A stretch of 40,714 bases of DNA from positions 1-40,714 of the IMG/VR virus record IMGVR_UViG_3300031721_000823; one strand, given 5' to 3'. The notes under the pieces are model-generated. The model made no database searches. It was given only the letters and a program-made list of their open reading frames with translations, and was not told where the DNA came from. This DNA is from a virus. Positions 1 through 40,714 of this stretch are shown here, one piece after another (position 1 is the first letter of the stretch; every line of letters begins with the position of its first letter). The translations under genes were made by a program, and so were the position numbers.

Positions 1-732
1 TTATTTTATTTTAAAACAACAAGAAATCCAGGATTCAGATTTAAAGATGGTGAGTTCGTCATGATGGGATTAGATCACTTCTCTGAAAAACTCCAAAGGA
101 ATAAACCTATATTAAGAGCATACAGTATTGCTTCACCATCATACGCTGAATACTTGGAATTCTATAGTATCAAAGTACAAGACGGACCTTTAACAAGTAA
201 ATTACAGCATGTTAAAGTAGGTGACAAAATCCTAGTAGGTACTAAACCAACTGGTACATTAGTCCCAGATAATGTCAAGCCAGGTCGTAATCTATATATG
301 TTAAGTTCGGGCACTGGCGTAGCACCATTTATGGGGTTAGCACGTAGTCTTGATATTTACGACAACTATGATAATGTAATATTGGTACACGGTACTAGAA
401 AGATCGAAGATTTAGTTTGGAAAGATATGTGGTTAGGTCTTAACGAACACGAATTGTATGGTGAGTTAGTGCAGAATAAATTCCATTATTACGCAACGGT
501 TTCTCGTGAAGAATATGAGAATGAAGGCAGAGTAACTACCGCACTATTCGATCATTCGATAGAAGACAAGTTACAGTTACCACATCTTGATTCTGAATTC
601 GATAGAGTTATGATTTGCGGGTCTATTCCATTCAATGAGGATTTACAAAATCATCTACTTGAAAAAGGATTCGTTGAAGGTAACATGAGTGATCCAGGCA
701 CATTCGTAGTAGAACGTGCATTCGTAGGATAA
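1..732 (+). CDS. fpr: Ferredoxin/flavodoxin--NADP+ reductase, 5' end cut by window
   Basis: The frame is open from base 1 (it begins L-F-Y-F-K-T-T-R-N-P-G-F-R-F), so the first codons lie outside the window. The protein closely follows bacterial Fpr: an FAD-binding R-A-Y-S-I-A-S-P block, then the sulphide/substrate block V-Q-D-G-P-L-T-S-K-L-Q-H, a P-T-G-T-L loop, and the NADP-binding block L-S-S-G-T-G-V-A-P-F-M. It ends with an aromatic-containing tail (E-R-A-F-V-G) as in the short proteobacterial Fpr subclass. Known role: moves electrons between NADPH and ferredoxin or flavodoxin in the cytoplasm. In this genome the obvious consumers would be the [4Fe-4S] radical SAM enzymes of the neighbouring minus-strand operon (inference). 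A terminator follows directly. The family call is firm. Confidence 0.93.
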   Translation, partial: LFYFKTTRNPGFRFKDGEFVMMGLDHFSEKLQRNKPILRAYSIASPSYAEYLEFYSIKVQDGPLTSKLQHVKVGDKILVGTKPTGTLVPDNVKPGRNLYMLSSGTGVAPFMGLARSLDIYDNYDNVILVHGTRKIEDLVWKDMWLGLNEHELYGELVQNKFHYYATVSREEYENEGRVTTALFDHSIEDKLQLPHLDSEFDRVMICGSIPFNEDLQNHLLEKGFVEGNMSDPGTFVVERAFVG

Positions 733-736
733 CAAT

Positions 737-766
737 AGCCCAGTTTAACTGGGCTTTTTTATTTGC
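737..766 (+). terminator. Rho-independent terminator after fpr
   Basis: A 7-bp stem AGCCCAG / CTGGGCT with a 5-nt loop is followed by a run of T. It sits 5 bases after the fpr stop and overlaps the stop codon of the convergent lipase gene. On the minus strand the bases after the stem are not a clean T tract, so it acts mainly on plus-strand transcripts. Confidence 0.85.
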
Positions 767-1517
767 GTTGTTTAATCTTTTCAATATAATTAGTACTTAG
801 GTGATCATAAATCCCATCAAAAAATTGAAACTTACTCCATGCTTTAAATGTACCTTTTACTTTATCAACAAATCGTTGCCACCAAGTAAGATCAGTTAAT
901 ATTTTAAAATCATAAGTTATATAATTTAACTGTCCAACATGACGATAATATCCTAATATCGGAACTTGTGGTATAATGTCATTATTGTTTACGAAGCGAT
1001 ATGCTTCTATGTTATCAAACTGTACACCCCATTCCTTATTGCCTGTTCTTGGGCATCCATATGTATACAATACCAAATCTGCGTCTAATTTAGCCACCCT
1101 ACTTGCAAGGATAGTTGCCATTGCAGCACCTAGACTATGTCCTGTTATAACAAGTTTTTTAGTGGTTACTCGCTTACCTAACCATTTAATGATTGATGGG
1201 TATAACTTATCAATTTCTGTTTTAAATCCATAGTGTACATAACCAACTGTTTCACTATCGGATGGCCATGCTTTAATGTCTGCTAACATATCTTTTGCTT
1301 GTGTTGGCTCGGTTCCTCGTAATGCTATAACTATATAGTCTGGCATAACAATACCATATCCTTGTGCACTATCGTTTGTAAAAAACTTGATACTAGAATA
1401 TTTTATATTATTATCTTTTAAGTATGCAGACATTCTTGCTTTATCATAATATGCTTCATCGCATAAATGTGCACATAATTCTGCAATTTTCCAATCTACT
1501 TCTTTATTTTGTGGCAT
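759..1517 (-). CDS. Class 3 lipase (alpha/beta hydrolase)
   Basis: The 252-residue protein has the lipase_3 arrangement: the nucleophile elbow G-H-S-L-G with Ser128, a V-N-N-N-D-I-I-P-Q-V-P block with Asp180, and His193 in Y-R-H-V-G, giving a complete catalytic triad. An earlier in-frame start at 1565 is less likely because it would run into the plus-strand promoter at 1559-1587; the start at 1517 has a GGAG seven bases upstream. No signal peptide is seen, so it is probably cytoplasmic or released at lysis. Substrate unknown; a host membrane lipid is a reasonable guess. It is convergent with fpr and divergent from the small-gene cassette. Confidence 0.85.
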   Translation of the reverse strand: MPQNKEVDWKIAELCAHLCDEAYYDKARMSAYLKDNNIKYSSIKFFTNDSAQGYGIVMPDYIVIALRGTEPTQAKDMLADIKAWPSDSETVGYVHYGFKTEIDKLYPSIIKWLGKRVTTKKLVITGHSLGAAMATILASRVAKLDADLVLYTYGCPRTGNKEWGVQFDNIEAYRFVNNNDIIPQVPILGYYRHVGQLNYITYDFKILTDLTWWQRFVDKVKGTFKAWSKFQFFDGIYDHLSTNYIEKIKQRK

Positions 1518-1558
1518 GTAATATCTCCAATTATGTATATATTTAGTCAAATAAAGTG

Positions 1559-1587
1559 TTGACAAGTAAGGCTTCTTATTGTATAAT
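1559..1587 (+). promoter_or_regulatory. Consensus sigma-70 promoter
   Basis: TTGACA at 1559-1564 and TATAAT at 1582-1587, spacer exactly 17 bases. The spacer holds GTAAGGCTTCTT and the downstream part reads GGTTACATAAGTTAAT; the same text recurs around 1767-1810. It drives the 46-aa ORF at 1619. Confidence 0.9.
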
Positions 1588-1618
1588 GGTTACATAAGTT
1601 AATAAAGAGAGCAAGACT

Positions 1619-1759
1619 ATGAACAATGAAGAAATCATGCAGAAGATTGAACAGGCTGAACGTTACGTAAATTCATTACATGGCAATACATCTGATATTA
1701 AGATGAAGAAGTATGCTATCAACAAAAAAATTAATAAATTAAAAGCACAATTAGTATAA
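1619..1759 (+). CDS. Small helical protein, 46 aa, unknown
   Basis: ATG at 1619 begins a 46-residue ORF (M-N-N-E-E-I-M-Q-K-I-E-Q-A-E-R) ending at TAA 1757-1759. It is rich in Lys, Glu and Ile and looks helical. It lies alone between two almost identical consensus promoters, which is the best evidence that it is expressed. The purine-rich leader AAAGAGAGC precedes the start at moderate spacing. No family recognised; the position fits an early host-takeover peptide. Confidence 0.6.
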   Translation: MNNEEIMQKIEQAERYVNSLHGNTSDIKMKKYAINKKINKLKAQLV

Positions 1760-1766
1760 TTAGGGG

Positions 1767-1795
1767 TTGACACGTAAGGCTCCTTATAGTATAAT
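1767..1795 (+). promoter_or_regulatory. Consensus sigma-70 promoter, second copy
   Basis: TTGACA at 1767-1772 and TATAAT at 1790-1795 with a 17-base spacer. From the -35 box through the GTTAAT downstream of the -10 box it differs from the 1559 promoter at only a few positions, so the two are a direct duplication. It drives the gene starting at 1835 and those after it. Confidence 0.9.
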
Positions 1796-1834
1796 GGTTA
1801 CATAAGTTAATTAATGAAAGAAAGAGAGAACGAT

Positions 1835-2227
1835 ATGAGTACTAGAAGCGCAATTGGTTACATGACTCCAAACGGTAGTGTTCGTGCAGTATATTGTCAT
1901 TTCGATGGCTACGTTACTAACGGTGTTGGCGAAACACTAGTTACCGAATGGCAGGCGGCTTATCGTGTAGCACAGTTAGTTGAATCAGGTGATATGAGTC
2001 AACTAGGATACGATCTTACAGATTGCATCATATATGGTCGTGATCGTGGTGAAACTGATGCATCTACTAATGAATTTGAGTCAGTACTTGAATACATCAA
2101 GTTTTATGATGATTGTGAATACTTCTACTTATATACTCGTGACGGTTGGTTAGTTCAGACTGAGGCAGGCGGAAGATTTACTCGCGTTGACACATATCTA
2201 CAAGCAGAAAAAAACATGGCGGTATAA
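1835..2227 (+). CDS. Conserved phage protein of the STRSAIG type, unknown function
   Basis: The 130-residue protein begins M-S-T-R-S-A-I-G-Y and contains V-Y-C-H-F-D-G-Y followed by a gap and G-V-G-E-T-L. This Y-C-H-x-D-G-Y pattern is common in small proteins of many phages, but I know of no function. An in-frame ATG seven codons earlier (1814) is possible; the second start is chosen because the protein family begins MSTRS and a GAGAGA tract lies just before it. First gene after the 1767 promoter, followed two bases later by the HD-domain gene. Confidence 0.7.
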   Translation: MSTRSAIGYMTPNGSVRAVYCHFDGYVTNGVGETLVTEWQAAYRVAQLVESGDMSQLGYDLTDCIIYGRDRGETDASTNEFESVLEYIKFYDDCEYFYLYTRDGWLVQTEAGGRFTRVDTYLQAEKNMAV

Positions 2228-2229
2228 TA

Positions 2230-2778
2230 ATGAGTAAAGAAATCTTGGCAGAAACGGTTGCTCACACTGCTCATGCAGCAGTCGGACAATTAAGGAAATA
2301 CAGTGATGAACCATACATTGTTCATCCTCGTGAAGTAGCAGAGATTGTTAGGTTTTACGGTGGATCTACTATTCAAATTCAAGCCGCATTCCTTCATGAC
2401 GTGGTAGAAGATACTTCACTTACAGTTGATTTCATATCTAAAATGTTTGGTACAGAAGTCGCTACAATGGTAGATTGGCTAACTGATGTATCTGTTCCCG
2501 ACGATGGTAACAGGAAAATTAGAAAAGCACTTGATCGCGCACACTTAGCAGATGCTCCTTTAGAGGCTCAATTTGTAAAAGTTGCTGACTTGATTTCAAA
2601 CTCCAAATCTATATGCGAGGCTAATGAAGGGTTCACAATAGTCTATATGCAAGAAAAAGAATTATTGTTACGTGACATGACCAAAATTCACGGGACTGAC
2701 ATATACAATCGTGCAATGCGATTACTAGAACAATATTATGTGGGAACACCACATGAACCGTTATTAACAGGAGAATAA
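2230..2778 (+). CDS. HD-domain (p)ppGpp hydrolase-like protein (MESH1/SpoT-type)
   Basis: 182 residues matching the hydrolase half of RelA/SpoT proteins without a synthetase domain. Seen: G-Q-L-R-K-Y-S-D-E-P-Y-I-V-H-P (metal ligand His32), F-L-H-D-V-V-E-D-T (His56, Asp57, with Glu60 and Asp61), and K-V-A-D-L-I-S-N (Asp120). These are the metal-binding and catalytic positions of the alarmone hydrolase family, whose known reaction is removal of the 3'-pyrophosphate of (p)ppGpp with Mn2+. In an infected cell it could cancel the stringent response (inference). It follows the 1835 gene by two bases and its last codons hold the ribosome binding site of the next gene. Confidence 0.85.
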   Translation: MSKEILAETVAHTAHAAVGQLRKYSDEPYIVHPREVAEIVRFYGGSTIQIQAAFLHDVVEDTSLTVDFISKMFGTEVATMVDWLTDVSVPDDGNRKIRKALDRAHLADAPLEAQFVKVADLISNSKSICEANEGFTIVYMQEKELLLRDMTKIHGTDIYNRAMRLLEQYYVGTPHEPLLTGE

Positions 2779-2779
2779 A

Positions 2780-2950
2780 ATGATAACACAAGATGACATC
2801 GATGCTTTTGCAGATAACCAAGAACTTCCAAAAATAACTCGTGTAGAAGTTATTGGAAATGATGGTAGATTGCTTGTTAAGTATGTTAAGAATGCTAGAA
2901 TCAGTATGCAAGATGATTACAGCACTTTAAAGATATTCTTAGAAGAATGA
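2780..2950 (+). CDS. Small protein, 56 aa, unknown
   Basis: ORF from ATG 2780 to TGA 2948-2950, with GGAG six bases upstream overlapping the end of the HD gene. The product begins M-I-T-Q-D-D-I-D-A-F-A-D-N and is acidic at both ends with a central V-E-V-I-G-N-D-G-R strand pair. No family is recognised. The tight spacing and clear ribosome site support it as a real gene of the 1767 operon. Confidence 0.7.
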   Translation: MITQDDIDAFADNQELPKITRVEVIGNDGRLLVKYVKNARISMQDDYSTLKIFLEE

Positions 2951-2995
2951 GCATGATGCAGAAAGAGTTTAAACTCAAAGCAAAAAGAAGAAACA

Positions 2996-3439
2996 ATGGG
3001 GAAATTTTTAATGACTATGTCACTAGTAGGTCCAGGACTAACAACTACATCTTATAAGAAGCGTAAGCAAACTAATCGTACTAAAGTGCAGCAATCTATA
3101 TTTGAAAACCAACATCGAGATCACAATAAGCGTATGAAGCAAAGTGGTGCACATGATCAAATGATGTCGTTAGCAGAATATGATTTGTATGTACGTGGTA
3201 ACTACAAACCTAAAGCAAAGAAGTTCAAGGAACTTGTTCCATCGGCTGCATTTCAGCGTGATACAAAACAATATCCTAGCAAGGGAACTGGCATTGGTGT
3301 AGCATCTAAAAAAGAATCGCCTGCGTATACTGGTGAACAAAAACTACTTGGCATCGCTACAATGCATAAAAGTAACATGGTTCCTATATTTGAAGATAAC
3401 AAACAGATGGCAATTGAAATTGCAAGGATGAGACGATGA
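2996..3439 (+). CDS. Conserved phage protein (SLVGPGLTTT / MHKSN type), unknown function
   Basis: 147 residues. The N-terminus contains M-S-L-V-G-P-G-L-T-T-T, the middle is very basic, and the C-terminus reads Y-T-G-E-Q-K-L-L-G-I-A-T-M-H-K-S-N-M-V-P-I-F ending I-A-R-M-R-R. I recognise this pairing as a recurrent protein of marine and other T4-like phages, but no function is known to me. The start is uncertain: ATG 2996 has a weak AGAAG upstream, ATG 3011 has GGGGA. Its last four bases overlap the next start (ATGA). Confidence 0.75.
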   Translation: MGKFLMTMSLVGPGLTTTSYKKRKQTNRTKVQQSIFENQHRDHNKRMKQSGAHDQMMSLAEYDLYVRGNYKPKAKKFKELVPSAAFQRDTKQYPSKGTGIGVASKKESPAYTGEQKLLGIATMHKSNMVPIFEDNKQMAIEIARMRR

Positions 3440-3660
3440 GCGATATTAAATTTACAACAGCAGGTGATTATATGAAGGATGTAGACATGATCGAAGAAGA
3501 AACAATTAATGAAGTAATGACAGAAAAGGCAGCAGCAGAACGTTTGCGCAAAAGTGAAGCGGCTCGTGCTAAACGCAAAGCAGTAAAAGAAAAAAAGGAA
3601 TTAAACCGTGGTGTTTTTGATAAATCAAAACTAACCTATACAGACGGAGATAATACCTAA
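3436..3660 (+). CDS. Small basic helical protein, 74 aa, unknown
   Basis: Starts in an ATGA overlap with the preceding gene. The centre (residues about 28-58) is a run of Ala, Lys, Arg and Glu (E-K-A-A-A-E-R-L-R-K-S-E-A-A-R-A-K-R-K) that should form one long helix and may bind nucleic acid. It ends T-D-G-D-N-T, almost the same as the end of the 3718 gene (P-D-G-D-N-T); in both cases these codons include the GGAG ribosome site for what follows. No known family. Confidence 0.65.
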   Translation: MSDIKFTTAGDYMKDVDMIEEETINEVMTEKAAAERLRKSEAARAKRKAVKEKKELNRGVFDKSKLTYTDGDNT

Positions 3661-3731
3661 TAGCAGAAGAGTTGCTATTGTTTGTCGCTGAAAAAGAAGT
3701 GGTAGAGGAAGATGAATATGAAGATGAGTAA
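3660..3731 (+). other. Possible short acidic ORF with ATA in the start position
   Basis: After the GGAG that ends the previous gene, the stop overlaps ATA (3660-3662) where the matching junction at 3897 has TAATG. The frame opened by ATA is read for 23 codons (I-A-E-E-L-L-L-F-V-A-E-K, then a Glu/Asp-rich tail) to TAA 3729-3731 and overlaps the next start. It is either a gene that has lost its ATG, one that uses a rare ATA or the TTG at 3672, or chance. Confidence 0.25.
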
Positions 3732-3897
3732 TTGTTGGGATATGTATGAACCTGATGTTGTGGAGTATTACGATACTCCTCTCAGGGATTTTGACTACGT
3801 TGAGAAACAACGGTTACAGAATAAAAGAGATGCAGGGGTGAAGCAATGGCATAAGCCAAGCATGCCTAAGCAATTACCAGATGGAGATAACACATAA
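3718..3897 (+). CDS. Small protein, 59 aa, unknown
   Basis: Three in-frame ATG codons lie close together (3712, 3718, 3724); 3718 has the best spacing (9 bases) from GAGG at 3705-3708. The product is rich in Tyr, Asp and Trp (C-W-D-M-Y-E-P-D-V-V-E-Y-Y-D) and ends P-D-G-D-N-T, matching the end of the 3436 gene. The stop codon overlaps the next start (TAATG). No family recognised. Confidence 0.55.
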   Translation: MKMSNCWDMYEPDVVEYYDTPLRDFDYVEKQRLQNKRDAGVKQWHKPSMPKQLPDGDNT

Positions 3898-4145
3898 TGA
3901 TACAAACTATTTTTGGGTTAATGTTGCTAGTTGGTGTGGGATTCGTATTTGGCGTTAGCGAATCAACAGTTAGAACTACACTACCAGATTACGAAATGGC
4001 AGTTGGTTTATGCGTTTTCAACGATGGTGTCGATTTCATGACAATTAATAGCGAAGATAATAACGATGATTATATGGAATTAGTTACTTGCAACAACGGT
4101 GCTGAATTCAAACTGAAGCCACCATCGAAATATTTTGATGAATAA
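3897..4145 (+). CDS. Small protein with N-terminal membrane segment, 82 aa
   Basis: Residues about 4-20 (I-F-G-L-M-L-L-V-G-V-G-F-V-F-G-V) form a hydrophobic segment that can be a signal anchor or an uncleaved signal peptide; no lipobox is present. The rest is short, acidic and carries two Cys residues (G-L-C-V-F-N and V-T-C-N-N-G) that could form a disulphide if exported. It begins in a TAATG overlap and its end overlaps the SGNH hydrolase start. Function unknown. Confidence 0.6.
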   Translation: MIQTIFGLMLLVGVGFVFGVSESTVRTTLPDYEMAVGLCVFNDGVDFMTINSEDNNDDYMELVTCNNGAEFKLKPPSKYFDE

Positions 4146-4860
4146 AGATCAAGTAATTAAATCAAATTGGTTTGATAAATTTCATATCGGCAATGACAAA
4201 CCCGGCACTTATCACTTTCGTGAAGAAGGAGAAAAACGTGTCTGGGAATCAAATAAAATAGAAGCAACTAAATTAGGATGGAGTGAACACAATGTTACGT
4301 ACAATATTAACGAACATGGTTATAGAGGCGCAATTGAACCAGGAGTGGGTGTTGCTGCCGCTTTCGGTTGTAGTTTTACATTTGGTTCAAGCGTAGACGA
4401 AAATCAACATTGGCCCTATATATTAGACATTGCAAACTGTGGTCAACCCGGCAGTTCTAATGACAAAATTGCACGACTCGCAATTAGTTATATAAATACT
4501 TTTAAGCCTACTGATATCTATGTCTGCTGGACATTTCCACAACGTAGAGAATGGGTAGATGAAAAAGGCAATGTGATTGCATTTAAGAATGTAACACCCG
4601 TAGAAGCCTCTCAAATGTTATCACAAACTTGGGTAAGTTGGGATAACGCACTATTGTATCTTAGTAATGATTTGTGGGATGAATATAATTATATCAAGAA
4701 CATAATGCTACTAGAAGGTGTTTGTTCTATGAATAATATCAAATTACACCAAACAAGTGTATTAGATATGAACCACACACAATACCCATACGGAAGGGAT
4801 TTAACCCATCCAGGACCTGATTGGCATGTTATCATCGCAGAACAATTTCTCAATAATTAA
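4138..4860 (+). CDS. SGNH/GDSL-type hydrolase
   Basis: 240 residues. Block I is F-G-C-S-F-T-F-G with the candidate nucleophile Ser79; a G-Q-P-G-S-S-N-D block follows near residue 107; the C-terminal D-L-T-H-P-G (Asp221, His224) gives the D-x-x-H pair of the family. SGNH enzymes are esterases, lipases or O-deacetylases. Phage and surface-sugar loci often use them to trim O-acyl groups, but the substrate here is unknown. ATG 4138 is preferred to the in-frame TTG three bases before it. It overlaps the previous gene by 8 bases and the next by 35. Confidence 0.75.
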   Translation: MNKDQVIKSNWFDKFHIGNDKPGTYHFREEGEKRVWESNKIEATKLGWSEHNVTYNINEHGYRGAIEPGVGVAAAFGCSFTFGSSVDENQHWPYILDIANCGQPGSSNDKIARLAISYINTFKPTDIYVCWTFPQRREWVDEKGNVIAFKNVTPVEASQMLSQTWVSWDNALLYLSNDLWDEYNYIKNIMLLEGVCSMNNIKLHQTSVLDMNHTQYPYGRDLTHPGPDWHVIIAEQFLNN

Positions 4861-5509
4861 TAACTGGTTTAATAACCATATCTCATTAGGTGGCAGTGTT
4901 CATATAGTACATGACACTGTTTCACTTATCGGTTCGCCCAAACCATATCTAACTGATATCTATGATAGATTCTCAAAACTAACATTCGAAGATGTAGAGC
5001 ATTTCATGGGCTCTCGTATCTTAGACAATTCAATGCCCAATCGTGCATTGATCGAAGATGCAACTAAGTTGTATTATCTAGAAGAACAAATCAAACAAGA
5101 CAAACTAATATTCAAACCGCAACTATTACACGAACCTTGGGCAGATAGATATCGTGTTCATCCTGGTTCGGGTCGTATCGCAGCAATGTGGAAATGTGAT
5201 CCCATAAAACCTATAGAAAGCATCTATATTCACTTCAATGAAGACATATTTACTATCCCTCAGAATAGCACCGAAGTGAGGTCCTCAGAGGCTTTCTTAG
5301 ACGCAATCACGTATAAGGCGACTAATAGCATAGATTGTACAGTGGAACCAGCGTTAAAACGTACGGAACGAGACACCGAATGGAATCCAACAATAGTAAG
5401 TACCGTAAATTGGGAATTCATTCGTTATAGTGAAGGGAAATATTTCTTGGAATATAAGCAAGCATGGCGTGACTACGCACTCGACTTATGGTTACTACTT
5501 AATCGCTAG
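4826..5509 (+). CDS. Unknown protein, 227 aa, partner of the SGNH hydrolase
   Basis: The reading frame starts inside the end of the SGNH gene, with AGGA ten bases upstream. A conserved-looking core reads W-A-D-R-Y-R-V-H-P-G-S-G-R-I-A-A-M-W, followed by Y-I-H-F-N-E-D. I do not recognise a family. The overlap suggests translational coupling to the SGNH hydrolase and so a joint role. Its last 15 bases overlap tail to tail with the convergent 2OG oxygenase gene, with no terminator between them. Confidence 0.6.
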   Translation: MLSSQNNFSIINNWFNNHISLGGSVHIVHDTVSLIGSPKPYLTDIYDRFSKLTFEDVEHFMGSRILDNSMPNRALIEDATKLYYLEEQIKQDKLIFKPQLLHEPWADRYRVHPGSGRIAAMWKCDPIKPIESIYIHFNEDIFTIPQNSTEVRSSEAFLDAITYKATNSIDCTVEPALKRTERDTEWNPTIVSTVNWEFIRYSEGKYFLEYKQAWRDYALDLWLLLNR

Positions 5510-6115
5510 ATTAGATCTAACCCAGTCATGCATTTCAGGCGTGTTATGCGCATTGATAACTAACCAATAACTATCTTTAGTACTTGCATTAAATAATGCA
5601 TGCTCTAATGTAGTGTTCACTGCATATAGTTGGCCCATTTCAAAATAAAGCGGCTTATCTTCTAACATAAATCTAAACCACGGATTTGTAGTATTAGATA
5701 ACGCCATTATTAATCTAAACGTATCCACATTTTCACCACGACTATCTCGATGTGGTGGGAAATAACCGCCTGGCGATACTCTCAATATATGCGTTCTACC
5801 ACATAAATGTAATATATCACCAAGTAACTCTTTCATTGAAGTGAGATCATACACAGGGGTAGTTTTATCAAAATCTTTTTCACTGTAATCTGTATTATAT
5901 TTTCTATTCCATTCATACAGACTATTCAATGCGGGACCAGATTGATTTAAACCACTTTCATTTATTACACATAGACCGTCTCGCTTAATATGTGGTTTAA
6001 ATTCATTGTATTGTTCCCATTTATCGTCAAACTGTGATAGTTCTTCCATAAATCTGCTAGTATTAATACTCTTATCTAATAAGATTTGATTTCCTAAATT
6101 AAAAATTACAGACAT
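5495..6115 (-). CDS. 2OG-Fe(II) oxygenase, aspartyl/asparaginyl beta-hydroxylase type
   Basis: 206 residues from ATG 6115, which has AAGGA eight bases upstream; an earlier in-frame codon at 6199 would overlap the upstream radical SAM gene. The double-stranded beta-helix core shows R-V-S-P-G-G-Y-F-P-P-H-R-D with iron ligands His122 and Asp124, and E-H-A-L-F-N with His172. These are the ligands of the AspH/cupin-like hydroxylases, which hydroxylate peptide side chains or small molecules using O2 and 2-oxoglutarate. Last gene of the radical SAM operon. A second enzyme of the same type lies at 11623-12378. Confidence 0.72.
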   Translation of the reverse strand: MSVIFNLGNQILLDKSINTSRFMEELSQFDDKWEQYNEFKPHIKRDGLCVINESGLNQSGPALNSLYEWNRKYNTDYSEKDFDKTTPVYDLTSMKELLGDILHLCGRTHILRVSPGGYFPPHRDSRGENVDTFRLIMALSNTTNPWFRFMLEDKPLYFEMGQLYAVNTTLEHALFNASTKDSYWLVINAHNTPEMHDWVRSNLAIK

Positions 6116-6119
6116 ATAA

Positions 6120-7289
6120 CTATTCCTTAAAAGATGTATCGCCGGGAAACAATGGTAATTGTGTACCTGGCGCACGCTTAGGTATCTTACTATCTGCACT
6201 ACTCACGCACGCATTAGTCGTACATACTGTGGGTGCATCAAATAACTTGAAACCTGTTTCTATATTTCCTAACGGCTGATCTACGCAACTATAACTACGC
6301 TTCACACTACCATCTGGTTCTCTGATAATAATACTACGATGACCAGATGAACATTCCCAGCCCTTGAATTTATTAAAACCAAATGCGTTGAATCGTTCAG
6401 CCTGATCCATGAACCAATGCTTGTTATCTTTATCCATGAACTCAACTTGAAAATGCTGAGGCACTGTTACATTCTCTTCCCAATACAACGGATCCCCATC
6501 TTTCTTAAATGTAGGTGTCGGGCGTGTAACCAACTGAGTCTTTTTCGCTTTATCTTCTGTATAACCACGCTGTGGCATACCGTTGTGTAATCGCTCCATC
6601 TGCTCTGCGGTGTAACCATCTACTATCTTACTAGCAGTAGGATCAGACATAGGCTTTAATGTACAGTTGATTCCCTGATTATGAAAGAATAACGCATTAT
6701 CCCAATCTCGCTCAAACCATTCTGGAACCATCACTTGATTGATAGTTACTTGTACATCATGTTCTTGACAGAATATTAACTTATCAGCAAAGACTTGCAT
6801 CTTTTCTCTAGTGTCTAAATGCTCTGTGTGCAAACTTGCTGTAATACTTGCTCTATGAAATGGTGCGACATTCTTAACATAAGTCTCAAACCACTTCATG
6901 GGACGTGACATATTAGTTGTCATGTGAACTGATGTGTAATTAGTGTTATCTACATCATCTGCAAGGTGTTTCATTATATCCAAATATCCCGGATGGAATG
7001 TTGGTTCACCCCCGCTTAAACTAAAGTGAAAACTATTGAAACCATTGTCTCGTGCTTGACGCTTAATCTCGTCAACTGTACGTAAACATAACTCAGTAGG
7101 TCTAAAGTCTTTCTTATCACTACGAGCGTAAGGCCAGCAGTAACTACAACGATAGTTACAATAGCGTCCCAGTAACCAACTAATACTGAATAAATCGCGA
7201 TGAAGCATTGTGCGTTGCCCTACTCTTACTAAATCATCAAATGGTATTTTAGTAAAATCGTATGTACTGTATTTTAAATCTTCGCTCAT
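6120..7289 (-). CDS. Radical SAM protein with C-terminal Cys-rich region
   Basis: About 389 residues. The S-adenosylmethionine cluster motif C-N-Y-R-C-S-Y-C (Cys44, Cys48, Cys51) is followed by S-G-G-E-P at 92-96. Unlike the other radical SAM proteins of this operon it has no N-terminal Cys domain; instead several Cys lie near the C-terminus (W-E-C-S-S-G-H, Y-S-C-V-D, T-V-C-T-T-N-A-C), where they could bind auxiliary Fe-S clusters in SPASM fashion. The start at 7289 follows the nuclease stop by one base (TAA-A-ATG); an ATG at 7322 with GAGA upstream is the alternative. Substrate unknown. Confidence 0.85.
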   Translation of the reverse strand: MSEDLKYSTYDFTKIPFDDLVRVGQRTMLHRDLFSISWLLGRYCNYRCSYCWPYARSDKKDFRPTELCLRTVDEIKRQARDNGFNSFHFSLSGGEPTFHPGYLDIMKHLADDVDNTNYTSVHMTTNMSRPMKWFETYVKNVAPFHRASITASLHTEHLDTREKMQVFADKLIFCQEHDVQVTINQVMVPEWFERDWDNALFFHNQGINCTLKPMSDPTASKIVDGYTAEQMERLHNGMPQRGYTEDKAKKTQLVTRPTPTFKKDGDPLYWEENVTVPQHFQVEFMDKDNKHWFMDQAERFNAFGFNKFKGWECSSGHRSIIIREPDGSVKRSYSCVDQPLGNIETGFKLFDAPTVCTTNACVSSADSKIPKRAPGTQLPLFPGDTSFKE

Positions 7290-7290
7290 T

Positions 7291-7728
7291 TTAGATGCAC
7301 CATGAAATCTTTTTATCGCCATAATATTCTCTAGCAAAGCCTTCTGCTATGAGCATGTGTCTTAAACTCTTGCCATCTATAATGATATCACCAAGTACTC
7401 GACCACCATACTTGTCCCATTTATAAATGGCTACTTGTATAACCGTTGCTGCATTTAACATATCTTTAGTAAACTGTGACGCTTCTTCACCCCATGCTGC
7501 TTCTTTAGGACATTCTGCTCTCCAACTTTTTTCTGGAGTATCTACACCATATACACGAATACTTAATTCCTGCTTCAATGGTGCTGGTAAAAAGGTAGCT
7601 TCAAATGCAACGGTGTCGCCATCAATCACTCTTGTAATCTTATAATCGTAGATGGTCATCTCTACTTCTTTTGCCATTGCTGGCATTGTTGATAGTATTG
7701 CAATTAATAAAATTATAATCGTTCTCAT
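7291..7728 (-). CDS. Secreted staphylococcal-nuclease-like (SNase/TNase) protein
   Basis: 145 residues. An N-terminal signal peptide is clear (hydrophobic residues 4-16, then P-A-M-A-K around 16-20). The SNase fold shows V-I-D-G-D-T-V, the catalytic R-V-Y-G-V-D-T-P-E (Arg58, Asp63, Glu66) and G-G-R-V-L-G-D (Arg110), so all key residues of the Ca2+-dependent nuclease are present. Export would place it in the periplasm or outside the cell. Its presence inside the radical SAM operon is odd; it overlaps the 312-aa gene by 4 bases (ATGA type). Confidence 0.85.
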   Translation of the reverse strand: MRTIIILLIAILSTMPAMAKEVEMTIYDYKITRVIDGDTVAFEATFLPAPLKQELSIRVYGVDTPEKSWRAECPKEAAWGEEASQFTKDMLNAATVIQVAIYKWDKYGGRVLGDIIIDGKSLRHMLIAEGFAREYYGDKKISWCI

Positions 7729-8663
7729 GCTGTCTCTCCGTTAATGTAGTATTTATTATAAAGTATATCGTATGCGTCTACGACCTGTTTGTAACGCCTA
7801 CCATATATCTGTGCTGCTTCTTTTAATATATCACTGTTACTTACACCTAAGTAATCAAGTATAACATCTGTATTTTTAAACCATTCAACGTCTACTACTA
7901 AATGATCAATTTTATCTTCTTCTATATAGGATAATGACTCATTTTGAACAAACACATCTTCGTAATCGTGTTTTTCTTCAAATAGCCTATGGAACGAATA
8001 CTCAAATTCAAAAATACCATCACCAGTGTTATCGTCTATGTGACTTAGCGATTTCTTCAAATCCCAATGTGCAAAATTTAATTGCCACATATATTTCAAC
8101 TTACCATCGTGAAAATCCTCTATACATTTGTCGTGATAATCTCTATACCAAACTTCTTTCCATTTGCCAATAATATCTCCGTCCATTAGCATGTGATCTT
8201 CCCACCACAACTGCGTTTGTTCAATTATCTCATCTTCTGTTAATTCAATAAATGCATATTGCGTTATATAGAACATTGCACTTTGTTCGGTTGTGACTTG
8301 GGTGAATATGAGTTTGTCAGCAATTGGTGCGAACCTTGAATCATATGTAGCACCGAAATAATTACTCCACACTTTATATTGAAAATCTTCATTAAATTTA
8401 AAATATTCGGAAAGGCAATCAATCCCACCATCTGTTTCTGTTTTATTTTCCATCATTCTAAGCGTTTCTTGATGACTATAATATAAATCTTGATCAATAA
8501 GATGGGTATATCGGTTCTCTTCAACTATGGTTCCAATTGCTAGTCGTTCAGGTGTTGGCTTTAATCCAGAATAGATTTGAGGACCAAATCTATGATCTTG
8601 TGCAAGCCACCAATGAATCGCAGGTGCATGTGCATTTACTACTTGATATATTCCGATGTTCAT
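7725..8663 (-). CDS. Unknown protein, 312 aa
   Basis: Starts M-N-I-G-I-Y-Q-V-V-N-A-H-A-P-A-I-H-W-W and is acidic, with many Trp and Tyr residues. The C-terminal part (V-D-V-E-W-F-K-N-T-D-V-I-L-D-Y-L-G-V) has the spacing of the end of some phage sulphotransferase- or glycosyltransferase-like proteins, but no P-loop-like PAPS-binding motif is visible, so I leave it unassigned. It is coupled to the 38-aa ORF upstream and the SNase downstream through ATGA overlaps. Confidence 0.65.
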   Translation of the reverse strand: MNIGIYQVVNAHAPAIHWWLAQDHRFGPQIYSGLKPTPERLAIGTIVEENRYTHLIDQDLYYSHQETLRMMENKTETDGGIDCLSEYFKFNEDFQYKVWSNYFGATYDSRFAPIADKLIFTQVTTEQSAMFYITQYAFIELTEDEIIEQTQLWWEDHMLMDGDIIGKWKEVWYRDYHDKCIEDFHDGKLKYMWQLNFAHWDLKKSLSHIDDNTGDGIFEFEYSFHRLFEEKHDYEDVFVQNESLSYIEEDKIDHLVVDVEWFKNTDVILDYLGVSNSDILKEAAQIYGRRYKQVVDAYDILYNKYYINGETA

Positions 8664-8776
8664 AGTGCAAGGTAATTAGGCATAGCCATGATAGGCGATG
8701 ATGTTAAAATTATAGCCAATGTGACTGACGCCACTTTAGCCAATAGCACTACTGCTTGCTTAATATATATTTTCAT
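8660..8776 (-). CDS. Short hydrophobic peptide, 38 aa
   Basis: ATG 8776 has AAGGA six bases upstream and the stop overlaps the next start (ATGA at 8660-8663). The product has a basic start (M-K-I-Y-I-K-Q) then a long hydrophobic stretch (V-V-L-L-A-K-V-A-S-V-T-L-A-I-I-L), as in a signal peptide or a single-span membrane peptide, and a possible A-M-A cleavage site. Nothing known matches. In this setting it could be a small membrane component or a peptide substrate of the operon enzymes (speculation). Confidence 0.6.
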   Translation of the reverse strand: MKIYIKQAVVLLAKVASVTLAIILTSSPIMAMPNYLAL

Positions 8777-8785
8777 AATTATTCC

Positions 8786-9385
8786 TTAATTTTTTGAACG
8801 GTTAATCCATTCTTCATCTGTCACTTGTATAGGATCAATACTTAATTCATTCAATGACAGATGTTCAGGCAATATCATCGCATATTCAATACAATCTACC
8901 GCTTCTTCAAATGTCATCAACTTGCGTCCTGGATGCTTGTCTGCGTTATTCGGCAATGTACCAAACGTAACATAACTCACCTTTGGGCCACCTTGCCAGA
9001 TACTTTTCAATCCCATAGCGTTACTCGCACTACGTAATGCTTTCTTCTCTTGTTGATATGTCCAATCCGACCCTTTTGTAGCCCTGTCCGTGGTGGACCC
9101 GACAGACACTATATGTAGGGATTTCCGGGCACTCTGTGCGGTTTTATATACTACATCTAGTAGCAGTGCCTGATGGTACTGCCATAGTGCACTACAGTTA
9201 ATAAAAATGTCGTATTCTAGTGCTTTATTTGCAACAGTTTTTTTCACATGATTCAATGTTAGATCATGGTCACTGATGCTTTGACTAATAAAATCTGTCT
9301 GTGGATATCGTTTTAATATCTCACTCGCTAGACCAATCTCTGGATTACCTGTACATAATATTTTCTTATTAGTTAAATCAATCAC
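8786..9385 (-). CDS. SDR-family NAD(P)-dependent oxidoreductase
   Basis: 199 residues from GTG 9385, which has AGGA seven bases upstream and overlaps the stop of the zinc-ribbon ORF (GTGA). The nucleotide-binding loop is C-T-G-N-P-E-I-G-L-A (11-20), I-N-C-S-A stands where SDRs have N-N-A-G, a Ser-rich strand V-S-V-G-S follows, and the catalytic pair is Tyr110 and Lys114 (Y-Q-Q-E-K). This is a complete SDR, so a dehydrogenase or reductase acting on a hydroxyl or keto group is expected. SDRs commonly follow radical SAM dehydrogenases in sugar pathways, but the substrate here is unknown. Confidence 0.75.
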   Translation of the reverse strand: MIDLTNKKILCTGNPEIGLASEILKRYPQTDFISQSISDHDLTLNHVKKTVANKALEYDIFINCSALWQYHQALLLDVVYKTAQSARKSLHIVSVGSTTDRATKGSDWTYQQEKKALRSASNAMGLKSIWQGGPKVSYVTFGTLPNNADKHPGRKLMTFEEAVDCIEYAMILPEHLSLNELSIDPIQVTDEEWINRSKN

Positions 9386-9501
9386 TTTACTTTCCTTTTT
9401 ACTACTGGACGCAACGTCCATATTTCTTTTGTACATCGGTGTGGCATATCGTCAACGTAGGTACCACAATATGGGCATAGAATCTGATTAGTTATTGTCA
9501 T
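9382..9501 (-). CDS. Zinc-ribbon-like peptide, 39 aa
   Basis: ATG 9501 has AAGGA seven bases upstream, inside the end of the upstream radical SAM gene. The product has C-P-Y-C-G near residue 8 and H-R-C near residue 21, giving three Cys and one His as possible zinc ligands, then a basic tail (R-P-V-V-K-R-K-V-K). Its TGA overlaps the SDR start codon, which implies coupling. Function unknown; it could bind metal, nucleic acid or a partner enzyme. Confidence 0.6.
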   Translation of the reverse strand: MTITNQILCPYCGTYVDDMPHRCTKEIWTLRPVVKRKVK

Positions 9502-10708
9502 TGATTTGTCCTTTAAATTCTGGACATGATTCTACTAACGTACCACGTTGCAATTCATCCATCTTCAAATTATAATCAATAAATTCTTGCCAGTGTTCAG
9601 CATGTGTATTCCCAGCATTTAAATACTTAATCACATCGTCTACCTTAGGCCATGCTTTATGACTTTTTAAATTATACAATGCCAACGTCTTTAAATGATG
9701 TGGCAATACTTGTATATTCATACTACGCGGATGGTTTAATATATTGAAATATAACTGATCATGTTCTAATCCACGTGATTCCGCAAACTCGATAACCTCG
9801 TGTAGTGCACATACATTCAATGCTTGTACCGTACAATGAATCTGAATATATACATTATCCAATTTAGATAATTCATCAAAATTCTTTTCTACTATATGCC
9901 AATGACTAGGGTAACGAATATATCTGTCACGCGCACCAATTGCATCAATTGAGCAATTTAATTGTACACGCTTGAAATGTGACCAATATTCGATCATCTT
10001 CGGTGGCACATTAGTTAGGTTGGTGTTGTACTTTAAACGAATGCCCGATGCAAGATCATTTTCAATACAATAGTCTAACAACTTATATTGACTAACTGCC
10101 AATGTAGGCTCACCACCAGTTAAATAAATTTCTTCAACCGTATGAGCAATTTCAGTGAATGTAATACCTGTCTTTTCCCAATCTGGCCATTCAGTCATGG
10201 TATTCATGAATTCTAATGTGTCTTCATCCAATTTCTTTGGTGGATCTAAATATGCTGCATCAACTACTTTATTCCAATCTTTAACCCACATGCTACTTGC
10301 CCACGGATTACACATGCGACATTTTAGGTTACATAAGTTACCCAAGCGTAAGTCAACATATTTCACATCAACTGGAATTTCAACATCTATCTTCACATCT
10401 TCTTTCAGCCACTTTTCATTAAATCCTGCTCGCGCACTACGAATGCCAGCATCTTCTTCTCTGAAACAACGCGCACACATATCTGGTCGCTCACCATCGA
10501 TGAACTGTTTTCTGATAGTTGTATAGGTTGGGCTATTCCATACTTCATCTAAATCATGCTTGTAGATTTTATATGGCTTGCCATTCTCTTGTAATATTGT
10601 GTTCTCACCGGGCGTGCTATTACAGCATACTCGATAAGATCCCGCAGCATTAGTTGCTACGTGCATAAAGGGTAAAACACAGAACGTGTCACTTACTTTT
10701 TTTGTCAT
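9488..10708 (-). CDS. Twitch/SPASM-type radical SAM protein
   Basis: 406 residues from ATG 10708. An N-terminal auxiliary domain carries Cys10, the pair Cys28-Cys29 (Y-R-V-C-C-N) and C-A-R-C (Cys78, Cys81). The radical SAM core follows with C-N-L-K-C-R-M-C (Cys126, Cys130, Cys133) and L-T-G-G-E-P-T. An N-terminal rather than C-terminal Cys domain is shared with four other genes here. Known relatives use an auxiliary cluster to oxidise or crosslink bound substrates. The gene begins five bases after the stop of the preceding radical SAM gene. Confidence 0.88.
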   Translation of the reverse strand: MTKKVSDTFCVLPFMHVATNAAGSYRVCCNSTPGENTILQENGKPYKIYKHDLDEVWNSPTYTTIRKQFIDGERPDMCARCFREEDAGIRSARAGFNEKWLKEDVKIDVEIPVDVKYVDLRLGNLCNLKCRMCNPWASSMWVKDWNKVVDAAYLDPPKKLDEDTLEFMNTMTEWPDWEKTGITFTEIAHTVEEIYLTGGEPTLAVSQYKLLDYCIENDLASGIRLKYNTNLTNVPPKMIEYWSHFKRVQLNCSIDAIGARDRYIRYPSHWHIVEKNFDELSKLDNVYIQIHCTVQALNVCALHEVIEFAESRGLEHDQLYFNILNHPRSMNIQVLPHHLKTLALYNLKSHKAWPKVDDVIKYLNAGNTHAEHWQEFIDYNLKMDELQRGTLVESCPEFKGQINDNN

Positions 10709-10712
10709 TGGT

Positions 10713-11645
10713 TTAAATCCATTTTGTATAATCTTTGCCATCACTATCATCTAGTATCATTACATGATCAATCAATTGTTGTTTATTATCTTGATCATCC
10801 AATGCACCCGGAGCCATGTATGCGGGACTAATCAAATCACTCGCTCTATTGAAGTGAATATCGTGACTTGTCGCCCAATCATTCACTTCGTGAATGTTAT
10901 TAATATTTAGTACACTTGGTAAACACGTAATACATATACTCGTATTATCAGGTGAACTCTTGTGTATGTCAATGATATTATTACTTACTTGTTCCCAGTT
11001 TGCTCCTCGTCTAAGGTATTCAAAACGCTCACCTATGGCATCTACACTTGCAACTATTATAACACGTTTAAACGATTCGAACAAGGGATAATATGCATTA
11101 ATATCTATTGTTCCATTAGTAATGAATTGTAATTCAATCGTAGATGAAACGTCTGCATCGATCAGATATTTAATTATCTTCTTTACTTGTGGTATCATGA
11201 ATGGTTCACCACCTGTAAATTTAAGAATCTTTGCAAAATGCAATTGTGGGTATATCTGCTCAATATCTTTGTGCCAACCTGTATTTGCTTTGCGCTTACC
11301 AGTTTTTACTGCCCACGAACTTGAACTATAACTATCACATGAGACGCACGTGAGATTACACGTGTTGTTAATCTTTAAGTCCCATTGCTCTGTGCCAATG
11401 CTATCTGCTAGTACATCATTCATATACATTCGATAACTCTTACCATTTGACTCTTCATCTTGTTGGCACTCTATGCATTCAGGCAACCAACCTCGCAATG
11501 ACTCAACATAGTATTTGTTGTGCAACGATTCCCAATCATCGGTAATTGCAACACCAGATGATGCCGCATTCCAAGCACAGCATGGTCTAACTTCGCCTGT
11601 TACGCCTATCGTTACTGCATGTTTAAACGCCAAGCATTTTGGCAT
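10713..11645 (-). CDS. Twitch/SPASM-type radical SAM protein
   Basis: 310 residues. N-terminal Cys domain: Cys4, Cys22-Cys23 (R-P-C-C-A-W) and C-I-E-C (Cys57, Cys60). Core motif C-N-L-T-C-V-S-C (Cys96, Cys100, Cys103), then F-T-G-G-E-P-F. It is the shortest of the five twin-domain enzymes, so the C-terminal part of the barrel may be reduced. The start overlaps the upstream oxygenase gene by 23 bases; a later start would remove the first conserved Cys, so this one is kept. Confidence 0.86.
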   Translation of the reverse strand: MPKCLAFKHAVTIGVTGEVRPCCAWNAASSGVAITDDWESLHNKYYVESLRGWLPECIECQQDEESNGKSYRMYMNDVLADSIGTEQWDLKINNTCNLTCVSCDSYSSSSWAVKTGKRKANTGWHKDIEQIYPQLHFAKILKFTGGEPFMIPQVKKIIKYLIDADVSSTIELQFITNGTIDINAYYPLFESFKRVIIVASVDAIGERFEYLRRGANWEQVSNNIIDIHKSSPDNTSICITCLPSVLNINNIHEVNDWATSHDIHFNRASDLISPAYMAPGALDDQDNKQQLIDHVMILDDSDGKDYTKWI

Positions 11646-12378
11646 AGCCGCGATTCACCTGTTGTTTAAATTCATCACTAGGACCACCATCAAAGATCAT
11701 ATGTATCCTTGGTTCTTCACTTTTATTCCATACAGAATGCTTATATCCTGTATTCAATTTCATCACTGAACCTGCTTCAAATGGAACAATACCCATACCT
11801 TCAAATACGAATTCGCATCCATCTGGATTGTTTAATGCTACATTAGTTGCACCTACTCCAACTGGATTAGGTCTATCGTTGTGAATGCCCAACCAACCAT
11901 CTGGTAACAGTGCCATGAACCTTACACGAGCAAACTGGTTGTACAACATTTCATCTTGCATCCATTGTACTGTTTTAGGGCAAAATTTAGCAATATCAGT
12001 CCAGTCACTATGGGTTTCTTCATAATCATCTGGTAAGTTATAATCTTCTGCACAATTAGTATGTACACTGCTTATTCCATGAATCGACAAACTCAACCAC
12101 CCCGAACTACAAGGACGGTGTGCAGTAAAGCATGACGTATATAACAAATTATTTGCTTCTTCAAACAAATCCTTGTGTGGTACATTAATTTCTGGTATCG
12201 ATATATATGGAAAACGGGTATTGTCCATGATGTAATCAACATCGTGCTCACTTTCTTCTAAAAAATTCCCTGCATCTAATATTTTAAAATCAGGTTTAAT
12301 AATTCTATTTTCTTCATGCCATATAATTGATTCATCATCAATTTCTTCCCTATCTAAAGGTGATCCTTCAAACCACAT
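11623..12378 (-). CDS. 2OG-Fe(II) oxygenase, aspartyl/asparaginyl beta-hydroxylase type
   Basis: 251 residues from ATG 12378 with AGGAG seven bases upstream. The C-terminal half is the catalytic barrel: L-L-P-D-G-W-L-G-I-H-N-D (His166, Asp168), then a strand pair, G-Y-K-H-S-V-W-N (His214), and R224 in E-E-P-R-I-H as the likely 2-oxoglutarate-binding Arg. The same fold family as the 5495 gene but only distantly similar, so they probably act on different substrates or positions. The N-terminal 140 residues match nothing I know. Confidence 0.72.
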   Translation of the reverse strand: MWFEGSPLDREEIDDESIIWHEENRIIKPDFKILDAGNFLEESEHDVDYIMDNTRFPYISIPEINVPHKDLFEEANNLLYTSCFTAHRPCSSGWLSLSIHGISSVHTNCAEDYNLPDDYEETHSDWTDIAKFCPKTVQWMQDEMLYNQFARVRFMALLPDGWLGIHNDRPNPVGVGATNVALNNPDGCEFVFEGMGIVPFEAGSVMKLNTGYKHSVWNKSEEPRIHMIFDGGPSDEFKQQVNRGYAKMLGV

Positions 12379-12388
12379 AATTTATCTC

Positions 12389-13948
12389 CTATTGTTCAAA
12401 TGTTAATGTTTCATTATTGGTTGTACTTATAATAGCCCTTGATGGACATGTTAAGTCGTTATCGTTTATATCAGTGCCCGAAAACCAACAATCATCATGC
12501 AATTCATTTAATTTAGTTATTAAACTAATGAAACTCAATTCCATTGCAAACGGTTTACTAAGCATCTTTGGCACAATATAACTATAGATATTAGATGTCC
12601 ACATCAATGTTCTTTTATTTTCTACTGCTTCAAATAATTTATCATGTCCATATATTAAATCACATTCAATTACTTCCCAGTTGCTCTGTCTGATTCTATC
12701 CCATACTGATAACCAATTAGTATCTCCATCAAATTGCTGTATTACGTTTGGCCATCTCTCAAAAGTCAAATCTCTTAAATTTCCATTTGCATCTGGATGC
12801 TGTTCAATCCATGCATCGACAAACTCAGGATAGTTTATACCATCCCATTGTTCTAACATATCTCGTTTGAATTTACAACTCAATGGATCAAAATCATATA
12901 ACACAAATTTCGTGTCTTTTGTAAAACCATACTTGTATGCATAGTAGAATAATTTAAAGCCCGCAGTTGCACCAACATATTGATCAAATACCGTTCCTTC
13001 AATTTGTTCTGCAATACCAGGCTGACTAGATTCTGTATTTACAAAATATATAGGACTATCTGGTGCGAACATCTCTCTTATCATTCGATTTGCTTGAAAT
13101 GTTAGTTTATCACTGTCAAACGGTAAACCTTGTATAGCCTTCTCAAATTCAATTGAACCAACATGCGGCTTCATCGTGGCTAAACAATTCATAAAATCTG
13201 CACTCAATCCTGGGACAATTAGTTCTTGTCGCAATGACCATGTCAATAACGGATTGCACAATTTATGATGGTATTGTTCATTAAATTCTTCGTGTGTTAT
13301 CCACGTATTCCATGTAGCATGTTTGATATTTAATCGTGCACCACCAAGTTTTACAATACCAAATAAACTATCCTCAAAATCTTCAACTATTCCTTGTTTT
13401 CTAGTAACCCAATTGTCACTTGGCTTTTCATGTCGTGTACCTTGACGAGAATACCGATCTGCGGGATCTTGATTGTATAATACATCAGCGGGATCTTGTG
13501 CACCTTGCTCATACCACGTATCTAAATTAATCAGTATGATGTTTCTTTCAAAATGAGAATATCTTTCATCATCGGTTTGTAATATATTTCCTGCAACTAT
13601 CCATTTAGTGATATCAAATTCTTCATTAATACGATTTATTTCATCAAGTAATTTTAAGTTAACATCATCAGATGCTGACCAAGTGCCGTCAAACCACATA
13701 CATGCATAACGATATCCTAATTTGCGCATAGCGATCATCCAACTAATTTCGGATTGTCCTACAATGTTAACTATGCCTCCCCGAAGATGATTATTATGTT
13801 CTACCTCTGCTATTTCACGTAACTTTTGCTTTAATATAGGTGTGTCACTTAATTCAATACTATCAGTGTTATTTGAATTGAATGCGTGAACTATTGGCCA
13901 TGAATTTTCTCCATGATAATAATTCCACAGACTCTGTCCTTTCTTCAT
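12389..13948 (-). CDS. Unknown large protein, 519 aa
   Basis: Second-longest complete protein in the window, acidic and Trp-rich, starting from ATG 13948 with AAGGA upstream. A stretch near residues 340-385 (Y-V-G-A-T-A-G-F-K-L-F-Y-Y-A then K-F-V-L-Y-D-F-D-P-L-S) has the look of a Rossmann-type nucleotide or SAM fold with an acidic strand end, and a later T-L-M-W-T-S-N-I-Y-S could be a matching motif IV region of a methyltransferase. This is a weak reading. It sits between the split SPASM gene and an oxygenase. Confidence 0.6.
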   Translation of the reverse strand: MKKGQSLWNYYHGENSWPIVHAFNSNNTDSIELSDTPILKQKLREIAEVEHNNHLRGGIVNIVGQSEISWMIAMRKLGYRYACMWFDGTWSASDDVNLKLLDEINRINEEFDITKWIVAGNILQTDDERYSHFERNIILINLDTWYEQGAQDPADVLYNQDPADRYSRQGTRHEKPSDNWVTRKQGIVEDFEDSLFGIVKLGGARLNIKHATWNTWITHEEFNEQYHHKLCNPLLTWSLRQELIVPGLSADFMNCLATMKPHVGSIEFEKAIQGLPFDSDKLTFQANRMIREMFAPDSPIYFVNTESSQPGIAEQIEGTVFDQYVGATAGFKLFYYAYKYGFTKDTKFVLYDFDPLSCKFKRDMLEQWDGINYPEFVDAWIEQHPDANGNLRDLTFERWPNVIQQFDGDTNWLSVWDRIRQSNWEVIECDLIYGHDKLFEAVENKRTLMWTSNIYSYIVPKMLSKPFAMELSFISLITKLNELHDDCWFSGTDINDNDLTCPSRAIISTTNNETLTFEQ

Positions 13949-13978
13949 TTTTCGTCCTTATCGTCTGATTTCATATGT

Positions 13979-14314
13979 TCATTTATTCCCACAAAAATAG
14001 GAACAAACTGTTGGTGGATTATCACTATCAAATCCTTCATCCCATAGATATGTCCAAAATAAATTATGCTTCGTTACATTTTCGACTCCATGTACTACAG
14101 CATTATTCCAATCAGGATCTTCTTCATTAAGTTTATCCAATACGGTATCAGTAAGATCAACATGACTATTGGAAGACTTTTTTAGTTCAGTAGCATAATA
14201 ACAACATGGCCAGACCCTGCCCGCTACAGTTATCTCAAATTGGCGCTTCACTTTATCGTCTTTTGTCTCACATGCGACTATACACTCAATGTTATTTTTA
14301 TTAGATTCCTTCAT
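13979..14314 (-). CDS. Stand-alone SPASM-like Fe-S domain protein
   Basis: 111 residues with the Cys layout of a SPASM domain: Cys11, Cys15, the pair Cys37-Cys38 in G-R-V-W-P-C-C-Y-Y, then H-N-L-F and C-S-Y-F-C near the end. No radical SAM core is present. It is encoded directly after the 14301 core gene, overlapping it by 14 bases, and has its own AGGAG six bases before the ATG, so it is translated as a separate protein. It most likely works together with that core (inference). SPASM domains normally bind auxiliary [4Fe-4S] clusters. Confidence 0.75.
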   Translation of the reverse strand: MKESNKNNIECIVACETKDDKVKRQFEITVAGRVWPCCYYATELKKSSNSHVDLTDTVLDKLNEEDPDWNNAVVHGVENVTKHNLFWTYLWDEGFDSDNPPTVCSYFCGNK

Positions 14315-14999
14315 ACCGTACTCCTAGATTTTGAAATCGCTGCTTTAATTCTTCTATTACGTGATGCTCGTCGCGTTCACGCAAACGCATTGCATATTCA
14401 AGATCTACTATAAAATTCATCTCGATATCAAGTTCACCTGCGTGTAAATATGCTTCTTCTATTTGATGTATATTCCATTCAAATAATATAAACTGCCATC
14501 GCGTCTCACCATCATTATCATTAAACGCTCGCATATTGGCATATGCCTTATCAAATACTACACCCTCTCTATATTTCCAATTAGTATCATGATCTAATCC
14601 ATCAATACCAAATATAATACTCAGTCTTCCAGAATATTTTTTAGCAATTGTTGCATACCAATTAGCATTTCTAAGACCTCCATTGGTACTTATAATCATA
14701 GATACATCTTTATCTTCATCTGCTAACACATATTCCATCATTTCATTAATATGCGGATTCATCATGGGATCACCATATTGTCCACATAACTTAACATATC
14801 GTACTTTATTAGATACATTATATTCGCTGGAAAAAATCATTTTAAATGTTTCAAGCGACATATGCTCTTGTACTAACCAATCAACAGGTTCACCAGTATC
14901 AGGATTAGTACGTGGACACCGTCTACATCTTGCATTGCAATATGTAGTTATTTCCATTTCCACTTTATGAGCGTCTACATCGTCGTACTTATATATCAT
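14301..14999 (-). CDS. Radical SAM core protein, partner of detached SPASM protein
   Basis: 232 residues, about the size of a bare radical SAM barrel. Cluster motif C-N-A-R-C-R-R-C (Cys21, Cys25, Cys28) near the N-terminus; the SAM-binding G-G-E-P position reads C-G-Q-Y-G-D-P-M, a known variant in some SPASM enzymes. It ends L-G-V-R-Y-E-G-I where fused homologues would continue into a SPASM domain, and that domain is encoded by the next ORF. The ATG at 14999 overlaps the end of the 14989 gene. Confidence 0.85.
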   Translation of the reverse strand: MIYKYDDVDAHKVEMEITTYCNARCRRCPRTNPDTGEPVDWLVQEHMSLETFKMIFSSEYNVSNKVRYVKLCGQYGDPMMNPHINEMMEYVLADEDKDVSMIISTNGGLRNANWYATIAKKYSGRLSIIFGIDGLDHDTNWKYREGVVFDKAYANMRAFNDNDGETRWQFILFEWNIHQIEEAYLHAGELDIEMNFIVDLEYAMRLRERDEHHVIEELKQRFQNLGVRYEGI

Positions 15000-16215
15000 T
15001 ATTGATGTCTATTAAAAAATCAGTAAGTGGCATATCAAGATATTGTTCTATCATCTCACTTAATTTAATCTTAGGATTGTATCTATTTTCTAAATCACGT
15101 GTGTACTTACGCATCTTAGTATATTGTATATAATCTCGTTGATTATTTTCCATATAAGTAGCAAATGTATCCATCTCTGGATGTTCTTTTTCATGCTTTC
15201 GTAATTTATTAATAATAGCCGATCTATAAGGCTCAGGCCATATCGCTGGGCTTAGTATCTTTGGTGTATGTAATATGTTAGCAGTAATGAATGTCAATTC
15301 AATGTCACTCTGCTTCCAGTATTCATAAAATTCTGGCATCTGAAATATATTATGTGCTTGTATAGTAATACCCAATGCTAAGTCTATATGCTCTATGTCA
15401 TTCAATACACTCAGATTAGATTCTACTGTACTCCAATCACCACCTTCACGAATGTAATCATAAACATCATTGACACCATCAAGTGATACTTTGATATTAA
15501 CATGCTTGAATTGACTCCAAATTTCTAGCAAATTATATTTTTTAAATGTTAGATGACTCAGATTAGTAGCATATCGCAATTTGATCGTAGATCGTAGATG
15601 CTCTGGTATCGATTCAAGTAAGTCGTAATGCTCTTGATTAATGATAGGTTCGCCACCAGTGAATTGTAATACTTTAACTGTATCCCAGAACCCATCCCAT
15701 TTGCCTATGCTATCAAACAACGTAGTTGGTCGTAGGAGACGTGTTTCGTGATGCTCTGTACCCATATACTTCTCAATGATGTCTAAGTCCTGTACGCGCT
15801 TGTACGAACTATGTGTACTACACATAATACATTTCAAATTACAGAAGTTAGAAACCTTCAACTCTATCCACAATGGTGGATTATCTACAGAGTAATCATC
15901 ATTGAGTTTGATCAAGTCTTTATAATTATCCCAATCATCGTCAAACCATTGCTGTCTATTTGATACAACACCACTTGCTTCATTATGCCAACATACATCA
16001 CACTCTGATGGTATCTCATTGCTAGTGAGTGCCCTACGAAGTTCTTTGTAGTTGTCATTATTCCATGTGTCTTCAATAGCAGCACCCGGCTCATTGAAAA
16101 TCTTAGTTTGTGCTTCACAGCAAGGTACTATATCGCCGCCCGCTGATCCGTAAGTATGCATGAATGGTATCATACAAAATGATGTTGTTTTTGCTAGTTC
16201 ATTAATATCTTTCAT
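14989..16215 (-). CDS. Twitch/SPASM-type radical SAM protein
   Basis: 408 residues. N-terminal Cys domain: Cys14, Cys32-Cys33 (I-V-P-C-C-E), C-D-V-C (Cys72, Cys75). Core C-N-L-K-C-I-M-C (Cys125, Cys129, Cys132), then F-T-G-G-E-P-I. Same architecture as the genes at 9488, 10713 and 16202, so these are paralogues that have diverged strongly in sequence. It overlaps both neighbours by 11-14 bases, which suggests coupled translation of a fixed set of enzymes. Confidence 0.88.
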   Translation of the reverse strand: MKDINELAKTTSFCMIPFMHTYGSAGGDIVPCCEAQTKIFNEPGAAIEDTWNNDNYKELRRALTSNEIPSECDVCWHNEASGVVSNRQQWFDDDWDNYKDLIKLNDDYSVDNPPLWIELKVSNFCNLKCIMCSTHSSYKRVQDLDIIEKYMGTEHHETRLLRPTTLFDSIGKWDGFWDTVKVLQFTGGEPIINQEHYDLLESIPEHLRSTIKLRYATNLSHLTFKKYNLLEIWSQFKHVNIKVSLDGVNDVYDYIREGGDWSTVESNLSVLNDIEHIDLALGITIQAHNIFQMPEFYEYWKQSDIELTFITANILHTPKILSPAIWPEPYRSAIINKLRKHEKEHPEMDTFATYMENNQRDYIQYTKMRKYTRDLENRYNPKIKLSEMIEQYLDMPLTDFLIDINNDI

Positions 16216-17335
16216 TTAATAATTTCTTATATCCTTGTATATATTCTTCTGCATCATTATTACGTAAATCAAACAATTCGTGCATTTGATCTAAATAAAT
16301 TTCACTATTATCTGGTGCGTTATTTGTTTTACATAATGAAATTAATAATGTATATGCTTTCTTTAATTTCCAGTGACAGTCTTTGTATTGCTCTTCTACT
16401 ATCGCTCTCAAATTATTCTTATATGTATCTGTCTGATGCGCAATACTCAACCAATCAGGCTCATGTATAGTCTGTAACATTACTGGTACACCTATCTCAA
16501 ATCTTGCCCATCTCATTAGATCTATTAACACTGGTGCATTTAATACACCAACTGTGCAAGCGACAAATACTTCTACCTTGTCGTATTTAGTTCCCAATTC
16601 TGTCCATTGCTTCAGTACAGATTCAATAGCAGGGAATTTGGATGGGTGACGTAATATATCGTTTAATTCGCCAACTGCATCTATACTATTCGTAATTCGC
16701 AAGTTATTGAATTCTAATAGATAATCTAAGTTCATCTTCGCTGGCCAGTATGTGCAATTCGTAAATATCTCAATATCGATCTGAGGTGCAATACCACTAT
16801 CTACCAATCGTTTAATGAATCGTAAAAACTGCTTATGCATGAACGGCTCACCACCTGTCACTTTCATATATTTCAAATGAGATAGTTGATCCATGGATAG
16901 TGCATCTAAATCATATTCTCTATTCTTTGCAAAATGTTCTAATACTTCAACCATCACTAAATCAATCGCTAGTGCGTCTTTATCCCATGTATGACTATAC
17001 TCAGGTCCGCAACCAACACATGCAAGATTACATAGATTGCCCACTGTAATCTCTAGATATTCTAATTGGATTGAATCTGTGAAATCATCAAAGAATTCGT
17101 CTGCTTCTGTTCGCATACTAGTAAGACCAGTATCTTCATCGGCTTTGCATTTCCAGCAACCCTCATGCCATTCGTTCCTTAACATCGTCTCGCGAATATC
17201 TTTAAACACATACTTGTTATCATCATCAGATAAGTAACGATCATGAAATTTACAACATGGTGTAGCGGGAGTACCGTTTGCAAGCATTGCTGCTTTGAAC
17301 GGATATGCACAAGCGTTACTCGGCAAATTTGCCAT
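16202..17335 (-). CDS. Twitch/SPASM-type radical SAM protein
   Basis: 377 residues. N-terminal Cys domain: Cys9, Cys27-Cys28 (A-T-P-C-C-K-F), C-W-K-C (Cys60, Cys63). Core C-N-L-A-C-V-G-C (Cys102, Cys106, Cys109) and V-T-G-G-E-P-F. A GAGG lies upstream of ATG 17335 and the start overlaps the aminotransferase-like gene by 20 bases. No feature shows its substrate. Confidence 0.88.
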   Translation of the reverse strand: MANLPSNACAYPFKAAMLANGTPATPCCKFHDRYLSDDDNKYVFKDIRETMLRNEWHEGCWKCKADEDTGLTSMRTEADEFFDDFTDSIQLEYLEITVGNLCNLACVGCGPEYSHTWDKDALAIDLVMVEVLEHFAKNREYDLDALSMDQLSHLKYMKVTGGEPFMHKQFLRFIKRLVDSGIAPQIDIEIFTNCTYWPAKMNLDYLLEFNNLRITNSIDAVGELNDILRHPSKFPAIESVLKQWTELGTKYDKVEVFVACTVGVLNAPVLIDLMRWARFEIGVPVMLQTIHEPDWLSIAHQTDTYKNNLRAIVEEQYKDCHWKLKKAYTLLISLCKTNNAPDNSEIYLDQMHELFDLRNNDAEEYIQGYKKLLNERY

Positions 17336-18230
17336 TATTTTTATACCTCTTTAGTGCTTTCGCTAAGTTGATGCGATTGTATGCGCGATCACGATGGAAC
17401 ATATCCCATTCTGGTGTATCAGGTGCTTGGGCAATATGTATCGTATTAGTCTCTTGCAATCCATAATGTTCACATACAATTTTATGTGCTTCTCTATATT
17501 TGTTAGGCATAGTATCTGGGCTGAACTTTTTCATTAACGCATTAGACAATGCTACATTCAAATGAATACCGTGATTCCATTCTGTCTGCACTCGCATACC
17601 ACAACGCTCTTCATCTAAACGACTGAACACAATACCAGCACGCCAGTTACCACCACTTAATCCTTTACCAGTGCTGAATGCAACCATCTTAATACAATCA
17701 TGTGACAAATCAACATCAATATCAAAACAAGTTCCAAACCATGCACAATCTACCAGAATAGGAATATTCTTTGCTGTACACTCTTCAATCAACCAATCCC
17801 ATCGCTCGTGCTTGCGTCCGTTACCACTGAATGGAATACTAACGATAACCGCATCACCTACGGATAACCCAGTATCGTCAATGCTATCTGACCAATTCAT
17901 TTCTGGTCCCAACCATACATCACGGTTATACGGATATTCACCACGGAACACCTTTAAGTTCTGTCCAGTAGCGATGCACCAATACTGCCACCATTCTAAT
18001 GCTTGTGTAGTACCTAAACTAACATAACGATCAGGATATGTATCTAACCCAGTAAAGTTATTTAATTTGCTGCTTTGTATCCATTTGGGATATAATTCTA
18101 AGAATTCTGCTGGTGCTGTACCCACTTCTGCCAAATTCATATTTGGCAATACTTCATCTTGTATATAGTCAATAAATGGTTGATTCCAAATACTGTTGCC
18201 TGTCTTACCGAAATCTGGGTTGTTACTCAT
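17316..18230 (-). CDS. PLP-dependent aminotransferase-like protein (fold type I)
   Basis: 304 residues. Seen: V-S-L-G-T-T-Q-A-L (cofactor phosphate loop, about 70-78), I-L-V-D-C-A-W-F-G with Asp161 (pyridine-nitrogen ligand position), and A-F-S-T-G-K-G-L with Lys189 (Schiff-base lysine) followed by Arg197 in N-W-R-A-G-I-V-F. The spacing fits class I/II aminotransferases, but the protein is shorter than their usual 380-420 residues and lacks a clear C-terminal domain. It could transfer an amino group or act as a lyase or epimerase. ATG 18230 shares its A with the upstream TGA and has AAGGA seven bases before. Confidence 0.72.
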   Translation of the reverse strand: MSNNPDFGKTGNSIWNQPFIDYIQDEVLPNMNLAEVGTAPAEFLELYPKWIQSSKLNNFTGLDTYPDRYVSLGTTQALEWWQYWCIATGQNLKVFRGEYPYNRDVWLGPEMNWSDSIDDTGLSVGDAVIVSIPFSGNGRKHERWDWLIEECTAKNIPILVDCAWFGTCFDIDVDLSHDCIKMVAFSTGKGLSGGNWRAGIVFSRLDEERCGMRVQTEWNHGIHLNVALSNALMKKFSPDTMPNKYREAHKIVCEHYGLQETNTIHIAQAPDTPEWDMFHRDRAYNRINLAKALKRYKNNGKFAE

Positions 18231-18493
18231 CATGTATTCCTTGTTAGTCCTAGTGCTATTGCATTATCAAATGTAATAGGATGTGCGCTTACAACGAGCA
18301 TAAAGAAATCTCTCGCTTCATCGTAATCATTAAATATAGATTCAAATACTATTTCACTTGTTGTACCACTAAGTGTAACACTATATTTGTCTGTAATTGT
18401 TTCATCCGAATATGTGAGTATAACTAAATCGTTATTAGCACCCATATTGTCTTTGAAGTCTTCTGTCGTTTTTATATATTGTCGTTTTATCAT
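18230..18493 (-). CDS. Small protein, 87 aa, unknown
   Basis: Begins M-I-K-R-Q-Y-I-K-T-T-E-D-F and consists of what looks like alternating beta strands and a helix (I-F-N-D-Y-D-E-A-R-D-F-F-M-L-V-V). Single-base overlaps link it to both neighbours. No family recognised. One of several small proteins encoded inside the radical SAM operon. Confidence 0.6.
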   Translation of the reverse strand: MIKRQYIKTTEDFKDNMGANNDLVILTYSDETITDKYSVTLSGTTSEIVFESIFNDYDEARDFFMLVVSAHPITFDNAIALGLTRNT

Positions 18494-18744
18494 TATAAAT
18501 ATGCCATCTTTAATAAAAATATTTCTTCATCTGGTAGGTCAACTAGAGTAACCCATTCATTGAATGTATAATTAATTCCATCAATCCACCATGCAGCGTG
18601 ACCATCAGGCCATATAACCGCAGGTCCAATCTCATTATGCCATATACACTCATCGTCGTATATGTAGCCGCAATATTCTCTATGATGTACGATCACGATA
18701 CCATCGTTTGTTACTACAAATGTGCAAGTTGCACTATCTGACAT
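18493..18744 (-). CDS. Small protein with W-H-N-x-x-G-P-A-V repeat-like motif, 83 aa
   Basis: Carries I-W-H-N-E-I-G-P-A-V-I-W-P-D-G near the middle, then W-W-I-D-G-I-N-Y. This G-P-A-x-x-x-x-D-G unit is widespread in small phage and bacterial proteins with MORN-like beta hairpins; no biochemical role is established that I know of. It overlaps the radical SAM gene upstream by 11 bases and the next gene by one. Confidence 0.65.
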   Translation of the reverse strand: MSDSATCTFVVTNDGIVIVHHREYCGYIYDDECIWHNEIGPAVIWPDGHAAWWIDGINYTFNEWVTLVDLPDEEIFLLKMAYL

Positions 18745-19984
18745 AACTCTCGATTTCTGGTATATACTGCAATGTTTCTGTTTTTCGTAATCTATCTAAA
18801 TCGTCAGTGTACCTTAGAAACCAATTCCATTGCTTATCAGATTCTTGATCATCTTCGTTTGATAACATTAACCCATTACGAATGGATTCAATACCTGTCT
18901 GATATCCACCTTCATCTGAGTTTGCACTAGTAAGTGGCCACATTTCTAAATTAGGGATATGCTTTATTTTATCATACGCCAATGCTTTCAACTCTTCTGG
19001 CATATTTCCTATATTCAAATAGCCAGGATGAACTACCACGTTACTCATCGAAATACTTGCACGATGCGCATGATGGGTAGCAAACCATTCCCAGACTTTA
19101 TCTAAATTAAATATATTGGTAATCATTACCGTAACAGCAAACACTACCTCTACATTTGGGATATCGTAGAATTTTTCTATGTTCTCGTTCAATTGATCCC
19201 ATGTGTAACTAGGACCGCCACGAATAATACTATATAATTCATCAGTTGCTTCTACACTAATTAATAATTCTACATGCTTAAAGTGACTGAATAATTCTCT
19301 AAATTCTTCTTTGAATACGGTTGCATTTGTACTGATGTCTAATGATACGCTACTTGCAATACCATTGTCTACAAACCATTGCAATACTGATAAACAGATT
19401 TCATCATACAACGGCTCACCACCACGCAGTGCCACCCATTGCAGATTGCGAAAATACTCTGGATTCTTAAATAGATTATCCATGAAGTCTATACTTGCAC
19501 CATGATAACCTATTGGCTGTTTACTCCAATATTCTGGCTTTTCTCTATTAAGAGATTTACCATCTTTAGTCCAGCCTGTACTTACGAACGGATCACAATG
19601 AATACATGCTAGATTACATTTATTACTAAGAGTAAAATCAAGATACCTAATATCAGGAACAGAATCTACTGTAAGATCTTTACTCGCAACCTTTGTTTCA
19701 TGATCAATTCTATCCCAGAAATATAAACGACGACTGCGCCCAACTTTCTCTTTCTTCACGCAACCCTGACATGATTCTGGAATCTCACGCTTACGATGTG
19801 ATTCTCTCAATTCAGTGTATGCATCTCCCTCTAGTATTTCACGCAATGATTGCTTACCAATATTACCTAATTTACCTTTATAGATAATGTCTGGGATGAC
19901 GTTACCACCCCATTTAACAGTTAATGCGTGCCAAGGTGCTAAACAGGTAGGTAGATCTTTTCTATTTACGAATGTGTTTTTCAT
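18734..19984 (-). CDS. Twitch/SPASM-type radical SAM protein with altered Cys domain
   Basis: 416 residues. Core C-N-L-A-C-I-H-C (Cys123, Cys127, Cys130) and L-R-G-G-E-P-L are intact. In the N-terminal domain Cys14 and C-Q-G-C (Cys72, Cys75) remain, but the Cys-Cys pair seen in the four paralogues is replaced: the matching stretch reads G-G-N-V-I-P-D-I. The auxiliary cluster would thus have fewer Cys ligands, which may leave an open iron site or mean the cluster is lost. First enzyme of the operon to be translated after the kinase-like gene; its ATG directly follows that gene's TAA. Confidence 0.86.
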   Translation of the reverse strand: MKNTFVNRKDLPTCLAPWHALTVKWGGNVIPDIIYKGKLGNIGKQSLREILEGDAYTELRESHRKREIPESCQGCVKKEKVGRSRRLYFWDRIDHETKVASKDLTVDSVPDIRYLDFTLSNKCNLACIHCDPFVSTGWTKDGKSLNREKPEYWSKQPIGYHGASIDFMDNLFKNPEYFRNLQWVALRGGEPLYDEICLSVLQWFVDNGIASSVSLDISTNATVFKEEFRELFSHFKHVELLISVEATDELYSIIRGGPSYTWDQLNENIEKFYDIPNVEVVFAVTVMITNIFNLDKVWEWFATHHAHRASISMSNVVVHPGYLNIGNMPEELKALAYDKIKHIPNLEMWPLTSANSDEGGYQTGIESIRNGLMLSNEDDQESDKQWNWFLRYTDDLDRLRKTETLQYIPEIESYVR

Positions 19985-20746
19985 TTAATTTATAGAACCT
20001 ATGTTACGCCTGTTTATTTCCTTTAATTTTTCATAAGATATACGTGCTGCTGTTTCTATGTTAATCTCACAATCATCTAATACAGTATTATACGTTAATT
20101 TTTTATAAACGTCATATGTACTATTATAATACTCAAACAGCAAATTATAGTCAGCGCCAATCTTTGCGGCTTCATACAAAGTTTCTACAGCATCTATTAC
20201 TAGGCATTCACCTATGTATTGTGAATCGTGAATTTGACCAAGAATGCAATCATCCCAATCAATAATAATCCAATCACCAATATCAAACTGCAATATATTA
20301 CTACGTCCGCCGTCAACATTACAATAAGGAAATATCTTCAGATTTGTTTCTATATATTTTGGAAATACGTGTTTATTATACATATCCATATCGTTGTATA
20401 TTGAGGATAATGGGTTAGAGTCATTCTCCAACCAAGATAAATTTTTGTCTAATTCAAACCCGTAAGGAACTCTTGTCATTTTATACTTAATAAAAGAATT
20501 TGAGTTTGACTCATTACCATTCCAAGAATAATCTAGTCTTTCAATAATTTCCCAATCATCATGTATTAGTTTTTTAGGGTGTAATGAATTTATTAGATCA
20601 ATTTGTCCTTGAATACATTCTTCATCAATAGCTGGTATTATTTTTACAATAAAATTACCATCGTCATATGCCCACCTTGGCATATGACATGATCTCTCAT
20701 TAGGATCACCGGGTTCGAACTTATCTGGCATTAATTTCTTATACAT
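19985..20746 (-). CDS. Kinase-fold protein resembling aminoglycoside phosphotransferases
   Basis: 253 residues. The pattern fits an APH/choline-kinase fold: a beta strand with Lys35 in F-I-V-K-I-I-P, a catalytic loop N-V-D-G-G-R-S-N (Asp145, Asn150) and the metal-binding W-I-I-I-D-W-D-D (Asp163). The usual His of the H-x-D loop is replaced by Asn, so the reading is moderate. Such enzymes phosphorylate small molecules or proteins with ATP. It is the second gene of the radical SAM operon, so it could activate the pathway's substrate or modify a host protein (inference). Confidence 0.5.
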   Translation of the reverse strand: MYKKLMPDKFEPGDPNERSCHMPRWAYDDGNFIVKIIPAIDEECIQGQIDLINSLHPKKLIHDDWEIIERLDYSWNGNESNSNSFIKYKMTRVPYGFELDKNLSWLENDSNPLSSIYNDMDMYNKHVFPKYIETNLKIFPYCNVDGGRSNILQFDIGDWIIIDWDDCILGQIHDSQYIGECLVIDAVETLYEAAKIGADYNLLFEYYNSTYDVYKKLTYNTVLDDCEINIETAARISYEKLKEINRRNIGSIN

Positions 20747-20748
20747 TA

Positions 20749-20979
20749 TTAAAACAGTTCTCTTAATAATTTCTCTTCTGCTTTCTTCTTTGTACGACGA
20801 TTTACGTCTGCTGCTGCAATTTCTCGCTGCATGTAATCTTCAAACATATTTTTCAGTTCATTCTCTTCTAAATTCACAATCTGTGATTTAATTGAAGATA
20901 ACACTTTTGTTACACTCATATCTGTACTTTTATTAATCTCATCTTGGATGATATTTGTTACTACGTCTGCATTAATCAT
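20749..20979 (-). CDS. Small helical protein, 76 aa, first gene of the operon
   Basis: Begins M-I-N-A-D-V-V-T-N-I-I-Q-D-E and ends with a basic helix (N-R-R-T-K-K-K-A-E-E-K-L-L-R-E-L-F). Clear ribosome site AGGGGA before ATG 20979. A long AT-rich leader separates it from the promoter at 21031-21060. Function unknown; as the first gene it might be a regulator. Confidence 0.65.
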   Translation of the reverse strand: MINADVVTNIIQDEINKSTDMSVTKVLSSIKSQIVNLEENELKNMFEDYMQREIAAADVNRRTKKKAEEKLLRELF

Positions 20980-21030
20980 GGTAATCCCCTATAAGTTTTA
21001 TATATATGTATGTATTATAACATTGATACT

Positions 21031-21060
21031 ATTATATACTATGTTTATATGTTCTGTCAA
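21031..21060 (-). promoter_or_regulatory. Sigma-70 promoter of the radical SAM operon
   Basis: On the minus strand TTGACA (21055-21060) and TATAAT (21031-21036) are separated by 18 bases. The leader to ATG 20979 is about 45 bases and contains a second TTATAAT. No other promoter of this quality is visible down to 5495, so this one probably reads the whole block. Confidence 0.8.
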
Positions 21061-21065
21061 GGTAT

Positions 21066-22067
21066 TTATTTACGAATTATTACTTCAAATGGCGTGATAC
21101 CATCTCTCCAGGTCCCAGCAAAATCTTTTATAATTACATCACAATTATTAGATTCCATAAATTTAGTTACACCATCTAGATCTGCTACTACTTCGGATAG
21201 TGTAATTAAATAACAAGGATCTGCATTCTTATCTGCTGCTAAGAACATCATATGTTCTATACCATTGTATCGCCAGTTATATCCTATACGGGTATCTTCA
21301 TGCTGCACAAATCCATCATGTCGTATAGAATCCCATAAGTAGAATCTGATATCTGCTACATCTGCTGACATAATATCATTCATTGTAGTACCTACTACAT
21401 TCATATTATCATCTACAACTACTGCACACCCATCAAATACTGTAGTGCCAGACTGTGTCAATATCTTAAACTGATCTGCACATACGTCAACCGTATGGAT
21501 GAACTCGCCAGATACACTCCTAAATTCTACCACTTCGCCACGAACAATAATATTCAATCGCACACCGTCCATCATCTGTTGTACCACGCAAGGAAACGAG
21601 ATGTTTTTCATATTCTCTTCCGTGTATTCACTAGCACATTGCACTGGATAACCTTTTATTAAATTATTCCATACAGTGTTGATAGTATCTGCATCAAGTC
21701 CCCAATCGCATTCGTTTTTCATGATTGCGACAAATATTGGCACTTCTTGATCGTTCATATGTGTCACTGCTAGATTACATGCGAATTTTGCTTCTGATGT
21801 TGTGTATTTGTTATTTAAAATTTCTTCAAATAAATGCATGAATCTTGGGATTCCCATGCCATGCATTTTGCCAGCGTTCAGTGGTGTCCAATCTTTCATA
21901 TCAAATTGAAGCATTGGATCATATGCAAAGGTAACTAACATTTTGATCAATGAGTTTTCTTCATATTTTTCTAATATTAATAATTTTTCTTCTTGAGTTG
22001 TCGCTAATGTCAATGCATCTGCGACTCTACGTATTGTTGCTATTCTATTCATAACAGTATTTAGCAT
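21066..22067 (-). CDS. DNA-ligase homologue lacking catalytic residues (pseudoenzyme)
   Basis: 333 residues similar to the N-terminal and adenylation domains of T4-type ATP-dependent DNA ligase, including the helical start (E-E-K-L-L-I-L-E-K-Y-E-E-N) and a D-x-x-x-x-x-V-W-x-x-L-I-x-G-Y-P lead-in. At motif I, where ligases have K-x-D-G-x-R, it reads M-M-D-G-V-R: the AMP-accepting Lys is Met165. Motif III reads F-D-G-C-A-V, with Cys214 for the Glu, and motif IV N-C-D-V-I-I-K, also without its Glu. The C-terminal OB domain is missing (T4 ligase is about 487 residues). DNA or nick binding without catalysis, or a structural role, is likely. Start uncertain: ATG 22067 or 22052. Confidence 0.7.
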   Translation of the reverse strand: MLNTVMNRIATIRRVADALTLATTQEEKLLILEKYEENSLIKMLVTFAYDPMLQFDMKDWTPLNAGKMHGMGIPRFMHLFEEILNNKYTTSEAKFACNLAVTHMNDQEVPIFVAIMKNECDWGLDADTINTVWNNLIKGYPVQCASEYTEENMKNISFPCVVQQMMDGVRLNIIVRGEVVEFRSVSGEFIHTVDVCADQFKILTQSGTTVFDGCAVVVDDNMNVVGTTMNDIMSADVADIRFYLWDSIRHDGFVQHEDTRIGYNWRYNGIEHMMFLAADKNADPCYLITLSEVVADLDGVTKFMESNNCDVIIKDFAGTWRDGITPFEVIIRK

Positions 22068-22068
22068 G

Positions 22069-22076
22069 AATAAATA
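22069..22076 (+). promoter_or_regulatory. Possible T4-type late promoter
   Basis: AATAAATA followed by C, one mismatch from the T4 late element TATAAATA, placed about 30 bases before the plus-strand T5orf172-type gene. The strand and spacing fit; it is only a short AT-rich match. Confidence 0.35.
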
Positions 22077-22104
22077 CCTATATAATTATAGGAGATAAAC
22101 TATA

Positions 22105-22383
22105 TTGAAATATTATATTTTGATTGACCCACACAAACCAGACTACTGTAAATTGGGTATCACGAAAGATCCAGAACAACGCATAAAGGCATACCGAACG
22201 GCTGCGCCAGATTGTTACTTCAAGAAAATATATGACATCCCCGACATTATACATGAGCGTACAATACTAAAACTATTGAAAGAATCATTCAAAGTTAATA
22301 GAGAGTATGTACATTGTAACCCTATCATCGTACAGAATATAATAGAAGGTTATTTTACCGATGTTGATATAGCATACACTTAA
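22105..22383 (+). CDS. T5orf172 / GIY-YIG-superfamily nuclease-like protein
   Basis: 92 residues from a TTG start, with AGGAG ten bases upstream. Y-Y-I-L-I-D-P at the start, C-K-L-G-I-T-K-D-P-E-Q-R-I-K-A-Y (Arg in the helix) and H-E-R-T-I-L-K-L-L-K match the short T5orf172 (MUG113-like) branch of the GIY-YIG superfamily. A Glu partner could be in the I-I-H-E-R-T helix. It is on the opposite strand from its surroundings, as expected for a mobile or selfish nuclease gene. A bidirectional terminator follows. Confidence 0.7.
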   Translation: MKYYILIDPHKPDYCKLGITKDPEQRIKAYRTAAPDCYFKKIYDIPDIIHERTILKLLKESFKVNREYVHCNPIIVQNIIEGYFTDVDIAYT

Positions 22384-22441
22384 TTTAAAGACGAGAGAAT
22401 GCACTTAGTAGTTAATCTGATTGATGACAAAAAATAGACAA

Positions 22442-22471
22442 TAAAAAAGGCGCAATAAGCACCTATTTTTT
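22442..22471. terminator. Bidirectional terminator between convergent genes
   Basis: A 6-bp stem (AGGCGC / GCACCT with one G-U pair, loop AATAA) is flanked by an A-rich tract on the left and a T run on the right, so it can work for the plus-strand gene ending at 22383 and the minus-strand gene ending at 22485. Confidence 0.7.
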
Positions 22472-22484
22472 AAATTCGTTTATA

Positions 22485-22652
22485 TCAGTAATGATTTACA
22501 CGTTTCTGATATGGCGCAGAACCACGTTGAATGTTTTGCTGTCTATGTTCAAGATTAGATAAACTAGATGCACTTGACAGATACTGCTCTTCCTGTGTTG
22601 GTGTATGTAATTTTTTATTCAATCGCTTCAGTACTCGTTTGATTCTACTCAT
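22485..22652 (-). CDS. DUF3563-like small protein, 55 aa
   Basis: M-S-R-I-K-R-V-L-K-R-L start, then E-E-Q-Y-L-S-S-A-S-S-L-S-N-L-E-H-R, which resembles the Y-L-x-x-A-x-x-L-x-x-L-E-R-R core of the short proteobacterial DUF3563 family (function unknown). The start overlaps the upstream stop as TAATG. The C-terminal part is basic (Y-Q-K-R-V-N-H-Y). Confidence 0.6.
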   Translation of the reverse strand: MSRIKRVLKRLNKKLHTPTQEEQYLSSASSLSNLEHRQQNIQRGSAPYQKRVNHY

Positions 22653-22825
22653 TATGATAATTCCTCTTTTGATGGGACTTTGCCCTTGTTGTTTAACATA
22701 TGGTTATATACCATTTGCCAATCGTTCTTGTATTCAATTCTCGCCCAGCTTTCCAATTCTCTATTAGCCTTGGTAATAGCAGAGCGTTTTGCGAATTTTG
22801 TTCGCACTCTTTGTAATATTGACAT
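22652..22825 (-). CDS. Small basic protein, 57 aa, unknown
   Basis: Begins M-S-I-L-Q-R-V-R-T-K-F-A-K-R and contains W-A-R-I-E-Y-K-N-D-W-Q-M-V-Y. ATG 22825 has GGAGG eight bases upstream. It resembles the 55-aa gene that follows in having a short amphipathic basic start, so the two may act together. No family recognised. Confidence 0.65.
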   Translation of the reverse strand: MSILQRVRTKFAKRSAITKANRELESWARIEYKNDWQMVYNHMLNNKGKVPSKEELS

Positions 22826-22862
22826 TGTATGTCCCTCCAGTATGATTTAATAATCAGTACAC

Positions 22863-22891
22863 ATTATAGCATACTAACACCTTTATTTATA
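22863..22891 (-). promoter_or_regulatory. Extended -10 promoter overlapping a late-type element
   Basis: On the minus strand TGCTATAAT (22863-22871) is a strong extended -10 box without a good -35 hexamer. About 12 bases upstream lies TATAAATA (22884-22891), the exact T4 late element. Either or both may drive the 57-aa and 55-aa genes. Confidence 0.6.
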
Positions 22892-23006
22892 CTAAAGTAT
22901 TACATAAATGGTAGTTATATAGTATATATTTGTTATTCATACCATTTATATAGACTGAGAATATCATGTTTTTTATTTTACTAAATACAAGTGATGATTT
23001 AAGAAC

Positions 23007-23111
23007 ATGTTTCTAAGAAAATCAGACATCTATGCAAAGCGCAATATAACACCAACTCGGGAGGTGAGAACCGCACGCGCTTTTGTAGTCACATATGTTG
23101 ATCTCGCATAG
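23007..23111 (+). CDS. Possible 34-aa basic peptide
   Basis: ATG 23007 opens a frame of 34 codons (M-F-L-R-K-S-D-I-Y-A-K-R-N-I-T-P-T-R-E-V) ending V-T-Y-V-D-L-A before TAG 23109-23111. Residue content is protein-like, but no good ribosome site is present, and the same bases form nested inverted repeats, so an RNA role is an equally good reading. Confidence 0.25.
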   Translation: MFLRKSDIYAKRNITPTREVRTARAFVVTYVDLA

Positions 23112-23116
23112 ATGTT
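23025..23116. ncRNA. Candidate structured RNA with nested stems
   Basis: The region 22826-23127 has no convincing gene but contains nested inverted repeats: outer ACATCTATGC (23026-23035) with GCATAGATGT (23106-23115), next to it AAAGCGC (23036-23042) with GCGCTTT (23077-23083), and inside CACC (23050-23053) with GGTG (23063-23066). The first two helices could stack without a gap. The segment is more GC-rich than its surroundings. On the minus strand it lies just after the 23128 gene and before a promoter. No known riboswitch or tRNA is recognised. Confidence 0.4.
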
Positions 23117-23127
23117 ATCCCTCTACC

Positions 23128-23562
23128 TCATATCCAACGCAACTTAAATAATAAGGCATCTTTTTCTGACTTGAATGCCATGAACACTTCTGGATAAGTA
23201 TTGTGTAATGCAATCGCCACGGCATCTACATCAGTGCTTATCACGAATTTAGAATTTATAAATTTACCATGTATGCGATCAAGTCTAAACTCATCTGTAC
23301 AATGCTCTTTACACCAATCAGTCAATTCATATGGGGTGGATGCAAATGGATGATACCATGATGGGAAATTAGTGATGACAGCCCATCTTACATGAACAAT
23401 AGACTTGTATCCAAAATAATAATCTACAAGATTGGGGGCAGATTTATCCCTGCAAGTATCATATACATGATTATATTGTTCCCAACTTGTACAGTTATGT
23501 TTCTTTAGATATCGCTTATCAACCCTGCGTTTATAGCGTGATCGTATGAAATCCAGTATCAT
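23128..23562 (-). CDS. Unknown protein, 144 aa, paralogue of the 24111 gene
   Basis: ATG 23562 forms an ATGA overlap with the exonuclease stop, so this start is preferred to one 14 codons earlier. The C-terminus (M-A-F-K-S-E-K-D-A-L-L-F-K-L-R-W) and a W-C-K-E-H-C segment match the C-terminus and W-C-T-N-N segment of the protein at 24111-24434, on the other side of the exonuclease. Many aromatic and charged residues; no known domain. Confidence 0.65.
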   Translation of the reverse strand: MILDFIRSRYKRRVDKRYLKKHNCTSWEQYNHVYDTCRDKSAPNLVDYYFGYKSIVHVRWAVITNFPSWYHPFASTPYELTDWCKEHCTDEFRLDRIHGKFINSKFVISTDVDAVAIALHNTYPEVFMAFKSEKDALLFKLRWI

Positions 23563-24101
23563 GAATGGTGAACACCAAAATGCTTCAATGTGCGCTGTAC
23601 ACACAATGCTTGTACTTTACAATCTTCCATCGCATTATGCGCTTCAAACTCAATCGCCTTACGAGGATCAATTTCCATAAGTCCTAGCAATGTACGACTA
23701 TCTCTAATTCGCCAAAAACCAGACCACGGAATATGATGATCATACTGGCGATACATGTTTTCAAGAATACCGAAATCAAACTGCGGACCCTGTGCCCAAA
23801 TATGAGAGGGACCAACTTGCCATTTACACAACGCTTTTAATACATCAATTACAGGCGTACGATTAGGATTGTCAAGTTCTTCAAGTAACATTGCGCCATT
23901 TGTTTTAGCCCACCATGCAATTGTTTCATCAGTAGTGCTACGAGTATCTAACTGTTCTGCTATATCTAGACTGTAATAGAATTCATCCCATGTACCACGA
24001 GATTCATCGTTGGGATCAAATTTAACCCCACCAATAGTAAGTACCACGGCATCTGTATCAGTGCCCAATGTTTCAATATCAATCATTGCATGTGTTGTCA
24101 T
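23559..24101 (-). CDS. dexA: 3'-5' exonuclease, DEDDh family (T4 DexA-like)
   Basis: 180 residues. Exo I is I-D-I-E-T-L-G (Asp8, Glu10), Exo II lies around F-D-F-G-I-L-E-N (Asp109), and Exo III is H-N-A-M-E-D-C with His155 and Asp160, so all DEDDh metal ligands are present. T4 DexA has the same size class and fold and degrades DNA from 3' ends. AGGA precedes ATG 24101 by six to seven bases. It is flanked by the two paralogous unknown genes and read from the promoter at 24463-24491. Confidence 0.8.
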   Translation of the reverse strand: MTTHAMIDIETLGTDTDAVVLTIGGVKFDPNDESRGTWDEFYYSLDIAEQLDTRSTTDETIAWWAKTNGAMLLEELDNPNRTPVIDVLKALCKWQVGPSHIWAQGPQFDFGILENMYRQYDHHIPWSGFWRIRDSRTLLGLMEIDPRKAIEFEAHNAMEDCKVQALCVQRTLKHFGVHHS

Positions 24102-24110
24102 GGTATATTC

Positions 24111-24434
24111 CTAAAATAGTAATTTAAATATGAATGCATCATTTTGGTTTTCAAACAAAAACTGATGCTTATTGTTGTCTCCCTCTAATCGCTTAATGAC
24201 ATTCCACGATTGTAGATAGATATTATTTGTGCACCATTTCTGCATTTCTTCTGTATTAGTAGCGGTGATTCGAACATCTAATCCTCTAGAGAACCAACTA
24301 TGTTTATGGTCAATGCAATGCCAAACTGTCCAATCTTTATGTGCTTTTCCATATAATCGAATGTTCTTACGTTCAGTCGGATTGTATTGAGAAAAATCAA
24401 CTTCGCTTATTTCTTTCTGTTTATCTGTTAACAT
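24111..24434 (-). CDS. Unknown protein, 107 aa, paralogue of the 23128 gene
   Basis: ATG 24434 has GGA seven bases upstream (a TTG four codons earlier is in frame). Its end, F-L-F-E-N-Q-N-D-A-F-I-F-K-L-L-F, parallels the end of the 23128 product. First gene after a consensus promoter, with the exonuclease next. The pattern suggests a duplicated accessory domain around the nuclease. Confidence 0.65.
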   Translation of the reverse strand: MLTDKQKEISEVDFSQYNPTERKNIRLYGKAHKDWTVWHCIDHKHSWFSRGLDVRITATNTEEMQKWCTNNIYLQSWNVIKRLEGDNNKHQFLFENQNDAFIFKLLF

Positions 24435-24462
24435 ATTATATTCCAAATCTAGTATAACAACT

Positions 24463-24491
24463 ATTATAACAGAGTATAATCATCTTGTCAA
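24463..24491 (-). promoter_or_regulatory. Consensus sigma-70 promoter
   Basis: On the minus strand TTGACA (24486-24491) and TATAAT (24463-24468) with a 17-base spacer. It drives the 24111, 23559 and 23128 genes. Confidence 0.9.
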
Positions 24492-24501
24492 CATATAAAA
24501 G

Positions 24502-24509
24502 GATAAATA
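24502..24509 (+). promoter_or_regulatory. Possible late promoter of the GIY-YIG ORF
   Basis: GATAAATA on the plus strand, the same variant that precedes the two small structural genes near 39 kb. Between it and the start at 24576 lies an imperfect hairpin with the stem GCGATT / AATCGC. Confidence 0.45.
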
Positions 24510-24575
24510 GATATAGAAGTGCGATTCACTGGACGGCAATCCCTAATCGCTTTAATACTAAACAGGAGTATCAAC

Positions 24576-24851
24576 ATGAATATTTATCAATCCCAAAATA
24601 ACATCTACTACGTTTACCAATACCTACGCGAAGACAATACACCCTACTATATCGGCAAGGGCAAAGAAGACCGCGCATGGTCAAATAACCCCAATGCTGG
24701 TGGATTATCTGATGAACATAAGAAAAATATATCAATAAATGCCAAGAATAGACCAACTGGTAAATGCCCACATTGCGGTAAAAAAGCAACCAACCAAAAT
24801 CTTTCACGGTGGCACAATAATAACTGCAAGAAAAAAGGGATTCTGCAATAG
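24576..24851 (+). CDS. Shortened GIY-YIG homing endonuclease-like protein
   Basis: 91 residues, with GGAG seven bases before ATG 24576. The start has Y-Y-V-Y-Q-Y-L and Y-Y-I-G-K-G-K-E-D-R-A-W, the first two blocks of the GIY-YIG nuclease. After R-A-W it jumps almost at once to G-G-L-S-D-E-H-K-K-N-I-S, which belongs to the C-terminal NUMOD3-type DNA-binding region, then C-P-H-C-G-K-K with a later H-N-N-N-C as a possible zinc finger. The catalytic Glu and most of the nuclease core appear to be deleted. It is likely inactive as a nuclease but still able to bind DNA. Confidence 0.65.
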   Translation: MNIYQSQNNIYYVYQYLREDNTPYYIGKGKEDRAWSNNPNAGGLSDEHKKNISINAKNRPTGKCPHCGKKATNQNLSRWHNNNCKKKGILQ

Positions 24852-24866
24852 AATCCCTTTTATAAC
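24834..24866. terminator. Bidirectional terminator, 10-bp stem
   Basis: AAAGGGATTC / GAATCCCTTT with loop TGCAATA; the stop codon of the GIY-YIG ORF is at the loop edge. The A run on the left becomes a six-T tail for the minus strand, so it ends the MoxR transcript best and plus-strand transcripts too. Confidence 0.85.
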
Positions 24867-24893
24867 TTCTTCTAAAAGACGCTAACTTCTGCG

Positions 24894-26006
24894 TTATGAA
24901 TCTAAAACCAGCCTTCCGTATTTATCAAAAAAGTCTTGGAAACGAGCAATCTTGCTTTGCTGCGGTACAAGCCCGTAGTTTTTCATCGCGATTCGTGATG
25001 CCATGATAACCATTTCAGTTTCGAAGTTATCCATCATGTAACTAATAAAGTTACTGAATGATTCATCAAAAATAGTTGAATCTTTAGTCTCTTTGCACTT
25101 ATCAGAGCGATCCTTCAACTCATAACACATACTAGTAGCAAGTGCATACATCGCTGAAATCTCTTTGGTTTTTAGAGTAGACACTTTACCATCTAAAACA
25201 TCAGACGGATTAGGTAGATCACTAGCAATCTTGCGATGTGCCATGAACTTGATCGCAGTACCTTCGCCAACACAACCTGCTACAATATCAGTCTGTAAAC
25301 CTTCTGGCAATACACCTGCCTCGCCATCAAGGAATTCACCAACATAAGTCCATGAACGAGGTGTTGCAAATCCACGCGACGATGACTTAGGATCAAACTG
25401 ATACAAATCGTTCTTTGCAAAGTTCAAGAAACCTACCACATCAGAATTGATTTTTTTATCTACTGCCCAGTTAAACCAATCGTCAAAGTCTACACGCAAC
25501 TCAAAGTGAACAAAACGGTTTTCCAACGGCTTAGGCATACGATACGATACACCCTTGTCAGACTCACGGTTGCCTGCTGCCATCACAACAACATTTTCTG
25601 GTAACACATATTGACCAATCTTACGATCAAGAATCAACTGATATGCTGCTGCCTGTACACTAGGCGCTGCTGAGTTAAGTTCGTCAAGGAACAAGATAAT
25701 TGTCTCATACTGTGCAGACAATTCTGCGGTAGGTAGATCAGATGGTGGTAGCCATTGCATAGTACCTGTATCAACATTAGGCACAGGATAACCACGAAGA
25801 TCGGTAGGCTCAAATAATGCCAAACGCATATCAATTACTTTGGTAGTACCAAGTACACCAGAATCAGCAATAGATTTAACCATTTCCGATTTGCCAATAC
25901 CAGGAGGTCCCCACATAAAGATAGGACGCTTTTGACGGAATGCAATCGGTAGAATCTGATTTGCTTCTGACATCTTGATAGTACGAGTTTGCGTTACATT
26001 AGACAT
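24894..26006 (-). CDS. MoxR-type AAA+ ATPase
   Basis: 370 residues. Walker A G-P-P-G-I-G-K-S (33-40), Walker B I-I-L-F-L-D-E-L-N (Asp108, Glu109), and sensor 1 in M-A-A-G-N-R-E-S-D. The E-P-T-D-L-R-G-Y-P and E-N-R-F-V-H-F-E blocks are typical of the MoxR/AAA_5 branch. These ATPases act as chaperones in metal-cofactor insertion or protein activation, usually with a VWA-domain partner, which is not in this window. Such genes are frequent in marine T4-like phages, role unknown. AAGGAAA precedes the ATG. Driven by the promoter at 26051. Confidence 0.88.
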   Translation of the reverse strand: MSNVTQTRTIKMSEANQILPIAFRQKRPIFMWGPPGIGKSEMVKSIADSGVLGTTKVIDMRLALFEPTDLRGYPVPNVDTGTMQWLPPSDLPTAELSAQYETIILFLDELNSAAPSVQAAAYQLILDRKIGQYVLPENVVVMAAGNRESDKGVSYRMPKPLENRFVHFELRVDFDDWFNWAVDKKINSDVVGFLNFAKNDLYQFDPKSSSRGFATPRSWTYVGEFLDGEAGVLPEGLQTDIVAGCVGEGTAIKFMAHRKIASDLPNPSDVLDGKVSTLKTKEISAMYALATSMCYELKDRSDKCKETKDSTIFDESFSNFISYMMDNFETEMVIMASRIAMKNYGLVPQQSKIARFQDFFDKYGRLVLDS

Positions 26007-26050
26007 AATACTTTTCCTTTTAGGATTTACTTAATTTAATTTACTTAATA

Positions 26051-26079
26051 ATTATAACAAATAACTGAGAGACTGTCAA
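26051..26079 (-). promoter_or_regulatory. Consensus sigma-70 promoter of the MoxR gene
   Basis: On the minus strand TTGACA (26074-26079) and TATAAT (26051-26056), 17-base spacer. Downstream text TATTAAGTAAATTAA is nearly the same as that after the 26463 promoter. Confidence 0.92.
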
Positions 26080-26096
26080 CTCTTTTCGACAACTAT

Positions 26097-26426
26097 TTAA
26101 AGATAACGCGGACCTGTCCATTGAACAGTATAACCACCATCAACAATGTTACCACGAGGCTTATTGCGTGCTGGAGTAGAATAACCTGCTGCCATTAAGA
26201 TATCGCCTTTTTTAAATTTAACATCATCATCAACATTAACAACGAAGCCCCATACAGCACGATCAGTCATTACTTTTATGTATTTTTTACCAACTTTGTA
26301 AGACAACCCATCATTGAAGTCTTTAGTCATGCGCTGACGAATTTCAGACTTACCACCAACAAACAAGTAGTCTGCTTTGATGTTGTCTAACAAGGTATTC
26401 ATTTCAGTGCTAAGTACAGTATTCAT
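26097..26426 (-). CDS. Conserved phage protein, 109 aa, unknown function
   Basis: The C-terminal half reads W-G-F-V-V-N-V-D-D-D-V-K-F-K-K-G-D-I-L-M-A-A-G-Y, then A-R-N-K-P-R-G-N and V-Q-W-T-G-P-R-Y-L. I recognise this as a recurring small protein of T4-like marine phages, with a beta-rich SH3-like look and no assigned function. It has its own consensus promoter, closely related to that of the MoxR gene. Confidence 0.72.
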   Translation of the reverse strand: MNTVLSTEMNTLLDNIKADYLFVGGKSEIRQRMTKDFNDGLSYKVGKKYIKVMTDRAVWGFVVNVDDDVKFKKGDILMAAGYSTPARNKPRGNIVDGGYTVQWTGPRYL

Positions 26427-26462
26427 AATCTTTCTCGCTTTGCTTTATTAACTTACTTAATA

Positions 26463-26491
26463 ATTATATCAAGAATCCTTACTTTTGTCAA
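26463..26491 (-). promoter_or_regulatory. Consensus sigma-70 promoter
   Basis: On the minus strand TTGACA (26486-26491) and TATAAT (26463-26468), 17-base spacer holding GTAAGGATTCTT, and TAAGTTAATAAAG downstream. The same spacer and leader words occur in the plus-strand promoters at 1559 and 1767. Confidence 0.92.
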
Positions 26492-26507
26492 GCGTTTTCA
26501 AGTATTT

Positions 26508-27653
26508 TTATGAAAATAAATTACGAGAAATTATTACTTTCATAATCTCGCTCGTGCCTGCATATATACGCTGAACGCGTGAATCAAGGAATGCTCTCGC
26601 CACTGGATATTCCATCATATATCCATAACCACCATGTAATTGTAAACACTCATCAATCACTTTACATTGTAGTTCAGAAGTCATCAACTTTACTTTTGCT
26701 GCCGTAACATCATCTAACTTACCTTCTACTAACAGTTCAAGACAACGATCAACGAACACTTGTGCTACTGTAATGTCAGTATCCATTTCTGCTAACTTGA
26801 ACTGAGTGTTCTGAAAAACTGCAATAGGTTTGCCAAATGCTTTACGCTCTGCTGTATATGCAATAGTCTGCTGTAGAATAGACTGTGCTGATGCAATAGC
26901 ACCTACCGATACTGACATACGCTCGGTTGGTAATTCACTCATAAGCATAATGAAACCCATACCTTCACTTCCCAATAGGTTCTCTACTGGAACGCGAACA
27001 TTATCAAAAAATAATTCAGAAGTATCTTGCGAATGTAATCCGATCTTCTTCAAGTTCTGACCACGAGAGAATCCGACACTATCTGCTTCTACTAAGAATA
27101 GAGAAATTCCCTTTGCGCCCGCTGTCGAATCAGTCTTTGCAACTACTAACACTAGATCAGCATGTTGACCATTAGTAATGAATACTTTAGAACCATTCAA
27201 TATATAATCGTTGCCATCTTTTACTGCTGTCGTTTTAATACCTTGCAAATCTGATCCTGCTGCTGGTTCTGACATAGCAAGTGCTAATACAATATCGCCC
27301 GTAATACATCCCGGAAGATATTTTTCTTTTTGTTCTTGTGTACCATAATTCATTATATATGGAACAGTGATATCCGAATGAATACTAAAACCTACCGCTG
27401 GACTAATAAATCCCATCGCTGATAGTTCTTCACCGATGACAGCGTTGACTCGGAAATCTGCTTCCATTCCACCAAACTCTGCTGATACATTAGGTGATAA
27501 TAATCCCGCTTCACCTGCTTTACGCCACATTTCACGATCTACTTGACCATCTTCTTCCCATTGCTCATAGAATGGAGCAATATGCTCAGTCGCAAAACTA
27601 CGCACTGCATCTCGGATTAGATTGTGTTCTGTTTCAAAAATTGTTCTTTCCAT
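26508..27653 (-). CDS. Acyl-CoA dehydrogenase
   Basis: 381 residues from ATG 27653, which has GAGG seven bases upstream (an earlier in-frame codon at 27716 lacks support). Full-length family member: N-terminal helices, A-M-S-E-P-A-A-G-S-D-L-Q-G-I (FAD and substrate signature), G-S-K-V-F-I-T-N-G, R-K-A-F-G-K-P-I, L-H-G-G-Y-G-Y and I-Y-A-G-T-S-E-I-M-K. The usual MCAD catalytic Glu before G-T is Ala here; in long-chain and isovaleryl enzymes the base sits in a central helix, where P-T-E-R-M offers one. It would oxidise an acyl-CoA to the enoyl-CoA, passing electrons to ETF. A complete enzyme of this type is unexpected in a phage; it may alter host lipid or amino-acid breakdown. Confidence 0.92.
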   Translation of the reverse strand: MERTIFETEHNLIRDAVRSFATEHIAPFYEQWEEDGQVDREMWRKAGEAGLLSPNVSAEFGGMEADFRVNAVIGEELSAMGFISPAVGFSIHSDITVPYIMNYGTQEQKEKYLPGCITGDIVLALAMSEPAAGSDLQGIKTTAVKDGNDYILNGSKVFITNGQHADLVLVVAKTDSTAGAKGISLFLVEADSVGFSRGQNLKKIGLHSQDTSELFFDNVRVPVENLLGSEGMGFIMLMSELPTERMSVSVGAIASAQSILQQTIAYTAERKAFGKPIAVFQNTQFKLAEMDTDITVAQVFVDRCLELLVEGKLDDVTAAKVKLMTSELQCKVIDECLQLHGGYGYMMEYPVARAFLDSRVQRIYAGTSEIMKVIISRNLFS

Positions 27654-27768
27654 TTCTTTACCTCTTGTATTGCATTGTATTTGTATAACCAACAAGTAAT
27701 CTGAATATTCCACCAATGGGAGCGTAGAATATAAAGATACCTATATTGTTCGTGCTTAGGAAACATTA

Positions 27769-30411
27769 TCAAAATTCAAATAAATCAGAGAATGTGTTAT
27801 TCGCTGCTGCTGATTGCAAATCCCATTTCAACACACCGATTAGATTTTCAATCTTCTTGGTGATAATAGTTTCTTCCATTAATCCATCATCGAATGGTAG
27901 TTCTTTAAACCAATCAGGAATACGCTTAGTGTCAGTAGGATAACCAATACTAGTCATACCCATCGGATTCTTCTTCAACTTACACACAATCGTTTTCATA
28001 CCATCAGTGATATCAATACTATATGCATCATCATTGATATGTTTCAAACGATTCCAATTGATTGCTGCCATCGCATGACCAACACCACACTTACCAATCT
28101 TATTATATTTCTTTGTATGATTAGTCAAGTTGTTTACACGCTTAGGTGTACCCTTCTGCCAACTATCCATTGCCCTGAACTCACTACGGAATGCCACAAT
28201 ACGATCTATTACGATAGGCTCGTCAACACTGGTTAGTACCATTTCAAGAATCTCTTTCAAGAACTCTTGCATGAACTTAGGTGTATCACTACGCTTCAAG
28301 TCAAGTCCCATCGCTTTGATTTTGCCGGGCTTGTCATCTACATCAGTTCGCTTTCCCTCGTCGTCAATCACCATAAGTGCATAACGCTTCTTTTTTACAA
28401 AGAGACCAGAACTCGCAACAACTTCACGACCCGCTGCGATGATCGTTCCTAACGCGTGTGTAGCATGGAATGTGTCTTGCATGAATTTAGCAAAAGAAGT
28501 ATCAACCTCTTCGCATACCGCATCGTAATACGCAATCATTGTATCTTTATCCCAGTTAATCGAACCATCTTCGATTTGATCTTTTAGGATAGGATATGCA
28601 CTAAAGTACGCAGAGTCAGTATCACCATATACAATAGATTTACCTACGTGATTGTATTCACCAGCAATAACTTCATTCACTTTCGCAGACATATGTCGAG
28701 CAATGCAACGACCTGTCAGTGTAGTCGACTGACCCAATCGCTCATCAAAGAAACGAGATCCAGGGTTTAGTAGGGCACCATACAATGAGTTAAGCAAGAT
28801 CTTTTTAACTAACTGTCGTTTATCCCAATATGCAAATTTATCGCCACCTTCATCGCGAGAATCACGTGCTTTTGCTTGTAGTACCTTTCGTTCTGCATAC
28901 CAAGTTTCAAGCAATTGTGGAACAATGCCTTTCTTCTCATGTGTGAATAATGTACCGTTTGCTGTAAGTATCCAAGGTTGATCACTTTCAAATACAAGTT
29001 CGTAGATTTCTGCACCAGATAAAGTATGAGCAGTACCATCTTCAAATTCAAGTGTCAGTAATGACGTGGTGTTCTTTTCCATAACCATTTCATATTCTAT
29101 ACAAGCAAATCTACCTTCCCAAGCCTTTGGTACGTTTAAGTCATGCTCTTCAAGCATCTGTCTAGTATGTGTGTGCTTTATCTGACCAATAATTGTCTCG
29201 GTAGACATATTACATGCACGCAAGATAGACGGATATAATGAATTCAAGTCAATTGATGCGATGTCTCTATGAACACCCTTCACAGGAGTTGCTACATACG
29301 CTCCTGCTGCTGCAATAGGCTTTTCTCCACGCTTCTTGTCAGGTACAATTAAACCGTTTGCATGTGCTTCATTAATGATTGCCTGATCAATCTGTGCAAC
29401 TGATCCCATTGTTGTTGGTAGTAGAACAGTGTTTGAGTGTGCAATAAGATTTGCCAAATCAATAAATTGAAGTTTCTCATCTAATCGAACCATCAAGTCA
29501 ACATCTTGTATACTATACTGAATGAACTTAAAAAAGTCATTATGGTATAATTGATCTAGTGTTCCTTCGTATTCAACCTTTTGATCACCTAATTCATATT
29601 CACATATAGCATCCAATGAGTATGAGTGCATTTCGTGATATGTATATTTACGATACAATTCAAGATAATCAAGATGTATACGACCAATCAAATCATATGT
29701 CTGTGTTTCTTTTCCGTATTTAACAACTTCTTTCTGCTTTGGAAACTGATCCCATAAACATAATTGTCGTGTGTGACTCTTACTCAATATACGCGCTATA
29801 CGATTTACTGTATACGGAATATCAAATCCCTCACTGTTCCAACCCGTCAACACATCTGCTTCTTGAATTAACTCCAAGAATGATATCAACATTGACTCTT
29901 CAGTCTCACACAAGATAGCATTGTCAAACCTATCAACAATCGCTTGTGCATCTTCCTCAGTCATTGTACTAGGCTTGATTGCCAAACACACTGTTTGTTT
30001 CATCCAACTCATATGCACCGATATAGCAGTAATCGCGTTAAACGGATCATCTGGCGGCGCATAACCTATCTCTTTATTAAAGTCTGTCTCGATATCGAAT
30101 AATGCTACGTTGAGTGTGGGTGGTTCAGCATCAAGATAATTATCTGCGAGACATCGAAACACTGGGTTTGTGTCACTCTCAAATAAACCTTTACGATGAT
30201 GCAACTTCTTCTCTGCGGCAAATTTACGACCAGAATTACACACCACTCGCTCTAACGAATCACCAAAGATCGAAGTATATTTTCCCTTCGGTGACGGATA
30301 GTACAATGTATGATGCGCAGGATATTCAAGAAAACGACGGACACCATTCACACGTTCCACCACATGAATGATATCCTTGTCACGATCAATTAACCCGTCG
30401 ACATAACTCAT
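27769..30411 (-). CDS. Family B DNA polymerase (T4 gp43-like)
   Basis: 880 residues. Exonuclease motifs: F-D-I-E-T-D (Asp106, Glu108), G-W-N-S-E-G-F-D-I-P-Y, and Y-S-I-Q-D-V-D. Polymerase motifs: A, S-I-D-L-N-S-L-Y-P-S-I near 385; B, K-K-I-L-L-N-S-L-Y-G-A near 537; C, Y-G-D-T-D-S-A-Y-F near 595; then K-K-K-R-Y-A. The end, F-S-D-L-F-E-F, resembles the sliding-clamp peptide at the end of T4 gp43. It is the replicative polymerase with proofreading. The ATG directly follows the TAA of the DsbA-like gene, so the two are co-translated from the promoter at 30720. Confidence 0.95.
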   Translation of the reverse strand: MSYVDGLIDRDKDIIHVVERVNGVRRFLEYPAHHTLYYPSPKGKYTSIFGDSLERVVCNSGRKFAAEKKLHHRKGLFESDTNPVFRCLADNYLDAEPPTLNVALFDIETDFNKEIGYAPPDDPFNAITAISVHMSWMKQTVCLAIKPSTMTEEDAQAIVDRFDNAILCETEESMLISFLELIQEADVLTGWNSEGFDIPYTVNRIARILSKSHTRQLCLWDQFPKQKEVVKYGKETQTYDLIGRIHLDYLELYRKYTYHEMHSYSLDAICEYELGDQKVEYEGTLDQLYHNDFFKFIQYSIQDVDLMVRLDEKLQFIDLANLIAHSNTVLLPTTMGSVAQIDQAIINEAHANGLIVPDKKRGEKPIAAAGAYVATPVKGVHRDIASIDLNSLYPSILRACNMSTETIIGQIKHTHTRQMLEEHDLNVPKAWEGRFACIEYEMVMEKNTTSLLTLEFEDGTAHTLSGAEIYELVFESDQPWILTANGTLFTHEKKGIVPQLLETWYAERKVLQAKARDSRDEGGDKFAYWDKRQLVKKILLNSLYGALLNPGSRFFDERLGQSTTLTGRCIARHMSAKVNEVIAGEYNHVGKSIVYGDTDSAYFSAYPILKDQIEDGSINWDKDTMIAYYDAVCEEVDTSFAKFMQDTFHATHALGTIIAAGREVVASSGLFVKKKRYALMVIDDEGKRTDVDDKPGKIKAMGLDLKRSDTPKFMQEFLKEILEMVLTSVDEPIVIDRIVAFRSEFRAMDSWQKGTPKRVNNLTNHTKKYNKIGKCGVGHAMAAINWNRLKHINDDAYSIDITDGMKTIVCKLKKNPMGMTSIGYPTDTKRIPDWFKELPFDDGLMEETIITKKIENLIGVLKWDLQSAAANNTFSDLFEF

Positions 30412-30666
30412 TTACAGAGTGCGTCCAGTGATCTCAAGGATATCTTCCAGTTCACTGAAATCTTCACGGTTCTTTTGAAATTCTGATTTATATGCAATAC
30501 GGATTGCTTTGTTTAGAATTGCAGGTTTTACATCTAGTTCTTCTGCAATTGCTGCTACGGTATCCTTTAGACCTTCTTTTAACACATTCACTTCTTCTGT
30601 GATATGCATGCCTTCAGTGATAATTTGCTTTAGTTTTTTTACGTCTTCTGGTGAAAAATGAGCCAT
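30412..30666 (-). CDS. dsbA: DsbA-like double-stranded DNA-binding / late transcription protein
   Basis: 84 residues: L-K-Q-I-I-T-E-G-M-H-I-T-E-E-V, then K-D-T-V-A-A-I-A-E-E-L-D-V-K-P-A-I-L-N-K-A-I-R-I-A. The helix-turn-helix-like centre and size fit the DsbA group of T4-like phages; in T4, DsbA binds double-stranded DNA and helps late transcription. Similarity is by pattern only. It lies directly before the polymerase gene, and late promoters of T4 type occur elsewhere in this window, which agrees with the call. Confidence 0.6.
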   Translation of the reverse strand: MAHFSPEDVKKLKQIITEGMHITEEVNVLKEGLKDTVAAIAEELDVKPAILNKAIRIAYKSEFQKNREDFSELEDILEITGRTL

Positions 30667-30719
30667 TTTGATATTCTCTTTAAATTAATGAATATGCATA
30701 TTAGTCAATGCATTACACT

Positions 30720-30748
30720 ATAATACACTATAAACACAGAGTTGTCAA
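30720..30748 (-). promoter_or_regulatory. Sigma-70 promoter of dsbA and DNA polymerase
   Basis: On the minus strand TTGACA (30743-30748) and TATTAT (30720-30725) with a 17-base spacer; one mismatch in the -10 box. Confidence 0.82.
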
Positions 30749-30782
30749 TTGATTTTTTAGGTTATTTACAAAGAGAATGATA

Positions 30783-30802
30783 ATTGCACTGAGTAGTGCA
30801 AT
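30783..30802 (-). terminator. Hairpin after the 30812 gene, possible terminator
   Basis: ATTGCACT / AGTGCAAT, an 8-bp perfect stem with a 4-base loop, ten bases after the stop of the minus-strand gene. The bases that follow are pyrimidine-rich but not a clean T run, so it may be a weak terminator or an RNA 3'-end stabiliser. Confidence 0.5.
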
Positions 30803-30811
30803 CAAGGGATA

Positions 30812-31813
30812 CTACAAGTCTAATACAACTCCAGTGGAAAATGGTGCATTAGTAACCACTAGTCTTAAATTGTTTTTATGCGTTTCTGGATTCTTTAATA
30901 ACTTAGACAAGCCTAATGTATTTTTTTCATCATATGCTACTTGAACTGTCTGGTTATCTGCTAAGTCACGCTTACGCATTCTAAAATAGAAATTACCTAT
31001 TTTATTAATATACTCTTCTACTGTATAGAATTTTCCATTTAAATTCAATATATTATTATCACCAACTTCACCAATAGCATTCATAGGACCCACATACATA
31101 TAATCAATAGGACCGCCCATTTCTTCGTTACCTCTCATGATGCTTTCTACATAATCATCTGGTACACGAACAAATATTTCTGGAATATGCTTTGCTGCGA
31201 TAATATCACCATTGCTTAATCCCAATTCATTCTTCATAAACTCTTCAATTCTTGCGAATATCTTTTTGAATAAATCTGGGGCTACTGAATTAATGCCCGC
31301 TGCACCACCACCACCTAATGAAGGAGCAGTTGTTCCTTTCATTGAGATACCATAATCTTTACCAGTACTATCAGTTATGAATATATCAATGTATCGTTCT
31401 TTGTTCATTGCATTCATTCCCTCATTACTACGGGATGACTGCGCTGTAATACCCATTGTGTCAATAACACTGCCTGGGTTATTATTGATAATGTTTATTA
31501 AACCATATTCTTGCTTTTCAGAAGTTTCTTTTTTACTACCAATACCACCGAATTCTTTTGTTTTCAGTAATTGAGTGAGTCGTATTGAACCACCATCTAC
31601 CAACTCAAATATCGCTGGTATATCATTCTTCTGCAAACGCTCAATCACATCTGAATCATTAACTAACACAATAGATGGCTCAGTCTCTCCAACTTTTACA
31701 AATGGAGAACCCGATTGGATTTTTGCTATGAATGTTTCCAAACGTTTGCCTCCATATTTGCGTAACTCTTGTTGAGTTAGCGATGCTTCTTGTAAAAATT
31801 GTATTGCTTTCAT
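30812..31813 (-). CDS. Unknown protein with capsid-targeting-like N-terminus, 333 aa
   Basis: ATG 31813 gives M-K-A-I-Q-F-L-Q-E-A-S, very like the T4 internal-protein propeptide M-K-T-Y-Q-E-F-I-A-E-A, with an L-Q-E cleavage-type site at residues 7-9. The next block, Q-E-L-R-K-Y-G-G-K-R-L-E-T-F-I-A-K-I, looks conserved. Further on there is Y-I-D-I-F-I-T-D-S-T-G-K-D-Y-G-I-S-M-K-G, whose D-I/D-S-x-K spacing recalls a restriction-endonuclease-like core (weak), and a Gly-rich loop (S-L-G-G-G-G-A-A-G). Probably a virion internal protein that is injected; activity unknown. Confidence 0.62.
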   Translation of the reverse strand: MKAIQFLQEASLTQQELRKYGGKRLETFIAKIQSGSPFVKVGETEPSIVLVNDSDVIERLQKNDIPAIFELVDGGSIRLTQLLKTKEFGGIGSKKETSEKQEYGLINIINNNPGSVIDTMGITAQSSRSNEGMNAMNKERYIDIFITDSTGKDYGISMKGTTAPSLGGGGAAGINSVAPDLFKKIFARIEEFMKNELGLSNGDIIAAKHIPEIFVRVPDDYVESIMRGNEEMGGPIDYMYVGPMNAIGEVGDNNILNLNGKFYTVEEYINKIGNFYFRMRKRDLADNQTVQVAYDEKNTLGLSKLLKNPETHKNNLRLVVTNAPFSTGVVLDL

Positions 31814-31826
31814 AATAGTTCTCTTA

Positions 31827-31988
31827 TTAAGATGGTATGCACTTATTGCACTGACATGAATCACACACTTTAATTCGTCTAGGCGGTTCGCCCAAGATGG
31901 TTAGTGTGCGATATTTTGCGGCGTGTCCATGACAGATTCCACCACATTGCTTGCATTCTGTCTTACTTTCCAGTGAGGGTTCAAACAT
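31827..31988 (-). CDS. Small zinc-finger-like protein, 53 aa
   Basis: ATG 31988 overlaps the previous stop (TAATG). Product: E-C-K-Q-C-G-G-I-C-H-G-H followed later by V-C-D-S-C-Q-C-N-K-C-I, about seven Cys and two His in 53 residues, enough for one or two zinc sites. Function unknown; it may bind nucleic acid or a protein. The radical SAM operon also has a zinc-ribbon mini-gene, but the two are not alike. Confidence 0.68.
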   Translation of the reverse strand: MFEPSLESKTECKQCGGICHGHAAKYRTLTILGEPPRRIKVCDSCQCNKCIPS

Positions 31989-33025
31989 TACTTTTTCGCG
32001 TTTAATTTTGCTTTCTTTCTAGCAGATTCAAACATAGATGATGCCTGTTCTGCAACATGTACAGTATCTAGCAAATATGCTGATACACCAGCCGTTGATT
32101 TTAATTTCCAAATCGCTGCTGCTTTGGTTGCTGCTTCATAACTAGTAGATGCTTTAACTTCAATTGGTTGCTTCTTTACATGAAGCACTTTATACGGACG
32201 CAATGCTTCTTCTTCTGTAACACCTACTACAGTTGGTGCTAGTGGTAGATTTTCAAGAGATTTAACTGCATCGTAACCTGTCTTGATCTCAGTAATGATC
32301 TCGTACGCTGCGCGTAACTTATCAAGCACTTCTTGTGATACTTCTTCTTCATCTTGTACCATTTTGTGTAGACGTGTTGCACTTTTTGCAAGCATGTACA
32401 ATGTGTACTTAGCCATTACACCAGTGTCTTCTTCTTCACTTAATACGCCTTCGTTAATTTTTTTGTTTGTCATGGGGATTTCCTGTTTGGTTGATTCTTC
32501 AATTTTACGAATTACGTTGTAGCCTTGGCTATCATCAATTCTGTATGTGTCGTTATGTACTGGGATAGATTTTCTAGATTTACCAAATCCTACAATTACT
32601 GTTCGCTTATCTTTATCAAGATTGACTCCTACTATTTCTGCTACATTAGTATCATCAATTTCAATATAAACTGTATCACCACGTCCAATCAAGTTAGAAA
32701 CTTCTTGTGATAACGGTAATGTTGAGTTTTTACCAGATTCATCAAATTGGCTGCCATGCTTTATTGATTTACCTGACATCTTGCGCCACCATTTTTTCAT
32801 CTTACTTGATAACTTCTTACGATCCGCTGGATCTCGTATATCAAATTCATCAGTATATGAATCAATAATTTCTATAATAAACTGCTGCTCACTAGAATCG
32901 TGTATATTATATAGATTTATAATCTCAGTTCCATATTCTATTGCATCTGCGCCGTACATGTGATTCCAATTCGCAAGGTCTTTTTTCTTTATTTTTGTGT
33001 TTTCACTTAATTGATTAAATCTCAT
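31988..33025 (-). CDS. Capsid-targeting-like protein with internal second start, 345 aa
   Basis: Begins M-R-F-N-Q-L-S-E-N, a member of the shared N-terminal peptide group with an L-S-E site at 6-8. Residue Met185 starts M-T-N-K-K-I-N-E-G-V-L-S-E-E-E, which looks like a second copy of such a peptide, and its ATG (32473) has CAGGA eight bases upstream. The first part is basic (K-K-W-W-R-K-M-S-G-K-S) with a beta-rich segment near 117-150; the second has long helices and ends in S-Y-E-A-A-T-K-A-A-A-I-W-K-L-K-S-T, a tail type I have seen in marine phage proteins. Probably two packaged proteins fused, or a gene with an internal start. Confidence 0.62.
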   Translation of the reverse strand: MRFNQLSENTKIKKKDLANWNHMYGADAIEYGTEIINLYNIHDSSEQQFIIEIIDSYTDEFDIRDPADRKKLSSKMKKWWRKMSGKSIKHGSQFDESGKNSTLPLSQEVSNLIGRGDTVYIEIDDTNVAEIVGVNLDKDKRTVIVGFGKSRKSIPVHNDTYRIDDSQGYNVIRKIEESTKQEIPMTNKKINEGVLSEEEDTGVMAKYTLYMLAKSATRLHKMVQDEEEVSQEVLDKLRAAYEIITEIKTGYDAVKSLENLPLAPTVVGVTEEEALRPYKVLHVKKQPIEVKASTSYEAATKAAAIWKLKSTAGVSAYLLDTVHVAEQASSMFESARKKAKLNAKK

Positions 33026-33027
33026 TT

Positions 33028-33231
33028 CTATTTCTTATCCAGTTTGTATTGCCTAAAGCCTTTAAATGATTTATTTGATTTTCCTGAACCTAAATGTCCT
33101 TTCGGATCAACTGCCTTTCTAGAAGCCATTTTGGTAGTTCCGGGAGTCATTGGAAACGAAACACTGGCTATATTGCCTGCCATTGTATCACCTGCTGCTG
33201 CCTCTTCACTTATAATTTCATTAATTTTCAT
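33028..33231 (-). CDS. Small protein with capsid-targeting-like N-terminus, 67 aa
   Basis: ATG 33231 gives M-K-I-N-E-I-I-S-E-E-A-A-A-G, with an I-S-E site at 7-9. The alternative GTG 33255 lies four bases after AAGGAG and adds eight residues before the conserved peptide; the sequence match favours the ATG, the ribosome site favours the GTG. The remainder is basic and glycine-rich (G-H-L-G-S-G-K-S-N-K-S-F-K-G-F) and might contact DNA inside the head. Confidence 0.6.
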   Translation of the reverse strand: MKINEIISEEAAAGDTMAGNIASVSFPMTPGTTKMASRKAVDPKGHLGSGKSNKSFKGFRQYKLDKK

Positions 33232-33256
33232 AATATTATTTATGCAATAATGCACT

Positions 33257-33490
33257 TTACTCCTTATCTGTTTGCTTAACTAATTGCTTCGATATACGTC
33301 TATCTTGCTTTTTGCTAGACTTCTTCGCTTTCTGTTTCTTTGCAACTACTGTCCTATGTTCATATAATTCATAATCTTCTTCGTCTTTATGTTCTAGTCC
33401 TGTCCATATTTTTGCATCTTCTTTTGCAACACTATTCATAGGACCATGTAAATCTTCGATGTCATGGTGTTCTACTTTCTTGTTAGCCAT
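33257..33490 (-). CDS. Small lysine-rich protein, 77 aa, unknown
   Basis: The first half is acidic (H-H-D-I-E-D-L-H-G-P and H-K-D-E-E-D-Y-E-L-Y-E-H); the second is very basic (K-K-Q-K-A-K-K-S-S-K-K-Q-D-R-R). GGGAG lies seven bases before ATG 33490, and a GATAAATA late-type element about 20 bases upstream. The charge split suggests DNA or scaffold binding. Confidence 0.6.
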   Translation of the reverse strand: MANKKVEHHDIEDLHGPMNSVAKEDAKIWTGLEHKDEEDYELYEHRTVVAKKQKAKKSSKKQDRRISKQLVKQTDKE

Positions 33491-33510
33491 AAATTGTCTC
33501 CCTACATAAC

Positions 33511-33518
33511 TATTTATC
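33511..33518 (-). promoter_or_regulatory. Possible late promoter
   Basis: GATAAATA on the minus strand, about 20 bases before ATG 33490, the same variant as the late elements at 38890 and 39280. Confidence 0.5.
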
Positions 33519-33894
33519 TATAAAATTGAACTCTCATCTTTGCATTATTTGCAACTTTTAAACTCGCTTTATTATCTGGGTTAATCATGCACCACAATTG
33601 TCTATCGTAAAATATTTCTTTTATTTCCTTAATCGCTGCGGTCGCTATACCATTATTTTGATATATACTTGCAACCAAATATGCAGTCTCGTGTGTATCT
33701 TTTATCTCTATTGCACCTGCAAGTATACCACCGTTAATCCAAATACCCCATGTATTATACTCAGTAATAAATGATAACGCTACTTCTTTTGTAAATGGCC
33801 ACGTGATGTATGCTGCTTCTGCTATATCTTTCTTTACGATGGCTTGCAGTTTATATACATCAGTAGCCTTTAATCTACATACAGTAATATTCAT
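33514..33894 (-). CDS. GNAT-family N-acetyltransferase
   Basis: 126 residues. Motif A is present: I-Y-Q-N-N-G-I-A-T-A-A-I-K-E-I, the acetyl-CoA pyrophosphate loop Q-x-x-G-x-A at 79-84, after a beta strand (T-A-Y-L-V-A-S). Motif B is N-P-D-N-K-A-S-L-K-V-A-N. The N-terminal R-L-K-A-T-D is also typical. It would acetylate an amine on a protein or small molecule; the target is unknown. The single-base junction with the 33894 gene indicates coupling. Confidence 0.82.
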   Translation of the reverse strand: MNITVCRLKATDVYKLQAIVKKDIAEAAYITWPFTKEVALSFITEYNTWGIWINGGILAGAIEIKDTHETAYLVASIYQNNGIATAAIKEIKEIFYDRQLWCMINPDNKASLKVANNAKMRVQFYR

Positions 33895-34400
33895 TATTTC
33901 TCTATATCTTGTTCACTTATGGTTACATTTGGATACTGCTTATTAAATACCTTCACCAATGCTCGTCTGTCAAAATCATGTGCAGTACGCCTTGATACTA
34001 ACGCTGCTAGTTTGTTTAAACCATACGATGGGAATTCCACATGAAAACTAGACATCATTTCTGCTGCTTTATTATACATCTTTGCATGTGATGGAAGCAC
34101 CATACCCATTAATGCTCCTATAGACTCGTCTAAGACATTATCTGTGGTTGCGGCGAGTCTAATGTCATTGGTGTACTCAATTTCGTTAACAATGCCATTA
34201 GCGATACGTACACTTGCTCTATCCATCATACGCTTCACTTTCATGATGCCTTTACCAGTTTTAAACAATCCTTTCAACACTGGAACTGTCATAGTCAATG
34301 CTGCGCTTAATGCTACTATCTCTTCACCAGACAATGACATCAATGTCTTTGCTATTTCCATAGCGTCTTCTTTAATGGTAACTACTTCATTAATTTTCAT
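33894..34400 (-). CDS. Capsid-targeting-like protein with hydrophobic segment, 168 aa
   Basis: Starts M-K-I-N-E-V-V-T-I-K-E-D-A with an I-K-E site at 9-11; GGAG lies seven bases upstream of the ATG. Residues about 25-48 (E-E-I-V-A-L-S-A-A-L-T-M-T-V-P-V-L-K-G-L) are hydrophobic and could enter a membrane, followed by basic helices. No family recognised. A packaged protein acting at the host membrane is one option. Confidence 0.6.
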   Translation of the reverse strand: MKINEVVTIKEDAMEIAKTLMSLSGEEIVALSAALTMTVPVLKGLFKTGKGIMKVKRMMDRASVRIANGIVNEIEYTNDIRLAATTDNVLDESIGALMGMVLPSHAKMYNKAAEMMSSFHVEFPSYGLNKLAALVSRRTAHDFDRRALVKVFNKQYPNVTISEQDIEK

Positions 34401-34402
34401 TC

Positions 34403-35401
34403 TTATTCTCCTAGTCCCATATTAAATAATTTATGAGATGAACTGCCGCCCAATATAGGCGGACCCTTCTTTGTTATTTTGTTTCCGAACTTTGCTGCTT
34501 GTCGCTCAGTTTCACCCGGCTTTACATCTACTGTGGTATTAACGCCCTGTACAATCTTTCCATCTTCTACTATTGATTCGTTTACTTTAAACTCCCAAGA
34601 GTCAATTTTGCTAGGAACAATAACACCACGAGGCGCTGAATATCTACTTACATCTAGCGTATCTTGCCACCATACTCCATCAAGTCCTGCTTGCTCTGCA
34701 TATAAGGGTAGAACAAAATCTAGTACACCAGTTGCTTCCATGCGTTTCTGTCTTGCTGCTTTTTTCAGTTTATCAGTTGGAACAATCCCACCCTTGTCTA
34801 CTTCAACGTCATAGTGTTCTAATTCACCATCATATTCATATTCTGCATCTGCCATTGAGGTGAATGTTTGACATAAAGTATCTTCCATTTCATCATCGTA
34901 AGCACATACTGTAACCGTTTCTTGCTGGGCTAAGTATTCATTTTCAATTGCCCATTGTTTGATTACTTCGTCATGCGAATCTGTAAGTGCATGTGCATTT
35001 AGGAATCTGTTTCCATTTTTGATAGCACTATATGTATCCCCAGTTACATGTCCTCTAGCAATCTTTTTCCAATCTTCTGGATGGGTACTCACGCTCAACC
35101 CTGCGCCCTCATATCCATCACGCTTCTTTGACGCATCTAATGTGCCAACATGATATAAATCTTTCACTGATGTAACTGGCAATGCCGGCGATTGGTCTTC
35201 TTGTACCAACTTACTATGACGATCCTTAAATACTTTCTTGTCACCTTTCGTCGTCTTCATAACAGGATGATTATTCTTGTCTTTAGTGAATCCCTTTACT
35301 ACCGCTTTACTATTCTTGAATTTACCAACCAATACCTCATCGCCTACTTCTATATCAGGCAATTCTAATTTTGCTGGTTCTACTATTTCGTTTATTTTCA
35401 T
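34403..35401 (-). CDS. Capsid-targeting-like protein, 332 aa, possible ADP-ribosyltransferase fold
   Basis: N-terminus M-K-I-N-E-I-V-E-P. Residues about 17-66 form a KOW/SH3-like beta segment (V-G-D-E-V-L-V-G-K-F then V-V-K-G-F). Then D-L-Y-H-V-G-T-L-D and G-L-S-V-S-T-H-P-E-D-W, which recall the first strand and Ser-rich strand of ADP-ribosyltransferases. The remainder includes Y-A-E-Q-A-G-L-D-G-V-W and S-A-P-R-G-V-I-V-P-S. The ART reading is a weak inference, though T4 also packages an ART (Alt). Good ribosome site AAAGGA; the end abuts the 33894 gene. Confidence 0.55.
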   Translation of the reverse strand: MKINEIVEPAKLELPDIEVGDEVLVGKFKNSKAVVKGFTKDKNNHPVMKTTKGDKKVFKDRHSKLVQEDQSPALPVTSVKDLYHVGTLDASKKRDGYEGAGLSVSTHPEDWKKIARGHVTGDTYSAIKNGNRFLNAHALTDSHDEVIKQWAIENEYLAQQETVTVCAYDDEMEDTLCQTFTSMADAEYEYDGELEHYDVEVDKGGIVPTDKLKKAARQKRMEATGVLDFVLPLYAEQAGLDGVWWQDTLDVSRYSAPRGVIVPSKIDSWEFKVNESIVEDGKIVQGVNTTVDVKPGETERQAAKFGNKITKKGPPILGGSSSHKLFNMGLGE

Positions 35402-36264
35402 ACGTGATCCTTTAGTTCATCTGGAATACCAACTGCACCTACTTGTGCATTATTTGCAAAATTTGCAAATATCGTATTTTTATCTTCATCTGTGAAATTC
35501 TGTGTTACCGCATCTACCAATGTCTCAAGACTATACAACACATCACTATCACCTAGGTTTAATACATCTGCAATCTGCTCATCTGTCTTCCAAGGTCCAG
35601 CAATTATTGTGTTCTTGTTTTTTGCTGTGAATCCATTACCATCTTTTCTTGGTACTGGTGTACGATTAACACGAACTAATCCATCTCTTGGGCTAAACAT
35701 AAACATTTCTGTTTCTTCATATCGTCCGTCTGGTAGTTGATTACCACGATTTTCTCTATTAAATACTGCTGCAATTGACGCAACCATAATGTTACGATGC
35801 ATACCTTTGTACTTACTTGAACGACCATCATCTGACATTCCTGCTTCATGTGGTGAATGATAATACACCTTCATCCAATCAGGATCGCCTGGCATAAAAT
35901 CAACTTGGACAAAACCAGTTCTATCTTTTCCATCAACTTCTTTACTGTCATCATAATCTTGTATTTTTACTTTTGTCATGATAACACTACTCTTTGACGT
36001 ATCAATTATTTCTGGAATAGTCTTTAATTTTTCATAGAAGGCTGGGATATCTTCTGCTGGGATATTTAATGCTACATCAATATCACCTGAAAATTGCTTC
36101 TTACCCACTGAACCTAATACATTGTTAAGCAAATCAATACCTAACACTTTCTCTAATGATTGCAATGTGGGAGTTATTTCGGATACATGGATTGCACCAA
36201 CTCCTGGGAACGCGCCCTTACCTTCTGTGATTCTCATTGAACCATCAAATTCATTTAATCTCAT
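35398..36264 (-). CDS. Polymerase-beta-type nucleotidyltransferase with capsid-targeting-like start
   Basis: 288 residues. N-terminus M-R-L-N-E-F-D-G-S-M-R-I-T-E-G contains an I-T-E site at 12-14. The NTase signature is clear: L-G-S-V-G-K-K-Q-F-S-G-D-I-D-V-A-L (Gly51, Ser52, Asp61, Asp63), with a third acidic residue in F-V-Q-V-D-F-M-P-G-D (Asp122). This triad transfers NMP groups to a nucleic acid, a protein or a small molecule. The substrate is not shown by the sequence. The likely head location makes it a candidate injected effector. AAGGA precedes the ATG. Confidence 0.75.
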   Translation of the reverse strand: MRLNEFDGSMRITEGKGAFPGVGAIHVSEITPTLQSLEKVLGIDLLNNVLGSVGKKQFSGDIDVALNIPAEDIPAFYEKLKTIPEIIDTSKSSVIMTKVKIQDYDDSKEVDGKDRTGFVQVDFMPGDPDWMKVYYHSPHEAGMSDDGRSSKYKGMHRNIMVASIAAVFNRENRGNQLPDGRYEETEMFMFSPRDGLVRVNRTPVPRKDGNGFTAKNKNTIIAGPWKTDEQIADVLNLGDSDVLYSLETLVDAVTQNFTDEDKNTIFANFANNAQVGAVGIPDELKDHV

Positions 36265-36267
36265 AAT

Positions 36268-36507
36268 CTAATCCTTTTCATACGGCTTTTCGCCTGTCAT
36301 TTTTGGCAACGAAAACCATAGTTTAAACCATTCGGGCGTGCCAGGCTTGATGTCATGCTCTCGTTCAAGTTTACGTTTTTCTGAACCCGTAATTGATATA
36401 TTAGATTCATCATCTCCGTCTACAATATCCTTATCGGTATTGTACGGTTGATAAATTCCTGCTAATATTTTTAGTTGTTTAATTTCTTCTTCTAAAGACA
36501 TGGACAT
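36268..36507 (-). CDS. Conserved phage protein (KPGTPEWFKLWFSLP type), 79 aa
   Basis: Acidic start (L-E-E-E-I-K-Q-L-K-I-L-A-G), a variable middle, then S-E-K-R-K-L-E-R-E-H-D-I-K-P-G-T-P-E-W-F and a G-E-K-P end. This short protein recurs in marine T4-like phages, without a known function. A late-type CATAAATA element (36536-36543) with AGAGG leads into it; the nucleotidyltransferase gene follows after three bases. Confidence 0.7.
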   Translation of the reverse strand: MSMSLEEEIKQLKILAGIYQPYNTDKDIVDGDDESNISITGSEKRKLEREHDIKPGTPEWFKLWFSLPKMTGEKPYEKD

Positions 36508-36535
36508 GACATAATACCTCTATTAATTATAGTAG

Positions 36536-36543
36536 TATTTATG
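36536..36543 (-). promoter_or_regulatory. Late-type promoter of the packaged-protein block
   Basis: CATAAATA followed by CTACTATAAT on the minus strand, close to the T4 late form TATAAATACTATT. It lies about 30 bases before ATG 36507 and probably reads the genes down to 30812. Confidence 0.6.
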
Positions 36544-36577
36544 CTGTTGTTTAATTTACTGAGAGTTTTAAAGTACA

Positions 36578-36979
36578 CTAACTTCTGCACAATGCTTCAA
36601 GCATCTTGAAATAATCCCAAGCATCTTGAACTGCGGGTGTCATATGTTCTTCTAACGGTATAATGTTGTACCAATAATTTGGCAAACTACTTATTGAATC
36701 TAGCACGTGTGTGCGTTCTCGTTTTACTAATTTTCCATCAAATAACAAATCATCTATCAAATTGTGAACATCTTCTTTATCGTAGAAATTCAATTTATGT
36801 CTGTTATTTCCCATCATCAAATGAATAGGATCAATCGTATTCTTCCAGAATATATTCCATTGGTCGTCATCTCTGAAATCAATTTCAACGCAAGTTACTA
36901 TTAGTAACACATCGCTATAATCTACTTTCTTTTCTAGAATATCGCTCAAGCAACGGACTAAATCAAATCCAAGTAACAT
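36578..36979 (-). CDS. Unknown protein, 133 aa
   Basis: Starts M-L-L-G-F-D-L-V-R-C-L-S-D-I-L and contains F-R-D-D-D-Q-W-N-I-F-W-K-N-T-I. Acidic overall, with predicted helices and no motif I can name. The start overlaps the last base of the preceding gene's stop codon, so it belongs to the transcript from 37566. Confidence 0.6.
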   Translation of the reverse strand: MLLGFDLVRCLSDILEKKVDYSDVLLIVTCVEIDFRDDDQWNIFWKNTIDPIHLMMGNNRHKLNFYDKEDVHNLIDDLLFDGKLVKRERTHVLDSISSLPNYWYNIIPLEEHMTPAVQDAWDYFKMLEALCRS

Positions 36980-37245
36980 TACTTATTTTGTAACAACTTT
37001 ATGTTTAATATGAAATTTTCAACAATCAATTTTGTGACCGTTGCAAGTAACACTACTTCGTGATCATCTGGGCTTCGCATCATATGATCAGACAATACCT
37101 GATTCGCTATGAGGTTATATGCTGACTCTTCACTCACATTTAACTCTTCCCAATTAATGGGATCTTCAATTTCTACTTCTCTTGCGATTTCTACTAATTG
37201 CTCTACTGTGGGTATTTTATTATTCATACTTATATTTAGTATCAT
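36979..37245 (-). CDS. Small protein, 88 aa, unknown
   Basis: Either ATG 37245 or ATG 37227 (M-N-N-K-I-P-T-V-E-Q-L-V-E-I-A) could start it; neither has a clear ribosome site, and the first overlaps the upstream gene by 26 bases. Acidic N-terminal half (E-I-A-R-E-V-E-I-E-D-P), hydrophobic end (A-T-V-T-K-L-I-V-E-N-F-I-L-N-I-K-L-L). No family recognised. Confidence 0.55.
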   Translation of the reverse strand: MILNISMNNKIPTVEQLVEIAREVEIEDPINWEELNVSEESAYNLIANQVLSDHMMRSPDDHEVVLLATVTKLIVENFILNIKLLQNK

Positions 37246-37558
37246 TACGAGAATTTATTCGGGGTAGGTTAATAAAGAACGCTGTTTCAATCTTATCAAT
37301 ATCGGTTGTAGACAACCATGCGGTGATAGCAAGACGATAGCAATCAGATGCATGATCTAACTCAAATCTTATATCAAGATTATTAGGGTCTTCTATATTA
37401 CATAGATGTTTACCTAAAGCATCATTCACATACCAATCAGATAGATATGGGTAATATCCCATCTTCTCACGTGGTGGTGTTTCTGCGTGTATCTGATATT
37501 CGTAACGTGAGATGGTTATTACATGTACGGTAACGTGTAGCATTTCTATTATTTTCAT
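37220..37558 (-). CDS. Unknown protein, 112 aa
   Basis: Starts M-K-I-I-E-M-L-H-V-T-V-H-V-I-T-I and appears mainly beta-stranded (H-V-I-T-I-S-R-Y-E-Y-Q-I, D-I-R-F-E-L). Contains Y-Y-P-Y-L-S-D-W-Y-V-N-D-A-L-G. It is the first gene after the promoter at 37566-37594, but there is little room for a ribosome site. No family recognised. Confidence 0.55.
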   Translation of the reverse strand: MKIIEMLHVTVHVITISRYEYQIHAETPPREKMGYYPYLSDWYVNDALGKHLCNIEDPNNLDIRFELDHASDCYRLAITAWLSTTDIDKIETAFFINLPRINSRNDTKYKYE

Positions 37559-37565
37559 AAAGAAT

Positions 37566-37594
37566 ATTATAACACAATAATGATACTACGTCAA
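37566..37594 (-). promoter_or_regulatory. Near-consensus sigma-70 promoter
   Basis: On the minus strand TTGACG (37589-37594) and TATAAT (37566-37571) with a 17-base spacer. The -10 box is only about ten bases before ATG 37558, so the leader is very short or translation starts later. Confidence 0.75.
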
Positions 37595-38161
37595 CTAGAT
37601 TATTCCGCGTCTTTCTAACCATTCCAATATTTCATTATTATCAAACTCTGGTGCGCGACGATGCGTTTCTGTAAGACTATCCCAATCTCGCAATGCTGGA
37701 TGCGTTTTTTCTGATGAATTGAAATAAGATCCATGTCTCCAACCTTCAGACACTTTCTCACTAACCCAGCGATTATGATGCCACTTCTTCATATCAAACA
37801 CTGCTTGATTTTTTACATCTTCATCAATATGAACTGAACTATCCATACTTCCCATTATACCAGCATCATATTGACTAGACAATTCAATATCAAAATCACC
37901 ATCAAATTGATAATCCCAGACATTAACAATAAACAATGCTTCTTCTGCTGTGATATCACGTGTTAACGGGACAACATATGTATGAGGGAAATCGCAATCT
38001 GCACAATGACCATACTCCATGCCTATTAGATCTTCACCTAACTGATACTTTAATACTGTTTCAATTGGTGAAAATTCCTTAACTGCCTTATACCAAGTTA
38101 ATGCTTGTACTTGTGTTAACGGCTCTGCTGTTTTTAATTGAATGTGATGCTGATAATACAT
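37595..38161 (-). CDS. RyR-domain protein, 188 aa
   Basis: Start at ATG 38161 (GGAT eight bases upstream) rather than 21 codons earlier, which would overlap the membrane protein gene. The C-terminal part, residues about 125-172, matches a RyR domain: W-V-S-E-K-V-S-E-G-W-R-H-G, then E-K-T-H-P-A-L-R-D-W-D-S-L-T-E. The N-terminal part has C-A-D-C (Cys53, Cys56) in a mixed alpha/beta context. RyR domains are known from ryanodine receptors and from bacterial and phage proteins, where the role is not settled. Confidence 0.7.
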   Translation of the reverse strand: MYYQHHIQLKTAEPLTQVQALTWYKAVKEFSPIETVLKYQLGEDLIGMEYGHCADCDFPHTYVVPLTRDITAEEALFIVNVWDYQFDGDFDIELSSQYDAGIMGSMDSSVHIDEDVKNQAVFDMKKWHHNRWVSEKVSEGWRHGSYFNSSEKTHPALRDWDSLTETHRRAPEFDNNEILEWLERRGII

Positions 38162-38181
38162 TTTACTTAATCCTTTTGTTT

Positions 38182-38433
38182 TTATGTTTTTTGTGAATCT
38201 GAACTCACATACAGACCAAACCATGCTGCGCCTGCACCCACTATGACTGATACTAATCCCGCTTGTGCCATGTTAGGATCTTCTAGTAGCATGAACCATT
38301 GCGATACATCATATAACAAATAGATATATACACTAATGAATGCTCTTGGAAACAATCTCAATCTATCAAACCAATATGGAAATGCTTCTAGCATACTTAC
38401 TTTACCGTCTTCATTTAAATCTGTATTTGACAT
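38182..38433 (-). CDS. Small two-span membrane protein with EF-hand-like loop
   Basis: 83 residues from ATG 38433. Near the start, D-L-N-E-D-G-K-V-S-M-L-E fits the 12-residue EF-hand loop D-x-N-x-D-G-x-V-S-x-x-E at every ligand position. Two hydrophobic spans follow: about 31-49 (F-I-S-V-Y-I-Y-L-L-Y-D-V) and 57-75 (A-G-L-V-S-V-I-V-G-A-G-A-A-W-F). A holin-like or envelope role is possible; calcium binding is an inference from the loop alone. Both a sigma-70 and a perfect late promoter lie just upstream. Confidence 0.68.
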   Translation of the reverse strand: MSNTDLNEDGKVSMLEAFPYWFDRLRLFPRAFISVYIYLLYDVSQWFMLLEDPNMAQAGLVSVIVGAGAAWFGLYVSSDSQKT

Positions 38434-38446
38434 ATTTACTTCCTCT

Positions 38447-38475
38447 ATTATATGATAGTATTTATATAAAGTCAA
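38447..38475 (-). promoter_or_regulatory. Overlapping sigma-70 and T4-type late promoters
   Basis: On the minus strand TTGACT (38470-38475) and TATAAT (38447-38452) are 17 bases apart. Inside the spacer is TATAAATACTATC (late core TATAAATA at 38459-38466), almost the full T4 late consensus. The membrane protein gene could thus be read both early and late. Confidence 0.8.
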
Positions 38476-38480
38476 GCCGT

Positions 38481-38520
38481 AAAAAAACCGAGCATGCAGG
38501 AAAACATACTCGGTTTTTTA
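38481..38520. terminator. Strong bidirectional terminator
   Basis: ACCGAG stem continued by ATG/CAT with one unpaired base on each side, flanked by seven A on the left and six T on the right. It ends the transcript of the 38541 gene and would also stop plus-strand transcription. Confidence 0.9.
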
Positions 38521-38540
38521 ATTAACTTAAAACGTTAGTC

Positions 38541-38846
38541 TTATAGTCCGCCGTCAGTAACAGTTGCTGCTGCGAAAACGCCGCCAGTTGCCTGTACTGC
38601 TGTTTGTAGGTCTGCTGCTGTCCAAGATGAACCTTCAACATAAACGTTGAATGCGCCTGATGCAAATACGCCAAGTCCCAATGATGTGCCTTTCATCTGT
38701 ACTGCTTCGATGAATGCTTCCATGTCTTCGCCTGGTGCTACTTGTGCGTCTGCACCTGTTGCGCCTGCTATTGCAAAAATTGATACTGTTGCACCAAAGT
38801 TAACTACGTTAAATTCGATTTCGTTTGCTGGATTACGTGTTGCCAT
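38541..38846 (-). CDS. Small structural-type protein, paralogue of the 38967 gene
   Basis: 101 residues, Ala/Gly/Val-rich and beta-stranded (V-V-N-F-G-A-T-V-S-I-F-A-I-A-G), with a C-terminal S-S-W-T-A-A-D-L-Q-T-A-V-Q-A. The 38967 product has G-A-W-T-A-A-D-L-E-A-A-L in the same place. Position beside the tail fibre, strong late leader and own terminator suggest an abundant virion protein such as a decoration or fibre-associated protein (inference). Confidence 0.7.
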   Translation of the reverse strand: MATRNPANEIEFNVVNFGATVSIFAIAGATGADAQVAPGEDMEAFIEAVQMKGTSLGLGVFASGAFNVYVEGSSWTAADLQTAVQATGGVFAAATVTDGGL

Positions 38847-38871
38847 GTTTATGACTCCTTTTTAATTATCT

Positions 38872-38897
38872 GTGCTTTTGCACTATATGTATTTATC
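38872..38897 (-). promoter_or_regulatory. Late promoter plus 5' stem-loop leader
   Basis: On the minus strand GATAAATAC (core 38890-38897) is followed within about seven bases by the hairpin GTGC-AAAA-GCAC (38872-38883), then AAAAAGGAGTCA before ATG 38846. The same three elements in the same order precede the 38967 gene. Confidence 0.75.
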
Positions 38898-38921
38898 TTT
38901 TTAATTATTTCTGGCCAATAA

Positions 38922-38943
38922 AAAACCACCCGAAGGTGGTTTT
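38922..38943 (-). terminator. Terminator with UUCG tetraloop
   Basis: On the minus strand AAAACCACC-TTCG-GGTGGTTTT then further T. The C(UUCG)G loop is the very stable tetraloop. It lies 24 bases after the stop of the 38967 gene. Confidence 0.9.
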
Positions 38944-38966
38944 AAAATTGTTAATTTCAACTTAGA

Positions 38967-39233
38967 TTAGTATGCAAGAACTGCTACTGTGTAACCTGTC
39001 AATGCTGCTTCTAGGTCTGCTGCTGTCCAAGCGCCGTCATTTTCGATTGCGATGTTAAGAGTAGTATCACCAAGTGCACCGATTAAAACGATTGTTGCTT
39101 TTTGTGCTACTGCCACGGTGATTGCTTCTAGGTCTGTTGCAACGATTGCCCCGCCTGCTGTTAGTGTGAAGTGATCTACAGATCCTGTTACGAATTGTCC
39201 TACTGCCCATGTGTTGTTTACTTTAGTTGTCAT
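38967..39233 (-). CDS. Small structural-type protein, paralogue of the 38541 gene
   Basis: 88 residues, rich in Ala, Thr and Val (F-T-L-T-A-G-G-A-I-V-A-T-D-L-E-A-I-T-V-A), ending G-A-W-T-A-A-D-L-E-A-A-L-T-G-Y-T-V-A-V-L. The shared W-T-A-A-D-L end and the copied leader show that this gene and the 38541 gene arose by duplication of a whole transcription unit. AAAGGAG lies nine bases before ATG. Likely a virion component. Confidence 0.7.
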   Translation of the reverse strand: MTTKVNNTWAVGQFVTGSVDHFTLTAGGAIVATDLEAITVAVAQKATIVLIGALGDTTLNIAIENDGAWTAADLEAALTGYTVAVLAY

Positions 39234-39261
39234 AATTTGACTCCTTTAATTTTAATTTTGT

Positions 39262-39287
39262 GTGCTTTTGCACTAATTGTATTTATC
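39262..39287 (-). promoter_or_regulatory. Late promoter plus 5' stem-loop leader, second copy
   Basis: GATAAATAC (core 39280-39287) and hairpin GTGC-AAAA-GCAC (39262-39273) on the minus strand, then AAAGGAGTCA before ATG 39233. Spacing matches the copy at 38872-38897. Confidence 0.75.
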
Positions 39288-39302
39288 TTTTATTGAAAAT
39301 AA

Positions 39303-40714
39303 TTATCGTGTTACTTCTGTTAGTTCAACAAATACAACCCAGTCTACAGTAGTAGCGGCTGCGCCTTGAACTGTAACTGTCATTCTATCGTTAACGCTAT
39401 CGACTGATACTACACCAGTGAATCCAGAATCACTATCTTGTGTTACTTCATAACTATTATTTCCGATTGCAACCAAATTACCTGCCATCTTGTGAACAAT
39501 TCCAGTAACTTTAAAACTATCATGTACAGTGCCACTAGTAGCAACATAGGTAGCAGTAAATTTAGCAGTTGTATTATCAGATAATGTAATATAAGTACTA
39601 TCACTAAATGATACTTCTGTTTCTATTGCATCAGTAGTTTGTATTGCAAATACCAAGTCACGTTTCTGTGCAGTAGTTGATACCCCACTTGCTACTTGTC
39701 TAATGTCTGCTCTAAACTCAACATTATGAGTGAAGTTTCTATCACCAGTAATATCTGGTTCTGCCCATCGGTTATTAACAAAATCTTCAGTTGCTAACCC
39801 GGCAATACTCGGAATATAAGGCTTATTGGCTAGGTCTAAATAATTACCACTAAACAGTACTGGTAAATTTATTAGCGCATTGTAATCGCCAGTAAACAAT
39901 GTCGGCGAGTTTGTAAAGTTGTTATAATCTAATGCAAGATCACCTAAGTCAATCTGGTTTCCGTTACTTAATGCTAATACATTGTCGACTAATGTAAGTG
40001 ACAACGATGCAGATTGTTCTGTTGGAGTATTGTATAAATCATTATAATCACCACTAAACAATATAGGACGATTCACTAAATCATTATAGTTTCCACTAAA
40101 GTGGTTTCCGCGTTCTACTAATTTCTGTATTGTCCAACTTTCTCTAGCATATCCTTCTAAATCAATTGTGCCATCTGTACTAAATGATGATAATTGCGAT
40201 GTGACATAATCTTTACTTGCCCAGTTTTCTGATAAGTCTACATTCTCCCACATTGAACTCAATGCATTGTACATAAGAGTATGTGTATTTGCTTCTGTAC
40301 CGTTTATTGCAACATCATTTAAGTCATTTATTGAACTAATGGCAGCGATACTTGCACTGCTAATTGCATTAGTCACATATGTTTCTGTTGCCAATCCTGC
40401 AATACTTGGGATTGTCGGCGTGTTAGTTAAATCGTTATAATTGGTCGTTCCACCACCGCCTAACAAACTTGTGGTATCCGTTAAGTCACGTACGTCTGTT
40501 GGTATAGTTGGGTGTACGATTGCTGAAATAGCAGTGTTTAGTGAAGTAGTAGTTGCATATGAACTTAAATCAACTGTTGGTTGATAATCTGCCAATGATG
40601 TTGCTAACTCTGCATCTGTTACATAACTAGACAAATCAATAATACCACCACCAGCGACATTTGCAATTTGTTGATCTACATATGAAATCGTTGATAATCC
40701 AGCAATACTTGGAA
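39303..40714 (-). CDS. Tail fibre protein with YNDL repeats, 5' end beyond window
   Basis: The minus-strand frame is open to the right edge, so the true start lies outside. At least 470 residues are visible. The body is built of short repeats: variants of F-S-G-N-Y-N-D-L-V-N-R-P and F-T-G-D-Y-N-A-L-I-N-L-P, and of I-P-S-I-A-G-L-A-T-E-T-Y-V. This kind of repeat is common in fibres of T4-like marine phages and suggests a long beta-structured shaft. The last 150 residues are non-repetitive and beta-rich and may form the tip or an attachment domain. Structural, host-binding role. Confidence 0.85.
   Translation of the reverse strand, partial: PSIAGLSTISYVDQQIANVAGGGIIDLSSYVTDAELATSLADYQPTVDLSSYATTTSLNTAISAIVHPTIPTDVRDLTDTTSLLGGGGTTNYNDLTNTPTIPSIAGLATETYVTNAISSASIAAISSINDLNDVAINGTEANTHTLMYNALSSMWENVDLSENWASKDYVTSQLSSFSTDGTIDLEGYARESWTIQKLVERGNHFSGNYNDLVNRPILFSGDYNDLYNTPTEQSASLSLTLVDNVLALSNGNQIDLGDLALDYNNFTNSPTLFTGDYNALINLPVLFSGNYLDLANKPYIPSIAGLATEDFVNNRWAEPDITGDRNFTHNVEFRADIRQVASGVSTTAQKRDLVFAIQTTDAIETEVSFSDSTYITLSDNTTAKFTATYVATSGTVHDSFKVTGIVHKMAGNLVAIGNNSYEVTQDSDSGFTGVVSVDSVNDRMTVTVQGAAATTVDWVVFVELTEVTR

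What the first reader, a model, noticed from the sequence alone, without database searches (positions are those of the whole stretch)
5495..20979. Radical SAM operon: seven cores, two hydroxylases, PLP, SDR and kinase-like genes in one run
About 21 minus-strand genes, mostly overlapping or separated by under 30 bases, follow one strong promoter. Five proteins share an N-terminal C-(x)-CC-(x)-CxxC domain before a CxxxCxxC core; one has C-terminal Cys; one is split from its SPASM domain. Two AspH-type oxygenases, a PLP fold-type I protein, an SDR and an APH-like kinase are interleaved. The paralogues are strongly diverged, so each probably does a different step. This looks like a phage-borne biosynthetic or modification pathway (peptide, sugar or envelope decoration) with no product I can name.
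Basis: partly seen in the sequence, partly recalled or inferred. Interest (0 to 1): 0.88.

Follow-up and report, generated by a model that had tools for sequence, protein, structure and literature searches.

The report
Phage gene cluster of radical enzymes
A run of seven different radical-forming enzymes with several helper enzymes in an uncultured phage is real, recurs in hundreds of related phage sequences, and has its closest known cellular relatives in a bacterial phylum that includes bacteria-eating predators, but what it makes is still unknown.

Summary
The operon is real. All seven radical SAM (rSAM) cores are present; five are N-terminal-twitch enzymes (NCBIfam NF033640). With them lie one clear and one weak AspH-type oxygenase, an SDR, a PLP-type protein and a 519-aa protein modelled as glycosyltransferase-like plus methyltransferase-like. 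A perfect sigma-70 consensus lies upstream. The 'kinase' is unsupported.

The genes travel together. Four distant phage records keep most of the core in one order at 36-78% identity and hold 10-25 rSAM domains each. The hub (6120-7337) has relatives in at least 520 IMG/VR stretches; of the 80 best, 78 have two or more rSAM genes nearby. It has no match in 50,697 isolate phage records. In genomes it was found in Bdellovibrionota plus five MAG contigs that look like phage. NF033640 is over cut-off in 94/290 Bdellovibrionota genomes against 2/299 Pseudomonadota (one such a contig).

Best reading: a multi-step tailoring pathway, most likely building or decorating a sugar-based product. Substrate and product are not shown. 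Phages with many rSAM genes were known (Campylobacter CP220; a TARA T4-like genome); the hub-defined module and its Bdellovibrionota kin I did not find in my paper searches.

The parts
5495..6199 (-). AspH-like 2OG/Fe(II) oxygenase-like protein, 234 aa
   Evidence: PF05118 8.7e-4, below cut-off; 34% to a Mosig protein annotated Asp_Arg_Hydrox
6120..7337 (-). hub radical SAM enzyme with C-terminal twitch-like domain (rSAM-F)
   Evidence: PF04055 52.3 bits; at least 520 related stretches; AF2 pLDDT 86.3; C329, C351, C372, C377 invariant in 32 sequences
7291..7728 (-). endonuclease-like ORF inside the run, probably not part of the pathway
   Evidence: phrog_452 9.8e-23
7725..8663 (-). unknown 312-aa protein
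   Evidence: no PHROGs family, Pfam only 0.056 or worse; 54% and 36% in G008 away from the cluster
8786..9436 (-). short SDR with conserved YxxxK
   Evidence: family profile against PDB SDRs 1.1e-8
9488..10750 (-). N-twitch radical SAM
   Evidence: NF033640 375 bits
10713..11645 (-). N-twitch radical SAM
   Evidence: NF033640 186 bits
11623..12378 (-). AspH-type oxygenase; H166, D168, H214, R224 invariant in 6 sequences
   Evidence: PF05118 2.4e-11; alignment
12389..13948 (-). 519-aa protein: N-terminal GT-A-like fold, C-terminal Rossmann/methyltransferase-like fold
   Evidence: AF2 pLDDT 67.9; Foldseek nothing under 0.001; VIA: majastridin Z 9.7, LARGE1 Z 9.4, 6ulo Z 11.9, NNMT/PNMT Z about 10
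13979..14314 (-). SPASM-like fragment, likely split partner of the next ORF
   Evidence: PF13186 0.0096
14301..14999 (-). radical SAM core without its own auxiliary domain
   Evidence: PF04055 31 bits
14989..16215 (-). N-twitch radical SAM
   Evidence: NF033640 313 bits
16202..17335 (-). N-twitch radical SAM
   Evidence: NF033640 226 bits
17316..18233 (-). PLP fold-type-I-like protein
   Evidence: weak Aminotran_1_2; D162, S187 and K190 invariant in 7 sequences
18230..18493 (-). small ORF, 87 aa
   Evidence: no match outside L010/L011 (same virus) among the 11 loci compared
18493..18744 (-). small ORF, 83 aa
   Evidence: beyond L010/L011 only 78% in L012 among the 11 loci compared
18734..19984 (-). 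N-twitch radical SAM lacking the CC pair
   Evidence: NF033640 253 bits; Cys list
   Evidence: no match
20749..20979 (-). first ORF of the run, 76 aa, unknown
   Evidence: beyond L010/L011 only 63% in L012 among the 11 loci compared
21031..21060 (-). perfect sigma-70-type promoter consensus

Best explanation
A phage-borne tailoring pathway. Shown: a compact operon with seven diverged rSAM enzymes (five N-twitch, one hub with a C-terminal twitch-like domain, one split rSAM plus SPASM-like piece), AspH, SDR, a PLP-like protein and a GT-A plus methyltransferase-like protein; the core is conserved as a unit in distant phages and the same toolkit recurs in Bdellovibrionota chromosomes. Inferred: each rSAM makes a 5'-deoxyadenosyl radical and abstracts hydrogen at a different unactivated C-H, so the set oxidises, epimerises or rearranges one scaffold step by step; SDR and PLP exchange keto and amino groups; AspH-type enzymes hydroxylate; the GT/methyltransferase attaches or caps. 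Most likely the scaffold is sugar-based (a surface glycan, or an aminocyclitol- or nucleoside-like sugar derivative), used during takeover of a Gram-negative cell, for example to change its surface against rival phages. The hub probably does a step common to all members, the variable rSAMs the member-specific decoration. Some relatives add a nucleosidase-family protein beside rSAM genes, which could clear 5'-deoxyadenosine, and an amidinotransferase.
For: Co-occurrence and synteny. 6-21 rSAM domains in each of 15 large records, all with the hub (12 found by it; three checked at 73-77% identity), and 25 in G008. Sugar side: GT-A-like fold in the 519-aa protein; GT2 (PF00535, 1.5e-17 and 9.9e-22) directly after the hub in two Bdellovibrionota loci; an amidinotransferase in G004, G005, G007, G008, whose G007 copy matches HsvA 8.8e-24, SxtG 2.9e-18 and inosamine-phosphate amidinotransferase 3e-17 and whose profile matches the one in CP220's rSAM cluster (4.5e-21); that CP220 cluster also holds two proteins whose record notes a nucleotide-diphospho-sugar transferase domain; highest VIA Z of the hub is BlsE (16.9; that BlsE acts on a sugar acid is recalled); carbamoyltransferase, epimerase/GDP-mannose dehydratase and FkbM methyltransferase among 120 accessory families. 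Nucleosidase family PF01048 in 4 of 17 records, three of them within a few hundred bases of an rSAM gene.
Against: I saw no sugar-nucleotide synthesis or export gene in the window run (families). The hub's VIA match to BlsE leads peptide enzymes EpeE (15.6) and SkfB (15.3) by only 1.3-1.6 Z, and by Foldseek E-value the top rows are SuiB (peptide) and viperin, with BlsE not among the 50 listed. SPASM/twitch domains are better known from peptide maturases (recalled). Foldseek found nothing under 0.001 for the 519-aa model, whose mean pLDDT is 67.9. Its family is in 13 of 80 hub loci and 0 of 25 genome loci; the amidinotransferase is in 2 of 80 and not in the window's species. Pfam finds nothing in the two CP220 'sugar transferases'. 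At least 67 of the 120 accessory families have no Pfam hit (counted).
Confidence: 0.4

Rival explanations
1. Protein or peptide modification: the rSAM enzymes and AspH modify a phage or host protein, or a peptide encoded elsewhere, as RiPP maturases do.
For: SPASM/twitch domains and weak NCBIfam hits to peptide maturases; hub close in fold to SuiB, anSME, EpeE and SkfB; AspH-type oxygenases are often protein hydroxylases (recalled).
Against: No small ORF family (22-110 aa) on the hub strand occurs in more than 15 of 105 loci (1478 short ORFs that overlap long ORFs little), so no common cis-encoded precursor was seen. Glycosyltransferase-like, amidinotransferase and carbamoyltransferase genes stay unexplained.
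Confidence: 0.25
2. A small diffusible metabolite (aminocyclitol- or nucleoside-like) that acts on the infected cell or on competitors, rather than a surface decoration.
For: Amidinotransferase close to SxtG, inosamine-phosphate amidinotransferase and HsvA; BlsE as highest VIA match of the hub; Trp halogenase, P450, AMP-binding and carbamoyltransferase matches among accessory families; two chromosomal clusters looked at in Bdellovibrionota are flanked by ordinary metabolic genes.
Against: No scaffold-forming synthase, exporter or resistance gene was identified, though none was searched for by a dedicated model; a lytic phage has little time to make and use a diffusible product (inference).
Confidence: 0.15
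3. Hypermodification of phage DNA or tRNA.
For: PP-loop ORFs (SGGxDS) in 34 of 80 hub loci, one tested is QueC by Pfam (3e-8) and one tested has no hit; Campylobacter phages carry 7-amido-7-deazaguanine in DNA (PMC6884629, passages).
Against: A ThyA-family gene is in only 4 of 17 large records, at strengths expected of ordinary thymidylate synthases; 6-25 rSAM domains exceed any base pathway I know of (recalled); the toolkit sits in Bdellovibrionota chromosomes.
Confidence: 0.08
4. On origin: the phages infect Bdellovibrionota and simply exchange genes with their hosts.
For: Genomic hub relatives are Bdellovibrionota in 20 of 25 loci and the N-twitch family is rich there (94 of 290 genomes).
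Against: In the hub tree 41 phage rows and 5 MAG contigs fall on one side of a 100/100 branch and the 19 other genome rows on the other, so no recent exchange is seen. The window's acyl-CoA dehydrogenase is nearer Pseudomonadota (63%, 536 bits) than Bdellovibrionota (54%, 409 bits) in samples of 150 and 144 genomes.
Confidence: 0.2

Closest known systems
Campylobacter phages CP220 and CPt10 rSAM clusters (PMC2853527)
   Same: T4-like phages with 11 and 12 rSAM proteins and an exchangeable cluster of five plus a putative amidinotransferase (passages); CP220's cluster also has two proteins with a noted nucleotide-diphospho-sugar transferase domain; its amidinotransferase is related to those of hub phages (L103 27.8%, 1.3e-25; G004 25.0%, 1.4e-21) and three of its rSAMs to the 14301-like family (best 8e-28)
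   Different: No hub, and no match to three N-twitch queries, in any Campylobacter phage record; no AspH, PLP or SDR is annotated in the CP220 stretch 60000-105000; the window's species lacks the amidinotransferase
T4-like environmental genome TARA_ERS488813_N000010, 12 rSAM genes (PMC5332604)
   Same: T4-like, 183 kb, many rSAM genes together with other Fe-S genes (passage)
   Different: the passage treats them as Fe-S proteins; I did not look for its sequence, so whether it carries the hub is not tested
Pelagimyophage host recognition cluster (PMC7029224) and Pelagibacter phage Mosig EXVC030M
   Same: rSAM cassettes in the host recognition cluster (passages); in Mosig, Asp_Arg_Hydrox, aminotransferase, MoaA-like and carbamoyltransferase genes next to tail fibres; a PLP relative at 22%
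   Different: no hub; 2 PF04055 matches in the whole Mosig record; other partners (FMN reductase, nitroreductases)
Vibrio phage KVP40 and relatives
   Same: N-twitch-like rSAM proteins at 19.6-24.7% to 14989 in Vibrio phages; a QueC-like gene near two rSAM genes
   Different: three rSAM genes are annotated in the 14.7-kb KVP40 stretch viewed, interleaved with unrelated genes; the rest of its genome was not checked
NCBIfam NF033640, twitch domain-containing radical SAM protein
   Same: five window proteins pass its cut-off
   Different: a subfamily model that names no reaction; hub and split rSAM are outside it

Membership tests
Radical SAM superfamily (PF04055) | domain score over curated cut-off | tested here: met
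   6 of 7 over cut-off, the seventh 26.9 against 29.5
Radical SAM superfamily (PF04055) | CxxxCxxC cluster motif | tested here: met
   7 of 7
Radical SAM superfamily (PF04055) | partial TIM barrel | tested here: met
   hub only: AF2 pLDDT 86.3; rSAM structures fill the top rows, BlsE Z 16.9 over 274 residues; the other six were not modelled
N_Twi_rSAM (NF033640) | score over 170 bits | tested here: met
   5 window proteins 186-375 bits; 6120 and 14301 score about 42, not members
   complete in 4 of 5; 18734 lacks CC
RiPP radical SAM maturase system | precursor peptide encoded beside the maturase | tested here: not met
   no hub-strand small ORF family in more than 15 of 105 loci; ORFs under 22 aa or buried in long ORFs were not examined
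Asp_Arg_Hydrox (PF05118) | score over cut-off and HxD...H iron ligands | tested here: met
   11623-12378: 44.2 against 22.6, residues invariant in 6; 5495-6199 is below cut-off
PLP fold type I | Schiff-base Lys and pyridine-N Asp | tested here: inconclusive
   K190 and D162 invariant in 7; profile matches weak
SDR | Rossmann fold with YxxxK | tested here: met
   profile 1.1e-8 to 2nwq; Y127 and K131 nearly invariant in 11
CP220-type phage rSAM cluster | five or more rSAM genes in one run | tested here: met
   seven in the window
CP220-type phage rSAM cluster | amidinotransferase in the cluster | tested here: not met
   none in G002, the window's species; present in G004, G005, G007, G008
[quoted passage not shown]
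   QueC by Pfam in one hub locus; a QueE-like look in fam25 (10 of 80 loci, by eye); FolE, QueD and DpdA not searched

The most novel reading that the evidence does not exclude
A single conserved 'hub plus N-twitch' multi-radical-SAM pathway, new in composition and product, is used by two unrelated kinds of killer of Gram-negative cells: a large uncultured clade of T4-like phages (up to 25 radical SAM domains in one record) and predatory lineages of Bdellovibrionota. It makes a product that helps take over, seal or re-mark the invaded cell.
Probability: 0.25. Interest if true: 0.88.

Novelty: new variant of a known kind. Interest (0 to 1): 0.72.

Why it matters
Radical SAM enzymes do chemistry that few others can, and a virus rarely carries many (recalled, and said in PMC2853527). 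Here one enzyme is kept at 69-78% identity in the 80 best phage loci while its partners change and multiply to 6-25 domains per record. That points to a constant substrate with a changing decoration, as in an arms race over surfaces or receptors (inference). The closest cellular relatives found are in Bdellovibrionota, a phylum with cultivable predators, which offers a route to the function of phage genes left open since the Campylobacter phage report of 2010. If true, it would name a new class of tailoring pathway and a shared tool of phages and bacterial predators.

Tried and rejected
Rejected or weakened: (1) chance or scattered genes: co-occurrence is strong. (2) Cis-encoded RiPP precursor: none general; the best hub-strand small family, 74 aa, is in 15 of 105 loci. 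(3) APH-like kinase: no match in four libraries. (4) Bdellovibrionota as host: the acyl-CoA dehydrogenase points to Pseudomonadota. (5) Isolate phages and plasmids: hub 0 phage records; one N-twitch query 0 plasmids; megablast of window 17000-40714 against phages, none. (6) The 519-aa protein has no phage tblastn match, no Pfam hit over cut-off and no NCBIfam hit. (7) The GT-A reading of fam47 and fam129 rests on a recalled DGDN motif: Pfam gave 0.0026 for fam129 and nothing for fam47, NCBIfam nothing, and a PDB search of fam129 nothing useful; fam26 has no PDB match. (8) The two CP220 sugar-transferase-like proteins match nothing in my cluster ORFs and no Pfam family. (9) Tail-fibre adjacency, as in Mosig, was not shown for the window; the cluster lies near MoxR-like ATPase and DNA polymerase genes. 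(10) tRNAs: 8 plus a tmRNA call in G008, none in G002. The tmRNA bears an asterisk, which I recall marks a permuted gene as in Alphaproteobacteria and cyanobacteria; not pursued.

Limits: the 80 hub loci are the best-scoring of at least 520 stretches, so co-occurrence counts lean to close relatives. The 51 PLP loci include the window's own virus (L010, L011). G009 repeats part of G008, G006 resembles part of G007, and G001 and G002 match the window, so the independent distant comparisons are G004, G005, G007, G008. The genome scan works from two short peptides and misses distant relatives. The Bdellovibrionota sample of 290 included the ten genomes I already held; phylum names come from record titles and tree labels, not from the search. 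In the large samples matches had to reach 1e-50 and only some candidates per genome were scored (6, up to 11). Only four phyla-level or control sets were compared, so other phyla may hold the family. Genes were called by a simple longest-ORF rule. That five MAG contigs (L176, L178, L186, L195, L200) are binned phage DNA is inference from the tree and gene content. In the tree every second of the 80 phage rows was used, plus the window; the partial row L199 was left out.

Full report
What was checked. The window is a 40,714-base virus record with a phage DNA polymerase (phrog_262, 1.6e-201); that it is T4-like is my reading of this gene set. Two other records, of 117,470 and 48,182 bases (L011, L010), match it at 99-100% protein identity over the genes compared. 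Seven PF04055 domains lie on the minus strand from 6120 to 19984, six of them over cut-off. The run 5495-20979 holds 19 ORFs of 60 aa or more; 12 of 18 junctions overlap. A perfect sigma-70 consensus stands 52 bases before the first ATG. Five of the rSAM proteins are members of NF033640, N-terminal-twitch rSAM, by its own cut-off; the hub (6120-7337) and the split rSAM (14301-14999) are not.

The other genes. 11623-12378 is a clear Asp_Arg_Hydrox protein with invariant iron ligands; 5495-6199 is a weaker one. 8786-9436 belongs to a family whose profile matches SDR structures. 17316-18233 keeps the PLP Asp and Lys in seven sequences but matches known families only weakly. The 519-aa protein was modelled at mean pLDDT 67.9. 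Foldseek found no match under 0.001; on VIA realignment residues 14-295 align with GT-A glycosyltransferase folds (majastridin Z 9.7, LARGE1 Z 9.4, GlyE Z 9.1) and 294-519 with an uncharacterised Leptospira protein (Z 11.9) and small-molecule methyltransferases (Z about 10); confidence is middling. The kinase reading of 19985-20746 found no support.

Conservation as a unit. In four distant records, G004, G005, G007 and G008, the same order recurs, with insertions: rSAM 18734 (64-67%), PLP (59-62%), rSAM 16202 (50-52%), rSAM 14989 (60-65%), GT/methyltransferase (43-45%, with a diverged tandem copy), AspH (56-61%), rSAM 10713 (36-43%), then in G005, G007 and G008 rSAM 9488 (61-64%), SDR (69-70%) and the hub (75-78%); G004 ends at its contig end inside rSAM 10713. 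Within the window the rSAM paralogues are only about 20-27% alike over long alignments, so each orthologue is kept apart from its paralogues. rSAM domains per record: 7 in the window's species, 10, 18, 18 and 25 in G004, G005, G007 and G008, and 6-21 in each of 15 other large records; all 15 carry the hub, 12 having been found by it and three checked later at 73-77% identity. With the PLP protein as anchor, 47 of 51 loci have at least one rSAM gene; the four without are contigs of 5.9-12.3 kb, and 16 of 51 show the hub within the locus.

The hub. Within 10 kb of it, 9488-like rSAMs occur in 75 of 80, 14301-like rSAMs in 53 of 80, the SDR family in 45 of 80, and 78 of 80 have two or more rSAM genes, hub included, most often 6-8. 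None of 50,697 isolate phage records matches it. AlphaFold gives an intact barrel and C-terminal domain (pLDDT 86.3, pTM 0.87). Foldseek's best rows are SuiB, viperin and anSME; highest VIA Z are BlsE (16.9), EpeE (15.6) and SkfB (15.3). The fold does not choose between sugar and peptide.

Cellular relatives. In one genome for each of 84,980 GTDB species the hub profile found 25 loci: 20 in Bdellovibrionota (19 by title; L185 is titled only 'bacterium', but its genome G012 came up among genomes of that phylum) and five in MAGs of other phyla. In a maximum-likelihood tree 41 phage rows and those five lie on one side of a 100/100 branch and the 19 other rows on the other, so I read the five as phage contigs in MAG bins. 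Many Bdellovibrionota loci have a small module: hub, a 14301-like rSAM, an N-twitch-like rSAM of about 460-510 aa that is mostly 60-67% identical (extremes 55 and 69%) to phage copies, and unknown or glycosyltransferase-like proteins. Larger chromosomal islands exist: L201-L202 has 15 ORFs with CxxxCxxC, two AspH, a PLP protein 42% identical to the window's, a 678-aa relative of the 519-aa protein, and an amidinotransferase relative. NF033640 is over cut-off in 94 of 290 Bdellovibrionota genomes, 2 of 299 Pseudomonadota and 1 of 151 Chloroflexota; one of the two and the one are genomes holding a suspected phage contig. None of 14 control genomes is over the cut-off. Two Bdellovibrionota genomes, G011 and G017, show 19 and 18 rows over cut-off, whose list is cut.

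Function. The case for a sugar product is circumstantial: the GT-A-like fold; GT2 genes after the hub in two Bdellovibrionota loci; an amidinotransferase in the four distant phages, the G007 copy matching HsvA, SxtG and inosamine-phosphate amidinotransferase; its relative in CP220's cluster beside two proteins with a noted sugar-transferase domain, which Pfam does not recognise; and BlsE as the hub's highest VIA match. Against it stand the absence of sugar-nucleotide genes among the families found in the run and the near-equal peptide-enzyme folds. No general small ORF was found. A nucleosidase-family gene (PF01048) occurs in 4 of 17 records; in three (G008, G757, G761) it lies within a few hundred bases of an rSAM gene, which would fit removal of 5'-deoxyadenosine; that role is inference. 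The accessory census matched 47 Pfam families among 120 representatives, 25 of them shown, 20 of those by one member.

Host. Sharing with Bdellovibrionota first suggested a predatory host, but the window's acyl-CoA dehydrogenase is closer to Pseudomonadota (63%) than to Bdellovibrionota (54%) in the genomes sampled. The host is open.

Prior work. Campylobacter phages CP220 and CPt10 have 11 and 12 rSAM proteins and an exchangeable five-rSAM cluster with a putative amidinotransferase (PMC2853527, passages); rSAM is also noted for Campylobacter phage IBB_35 (PMC3322345, passages). A 183-kb T4-like TARA genome has 12 rSAM genes (PMC5332604, passage). Pelagimyophages have rSAM cassettes in the host recognition cluster (PMC7029224, passages). 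Ecological surveys report viral rSAM genes without a function (PMC7150976 and PMC9301287, passages), and one Alphaproteobacteria phage cluster pairs QueC with an rSAM protein (PMC10783043, passages). Searches pairing radical SAM with Bdellovibrio and with Bdellovibrionota listed 8 and 4 papers, none with a title or abstract start on this subject; I did not open them. The existence of phage rSAM clusters is therefore known; the hub-defined family, its scale and its Bdellovibrionota kin I did not find described in that library, which lacks most subscription papers.

Verdict. Real, not an artefact; partly anticipated in print; a new variant of a known kind with an unknown product.

Noticed in passing
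window 26508-27716 (-): ORF next to the phage DNA polymerase that matches acyl-CoA-dehydrogenase-like genes (named by eye), 63% to Pseudomonadota. An unusual phage metabolic gene.
   Followed up: partly
window 759-1565 (-): Esterase/lipase-like protein (phrog_21992, 4.9e-21), 61% conserved in G008.
   Followed up: no
window 61-732 (+): Protein that looks like a ferredoxin-NADP reductase by eye, no PHROGs match, 56% in G008 and 44% in L122 within its rSAM cluster; could supply electrons to rSAM enzymes.
   Followed up: no
L030:14779-15209, L030:29-103, L030:13988-14064, L032 (all G008): G008 carries a tmRNA call and eight tRNAs; G002 has none.
   Followed up: no
hub loci L096-L175: PP-loop (SGGxDS) ORFs in 34 of 80 hub loci, one QueC by Pfam; 39 of 48 have a C-terminal Cys pattern.
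   Followed up: partly
L206 (G380:C19): The one Pseudomonadota genome over cut-off outside the suspected phage contig has four rSAM ORFs in a row.
   Followed up: no
hub loci, 15 of 105: A 74-aa hub-strand ORF family recurs near the rSAM genes.
   Followed up: no
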